Notes under the pieces: generated by a model
What the model was told of the DNA's origin: nothing
The model's input: the letters and a program-made list of their open reading frames with translations, nothing else
Databases searched by the model: none
DNA from: Spirogloea muscicola
Lineage: Eukaryota; Streptophyta; Zygnematophyceae; Spirogloeales; Spirogloeaceae
DNA length: 24,280 nt
Assembly (NCBI GenBank): GCA_009602725.1
Contig: WELB01000073.1
Span: forward strand, 618,693-642,972
Direction: 5' to 3'
Shown here: in pieces, positions 1-24,280 of the stretch
Numbering within the stretch: the stretch's first letter is position 1
Layout of the letters: the number at the start of each line of letters is the position of its first letter
Made by a program: the position numbers and the translations under genes

Positions 1-2254
<2,254 letters not shown>

Positions 2255-2518
2255 AGTCACCCTTCCATACTCTCCTCTGTCGACACCTCAACCTCCCCTA
2301 CATGTAGCGAAATGGGTGGATTCGAGCTGGAGAACAAGCTGGGGAACAGTGAGCAGGTTATCTCTACAATGTGCTTTGCCGCTGTTGTCAAAAAGAGTGG
2401 CCAGAAGAGCTTAGAGGCGAGCCACAATTCATATATTGTGGAGGCCTGTCCTCAAGGTAATCAATGTGTAATCAGCAGTAGGAGACTTCTGAAGTCATTC
2501 CTAAGCATGTCTTTGTAG
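2255..2518. other. Shared 3' region between two convergent genes
   Basis: 264 bases separate the stop of the synthetase gene (2254, +) from the stop of the J-like gene (2519, -). Both 3' UTRs must lie in or overlap this stretch. An ATG-initiated frame of 68 codons (2312-2518, +) crosses it; its sequence resembles no family I know and I treat it as chance. A TGTAA pentamer, the usual algal poly(A) signal, is at 2467-2471 on the plus strand. Confidence 0.6.
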
Positions 2519-4094
2519 TCATTTTAGGGTTGCGCTCAGGATGACAGAAAGCAGGATCCAGCCTGCAAAAATGTACCCCACAAAGTTGACGCCGTCCTGA
2601 TCGACAGCCACCATCTGTCACAAGCTTTCGGGCATAGCACAGAGGAGGGCCCTACTTGGTCAGTAGAACTTAGAAAGCCTTGTTCGTCAAGGAGGATACA
2701 AACACACCTTGCTGCCAACAACACTCTACAGGTCCTGCAAGAGAGCTGGTACAAGTGATTGCCTGGACTGAAGTACGGGGCTCAGATGTCATCAGAGTCA
2801 ACCAAATTTTGCACCCAGGGATGACTCAGTGTGGCAAGCTGCCTTGAGCAGACACAAGCCCCTGACAGCTCAGCTGTAAGGGGCTTGAAGCTGAGCTCCT
2901 CATCTATTGACCGCCTCACCTTGCGCGGTGGTGTACCCTGGACTTGAGATTGTGTAATGTCAGCCTCATAAGGCCACACATACTGGCCACCGCTATTGCC
3001 TTGCCGCTCCAGGGCCCAGTCATAAAGCCTGCGCTCCTCATCCGAAGTCAGAAGGTCCAGCGCATCCTGAGACAGGCAAGCCTCACTTGGGCTAGTCAGG
3101 ACAACGAGTCCCCACCTTGGCAGTCTGGCCACGACGCGAGGGCCAGCCTCGAGGAGGAGAACAAGTGTACTAAACGAGCAAAGCGGACTGTAAAAGCCGA
3201 GTGCCAACAAAGGAGTTAGAACTCAATACAATTAGCTTGACTCTCAGCCTCGTGAAGATTGGCTACTACCCTGGATCGAGCACATCCTTTAGAACGCCAA
3301 GCGGGAGAAATGTTTGGAGGTGGAAGCAGCCTCTGACAAAAGACGAGGGAGGACGGGCATTGGCCACACACTCAAGCATGTTCCTTCTTGCTGGTCAAGT
3401 CCTCAGTACATTGCTACTCTAACACGCTCGCATCACTTGTGTGGTCCAAGGGCTCTCCGGGCTGCTGCTCCAGGATCTCTGTGGGGTGTATGAGCACCCT
3501 CAATTGGTAAGGCGACGCATGCATCCGCCGTCAAGGTTGAGCTGCATGGGAGCACACCTCCAAAAGCCTCAGCTGCTGGCGGGCAGCACCTTCCTCAAGG
3601 CCCTGGGAGGCAGCTAGCTCCTTGCAGTTCCTGGAGAAAGCAGCCGCAATCTGCCAAGGGGCGGGAGTGGAGTCGCCGCCTCAGGGGAGCGATGCCACAT
3701 TGGGATGCTACTTGGACAACGTGCTCGTGCAGCGGGGTTGCTGCAGGTGCCTGCGGGAGCAGGCGGCAGCTTGCCGACAGTGTGCGGTGGCCCTGCCCAC
3801 CTCAGCGTTGCTGGCCGACCTGGGGACCCCGAGCCGCGCATAGTGGTCTACCAGCGCCAGGTCTGGCAGTGCCACCGGAGCGGCAGCGGGTGTCAGTTTC
3901 GTTCGGGCCGGTTGGTCAGCGGCCGATGGCCACCGGGGCGCGAGCAGGGGGGTGGCGGCCGGTCTGGAGGCAGTCTGGTCCGGGGGCCCGACCTGGCTTG
4001 AGGGGGCCAGAGGGCGCGGAGGGGCCACCGGCGGCGCCGGCGGGGGCCGCGGCGGCGGGGGGGGCCGGGGAGCGGAGGCGGGGNCGGCCGCCAT
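2519..4094 (-). CDS. HPD-less J-like membrane protein, plastid, NdhU/CRRL-like, 4 exons
   Basis: Exons on the minus strand: 4094-3801, 3650-3558, 3066-2920, 2614-2519; every intron is GT-AG and phase 0, giving 209 residues. Residues 1-80 are Ala/Pro/Arg-rich, like a transit peptide. A J-type fold starts at DHYARLGVPRSASNAE (83-98) and runs on through IAAAFSRNCKEL and RQQLRLLEDALDLLTSDEE to RRLYDWALE. The HPD tripeptide that stimulates Hsp70 is absent: the loop after CKEL reads AASQGLEE. WPYEAD follows, then a C-terminal hydrophobic span (about 188-207) and a short tail ATLK. Length, missing HPD and one C-terminal membrane segment match the J-like subunit NdhU (CRRL) of the chloroplast NDH complex, but another plastid J-like protein cannot be excluded. 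The start at 4094 has a good context (G at -3, G at +4). Codon 4 contains the ambiguous base at 4084. Confidence 0.85.
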
Positions 4095-4164
4095 GGCCCG
4101 CGGAGCCGCGGGGCGGAGCAGCGGCGCCGGGTGGCGCCGGGCGCGGGAGCTCTGAAGAGGAAGA

Positions 4165-4230
4165 TGGGCTCGCGCATTGAGGGTAGGGGCTGGACAAAGC
4201 CAGCCCGCACAAGAAGGAACAAGGGGCCAG
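4165..4230 (-). repeat. Element 3' tail with hairpin, upstream of the J-like gene
   Basis: Read on the minus strand this holds the hairpin GGGCTGGCTTTGTCCAGCCC (4206-4187) followed by CTCAAT and GCGAGCC. It closely matches the tail at 21640-21706, which lies in front of the DUF1825-like gene. It ends about 70 bases before the ATG at 4094 and has the same orientation as that gene. The shared CATGCGCACCGCGCGC-type motif lies further upstream, around 4261-4280. Confidence 0.75.
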
Positions 4231-4341
4231 GGGAAGCATTGAGAACGACTAGCACAGTGAATGCGCGCGGTGCGCATGACATTGAAAGGGAGGCTTCACA
4301 AATGTCCTGTTAACTGGGAAATGAGCTGGCTAAGGGGGACA

Positions 4342-4943
4342 CTAATATCCCCGAGTGAGCACATGCATATCTGACACGCTATACAGAGGCGCCACACCAC
4401 CACCACGGAAGCCATTAGCTTGGGCTATTGCACGACCGGCACGCTGGTGTATCGCGAGTGCCTGGGAGCGCTGTAGACTCAATGAGAGCCGCATTCTATA
4501 GCATGCAAGGATGGCTTGCGGGACGCTAGAATGCCCCAAGCTACCCGCCCGACTACGTCGGCGGGCATCGACATGCAGTGCCAGGCGATGGAGGAGGGAA
4601 GACCACTTCGTTCCGTAGCTGCCGTAGATGTCCATGGCGCATGGGAAGGAAGTGGTCGCCCCGGGGGTGGTCATCATAGTGCCTCTCCGTCTTCCTCTGT
4701 GCATGATGTGTCGCCCAACCTGGCACAGTCGGTGTGGGTGCCTCTGGTTGGAATGCGTCGATGAGAACGACGTCGAGGAGAAGACGAGGCCCACCACTCC
4801 GGGGGGGTGGTCACCACATCCAGACGCCTGACGTAAGGCCTGCCACGCTTCTGGAGCACCGGCATGATGCCCGGCACCTCCATGGCCGCATGATAACCTG
4901 CCTTGCGCACCAAGCCATACATAGCGTCTCTGAGAGAGCACAA
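4342..4943 (-). pseudogene. Longest truncated LINE-like copy, C-terminal part of polyprotein (copy A)
   Basis: On the minus strand a frame from 4943 begins RDAMYGLVRKAGYHAAMEVP, followed by a run with GRP and LDVV. This resembles the region after the reverse transcriptase in some non-LTR retrotransposon proteins, where a nuclease-like domain has an RPD...DV pattern. A frameshift moves the sequence into the next frame, where DIYGSYGTKWSSLLHRLAL, MRLSLSLQRSQALAIHQRAG and the terminus SDMHVLTRGY plus TAG (4344-4342) follow. The block MRLS-LQRS-A-AxHxRAGRA recurs in the other copies. No reverse transcriptase domain is present, so this is a 5'-truncated, broken copy. The order of parts is seen; assignment to a LINE is inferred. 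Confidence 0.65.
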
Positions 4944-5030
4944 AGAGAACCTAAGCAGCTACGAAGCACTCAGCAACCCCCTGCTAAGCAAACTCAGGTC
5001 AGAGAGACTGGGTTCCTGGAAGCGGGACGT
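4944..5030 (-). pseudogene. Element C-terminus remnant (copy D)
   Basis: The minus strand encodes SLSDLSLLSRG around 5010-4970, then AGTGCTTCGTAGCTGCTT, a stretch also found after the plus-strand copy at 21538-21580. The stop codon of the consensus is not kept here. It belongs to a subfamily ending in SDLRLLSRGY, as opposed to the LLTRGY form. Confidence 0.6.
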
Positions 5031-5097
5031 CCCTCATGCCCCCCGCTCTGCCGGGGACCAGAAGCGGGCTCTTTCGCTGCAGCCTCTGCCTTTCGCC

Positions 5098-5422
5098 ATT
5101 CGTCATTTGGCCCCTTCGCACCTTCGTCAATTCTTATTGGGCTGGCTGTTCACAGCCCTTGCCCCCATTGGGAGAGCCACTTCTTCTTCCGGAGGACGCG
5201 GCTCTCGCTCGAGTCTGCAGCGCTCCCTGGCGCTCTCGCGACACATCAACGTGCCGGGCCCGCACTAGGCCAGGCGCAGCATGGCTTGCGTGCTGGTGGT
5301 CTGGCTTTGACCTTGTCCATTCCTCTCACAGCCACTGCTGTCCATTTGGCAGAGCTGTTTCTCCTTCTGGCTCTCCTCAGCTTACCTCGTCGGATATGTG
5401 TATGCTCACTCATGGATACTAG
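5098..5422 (+). pseudogene. Element tail followed by truncated C-terminal copy (copy B)
   Basis: 5098-5190 is a tail with GGGCTGGCTGTTCACAGCCC and CCCCCATTGGGAGAGCC. From about 5195 the coding block follows: the ALATHQRAGPAL stretch is in one frame and SSDMCMLTHGY plus TAG (5420-5422) in another, so the copy is frameshifted. A second partial tail (CCTTGTCCATTCCTCTCACAGCC) lies at about 5313-5335, between the two parts. This is a mosaic of at least two insertions. Confidence 0.6.
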
Positions 5423-6000
5423 AGACCCCGTTCAGACAGATTCTTGCCCCGTTCTTGCATCAGGACTTTCTAATGCTCGGGTTGGCCTCCCTTCATTCCA
5501 TGCTCACCGCGCGCCCTCCTTTTGAAGTGGGTGAGGGCCAGCCCAAAGAGAAGCAAGCCCACCAAGAACAGCTCTTCCAATCTACGGCAATGGCTGTGAG
5601 ATGCCAACCCGGAAAAATGTACAAGATCTGAAAGGGCCACGAAGGATGGACGAAATAAGCTCAGTCAAAGGGGGCAAAGGCTGTGAACGGGCATAGCTCT
5701 TCCCATGCAAGAAGTGAGCTCATCTCAAGGGGCGGGGGCTGTGAAAAGCCAGCCCAGATAGAATGAACAAGGTACAGGGGCCCGAAAGGCGCCAGGTTCA
5801 GACGGATATGCAAGAGACTACAGCGTATGGGAGCTTAGTGAGGGAATGGCTGTGAGAAGTGAGCTCTTCCAATACGGGCGGGGCCTGTGATAAGAATGAA
5901 GTGGCTCTCTGTAGAGAACCTCGCCCAACACAAGCAGTTAGGGTGAGCAGTCCTTTAGTTCGGCTCTTAAGGGACCAACCCACTACACAGGCAAAGCACT
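5423..6000. repeat. Mosaic of element tails, mostly minus strand, no gene
   Basis: Contains the shared motif CATGCTCACCGCGCGCCC near 5499-5515 and minus-strand tails near 5540-5600, 5715-5790 (GGGGCTGTGAAAAGCCAGCCC region) and 5850-5900. They vary in the hairpin and the CCAATGGG part. I see no continuous coding frame and no host gene here. Confidence 0.5.
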
Positions 6001-6282
6001 AGCGCATAGGCGCAGCGGAAGACAGGCCCTGTGGCGCCGCCGTCCGGCGGCGACTCCACCTCCTGGGCGCAGGCCGGCGCAGCAGGCCCCGCAGCAAGGT
6101 GCGGCGGCGGCTGCGGCGGCGAGCAGCGGCAAGGCTGCTCCAGGGGCTTCACCGGTTCGAACTCCTGTCGAGCCTCAGCACCAAGGCTCTTCGTGCTTCC
6201 CCGTGCCACCCCCCCTCCAGGGGGGACCTACTTCCAGGAGCCTAGCTTCTCTGACCTGAGGCTGCTTAGCAGGGGTTACTGA
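6001..6282 (+). pseudogene. Element C-terminal copy with GC-rich open leader (copy C)
   Basis: A frame from 6031 stays open for 83 codons and ends with SFSDLRLLSRGY plus TGA (6280-6282). Its first 50 codons are Gly/Ala-rich and GC-rich and have no counterpart in the other copies, so they may be chance. The end belongs to the LLSRGY subfamily, together with copies D, N and T. A B-box-like GGTTCGAACTCC near 6150 has no cloverleaf around it. Confidence 0.55.
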
Positions 6283-6411
6283 GTTATACGTAGCTGCTTT
6301 GTTTCTTGTTGTCCTTGTTTTTCTTAGCGCTTCCCCTGGCCCCCTTCTCGTACTCAAGGTCTGAAGGGGCCAAAAGCGCTTCCTCAAAGCCTGCCCGGTA
6401 GGATGAACCAC
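6283..6411. repeat. Tail-to-tail junction of two element copies
   Basis: The plus-strand copy ending at 6282 is followed by its 3' region (GTAGCTGCTTTG, then CTTCCCCTGGCCCCCTTCTCG). From about 6351 comes the inverted 3' region of the minus-strand copy that ends at 6412 (ACTCAAGGTCTGAAGGGGCC). The two elements therefore meet by their 3' ends. Neither keeps a full hairpin here. Confidence 0.5.
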
Positions 6412-6600
6412 TTATTGGTAACCTTTAGTGAGGAGCCGCGAATCAGAAAGACGAGCAGCCGGAGAGCAATCTCCCTGACGAAAGCCAGAGGCTGCAGCCA
6501 GAGCACGGCCAGCACGCAGGTGCAAGGCGTCGGCCATGGACCACTGTGGAGTGATATGGATAGGCGCATGCCAAAGACCTGAGCTAGCGAGCCAGCGGTG
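6412..6600 (-). pseudogene. Truncated element copy (copy E)
   Basis: The minus strand reads FGMRLSISLHS near 6590-6560. A frameshifted block matching RAGRALAAASGFR comes next, then SDSRLLTKGY and one extra codon before TAA (6414-6412). Codon-level similarity to copies F and L is clear. The upstream break near 6600 and the frameshifts mark it as a dead fragment. Confidence 0.65.
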
Positions 6601-6654
6601 TGGAAGTCGGCCTGCTCACCTCGCTTGCGAGAAACAGCGCGTTGCGCAAGCTGG

Positions 6655-6905
6655 TCCATCAGGCTGTGAAAGGCTAGCCCAGAAAGAATGAACAAGGTCG
6701 AAAGGGCCGAAGGCGCTAAGGCTACACAGCTATTCAAGTGAACACAGAGGCATGGGAGCTTAGTAACCCCGAGCCCGCGCCGCAAGTCGGAGTGACTTGC
6801 AGCTAAAATAGAAGAAGAGTCGCGGCCAGAAAGAGAGGAACGAGAACCAGAAGCAGCAGCCTTAGCACGGCCTGCCCGCAAGTGCACAGCGTGAGCATTG
6901 GAAGA
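6655..6905 (-). pseudogene. Truncated element copy followed by its tail (copy F)
   Basis: The minus strand reads SSNAHAVHLRAGRA near 6905-6860, then a degenerate middle and SDLRRGLGVTK, where a small indel has shifted the usual SDLRLLTRGY frame (TAA at 6762-6760). Downstream on the same strand is the tail with TTGTTCATTCTTTCTGGGCT and CACAGCC (about 6700-6655). The order, coding end then 3' region then hairpin, is the layout expected of a complete 3' end of the element. Confidence 0.65.
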
Positions 6906-7115
6906 GAGAGGAGAGAAGGACGCTTCCAGGAGAGGGCGGTGGCTGTGGAAGAAGTGGCTCTCTCAATGGGGGCAAGGGCTGTGGAAGACCTCCACTTCCT
7001 CTCTCGCGCATCGCTCTCACAGCCATAGAAAGAAAGAAGTGGCTCTCCCAATGGGGGCAAGGGCTGTAAGAAGCCAGCCCGAAAAGAATTGACAAGGTTC
7101 GAAGGGGCCAAAGTA
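6906..7115 (-). repeat. Two successive element tails
   Basis: Two tails in the same minus orientation lie at about 7105-7030 and 6995-6950. Each has a GGGCTG/CAGCCC-type hairpin or half of it, then CTTGCCCCCATTGGGAGAGC or a near match. After the second comes CACAGCCACCGCCC and CTGGAAGCG (6947-6910), which is also found at 21711-21740 and, inverted, at 13569-13598. Confidence 0.65.
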
Positions 7116-7178
7116 CGAGCTAAGCAGCGACTGTGGGGCCTGAAGAGAGGCTATGGCAGAAGGGGGAGGATGGACCAC

Positions 7179-7300
7179 TCAGTAGTTACGAGTAAGGAGC
7201 CTCACATCCGACAGACTAGCTGCCGGAGAATTATCCCCTGACGAAAGGCGGAGGCCGCAGCGAGAGTGAGCACGGCCAGCACAGCCATACCTCTTCAGGC
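7179..7300 (-). pseudogene. Truncated element copy (copy G)
   Basis: The minus strand ends in SDVRLLTRNY plus TGA (7181-7179). Upstream on that strand, AGGCTGCAGC-like sequence, GCCTTTCGTCAGGGG and GGCCGTGCT-like bases match the middle block of copy E. It lies head to head with copy H on the other strand. Confidence 0.6.
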
Positions 7301-7306
7301 TTGCTG

Positions 7307-7435
7307 CGCTCGCAAGCCTTGGCTCTTCATCAACGTGCAGGGCGCGCTCTAAGTCGGGCCTCCGGCTTTCGTGGCGGCGCTCCAGCTCCCCAAGTTAGCT
7401 TGTCCGATTTGTTTGTGCTCTCCCGTGGGTACTAA
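7307..7435 (+). pseudogene. Best-kept element C-terminus, 43 codons in one frame (copy H)
   Basis: The frame runs without a break from RSQALALHQRAGRAL through ASGFRGG to SLSDLFVLSRGY plus TAA (7433-7435). It aligns residue by residue with the last 43 residues of copy A on the opposite strand at 4342. No initiation codon or upstream domain is present, so it is not a working gene, but the intact frame shows that the repeated unit is protein coding. Confidence 0.7.
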
Positions 7436-7540
7436 TGTCACCTTAGGCACCTTAGTTTAGGTCTCTGTATTACGTAGCCTTGTTTAGTTTGCACTCGCCT
7501 CTGCTTGAACTGTGTATTGGCTTGAATTGGCCTCCCTTTT

Positions 7541-7690
7541 CATTTCATGCGCCCCGCGCGCCTCTCTCTCTTCAGGCCCCGCAGTCGCTGCTTAGCTCGT
7601 AGTTCGGCCCCTTCGAACCTTGTCAATGCTTTTCGGGCTGGCTTCTCACAGCCCTTGCCCCCATTGGGAGAGCCGCTTCTTCTCACAGCC
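7541..7690 (+). repeat. Element leader motif and hairpin tail upstream of the serine acetyltransferase gene
   Basis: 7541-7562 carries CATTTCATGCGCCCCGCGCG, seen also at 5491-5515, 11431-11450 and, inverted, near 4261-4280. 7604-7690 is the tail: GGCCCCTTCGAACCTTGTCA, then GGGCTG at 7635 pairing with CAGCCC at 7649-7654, then CCCCCATTGGGAGAGCC. It is in the same orientation as the gene that starts at 7773, about 80 bases further on. Confidence 0.75.
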
Positions 7691-7772
7691 ATGACTGACT
7701 GGCGGCTTCCTCCACATCGTCCTGCCCTCCGCCCGGCCAAGCCCAGCCGGCAGAGCCCCCCCCCCCGCCGCC

Positions 7773-10759
7773 ATGCTGGCCGTGGCGCCCTCCCCGGCCC
7801 CCCCGCCCGCCTCCCTCCGCGCCCGCCTNGCTCCCGCCCCCCCTCTCGAGCAGCCCGCTCCCGACCCCGCCACGTCAAGCAGCGCCCCTGCAGGCGAGCA
7901 GCGAGCTCCGCCGACTGCCAGCCAAGCTGCTGCCGACCCACACGACGGCGCTGTCAGACGGGCCAACTCCCCTTCAGCCGAGCGGGATGCTGCAGCGTCC
8001 AAGCTTCCGGCACCGCCGCCCCCAAGCAGGCACTGGGCTGTCGCACCCGAAGGCGGCCGGCGCAGCAGGGCTGGGGAAAGCAGCGGTGGCCCAGGCGGCG
8101 GCCTGCCGACGACGGGCAGCTTACGTGGCAGGGACATTGCAGACGAGCCTCAGTGGAAGACCGTCTTCCCTGCGTACATGCAGAGCAAGATTGACGACTT
8201 CCGCAGATTGGGAGAAGGAGCTACAACGCAAACAGGTCCTGTCAATGGGGCCACCGTGCCCAATGGCTTGCGAGTCAACGGTGTCGAAGTGTCCATGGCA
8301 ATTGCTGCTGCGAGGGCCGCTAATGAGGCAACCAACCGTGCTCGTGGTGATTGCCCGCCCCTGTCCTGGTTCAGATTGCGCTTTCCGTCCAGGGCTGATC
8401 AGGAGGAGTGGTCCGCGCGAACGCGCAGTGCGTGGTGGTCTATGCAGATGCACCCCTGTGTTTCCTCCTGTTGCAATGGGAGTGGGTGCAGCATGGCTGT
8501 TTCTTGTCGCCCCCTACTCCTGTTCAGGGCGTGCAAGTCGATGCACTGCTTCTGGCCTTCGTTCAACGGCGCTGCGTCACGTGTTGTGGCGGTGCGCATG
8601 AGCAGGAAGAGTAGACGGGGCTGCATCGGCACCTCAGCCCTCTGCCTCAGATCAACCGGGCTTTGCAGCCGACGAGCTGCCGCAGCTACTGCAGGAAGAT
8701 CCAATCTGGGCAGCTGTCAGAGCAGAGGCTCGCCTGGAGGTATGTGGCAGCCCCAGGTGTTATGCTCCAGCTCCATCGGAGATCCGAGGACTTTAAATGC
8801 CGCCCTCCTGCCAGCTCGACTAATTTGTGACCAGGGCGTTGCCATGTGGTGCCTATGGAGTTCTCAACCCCCTGCTTTCCTGTCGGCCTTGCCAACAAAG
8901 TCTTGGTGGCTTATCTTTGGCTGGTGAAAGCTTGAAAAGCCGCGAGCACTTGAGAGCCTTCTGCGTATGACATGATTTGCAGGCAGAGAGGGAGCCGCTG
9001 CTCAGCAGCTTCTTGTATGCGAGCATTCTTGCCCACCCTTGCTTGGAGCGCTCATTGGGTTTTGTGTTGGCAAACCGCCTGAAGAACGCCACGCTACTGG
9101 CCACGCAGCTCTTAGACGTCTTTGACAGCGTCCTCATGCACGACCCGTTCACCCAGACAGCCATCAGAGCAGATATTCAGGTGGTCATACTGATCGCGCT
9201 CAGCACGGAGCAGGCACTGCATTTGCATCGTCCGTAGGGCTCACCACAAGGCCATATCAGTGATATTGATCTGCTCTGTGGCCGGGAGAGGTGTAAAATC
9301 ATGTTGTGCCTTCAAGTCGAGGCACTGTCTAGTAGGTCGGGGTGCGTGCATGTCAGCTGCCAGATTGTCACGTCAGCTTGAAGTGGTTGGATGCCTTGTG
9401 GCTCATTGGTATATTGCTGTTGCATGCCACAGGCTGTCAAAGACCGAGACCCCTCTTGCCGCTCCTACAGCTGCGCACTTCTCCACTTCAAGGTGAGAGT
9501 AGTATAAACTGAGCAAGGGAGGTTGTTCAGCGCAGCTCACCCTCAGCAGGAGCACTTGCAGCGAGCTTGCAAGTGCCTGTCTTGGTCAAGAGAAGGGTCA
9601 GTCAAGCAGGCTTTCCCGGCGTGACAGCGGGGGTGTGTTTCAGTAGCCAAGGTACCATGGTCGTCCGTTGATGCTGAGCTGGCATGTACTGCTGTCCATG
9701 AGATTGAGATTTGAGAGCAGCTCACAACCCCGGGGTCGGACTGTGATGGGCTTTCACAGGGTTACCACGCACTGCAGGCGTACCGCATTGCGCACGCTCT
9801 CTGGGTTCGGGGTCAGCGTGTGCTGGCATTGGCCCTGCAAAGTCGTGTGAGCGAGGTCTTTGCCGTAGACATACATCCTGGTGAGCCTAAAGAGTCTAGT
9901 ACTATTTGGCAAGGCTTAAGGACTTGCCTTCACCATCCAAGAGCAGCAGGATTTCAAGTCAGCAACGTATTGTTCGATTCTGCGCTTGGAGCCCAGAAGC
10001 TGAAGTTGCTGTGACTCCTCGGTCTGCAGCCGCCCAAATTGGCATGGGCATCCTCCTGGACCACGGAACTGGGGTTGTCATTGGAGAGACAGCAGTGGTT
10101 GGTAATCGCGTGTCAATGCTGCAGGCGGTGACTTTGGGAGGAACGGGCAAGGAGGCAGGTGACCGCCACCCAAAGGTACGAGATGGCGTTTTGATTGGTG
10201 CAGGGGCCACAATTCTTGGAAACATAGAAATCGGAGGAGGCTCCATGGTTGCTGCAGGTTCACTGGTGCTCAAGGACGTTCCTCCTCACAGGTGAGGGGT
10301 AGTGTCTCAAACTCCTCACGCCCACTGCTTACAGCTCAAGGGGTCCTGCGGAGCATCTCAGTGTCGTTGCTTGTGTCTGCACAAGTGCACTTGTCCGAGG
10401 CTGCCAAAGGGCTTATAGCCTGTGGTTGGTATCGCCGACCTCCTATGTCCTTGCAGCATGGTGGCCGGCACCCCAGCAACGCTTGTCGGGGTTCTTGAGG
10501 AGGCTTCGCCTGCGCTGACCATGAAACACGGTAAGCTCCCCTTGACCTGCAATCTAGGTGATCCCTGGGTGCATATCTTGCTGTTGCACGCTGCTGACAG
10601 GGGGACACCGTGCAAGTCTGTACGGTGGTCAGCATTTGTCGCAGATGACCTCAGTTCAGTGTCTGGTCTGCAGATGTGGCGAGCGACTTCTGTGCCAAGT
10701 GGGAGGAGGCTGTGCGGCAGACGCTTCAGAGGGAGGCTAGCTATGGTGATGGCATTTGA
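7773..10759 (+). CDS. SAT: Serine O-acetyltransferase, 8 exons
   Basis: Transfers acetyl from acetyl-CoA to serine, giving O-acetylserine, the carbon precursor of cysteine. Exons: 7773-8346, 8651-8739, 8983-9180, 9433-9492, 9760-9880, 10030-10291, 10457-10530, 10674-10759; phases agree and give 487 residues. Seen: the helical N-terminal domain (WAAVRAEARLE, then LATQLLDVF), KDRDPSC at 290, the left-handed beta-helix repeats, DHGTG with catalytic Asp358-His359, and DRHPK with His394. The C-terminus ends GDGI; a terminal Ile is what this family inserts into O-acetylserine (thiol) lyase to form the cysteine synthase complex. The start lies in GCCGCCATG. The first ~190 residues are low complexity with no recognised domain and may include a transit peptide. 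Exon 2 has a second in-frame acceptor, giving a start at 8669. Base 7831 is ambiguous. Confidence 0.96.
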
Positions 10760-11225
10760 CTGCGACCATCGGGAGTGTGACAGACTGGGCAGCGGAGTTC
10801 CAGCAGAGGCTTCATGAGCTCGTGGGATGCACATCGGAAGGGGAAGGCGTGACTCTCATTTGCGCAGCCGAGGGCCCACAGCACCCGGATCTGATGAGGG
10901 TGTAGCCGCTGCGAGCGCCATGGCAGTGTTGTGTGTACAGGGGCGAGTGGGGGGTGAGGACAGCATGTCGCAACGCATGGTGCCGGCGAGCCCAGCTCGT
11001 GGTGGGTCCACGAGGAGGTACAGGGAGGGGCGTGAGGTGCCGACCCGCTGTCACGACGGGGCCAGGCAGGCCTGCACGCGTGGTGGGTAGTGAGGACGGT
11101 CACAGCTGGAGCAATTGGTTGCTTCTCAACACAACAAGAGCCGTTCCAGATTACAAAGCTCACTTTCTTCCAGAATCTGGTAGTGGCTGTGATGAGAGGC
11201 CATCACGTCAGTGTGCTTCTGCATT
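10760..11225. other. 3' region of the acetyltransferase gene; nothing recognised
   Basis: About 465 bases after the stop codon. Frames of up to 154 codons overlap on both strands, but none resembles a known protein or continues as an exon of a neighbour. Presumably 3' UTR and spacer. Confidence 0.4.
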
Positions 11226-11640
11226 GTTCGGCCCCTGCGGACATTGTCCATCCCCTCCCTTTTCTGTGGAAGAGCCTGCTAGGGATGACGAAGTGACCTT
11301 CCTTCAGGGCTGGCCTTTCACAGCCCTCACCCTCTTCTGGACAAGCTTTCTTCTTCCGAGCTTATGTAGCACCATACTTTGCACTAGCTCTGCCTGAGCA
11401 GTGTATTGGCTTCATCTGGCCTGCCTTTCAATTCATACGCACCGCGCGCCTTCTCTCTACCTTGTTCATCCCTTTTGGGATACACCACTTTCCGTCCGCT
11501 TGGGTCATTGTCCGGTCTCTTCGGCCTAGCTCACGCTGCCCGGGACCAGTGGACCTTGTACATTTTTCTGTGCTGGCTCTTCACAGCCTCGCCCTCTTTG
11601 GGAGAGCCAATCTCACTTTCTGGGCTGGCCTCTCCTTGCC
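11226..11640 (+). repeat. Two plus-strand element tails with the shared leader motif between
   Basis: GGACATTGTCC at 11239-11249 opens a degraded tail that reaches a GGGCTGGCCTTTCACAGCCC hairpin near 11310. 11431-11450 holds the ATTCATACGCACCGCGCGCC motif, preceded by TGTATTGGCTTCATCTGGCC, as in front of the acetyltransferase gene. A second tail follows at about 11548-11610, with CTTTGGGAGAGCC. No gene follows closely, unlike the tails at 7604 and 21640. Confidence 0.6.
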
Positions 11641-11721
11641 ATTCAGCATGGGGGCTGACGGTAGTCTCCATGCACGGCGCACTCACCTCGTCGCTATCAC
11701 GCCCGGAGGGGGGGAGGTCCT

Positions 11722-11880
11722 CGCATCATCGAGGACATAGTGACAACCCACTCGGTCGACTCCGCCAACCCCACCGAATCCGTGGCGGAAGCAGGGCACA
11801 CAGTTGGCAAGGCTGCCAGCGGACTCGAGCGCAAGTACGTGGACCACCCTGCTGGTGATGAGTTTGTGGCACTGGGATAG
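11722..11880 (+). pseudogene. Internal fragment of the element polyprotein (copy U)
   Basis: A 52-codon frame without ATG ends in LERKYVDHPAGDEFVALG and TAG (11878-11880). The part KYVDHPAGDEF parallels RHYDDHPRGDHF, which copy A encodes on the minus strand just upstream of DIYGSYG, so this appears to be a piece from further upstream in the same protein. A run of seven G just before it may have caused a frameshift. Low similarity, so held lightly. Confidence 0.45.
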
Positions 11881-11924
11881 ACATGTACGGAGCGTTTCAG
11901 AAGAAAGCGCGGCCAGATTGACTA

Positions 11925-12130
11925 GTGGCTGTGAGAGGCCAGCCCAAAGGAATGGACAAGGTCTGATTGAGCCGGAGTGCTAATTACTAACACAGCAGCA
12001 AGGGGACTCTCAGTAACCTCTAGTCAGGAGATGCAAGTCGGAATAGCGAGCAGGCAGTCGAAGTCGGAGGCTGGACCTCCTGCAGCCGCTTGCACGGCGG
12101 GCCACCAATAATCGGCAGGGACAGCAAGCT
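11925..12130 (-). pseudogene. Truncated element copy and tail (copy I)
   Basis: The minus strand encodes YSDLHLLTRGY plus TGA (12012-12010), followed on that strand by a short 3' region and the tail with GGGCTGGCCTCTCACAGCC (about 11975-11930). Sequence further upstream on the same strand is too eroded to follow. It lies head to head with copy J. Confidence 0.65.
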
Positions 12131-12133
12131 GAG

Positions 12134-12331
12134 TTGCCCGGCTTCAACGTCACCGTGTCACTTGCCCTGTTCCGCATGCGGCTCTTCAAGTCCTCTGAGG
12201 GTTCCCAAGCTCACGCAGTGCACTCACGTGCAGGCCGCGCTTTGGCTGCTACATCTGAGTTTTGTCGGGGTGACTTAATTCCAGCTGCAAGTTGCTCTGC
12301 CTTGCGGCTGCACTTGCTGACTAGAGGTTAA
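12134..12331 (+). pseudogene. Truncated element copy, 65 codons open (copy J)
   Basis: MPGFNVTVSLALFRMRLF is followed by HAVHSRAGRALAATS, then FCRGD and ALRLHLLTRG and a TAA (12329-12331) one codon earlier than usual. The PGFN and FRMRL words recur in copy O at 13868 onward. The ATG falls inside the element's coding region, so it is probably not a true start. Confidence 0.65.
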
Positions 12332-12383
12332 TAAGCGCCCACTCGCAGAAGTCACAGAGATAAATCGTGCCTTTTGCACCTTC

Positions 12384-12841
12384 CGGTCGTTTCAGACCTT
12401 GTACATCCGTTTGGACAGGCCTCTCACAGCCACTGCCTTACATTGAAAAGAGATGTTCCATTTGGGCTGCTGTCTCGGGATCACTGAGCTCCCAATGCAG
12501 CTTAGCAGCAGGTGATGTACACCTGTTAATGTGCTTGCCTTTGTAATTGGCCACTCAGGCCCTTATCACTCAATACAAACTCCATTCCGATCGCTGTAGT
12601 CTCTTGCATAGCTGTGTGATTTCAGCGCCTTCCAGACCTTGTCACCTTGGCTGGCTTGTTGCAGCCCTTGTCCTTCGGAAGAAGGGAAGTGAGCTTTTCC
12701 AAGAAGAAACAACTCTTCCAATGCAAGGCAATGGCTGTGAGAGGCCAGCCCAAGGAGTGTACATGGTCTGGAAGGGCCTGGAGGCGCAGAAAGCACGACA
12801 ACACTCTCTATGACTTCTGCAAAAGGGCGCTCTTTAAACTC
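12384..12841. repeat. Opposed element tails, no gene
   Basis: A degraded plus-strand tail (GACCTTGTACATCC, then AGGCCTCTCACAGCCACTGCC) lies at about 12395-12445. A minus-strand tail lies at about 12775-12710, read there as CCATGTACACTCC, then TTGGGCTGGCCTCTCACAGC. Between them I see only further degraded tail sequence. No frame here is believable as a gene. Confidence 0.5.
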
Positions 12842-13110
12842 TAGTTAGCAAGTGCAGACCAGATATCTAGAGGGCGGAAATCGTCACCCTGGCGGAAGCC
12901 GGAGGCCACACAAGGCGCGGCCTGCCCGCAAGTGGTCGGCAAATGCCAAGGAAGGCAAGGCGCATCCTGTACACTGGAGCAAGCGACCTTACGGCATTGA
13001 AGCCGGGCTGCTCGCTCTGCTACTCTTGGCGGCCGGACACAGCACTCAGCGCAAGCGGATGGAGTAGTCGAGCCAGCAAGTCCCAAACGCCCCGTGGACG
13101 TCGACCGCAG
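12842..13110 (-). pseudogene. Truncated, frameshifted element copy (copy K)
   Basis: The minus strand carries RMRLAFL near 12965-12945, then DHLRAGRAL in a shifted frame and the GCCTCCGGCTTCCGCCAGGG middle block. The C-terminus is decayed (DIWSALAN then stop, where others have SDLRLLTRGY). Several indels separate the blocks. An old copy. Confidence 0.55.
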
Positions 13111-13372
13111 GCGCGACAAACTCGTAGCCGGCGGGGTGGTCTGCGTACTGAAGCTGGACATGTCGCTGATGGCAGCCCTGAGCTGCTGCATTAGTCCGGC
13201 AATGTACACTGCCCTCGCTCGTTTGAGGATGTGTCCGGCTCGGCCCCAGGGCTAGCCTTTAAAAAGTTACGGCTGCTGATGTCAAAGAAGTGGCTGTAAT
13301 GGCCAGCCAGGTGCATGCAGAGGGAATTCATGACTAAATTAGCAGAGCCACAGCTCGGCAGACAGGGCGCTA

Positions 13373-13654
13373 TTAGTACACCAGTGTCAGCAATAGGAAG
13401 TCAGATGAGCTGAGGGAAGGAAGAGCAAGCCGGCTGCGCAAGCCAGAGGCTGCTGCAAGGGCTCGGCTCGGCTCGGCTCGGCGGTGCAGAGCAAGCGCTT
13501 TAGACCGCTGTAGATAGACAGCCCAGCCCAGTTCTTGGCTGCAGCCTCTGGCTATAGACAGGAGATATGACGCTTCCAGTAGAGGTCGGTGGCTGTGAGA
13601 GATTAGCCCAGAATAAATAGTGAACAAAGGTCGAAGGGGCCAGAGAAAGCACAC
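13373..13654 (-). pseudogene. Truncated element copy with preceding tail (copy L)
   Basis: The minus strand reads AVYLQRSKALALHRRAEPSRALAAASGLRSR and ends SSSDFLLLTLVY plus stop at 13373. The four GCTCG units at 13461-13480 insert residues into RAGRAL in this copy only. Upstream on the same strand is a tail remnant and the CACAGCCACCG...CTGGAAGCG block (13598-13569). Confidence 0.65.
13461..13480. repeat. GCTCG pentamer microsatellite, 4 units
   Basis: Four perfect tandem GCTCG units inside element copy L. They sit where other copies encode RAGRAL, so they look like slippage after insertion. Confidence 0.85.
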
Positions 13655-13679
13655 AGTGAATCAACCAGCCACGAAGCAC

Positions 13680-13765
13680 TCAGTAACCTCTGATGAGCAG
13701 GGGACCCGTTACCCGGAGACTAGTTTCTCTGACCTGCGGCTGCTCAACAGGGCATGTGGAGCACC
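13680..13765. pseudogene. Two opposed terminal fragments (copies M and N)
   Basis: On the minus strand 13700-13680 encodes LLIRGY and TGA (copy M). On the plus strand, from about 13702, GTRYPETSFSDLRLLNRAC matches the LLSRGY subfamily, but without its stop (copy N). Each keeps only the last residues of the element protein. Confidence 0.5.
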
Positions 13766-13859
13766 CGGTGGCCACTTGAGTCGCGGTGTGCTTTGGCGCT
13801 TTCTGGCCCCTTTCAAACTTTGCTCCGCCTTCCTTCTGACCGGCGGCCGGGTCTGCCAG

Positions 13860-14135
13860 GGGCGATGCCCGGCTTCAACGCTGCCGGTTCGCTCGCCTAA
13901 GTCTTCCGTATGCGCCTGGCGATATCGTTTCAACGCTCCCTTGCCAACGCCGTCCACGTGCAAGCAGGCCGTGCTATGCCCGCCGCCTCTGGGTCTCGGC
14001 GGAATGCCTCTTTCCCTGGACATTGTCCATTCTTTTGTGGGCTGGCTTTGCCAGCTCCTCTTCTCTATGGGCGCGCACTTCTCTTTCCCTGCGGCGAGCT
14101 ACTCCGACCTGATGTTGCTCACTCGCGGGTACTGA
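13860..14135 (+). pseudogene. Truncated element copy interrupted by a nested tail (copy O)
   Basis: PGFNAAGSLA-like sequence, then FRMRLAISFQRSLANAVHVQ, AGRAMPAASGSRRNASFP up to about 14018. After an interruption, FPAASYSDLMLLTRGY and TGA (14133-14135) complete the protein end. Frames shift near 13895. Removing 62 bases between the two parts restores the order seen at 21320-21376, which shows they were once contiguous. Confidence 0.65.
14019..14080 (+). mobile_element. 62-base tail insertion flanked by 11-base direct repeats
   Basis: The inserted piece runs from GACATTGTCC through the GGGCTGGCTTTGCCAGC hairpin (14039-14056) to GGGCGCGCACTT. It is flanked by CTCTTTCCCTG at 14008-14018 and again at 14081-14091. 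The related copy at 21320-21376 has a single CTCTTTCCCTG at the same place and no insert, so it acts as an empty site. This looks like an extremely 5'-truncated insertion with a target duplication. Confidence 0.55.
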
Positions 14136-14207
14136 GCTTCCCTCTGCATCGTCTGGTGTTTTGTAGTGTTTTGTGGTGTAGTCCTTTTTCGGAACCTCTT
14201 TCTTCGG

Positions 14208-14290
14208 CTTTGGACATTGTCCATTCTTTATGGGCTGGCTTTGCCAGCCCCTCTTCTCTAAGGGCGAGCACTTTCTTTGTGGGCTCGCCA
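14208..14290 (+). repeat. Element 3' tail with perfect hairpin
   Basis: GGACATTGTCC (14212-14222) precedes GGGCTGGCTTTGCCAGCCC (14232-14250), a perfect 8-base-pair stem with a TTT loop, then CTCTTCTCTAAGGGCGAGC. It follows the stop of copy O by about 75 bases, which gives the full 3' layout of the element. Nearly identical to 21455-21510. Confidence 0.8.
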
Positions 14291-14419
14291 CGCACAGCAG
14301 CCCTCTCCTGGCTGTCTAGCCTGTGGCTCCGTCATGAACACCTGTATGCATCTGGCTGGCTTTCACAGCCGCTCTTTTAATATCAGCAGCCGCTTGAGCC
14401 TGGAAGCACTCCTCTTGGT

Positions 14420-14476
14420 GCCTCTTTCCCAGCTTCCAGTTATTCTGACGTGCTGTTGCTCACTCGTGGATACTGA
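14420..14476 (+). pseudogene. Element terminal fragment (copy P)
   Basis: One frame encodes ASFPASSYSDVLLLTRGY plus TGA (14474-14476). It shares the upstream GCCTCTTTCCC with copies O and S. The element's 3' region follows (about 14477-14568) before it is interrupted. Confidence 0.7.
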
Positions 14477-14568
14477 GCTCTTCCATCTGCATCATTTCGT
14501 GTCCAGTTATGTAGTTGTTCCTTTTCAGCACCTTTTTGTGGCCTTTGGATATTATCCTTTCTGTTCTC

Positions 14569-14660
14569 TCAGTAACCCCTCGTCAGTAGATGCAAATCTG
14601 AATAGCTAGCAGGGCTGGCTTTGCTAGCCCCTCAGTTTCTACGGGCGAGCAATTACCCTT
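14569..14660 (+). repeat. Hairpin tail upstream of the reductase gene, split by an inverted fragment
   Basis: The tail that starts TTTGGATATTATCC near 14544 stops at about 14568. 14569-14612 is an inverted terminal fragment encoding SYSDLHLLTRGY plus TGA on the minus strand (copy Q). The tail resumes with GGGCTGGCTTTGCTAGCCC (14612-14630) and ACGGGCGAGC. Plus orientation, about 230 bases before the ATG at 14860. Confidence 0.65.
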
Positions 14661-14859
14661 CTTGGAGGAGGTGCCAGCCCGGGGCTGCCTCCCGCCAGGC
14701 CCCGTGCTGGTGGCCAGTGTGCCCCGCGTGCTGCCAGCACGTACGCCTGGTCTCGGCCGAGTGGTGGCGGGAGAAACTTGCGCGGGAGCGTGAGCTTCAC
14801 GAGCAGCGCCTTAACCCCCCCCCTGCGCCGCCGCCACTCTGCCGGCCGCCCCCGCCGCC

Positions 14860-17800
14860 ATGATGTACGTCATCAAGCGCAACGGCAAGACGGAGGCCGT
14901 GCACTTCGACAAGATCACCTCCCGCCTCAAGAAGCTCTGCTATGGCCTCAACCCCGAGCACTGCGACCCCGTCACGGTCGCGCAGAAGGTCTGCGCGGGC
15001 GTCTACAGGGTGCGCCCTCCTCCGCTCCGCCTCGCGCTACCTCCCACCTCGCGCTCGCTCCTTGCGCCTGCCATGCCTCACCAGCAGCCTGCTCCGACCC
15101 CGCCACCGCCGCCACTCGTCGCTCATCTGTGCTCTCTGGATGCAGGGGGTCACCACGAGCCAGCTGGACGAGTTGGCCGCAGAGACGGCCGCCGCGATGA
15201 CCGCCAGCCACCCTGACTATGCGCTCGTGAGCTCCCTTGGCTGAGCCAGCGGGTGCTGCTCCACGGCAGCAGCTGCTGGCCGAAGTCAAGACCGGATATG
15301 GGCTCGCTCCAGCCTCATGTCTCTCTTTTCTTGGTGTCCTGCAGCTTGCAGCTCGTGTTGCAGTCTCCAACCTCCACAAAGAGACAGCCAGGACCAAGCT
15401 GTTCTCCGATACGTAAGCCCCCCCTGACTCGCCAGCATGTGCAGCTCGCCATGGTCGATCTGTGGGCAAGCCTGCGCCTGCAGCGGCTGCCTGGGCAGAA
15501 GGCGCAGGGCGTCAGTGTCAGGCCTGGCCTTCTCAAACTACATTTGGCCTGCCGTGGCCCTCTGTGACAATGCCTGACAGCTCCACCCTGTTCACCTTGT
15601 TGTTGGTGGTGGTGGTGGTGGTGGTGTTGGAGCACTTCAGCATCCAGGCCATGTACGACCACGTCAACGAGGGATCCGGCCTGAAGGCCCCCCTCATCGC
15701 CGAAGATGTATACCAGATAATCACGAAGGTGTGGCTGCCCGCCTCCACTGCGTTGGCAACCTGCTCTGCTGCCTGAGCCAGGGTCCTTTGCCTCAGCGGC
15801 TTATGCGCGCTGGCGTCGATGTTGCTGCAGAATGCGGAGCGCCTGAACAGTGAGATCGTGTACGATCGGGACTTTGACTACGACTTCTTCGGTTTCAAGA
15901 CCTTGGAGAGGTCGTACTTACTTAAAGTCAATGGCCGTGTTGTGGAGAGGCCACAGCACATGATCATGAGGGTGGCTGTCGGCATACATAAGGAGGACAT
16001 TGAGGCTGCCGTTCGGACTTACCACCTCATGTCTGGGCGGTGGTTCACACATGCGTCACCCACTCTCTTCAACGCAGGAACTCCCAGGCCCCAGGTGCAA
16101 GGATCACAGCGTGCCCGTGTTGCAGTCTCCCTCCGAGCTGGTTTCACAGTATATCCTGCCACTGGGATACAGTGGCAGTCTCTGACTGCAAAGATCCTTG
16201 TACTTGGCTGTTGCTATGCGCAGCTGAGCAGCTGCTTCCTAGTTTGCATGAAGGAGGACAGCATCGAGGGCATCTACGACACTCTCAAGGACTGCGCAGT
16301 GATCAGCAAGAGTGCTGGAGGCATTGGGCTTTCGGTGCACAACGTGCGCGCCACCAGCAGCTACATCCGCGGGACAAATGGCACGAGTAATGGCATCGTG
16401 CCAATGCTGCGTGTTTTCAATGACACAGCCCGATATGTCGACCAGGGCGGAGGCAAACGCAAAGGTGTGTGACGCCCAGTCTCTCTCGCTGGCTCGCCCC
16501 CGCTGAATGAACCAGCTGCTGCTCATAGCAGCCTCTTGCCGACTGCAGCGGACTACCTACTTTCTGGGTCACTGACACTGCTGTGTTTTTCCCTCGGCAG
16601 GGGCATTTGCTATCTATTTAGAGCCGTGGCATGCGGACATCTTTGACTGGTTGGAGCTTAGAAAGAACCATGGAAAGGTGAGCCAGAGCTCAGCAGCTGA
16701 GCACCACATATATGGGCTGCCTGCTTTTTGGCACCTGACTTTCTTAGCACCTGCTTGGACATTCCGGGGCCTGTGTGTGAGAGGACCATGGTGAAAATGC
16801 GTGTGCAGGAGGAGGCACGGGCGCGGGACCTCTTCTATGGGCTCTGGATCTCGGATTTGTTTATGGAGCGCGTCCAGGGCAACTCCACCTGGTCCCTCTT
16901 CTGCCCAAACGAAGCACCCGGGCTGGCTGACTGCTGGGGGAAAGAACATGAGGAGCTGTATGTCAAGTACGAGACCATGGTAAGAGCATCACGCCCCAGG
17001 TCAAGGCCCAACCGAAGTGTTTGCATTGTGGGTAGGAGAGCGGAAGCTTAGCCGTGCTTGGCCTCACACAAGGCCTTCACCTGCTCAGGGAAGGGCGAAG
17101 AAAGTGGTCCAAGCTCAGAGGCTGTGGTTCGCCATACTCGAGGCTCAGATTGAGACGGGCAATCCGTACATGCTCTTCAAGGTGTGAGCACCATACGACC
17201 GTGCGTTCCCTTGTGGCAGTTATGAATGTCCATGTCCTTGTCGCGCCAGTCGAGTTGGTGACTGGCCTGCTTCACCATTGACCCCGCAGGATGCTTGCAA
17301 TCGGAAGAGCAACCAGCAGAACCTCGGCACCATCAAGTCGTCCAACCTCTGCACCGAGATCATCCAATACACTAGCCCTGAGGAGACAGCTGTCTGCAAC
17401 CTCGCGTCCATAGCGCTGCCACGCTTTGTCCGGGAAAAAGTAGGCAGTCATCAAGGCTGCAGTCCCCCTCCATGCAGCTCTGCATGATGCTCCACACGAG
17501 ATATCACCTTGCCTCCAACACAAGCTGGCCTACTAGTTTCCCACCTTTGGTCTGTCACTTATGGTGAATCCTGTCCTGGGCAGGGAGTACCGCTCGAGAA
17601 GCATCCTGCAAAGCTAGTTGGTAGCAGGGGTCACCAGAATCGGTACTTTGACTTCGACAAGCTCGCAGAGGTACGTTACCTTAGTGCCTGAAGTTGGCAG
17701 CAGAGCCCTGCAGCACAGTGCTAGGTGTCAATATCCACAGTGCTGGCAGAACTGACTCTGAGGGCTCTCTGCAGATCACGACCCTTGTCACGCTGAATCT

Positions 17801-19555
17801 GAACCGGATAATTGACGTGAACCACTACCCGACCGAGAAAGCCCGGCTCTCCAACCTGCGGCATCGGCCCATTGGCATTGGTGTCCAAGGCCTGGCTGAC
17901 ACTTTCATCCTGCTGGGCATGCCCTTTGACTCCTTGGAGGTAGTGCAGATGCCACCGCACATTCGCACACTGTCTTATATGGGGCTGATTGTTGCCGTGC
18001 TTCCACCAAGCCAGGCATGACTGGAGCAAGGAGATCTGACCCCTGCCCACATCCCTGAGCTGCAGGCTCGGCAGTTGAACAAGGACATATTCGAGGCCAT
18101 TTACTACCACGCCGTGAGAGCTTCTTCGGACTTGGCCCGTATTGAAGGCACCTACGAGAGCTACCTGGCAAATGGCGGCTGTCCAGTCAGCAAGGTTGGC
18201 AAATTGCAAGATCTGTTGCTTGTGCCCAAGAATGCACTTTGGGCTTCATGTGTTGTTAAACCAGTCAGCAGAGGTCCTCGCAGCCTCATGGTAGCCCTCT
18301 GAGACTCGCTTACTCGTTGCTGGCAGGGCATTTTCCAACCAGACATGTGGGGTGTCAATACATCTGAGAGATGGGACTGGCCAGCTCTGCGCAAGCAGGT
18401 CGCCAGAGACGGCGTGCGGAATTCGCTGCTACTTGCGCCCATGCCCACAGCGTCCACCAGCCAGATCCTTGGCAACAATGAGTGCTTTGAACCTTATACT
18501 TCGAACATCTACTCTCGCCGGGTCTTGAGGTAATAGCCCTGTGGCTGAGCGGGCCTGCCCAGTTGTTGCCACCGCAATGAGTGACAAGTCATGAGCCCGA
18601 GTCGCTTTTCACTCTGGTGATGATGGGACTCGGGTGCCCATCGTGGTGTGCAGTGGGGAGTTTGTTGTCGTCAACAAGCACCTTCTCCACGATCTCACAG
18701 ACATGGGCATCTGGACTCCTGACTTGAAGAACACCATCATCTATCACAATGGGTCCATCCAGCGGATTGATGTCATACCTGATAGTTTGAAGGCGGTGTA
18801 CAAGTGAGTCGCACATGACCTCTGTCAAGAGCCTGCTGCACTTTGCCTTCCGCTCAGTTGTTTCAGCTTCCTGCACAGTCGGTGTCAAGCAATGAAATTG
18901 CCTCCCTGCCTGTGCAGAACGGTGTGGGAGATCAAGCAGCGGACGCTGGTGGACATGGCTGCAGACCGAGGCGCGTACATTGATCAGAGTCAGAGCCTCA
19001 ACATCCACATGGATGCACCCAATTTTGGCAAACTTACTTCGCTCCACTTTCATACATGGCAAAGAGTACGTCTGCCCCTTTTCCAAATATTGCAGTCGGG
19101 CCAGCCTTGTATGGACAGCCTGAGGGTCTATCTGGTCTGCAGTTATTGTATCCATCATCGGCTTTCGGGTTTTACTGTCTGTATTTTGGTGTAGTCAACA
19201 AAGCTAACTGCAATGTGCGGGCAGGGCATGAAAACTGGCATGTACTATCTTCGATCACGGGCTGCTGCCGATGCCATCCAGTTCACAGTAGATGCAGCTG
19301 CTGCTAAGGTATTTAAATCTCGTTGCTCAAGACCCAAGTATGCTGAAGCTTCATGCTTATTGCCAATGCCGGCATGTTCACAGCCGGCAATGCCAGCAAA
19401 GAGATGCACTGTGCTGACAGCACTGACTAGATCATGGGGCTTCCATCTGGCAGGGTGCTGACAAAGTGAGAGCAGAAGTGGAGCTGGAGACGAACAGAGT
19501 GCAGCTGGCATGCTCATTGGACAACAAGGACGAGTGCCTTGCCTGTGGCAGCTGA
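14860..19555 (+). CDS. RNR1: Ribonucleoside-diphosphate reductase large subunit, class I, 18 exons
   Basis: Reduces NDPs to dNDPs with the small-subunit tyrosyl radical; cytosolic, no targeting peptide. Exons: 14860-15009, 15146-15226, 15345-15412, 15641-15728, 15831-16094, 16224-16464, 16601-16677, 16809-16979, 17089-17181, 17290-17439, 17584-17670, 17775-17939, 18066-18194, 18327-18529, 18654-18803, 18918-19065, 19225-19308, 19454-19555; all GT-AG, phases consistent, 816 residues. Seen: N-terminal ATP cone ([18 protein letters not shown]), Cys221 in LSSCFL, the active-site N430-C432-E434 in NLCTE, Cys447 in AVCNLAS, the radical-transfer Tyr pair in GMYYLR and a C-terminal ECLACGS whose CxxC re-reduces the active site. 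All catalytic residues are present, so it should be functional. The start has a GCCGCCATG context; a second Met follows directly. Confidence 0.97.
15604..15626. repeat. TGG trinucleotide microsatellite in intron 3
   Basis: Almost eight TGG units lie 15 bases before the acceptor of exon 4, where a pyrimidine tract would be expected. On the sense strand the tract is G/T only. Confidence 0.85.
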
Positions 19556-20700
19556 CAGTATCGGCACCACTGTAATTAGCAGCATGTACATGTAAGTCAA
19601 ACCTGAGTGACGATCTGGTCAATGGGCAGGCTCTGAAGTTGGCTGCCACTCCTTGCAACCACCAGAGATGTCTCGGATGGCGTGGTGGACCCACACAGGC
19701 CTGCGAGTCGAGTGAAGGTATACGCCGCTGCTGCTGCTGTACAAAGACCAGCAGTTTGGACTTTGACCATTGTTGCAATTTGTTACTGGAGCGGACTGCC
19801 AGTAGACAAGGCTTACTTGGGAAGTAAGCTTTCATTTTGTCAGAAGCTCAGCTCAGAATATTCCACGTGGATGTTGACGGTAGACATGTGTACCATAATA
19901 TTCTTTTCCCTCAAGGACACTGTAGAGAGCACAACATCAGGCATTCTTCGCTTTCAGTGAATGGGCACCACGCTTTCTGTCCACAGCCAGACTGAATGAG
20001 ATGATCTGCCTCGCTCTCTGTTCCCCTTGCTCTCCAAGGCGTATAGGCTAGTCTTGATTTTTGTTGTGAAATGACAAGGTAAGACGTCGAGAAGGGATTG
20101 ACTACTGGCGCAACAGTGTTGGTCTCCGTGTCGATAGTAGAGCTGCTTGTCAATCCAGCGTTGCGAGTGACAGTCGAGGAGCTTCAGTGAGTATCTTGAT
20201 CGAGAGTTGGCCAATGAGTTGTTGCATTGACAACCTCAAAGGCAAGGGTGGTGGCAGTAATTTGTTTCGATGAAGACGTTTGTGGCTGTGGTCGCAGCGG
20301 TCAGGTACTTTTGGGTGTTGTGCACACTGCCCTTTCTCGCTTCAGACGATCGCTGTGACAAAGGAAGATCTGGTCAAGTAGCCACCGAGCCACAGCACTG
20401 AGGAGACCAGGGTAATGTGCAAGATCTATGCACAGCACTAGTATGTCTCGTTGCAGTCGCATGGGCATGCAAAGTGAGGGCAGTGTGCTGTATAGCAACC
20501 TGCCAAATAAGTGGCAGTGGGCGCCACGTGTGGAGCTGGTTGTCATGGCAGTGTGGCCTGAGGAAGAGGTTTTTACGGAACTGATTCGAAGTGTTTGAGG
20601 CCGTCGTAATATATCACTGTTCTGCCGCTAATACTCACCAGCAATGACATTGCAGGATTCAATGTAGACAGTCCACCTAGATTCAAACTCAACCGGCCAC
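19556..20700. other. 3' flank of the reductase gene; no gene recognised
   Basis: About 1.1 kb, less GC-rich than the genes, with stops in all frames. TGTAA pentamers at 19571 and 19591 are very close to the stop codon. No element tails or SDLRLLTRGY ends are seen in this part, in contrast to the stretch after 20700. Confidence 0.45.
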
Positions 20701-20723
20701 GACTCCGTACAGCGTACATGAGG

Positions 20724-20880
20724 CCAGTAACCCCTAGAGAACAGCTGCAAGTTGGAGAGTCTTCGCAGCTGATGATAGTCCCTCCACCAAAAACAAGCAG
20801 CAGCAGTCAAGCCGCGGCCTGCCCACAACTGCACTGCATAAGGCTGAACTGGGACAGAGAGATGCATGCGGAACACCTTG
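20724..20880 (-). pseudogene. Truncated element copy with lost stop (copy R)
   Basis: The minus strand encodes FRMHLSVPVQPYAVQLWAG, then LTAAACFWWRD and SNLQLFSRGY; the usual stop TGA is TGG, so the frame reads on to 20628. The middle part stays open for over 50 codons. Its 5' edge on that strand is near 20880. Confidence 0.65.
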
Positions 20881-20937
20881 GCAAGCTACCCTGCGGCATT
20901 GGAGCCGGGCAACCTTACCTTGCTGTTTGAGCACTTG

Positions 20938-21005
20938 TCGGCCCCCTTCGGGCTTCGTCCACTCTTCTCGGGCTGGCTTTTCACAGCCCTCGCCCCCCTC
21001 CGAAC
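20938..21005 (+). repeat. Element 3' tail
   Basis: GGCCCCCTTCGGGCTTCGTC is followed by GGGCTGGCTTTTCACAGCCC (a 6-base-pair stem) and CGCCCCCCTCCGAAC. Plus orientation. It lies about 180 bases before the tRNA gene. Confidence 0.7.
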
Positions 21006-21182
21006 TAACTTGCTGTCCCTGATGACGATCTATCGATGGCCCGCCAGGCCAGGAGGTCGCAGCCACCGACTGCCAAACGCCTATCAAGACGCTGAGGAAG
21101 CTCCCACTCGTCTGCCGAGACTGTGGGAGTGATGAATATAGTGTGTTTTGCCGTCGAAGTGGTCTAGGAGGGGGGCATCGGT

Positions 21183-21255
21183 GACTCTGTGGCCCAATGG
21201 ATAAGGCGCCGGTCTACGGAACCGGAGATTCTGGGTTCGATCCCCAGCAGAGTCG
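21183..21255 (+). tRNA. trnR-ACG: tRNA-Arg (anticodon ACG)
   Basis: 73 bases with a complete cloverleaf and no intron: acceptor stem GACTCTG/CAGAGTC, D arm with GCC/GGC, anticodon stem CCGGT/ACCGG with loop CTACGGA (anticodon ACG at 21216-21218), T stem CTGGG/CCCAG with TTCGATC, and discriminator G. The internal A box (TGGCCCAATGG) and B box (GGTTCGATCCC) are intact. CCA is not encoded, as in eukaryotes. Position 34 would be inosine, reading CGU, CGC and CGA. Sits between element copies. Confidence 0.97.
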
Positions 21256-21260
21256 CCACC

Positions 21261-21266
21261 TTTTTT
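21261..21266 (+). terminator. RNA polymerase III terminator
   Basis: Six T residues five bases after the tRNA. A second run of nine T lies at 21285-21293 and could act as a backup. Confidence 0.85.
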
Positions 21267-21319
21267 CGGTTTCTCTGGCCTCTCTTTTTTTTTGTTCACT
21301 CGGTCCTTCTGGGCGGAGC

Positions 21320-21376
21320 GCCTCTTTCCCTGCAGCGAGCTACTCAGACCTGATGTTGCTCACTCGTGGGTACTGA
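21320..21376 (+). pseudogene. Element terminal fragment, uninterrupted (copy S)
   Basis: Encodes ASFPAASYSDLMLLTRGY plus TGA (21374-21376) in one frame, near identical to the end of copy O and its 3' region, but without the nested tail. It serves as the empty-site comparison for 14019-14080. Confidence 0.7.
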
Positions 21377-21449
21377 GCTTTCCTCTGCATCGTTTCTGTG
21401 TTCTGCAGTATGTTGTAGTGTAGTCCTTTCTCCGGCTCCTCTTGCTTTG

Positions 21450-21580
21450 GCTTTGGACATTGTCCATTCTTTTTGGGCTGGCTTTGCCAGCCCCTCTTTT
21501 CTATGGGCGCGCTCGTCTTTCTGGGCTGGGCCTCTCACCCCAGTCTCTCTGGCCTGAGGCTGCTTAGCAGGGGTTACTGA
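21450..21580 (+). pseudogene. Element tail with perfect hairpin, then terminal fragment (copy T)
   Basis: GGACATTGTCC (21455-21465) and GGGCTGGCTTTGCCAGCCC (21475-21493, 8-base-pair stem) form the tail of copy S. From 21538, SLSGLRLLSRGY plus TGA (21578-21580) is the end of an LLSRGY-subfamily copy, so the two subfamilies lie head to tail. Confidence 0.7.
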
Positions 21581-21639
21581 GTGCTTCGTAGCTGCTTCGC
21601 TTCTCTTCTGTGCTGCTTGTTCTTCGTACTTCCCCTTCT

Positions 21640-21750
21640 CGTCCTCTGTTCATTCTTTTCTGGGCTGGCTTTTTCCAGCCCCTATCCTCAATAGGCGAGC
21701 CCTTCCCTCTCACAGCCACCGCCCATCCCCTGGAAGCGCCTTCCTTCTCT
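21640..21750 (+). repeat. Hairpin tail and element-derived leader of the DUF1825-like gene
   Basis: GGGCTGGCTTTTTCCAGCCC (21662-21681), then CTATCCTCAATAGGCGAGCC, closely matches the tail before the J-like gene (4165-4230, inverted). It continues into CACAGCCACCGCCC and CTGGAAGCG (21711-21740), which also occurs inside the array at 6947-6910. The element-like sequence ends about 15 bases before the ATG at 21764. Confidence 0.75.
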
Positions 21751-21763
21751 TCTTCTGCATGGC

Positions 21764-23415
21764 ATGGCCGCAGTCCGTGGCGCTGGCAGTTTGGCTGCCT
21801 CCCAGCGCCAGTCGCCCGCTGCACAAGCGCCAGCCGGCCGGCATGCCTTCGCCAGCGTCGCTTCGCGCCGCCTCCGCGCTGCGCTGCCCCCCTTCCCGCT
21901 CCGCCTTGCTTGGTCTCCTCCGCCTCCCCCGTCCTCACCAGCTTCCTCGCCATGGCGTCACCCTCTCCTGCCGTTGCCCCTCGTGCGCTCTGCCGAGCTG
22001 CCTTTCCGTTGCCCCCCTCTTGCTTGTCCCGCCTTCTCTGGGCGCACCGGCAGCGGCAGCAGCGGCGGCAGCTTCCACGATAGCGAAATTGTGCAGCAGG
22101 AGGCGCTGCTTATTTTCCGCGACTTTGAGCTCCTTACCAACATGCAGGTGGTGCTGCCTGCCACTCAGCGTCGTCCGTCATCAAGATTGCTTGCCTCGTG
22201 CTCGGCCTTGCAGTGCTTGGCACTCAACGTCAGGCAGGCAGTCGTTTGTACGCCAGCAGCAGTCCTTGCCTCCCTCTGCAAAGTCCATCTCCTATCAATT
22301 GCTGCTTGTGGCTGCTTCCGACTTTGACAGTTTTGTGCACTGCACAGCCCAAGTTTCAAACATTTGATCTCGAAGGGAAGCGGATATACGTAAGCAGGAT
22401 GGAAGATTTTCTCAGTCGGCTCCGCATCTTTATGATGAGGTGCATAGCAGCGGTTGCCTTACCCAGGACCTCCCTGCTACTCGTGCTCTATGAACTGGTC
22501 GCAACCAGCACTTTTGAGCTGCAGAGCAGGTGCTGTGCCTATGCGGAATAATCACTAAATTTAAGGGCTTGCTTGTGGTTGATAGCTTAGGTACCAGCTG
22601 AGTGATTCACCTGAAGCGAAGCAAGTGATGCACCGGTTTAATGTCCAGCTTCTGGAGGCCGGCTTGAATACGCAGGTGACAACTTTCTTCATTTGCCAGG
22701 AACCTGCCTCAACAAGCTCAGGCCAAGTATTCTTTGCTGAGCTGAGCAAGACAGCTTGACCATGCGGGGCCTTGGTTGTGCTGCAGGTCATGTATGAGCA
22801 ATTGGAGGCATGCTTGCAGCAGATGCGGAAGATTGTGGAGGGCGAGGCACAGCTGGACGTTGGAGGGCGAGCCCAGCTCACCTTGGACTTGCAGCAAGCT
22901 GTGGGTCAAAGGCCTGCGGAATGGCCAAACCTGGTGGATCTCATGAAGGATCCGGAATTTACCAGCGCTTTAGATGAGCCTGAGGTTTGTCGCCTGCGCT
23001 GCTTGAGCCCATGTCTAATCTGTGACAGACCCCTCCTGGTGCAAGTGGGCAGATGCCGGCAGAGATGGGTATTTGCAAGCTTCACCGCAAAAGAAGTAGG
23101 CTGCATGTATCTTGGTGTACATGTGGCGGCGACACTACCTACCTGTGACCATGCCTAAGAAGCCCCTCCCACACCCACACAGGGTGCGGGAAAACTGGGA
23201 GAGTGCTCTTTTATAAGGAGGAGCACTTAGGCCACTTGTAGGAGTGTCTTGCCCTCTTCAGTGGCGCTGATGGAGTCTCAGGTGAACCGCACGTTATGCA
23301 GGCACTTGCTGCAGTTAAAGCTGTGTTAGATGATCCCCAGAATTACACGAAGTACGTTGGAAATCCCAAGATAGCAAGTCTTCTTATGAAGATATTTGGG
23401 AGATACACCAAGTGA
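21764..23415 (+). CDS. Plastid DUF1825-like protein with C-terminal STI1-like domain, 5 exons
   Basis: Exons 21764-22147, 22348-22439, 22591-22675, 22787-22984, 23242-23415 give 310 residues. Residues 1-100 are basic and Ala/Ser/Pro-rich, as in a transit peptide. From 104, FHDSEIVQQEALLIFRDFEL, then KFQTFDLEGKR, MEDFLSRLRIFMMR and YQLSDSPEAK (to about 205), matches the DUF1825 pattern (PF08855), a small cyanobacterial family of unknown function; this match is from memory. The end, with MKDPEF, VMQALAAVKAVLDDP and KYVGNPKIASLL, looks like the STI1/DP repeat of Hip and Tic40. The start is the second of two overlapping ATGs (21759 and 21764); only the latter is in frame. The acceptor of exon 5 is uncertain: 23242 and 23245 both keep the frame. 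Function unknown; plastid location inferred. Confidence 0.82.
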
Positions 23416-24239
23416 CTTATGAGCTGCGATGACGTTTGAGGTGGCTGCTGCTTGCGACATCAAGGTATATATGTTGCATTTTGTCCTAGAACAAGTGCAT
23501 ATTGCCGATGTGCTGGTAGGCACATGTACAGGATGTCTTGTGGCCTAGAATAGACAGCTCACTCCAAGAGCTTGGGTTCACAAGCTCGCATAGACAGCTC
23601 ATTGAGAGAGGGCAGAAGCGCTGAGTTGCTCAGACTTGGCCTATGGTTGTCTTAGGGAAAGGAAGACGATTTCACACTGCAATTTGTGCTCAGTGACATG
23701 CAATGCACAATTGTAAGAGCTTGACTTAGATATTGTAAGGTTGCTATCCGGTGCTCACGGACAACCTCACCAACCTTCCTTGTGCCTTGGCGACCTAAGG
23801 AGATGCCAGAGATCTCCGTGGAATTTGTATGTTGGCATGTATCATCGTCCATACTCTGGCTCACTGACTTGGAGGGCATAATCAGGCTTGGTAGTCAATT
23901 CAGTAAAAAAGGGCATAGCCTACTACTAGCCAGTGCGCAGTGGTAAGCTTAGTGTGCAACGGAATACCATGATCTTCAAGAAGGTGACTACCAATTGTGT
24001 AATCATAGTAAGTGGCAATCTGTGGGTCCCAATTGGCAAGGGCCAGCCGTAAGTGGCTCGGAGCGGCTTGGAAGAATCAGATGCTCCAACAAGTCCACAG
24101 GATCTGCTCTTGTTTGAGCCCTTGCAGCCCTCGTCGCTTACCATGTGAGACCATCATCACATGCAATCACCCCCAAAGGCTGGAAAGTTCAAGTTTGTCT
24201 TGATTAGCTACGCCAACTGCTGATGACAATCAGACTATA
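23416..24239. other. Subtelomeric spacer, nothing recognised
   Basis: About 820 bases between the last gene and the telomere. No believable frame, tRNA or element copy. ATAGACAGCTCA occurs twice (near 23550 and 23590). TGTAA pentamers near 23712 and 23736 could serve the upstream gene but are far from its stop. Confidence 0.5.
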
Positions 24240-24280
24240 TTAGGGTTTAGGGTTTAGGGTTTAGGGTTTAGGGTTTAGGG
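24240..24280 (+). repeat. Telomere, TTTAGGG repeats
   Basis: One partial unit (TTAGGG, 24240-24245) and five perfect TTTAGGG units (24246-24280) run to the window edge. This is the plant and green-algal telomere repeat with the G-rich strand 3' outward, so the right edge is a true chromosome end. Confidence 0.97.

Follow-up and report, generated by a model that had tools for sequence, protein, structure and literature searches.

LINEs that carry a restriction-like endonuclease (RLE) are described in PMC4640811 as an early-branching group, site-specific in most clades, and in PMC5678591 as having a KX2KY motif and, ahead of the RLE, a zinc knuckle of the form CX2-3CX7-8HX4C. R2 (R2Bm, R2Tg) has a single ORF with finger(s), reverse transcriptase (RT), knuckle and RLE, and a fixed site in the 28S rDNA; the HERO clade is reported to contain many RLE families without target specificity (PMC4640811). 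Zepp is an L1-clade LINE (PMC8226300). Together with ZeppL it forms, in the published accounts of green algae such as Coccomyxa and Chlamydomonas, nested stacks of 5'-truncated copies that are mostly 3' ends, with one cluster per chromosome (PMC8226300, PMC3446292).

A stretch of 24,280 nucleotides from the alga Spirogloea muscicola (contig WELB01000073.1, positions 618,693 to 642,972), referred to here as the window, contains many reading frame ends of one type. These are very probably the 3' remains of one R2-like LINE that comprises several related families; its single ORF is predicted to encode fingers, RT, knuckle and RLE. The element is a new, abundant member of the known RLE-type LINE kind; no paper on it, or on RLE LINEs of Spirogloea, was found among the matches listed in the open-licence literature.

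Copies of full length occur at other places in the genome; they measure about 4.1 kb and carry a single ORF of some 1,300 residues, in which putative N-terminal C2H2-like fingers are followed by RT, zinc knuckle and RLE, the same order as in R2. The sequence-only reading had taken the window ends for remains of a non-LTR retrotransposon and had proposed a search for RT and nuclease domains in an extended consensus. Both were found in full-length genome copies without building a full-length consensus: RVT_1 matched residues 576-804 of protein P0001 (E 7.9e-16), and the C-terminal RLE aligned with that of R2. Two candidate fingers were seen, one as a Pfam match below the cut-off (E 0.086) and the other by eye. 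A profile, A3, was made from 37 sequences, 35 of them from outside Spirogloea. The RT aspartates and the four CCHC residues of the knuckle were invariant in all 37, and thus kept in the 35 other rows, and D818 and K848 of the RLE were present in at least 90%. The knuckle of the element has the spacing CX1CX12HX3C, which differs from that of R2 and departs from the form given for RLE LINEs, a point against the R2-like reading. The KELKY sequence of the element fits KX2KY, and a C-terminal RLE with PD..D and KX2KY is predicted.

Against solved R2 proteins, A3 was co-linear over RT, knuckle and RLE (R2Tg, E 1.6e-42), whereas LINE-1 matched in the RT region only (E 2.4e-15), and R2 ranked first and LINE-1 second. 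An AlphaFold model of the element (pLDDT 88.9, pTM 0.88) gave seven top Foldseek matches, all R2, while in VIA-align the RTs lay close together (Z of 19.9 for R2, 18.9 for LINE-1 and 19.3 for group II). Profile searching also turned up uncharacterized proteins with RT and RLE from Closterium, Cymbomonas, Effrenium and metagenomes, which are 22-40% identical to the element. In contrast to R2 with its fixed rDNA site, the element was found in varied flanks in 22 young copies, and in having no fixed target it can be likened, by description only, to HERO.

The sequence-only reading had also named Zepp, with its accumulation near telomeres, as a possible identity. Zepp or a Zepp-like L1 LINE would share with the element nested stacks that consist mainly of 3' ends, but it is an exceedingly improbable identification. 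The nuclease is an RLE by prediction and not of the apurinic type, a distinction drawn from the published description of Zepp; no apurinic-type endonuclease (APE) was found in P0001 or in the 37 aligned members, two of which are rows without the N-terminus. Since Zepp belongs to the L1 clade, the element is not Zepp. The copies are, moreover, dispersed and not gathered in one cluster per chromosome: matches were listed on many contigs, tails were spread along C1-C3 among the first 100 of 2,468 places, and the final 2.5 kb ahead of the telomere in the window held no copies, so that the telomeric lead was dropped as well. Zepp identity was ruled out on nuclease type and distribution.

The ends in the window were scored with a nucleotide profile that spans the final codons and the stop, trained on other genome loci with the window excluded; the threshold of 9.8 bits was the top score among 20 dinucleotide shuffles of the window. 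Seventeen stops had been listed as ends of one common protein terminus, and 16 of these exceeded the threshold. The end at 13373 reached only 3.5 bits and is unsupported, and that at 6760 passed through its upstream piece alone (12.6 bits, with 8.2 bits for the end piece). Two extra termini outside the earlier list of stops, at 4976-5018 on the minus strand (33.7 bits) and 13713-13752 on the plus strand (32.3 bits), are probably the two stopless remnants mentioned previously. The terminus had been given as SDLRLLTRGY; the type holds, but this exact string does not occur among the termini recovered from the window; it covers several subfamilies, the variants here being SDLMLLTRGY, SDLRLLSRGY, SDLHLLTRGY, SDMHVLTRGY, SDLFVLSRGY and SDVLLLTRGY. 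Ends occur on both strands; the in-frame motif and stop are kept in nine termini, and the remaining ones are decayed. Codon counts were made on 33 termini picked by motif and are informative solely for synonymous variety. For the 3' untranslated tail, a 70-position profile gave 26 window matches above 10 bits and none in 20 shuffles (best 8.0), although it is less independent than the terminus profile because it was refined on sequences including the window.

The first copy (4159-4950, minus strand) is a 5'-truncated, frame-broken member of the SDMHVLTRGY family with its stop at 4342 and tail at 4161-4224. It has kept RLE sequence: over 56 residues, 4556-4807 in translation shares 48% identity with the RLE of P0001 (E 2e-13). 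Beyond the remnant at 4976-5018, the tail and terminus profiles showed plus-strand tails at 5122-5186 and at 5309-5364 with a decayed copy that ends at about 5422 (together 5122-5420), and the tail profile showed minus-strand tails at 5566-5627, at 5717-5773 and, weakly, at 5857-5894. A terminus SDLRLLSRGY with its stop occupies 6223-6282 on the plus strand (51.6 bits). On the minus strand lie decayed copies whose termini are close to 6412 and 6760, along with a tail at 6662-6699 (6355-6803), and a copy that has its terminus at 7179, a tail at 7034-7099 and a second partial tail at 6948-6989 (6948-7226). The copy at 7274-7682 on the plus strand, assigned by motif and profiles, ends in SDLFVLSRGY at 7435 with a tail at 7616-7682.

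Plus-strand tails (tail profile) at 11299-11351 and 11552-11611 with a coding fragment at 11498-11877 make up 11299-11877. A minus-strand copy (11901-12102; motif and profiles) ends in SDLHLLTRGY at 12010 with a tail at 11901-11963, and a plus-strand copy (12062-12682) ends at about 12331 (12.2 bits) with tails at 12395-12447 and 12635-12682. On the minus strand, 12617-13700 holds coding fragments (12617-13522), tails at 12703-12768 and 13561-13629 and the terminus at 13680; the unsupported end at 13373 falls here. The plus-strand feature 13713-14137 (motif and profiles) combines the remnant at 13713-13752 with a copy ending in SDLMLLTRGY at 14135, which has its own tail downstream (14213-14277); an older tail lies at 14019-14081, both by the tail profile. 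The next plus-strand copy (14420-14656; motif and profiles) ends in SDVLLLTRGY at 14476 and has its tail at 14612-14656; between this stop and tail lies a minus-strand terminus SDLHLLTRGY (14568-14612, stop 14569, 32.7 bits). Farther on are a decayed minus-strand copy with its terminus at about 20740 (20700-20942, 16.7 bits), a plus-strand tail (20952-20997, 31.3 bits) and, at 21308-21728 on the plus strand, a tandem pair of SDLMLLTRGY (21376, tail 21456-21520) and SGLRLLSRGY (21580, tail 21645-21709).

The tail contains a GGGCTGGC..GCCAGCCC inner hairpin and a short CTTTCTTC end, with no claim of covariation. RNAalifold, applied to 40 out of 58 chosen tails, predicted no common structure, and in the outer stem the 5' arm of one family paired better with the 3' arm of the other (-5.71) than with its own (-3.62). 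The hairpin may have a role in the mechanism proposed below, we infer.

Insertion was followed in young copies. Twenty with open frames of 245-484 residues were picked from 150 listed places, which means that they do not sample truncation lengths at random; L047, whose alignment ended before the tail, was dropped, while L030 joined the set along with both strands of L029, giving 22, with L031 as the reference. The variable 5' truncation proposed for the window is borne out by these copies, as the 20 truncated ones have 19 distinct starts, and shared 5' ends, which would speak against a LINE, were looked for and not seen. A CTTTCTTC-type sequence closes 20 of the 22, the exceptions being L050, which stops 42 bases earlier, and L030, which has another family's tail. 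In a search that tolerated filler and offsets, target-site duplications of at least 6 bases were found in 8 of 22 copies and in 13 of the 462 mismatched flank pairs that set the chance level; for at least 5 bases these figures were 12 of 22 and 42 of 462, so that 10 of 22 had no duplication of this length. At thirty places in the genome the score was identical, which suggests that the element has been active recently. Many copies barely exceed the 3' tail, and could belong to a separate non-autonomous, SINE-like family that uses the LINE tail. We consider this very unlikely, since the 19 starts along the ORF reveal no common 5' start, although young copies were selected for longer frames and short ones sampled differently, and since the window termini reach into coding sequence by differing amounts.

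An older fragment lay within 200 nt of 21 of the 22 young copies. Of 29 arbitrary places, which include genes and remained after 11 of 40 samples, mostly N, were dropped, only 7 had such a neighbour (Fisher 1.8e-7). A tail lay within 20 nt of 9 of the 22, compared with 6.6% of arbitrary positions (p 5.4e-6) and with 19.3% of window intergenic positions, whose limits were set by eye (p 0.016). This suggests targeting of old tails by new insertions. With query proteins free of translated tails, 25 of 158 complete tails had a copy on the same strand no more than 10 nt downstream, where random places close by would give 2.3; in 13 further same-strand tails the match spans the tail. Opposite-strand neighbours numbered 6 against 1.4 expected, so tail-to-tail arrangements are also somewhat in excess. 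Such head-to-tail stacks could instead arise in one integration event by template jumping, which the R2 reverse transcriptase performs in vitro (PMC8857657). This is improbable for the element, as by reading at least 6 of the 25 junctions join different families (L023:8709, L023:7323, L023:2770, L025:6534, L019:7758, L023:8901) and as young copies lie inside older ones, some of them flanked by a separate duplication (L043 and L048; L041 and L044 with 4 bases); the same source indicates that jumping may be unneeded for proliferation.

Later insertion into old tails might mean that the element prepares its own landing sites: its RLE or its RNA would prefer the CTTTCTTC tail of earlier copies, and head-to-tail chains would build up in gene-free stretches. 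We put this forward tentatively and lean against it. If true, it would account for the way in which an element lacking a fixed target fills a genome yet spares genes, and the life style of Zepp would have been reached separately via a different nuclease.

The duplications and the 5' truncation fit nicking and target-primed reverse transcription. The element protein would nick DNA with its RLE, and reverse transcription would be primed at the 3' end of the element RNA, the tail of which bears the hairpin and the short terminal sequence. Copying would as a rule stop early, leaving copies that are truncated on the 5' side and share their 3' end. The copies accumulate in intergenic stretches, frequently within or directly behind older tails, and decay there. 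An RLE LINE that lacks a fixed target and has left thousands of 3' ends in a streptophyte alga would offer a natural system for studying gene avoidance. Element fragments also occur inside annotated gene models, which are easier to clean once the element has a name.

A nucleotide profile of the repeated protein terminus, trained without window sequences, recovered 16 of the 17 ends for which the sequence-only reading had proposed one common C-terminus, all above 9.8 bits (the top of 20 shuffles), and also picked up two remnants beyond those 17. The shared terminus was thus confirmed with the exception of the end at 13373, which scored just 3.5 bits in the window scan, below the best shuffle. 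A 70-position profile of the tail, the 3' untranslated end of the element, gave 26 window matches above 10 bits and none in 20 shuffles. Element sequence was detected only in the intervals 4159-7682, 11299-14656 and 20700-21728, and the Pfam-matched exons (adenylosuccinate synthetase, hexapeptide transferase and ribonucleotide reductase large subunit) all lie outside them. Sequence of the restriction-like endonuclease (RLE) is still present in the copy at 4342-4950 (48% over 56 residues). Some 50 bases upstream of 21308, where an element fragment begins, lies a tRNA-Arg(ACG) gene (21183-21258), a neighbour by chance or a possible insertion target. The window forms the right-hand end of its contig (assembly 153 Mb, 471 contigs; 11 of 40 arbitrary 400-nt samples mostly N, owing to gaps or withheld sequence), which is closed by TTTAGGG-type telomere repeats at 24240-24280; neither the tail profile nor the element sequence search found copies in the preceding 2.5 kb.

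The C-terminal 242 residues of the element were found at 150 or more genome places, a lower bound since only 150 of 20,752 first-look candidates were scored; the score was identical, 454.2 bits, at 30 of these 150. Three retrieved places carried stop-to-stop frames of 1,338-1,357 residues, and the full-length protein, P0001, has 1,299 residues counted from the likely ATG. The 5' boundary ACACCATCC was common to two full-length copies, and the third begins 15 bases later. Domain search placed RVT_1 at residues 576-804 of P0001; a C2H2 match did not reach the cut-off, and no APE model matched. Homologues (207 of 7,991 scored at E 1e-10 or better) include, among the 120 listed, many metagenomic proteins as well as proteins from Closterium, Cymbomonas and Effrenium. 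An alignment of 37 sequences showed no variation in the RT aspartates or in the four residues of the zinc knuckle, and at least 90% of the sequences kept the RLE residues D818 and K848. R2Tg aligned to the element profile from RT through RLE (E 1.6e-42), pairing the knuckle, RHN, PD and second D motifs, whereas LINE-1 aligned over RT only (E 2.4e-15). Residues 340-1299 were modelled with AlphaFold (pLDDT 88.9, pTM 0.88), and the top seven Foldseek matches of the model were R2 chains; in VIA-align, R2 differed from LINE-1 and group II RTs by covered length only, not by Z.

The proposal of a non-LTR retrotransposon was borne out by RVT_1 and by the R2Tg alignment from RT to RLE. Judged from its sequence, the family is an RLE LINE, with the RT and RLE features of that group and an unusual knuckle spacing; no description of it was found in the literature searched. 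Its predicted protein resembles that of R2-type LINEs; the 28S insertion site is a feature of R2 that the element does not have. Zepp, left open by the earlier reading, is similar in nesting habit; identity with it was rejected, as the element has neither the nuclease type nor the clustering of Zepp.

The expected pattern of a shared 3' end with variable 5' truncation was found among 22 young copies: 20 carried the CTTTCTTC-type 3' end, and the 20 truncated ones had 19 different start points. The two exceptions were L050, ending 42 bases earlier, and L030, with the tail of another family. Flanking duplications of at least 6 bases were seen in 8 of 22 copies versus 13 of 462 mismatched flank pairs, although several share bases with the terminal CTT, and their true length may be less. 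Since L050 has a 7-base duplication despite its short end, the final tail portion may not always be needed.

The family is abundant and probably recently active. The tail 17-mer GGGCGAGCACTTTCTTC occurs 2,468 times in the genome and a 22-mer from another family's tail 1,183 times, with no occurrence of either reversed control. Among 158 complete tails from the loci read, 25 had a same-strand copy no more than 10 nt downstream, where nearby random places would give 2.3, and 6 had an opposite-strand neighbour as close (1.4 expected). At least 6 of the 25 same-strand junctions, read by eye, link different families, which there favours repeated insertion over template jumping. An older tail lay within 20 nt of 9 of 22 young copies, versus 19.3% of intergenic positions in the window (p 0.016); old tails may be a genuine insertion target, or this closeness may simply reflect what gene-free DNA consists of.

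The SDLxLLTRGY-type terminus is kept across element families, and five different arginine codons were used at one position among 33 termini, themselves chosen by the motif. Such varied codons within a kept terminus point to selection at the protein level. The final 20 residues, including SDLRLLSRGY (locus L029, 941-960 of the modelled part), had pLDDT below 50 and are predicted to be disordered in the monomer model.

Published EukProt gene models (P0002-P0007) include element pieces as exons, and in P0007 a PF00956 gene is fused to element fragments at both ends. The EukProt gene SM000058S18536 (s58:470200-475719) maps to C58:471207-472649, with two more similar loci on contigs C155 and C90. 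The SM prefix stands for Spirogloea muscicola, which makes this alga the probable source of the genome. A genome triplication of Spirogloea muscicola is described in PMC7994812. One pair of opposed copies recurs, with equal spacing and reversed order, at C20:1130796-1135995 and C338:9309-14508, pointing to a duplication or to redundancy between these contigs.
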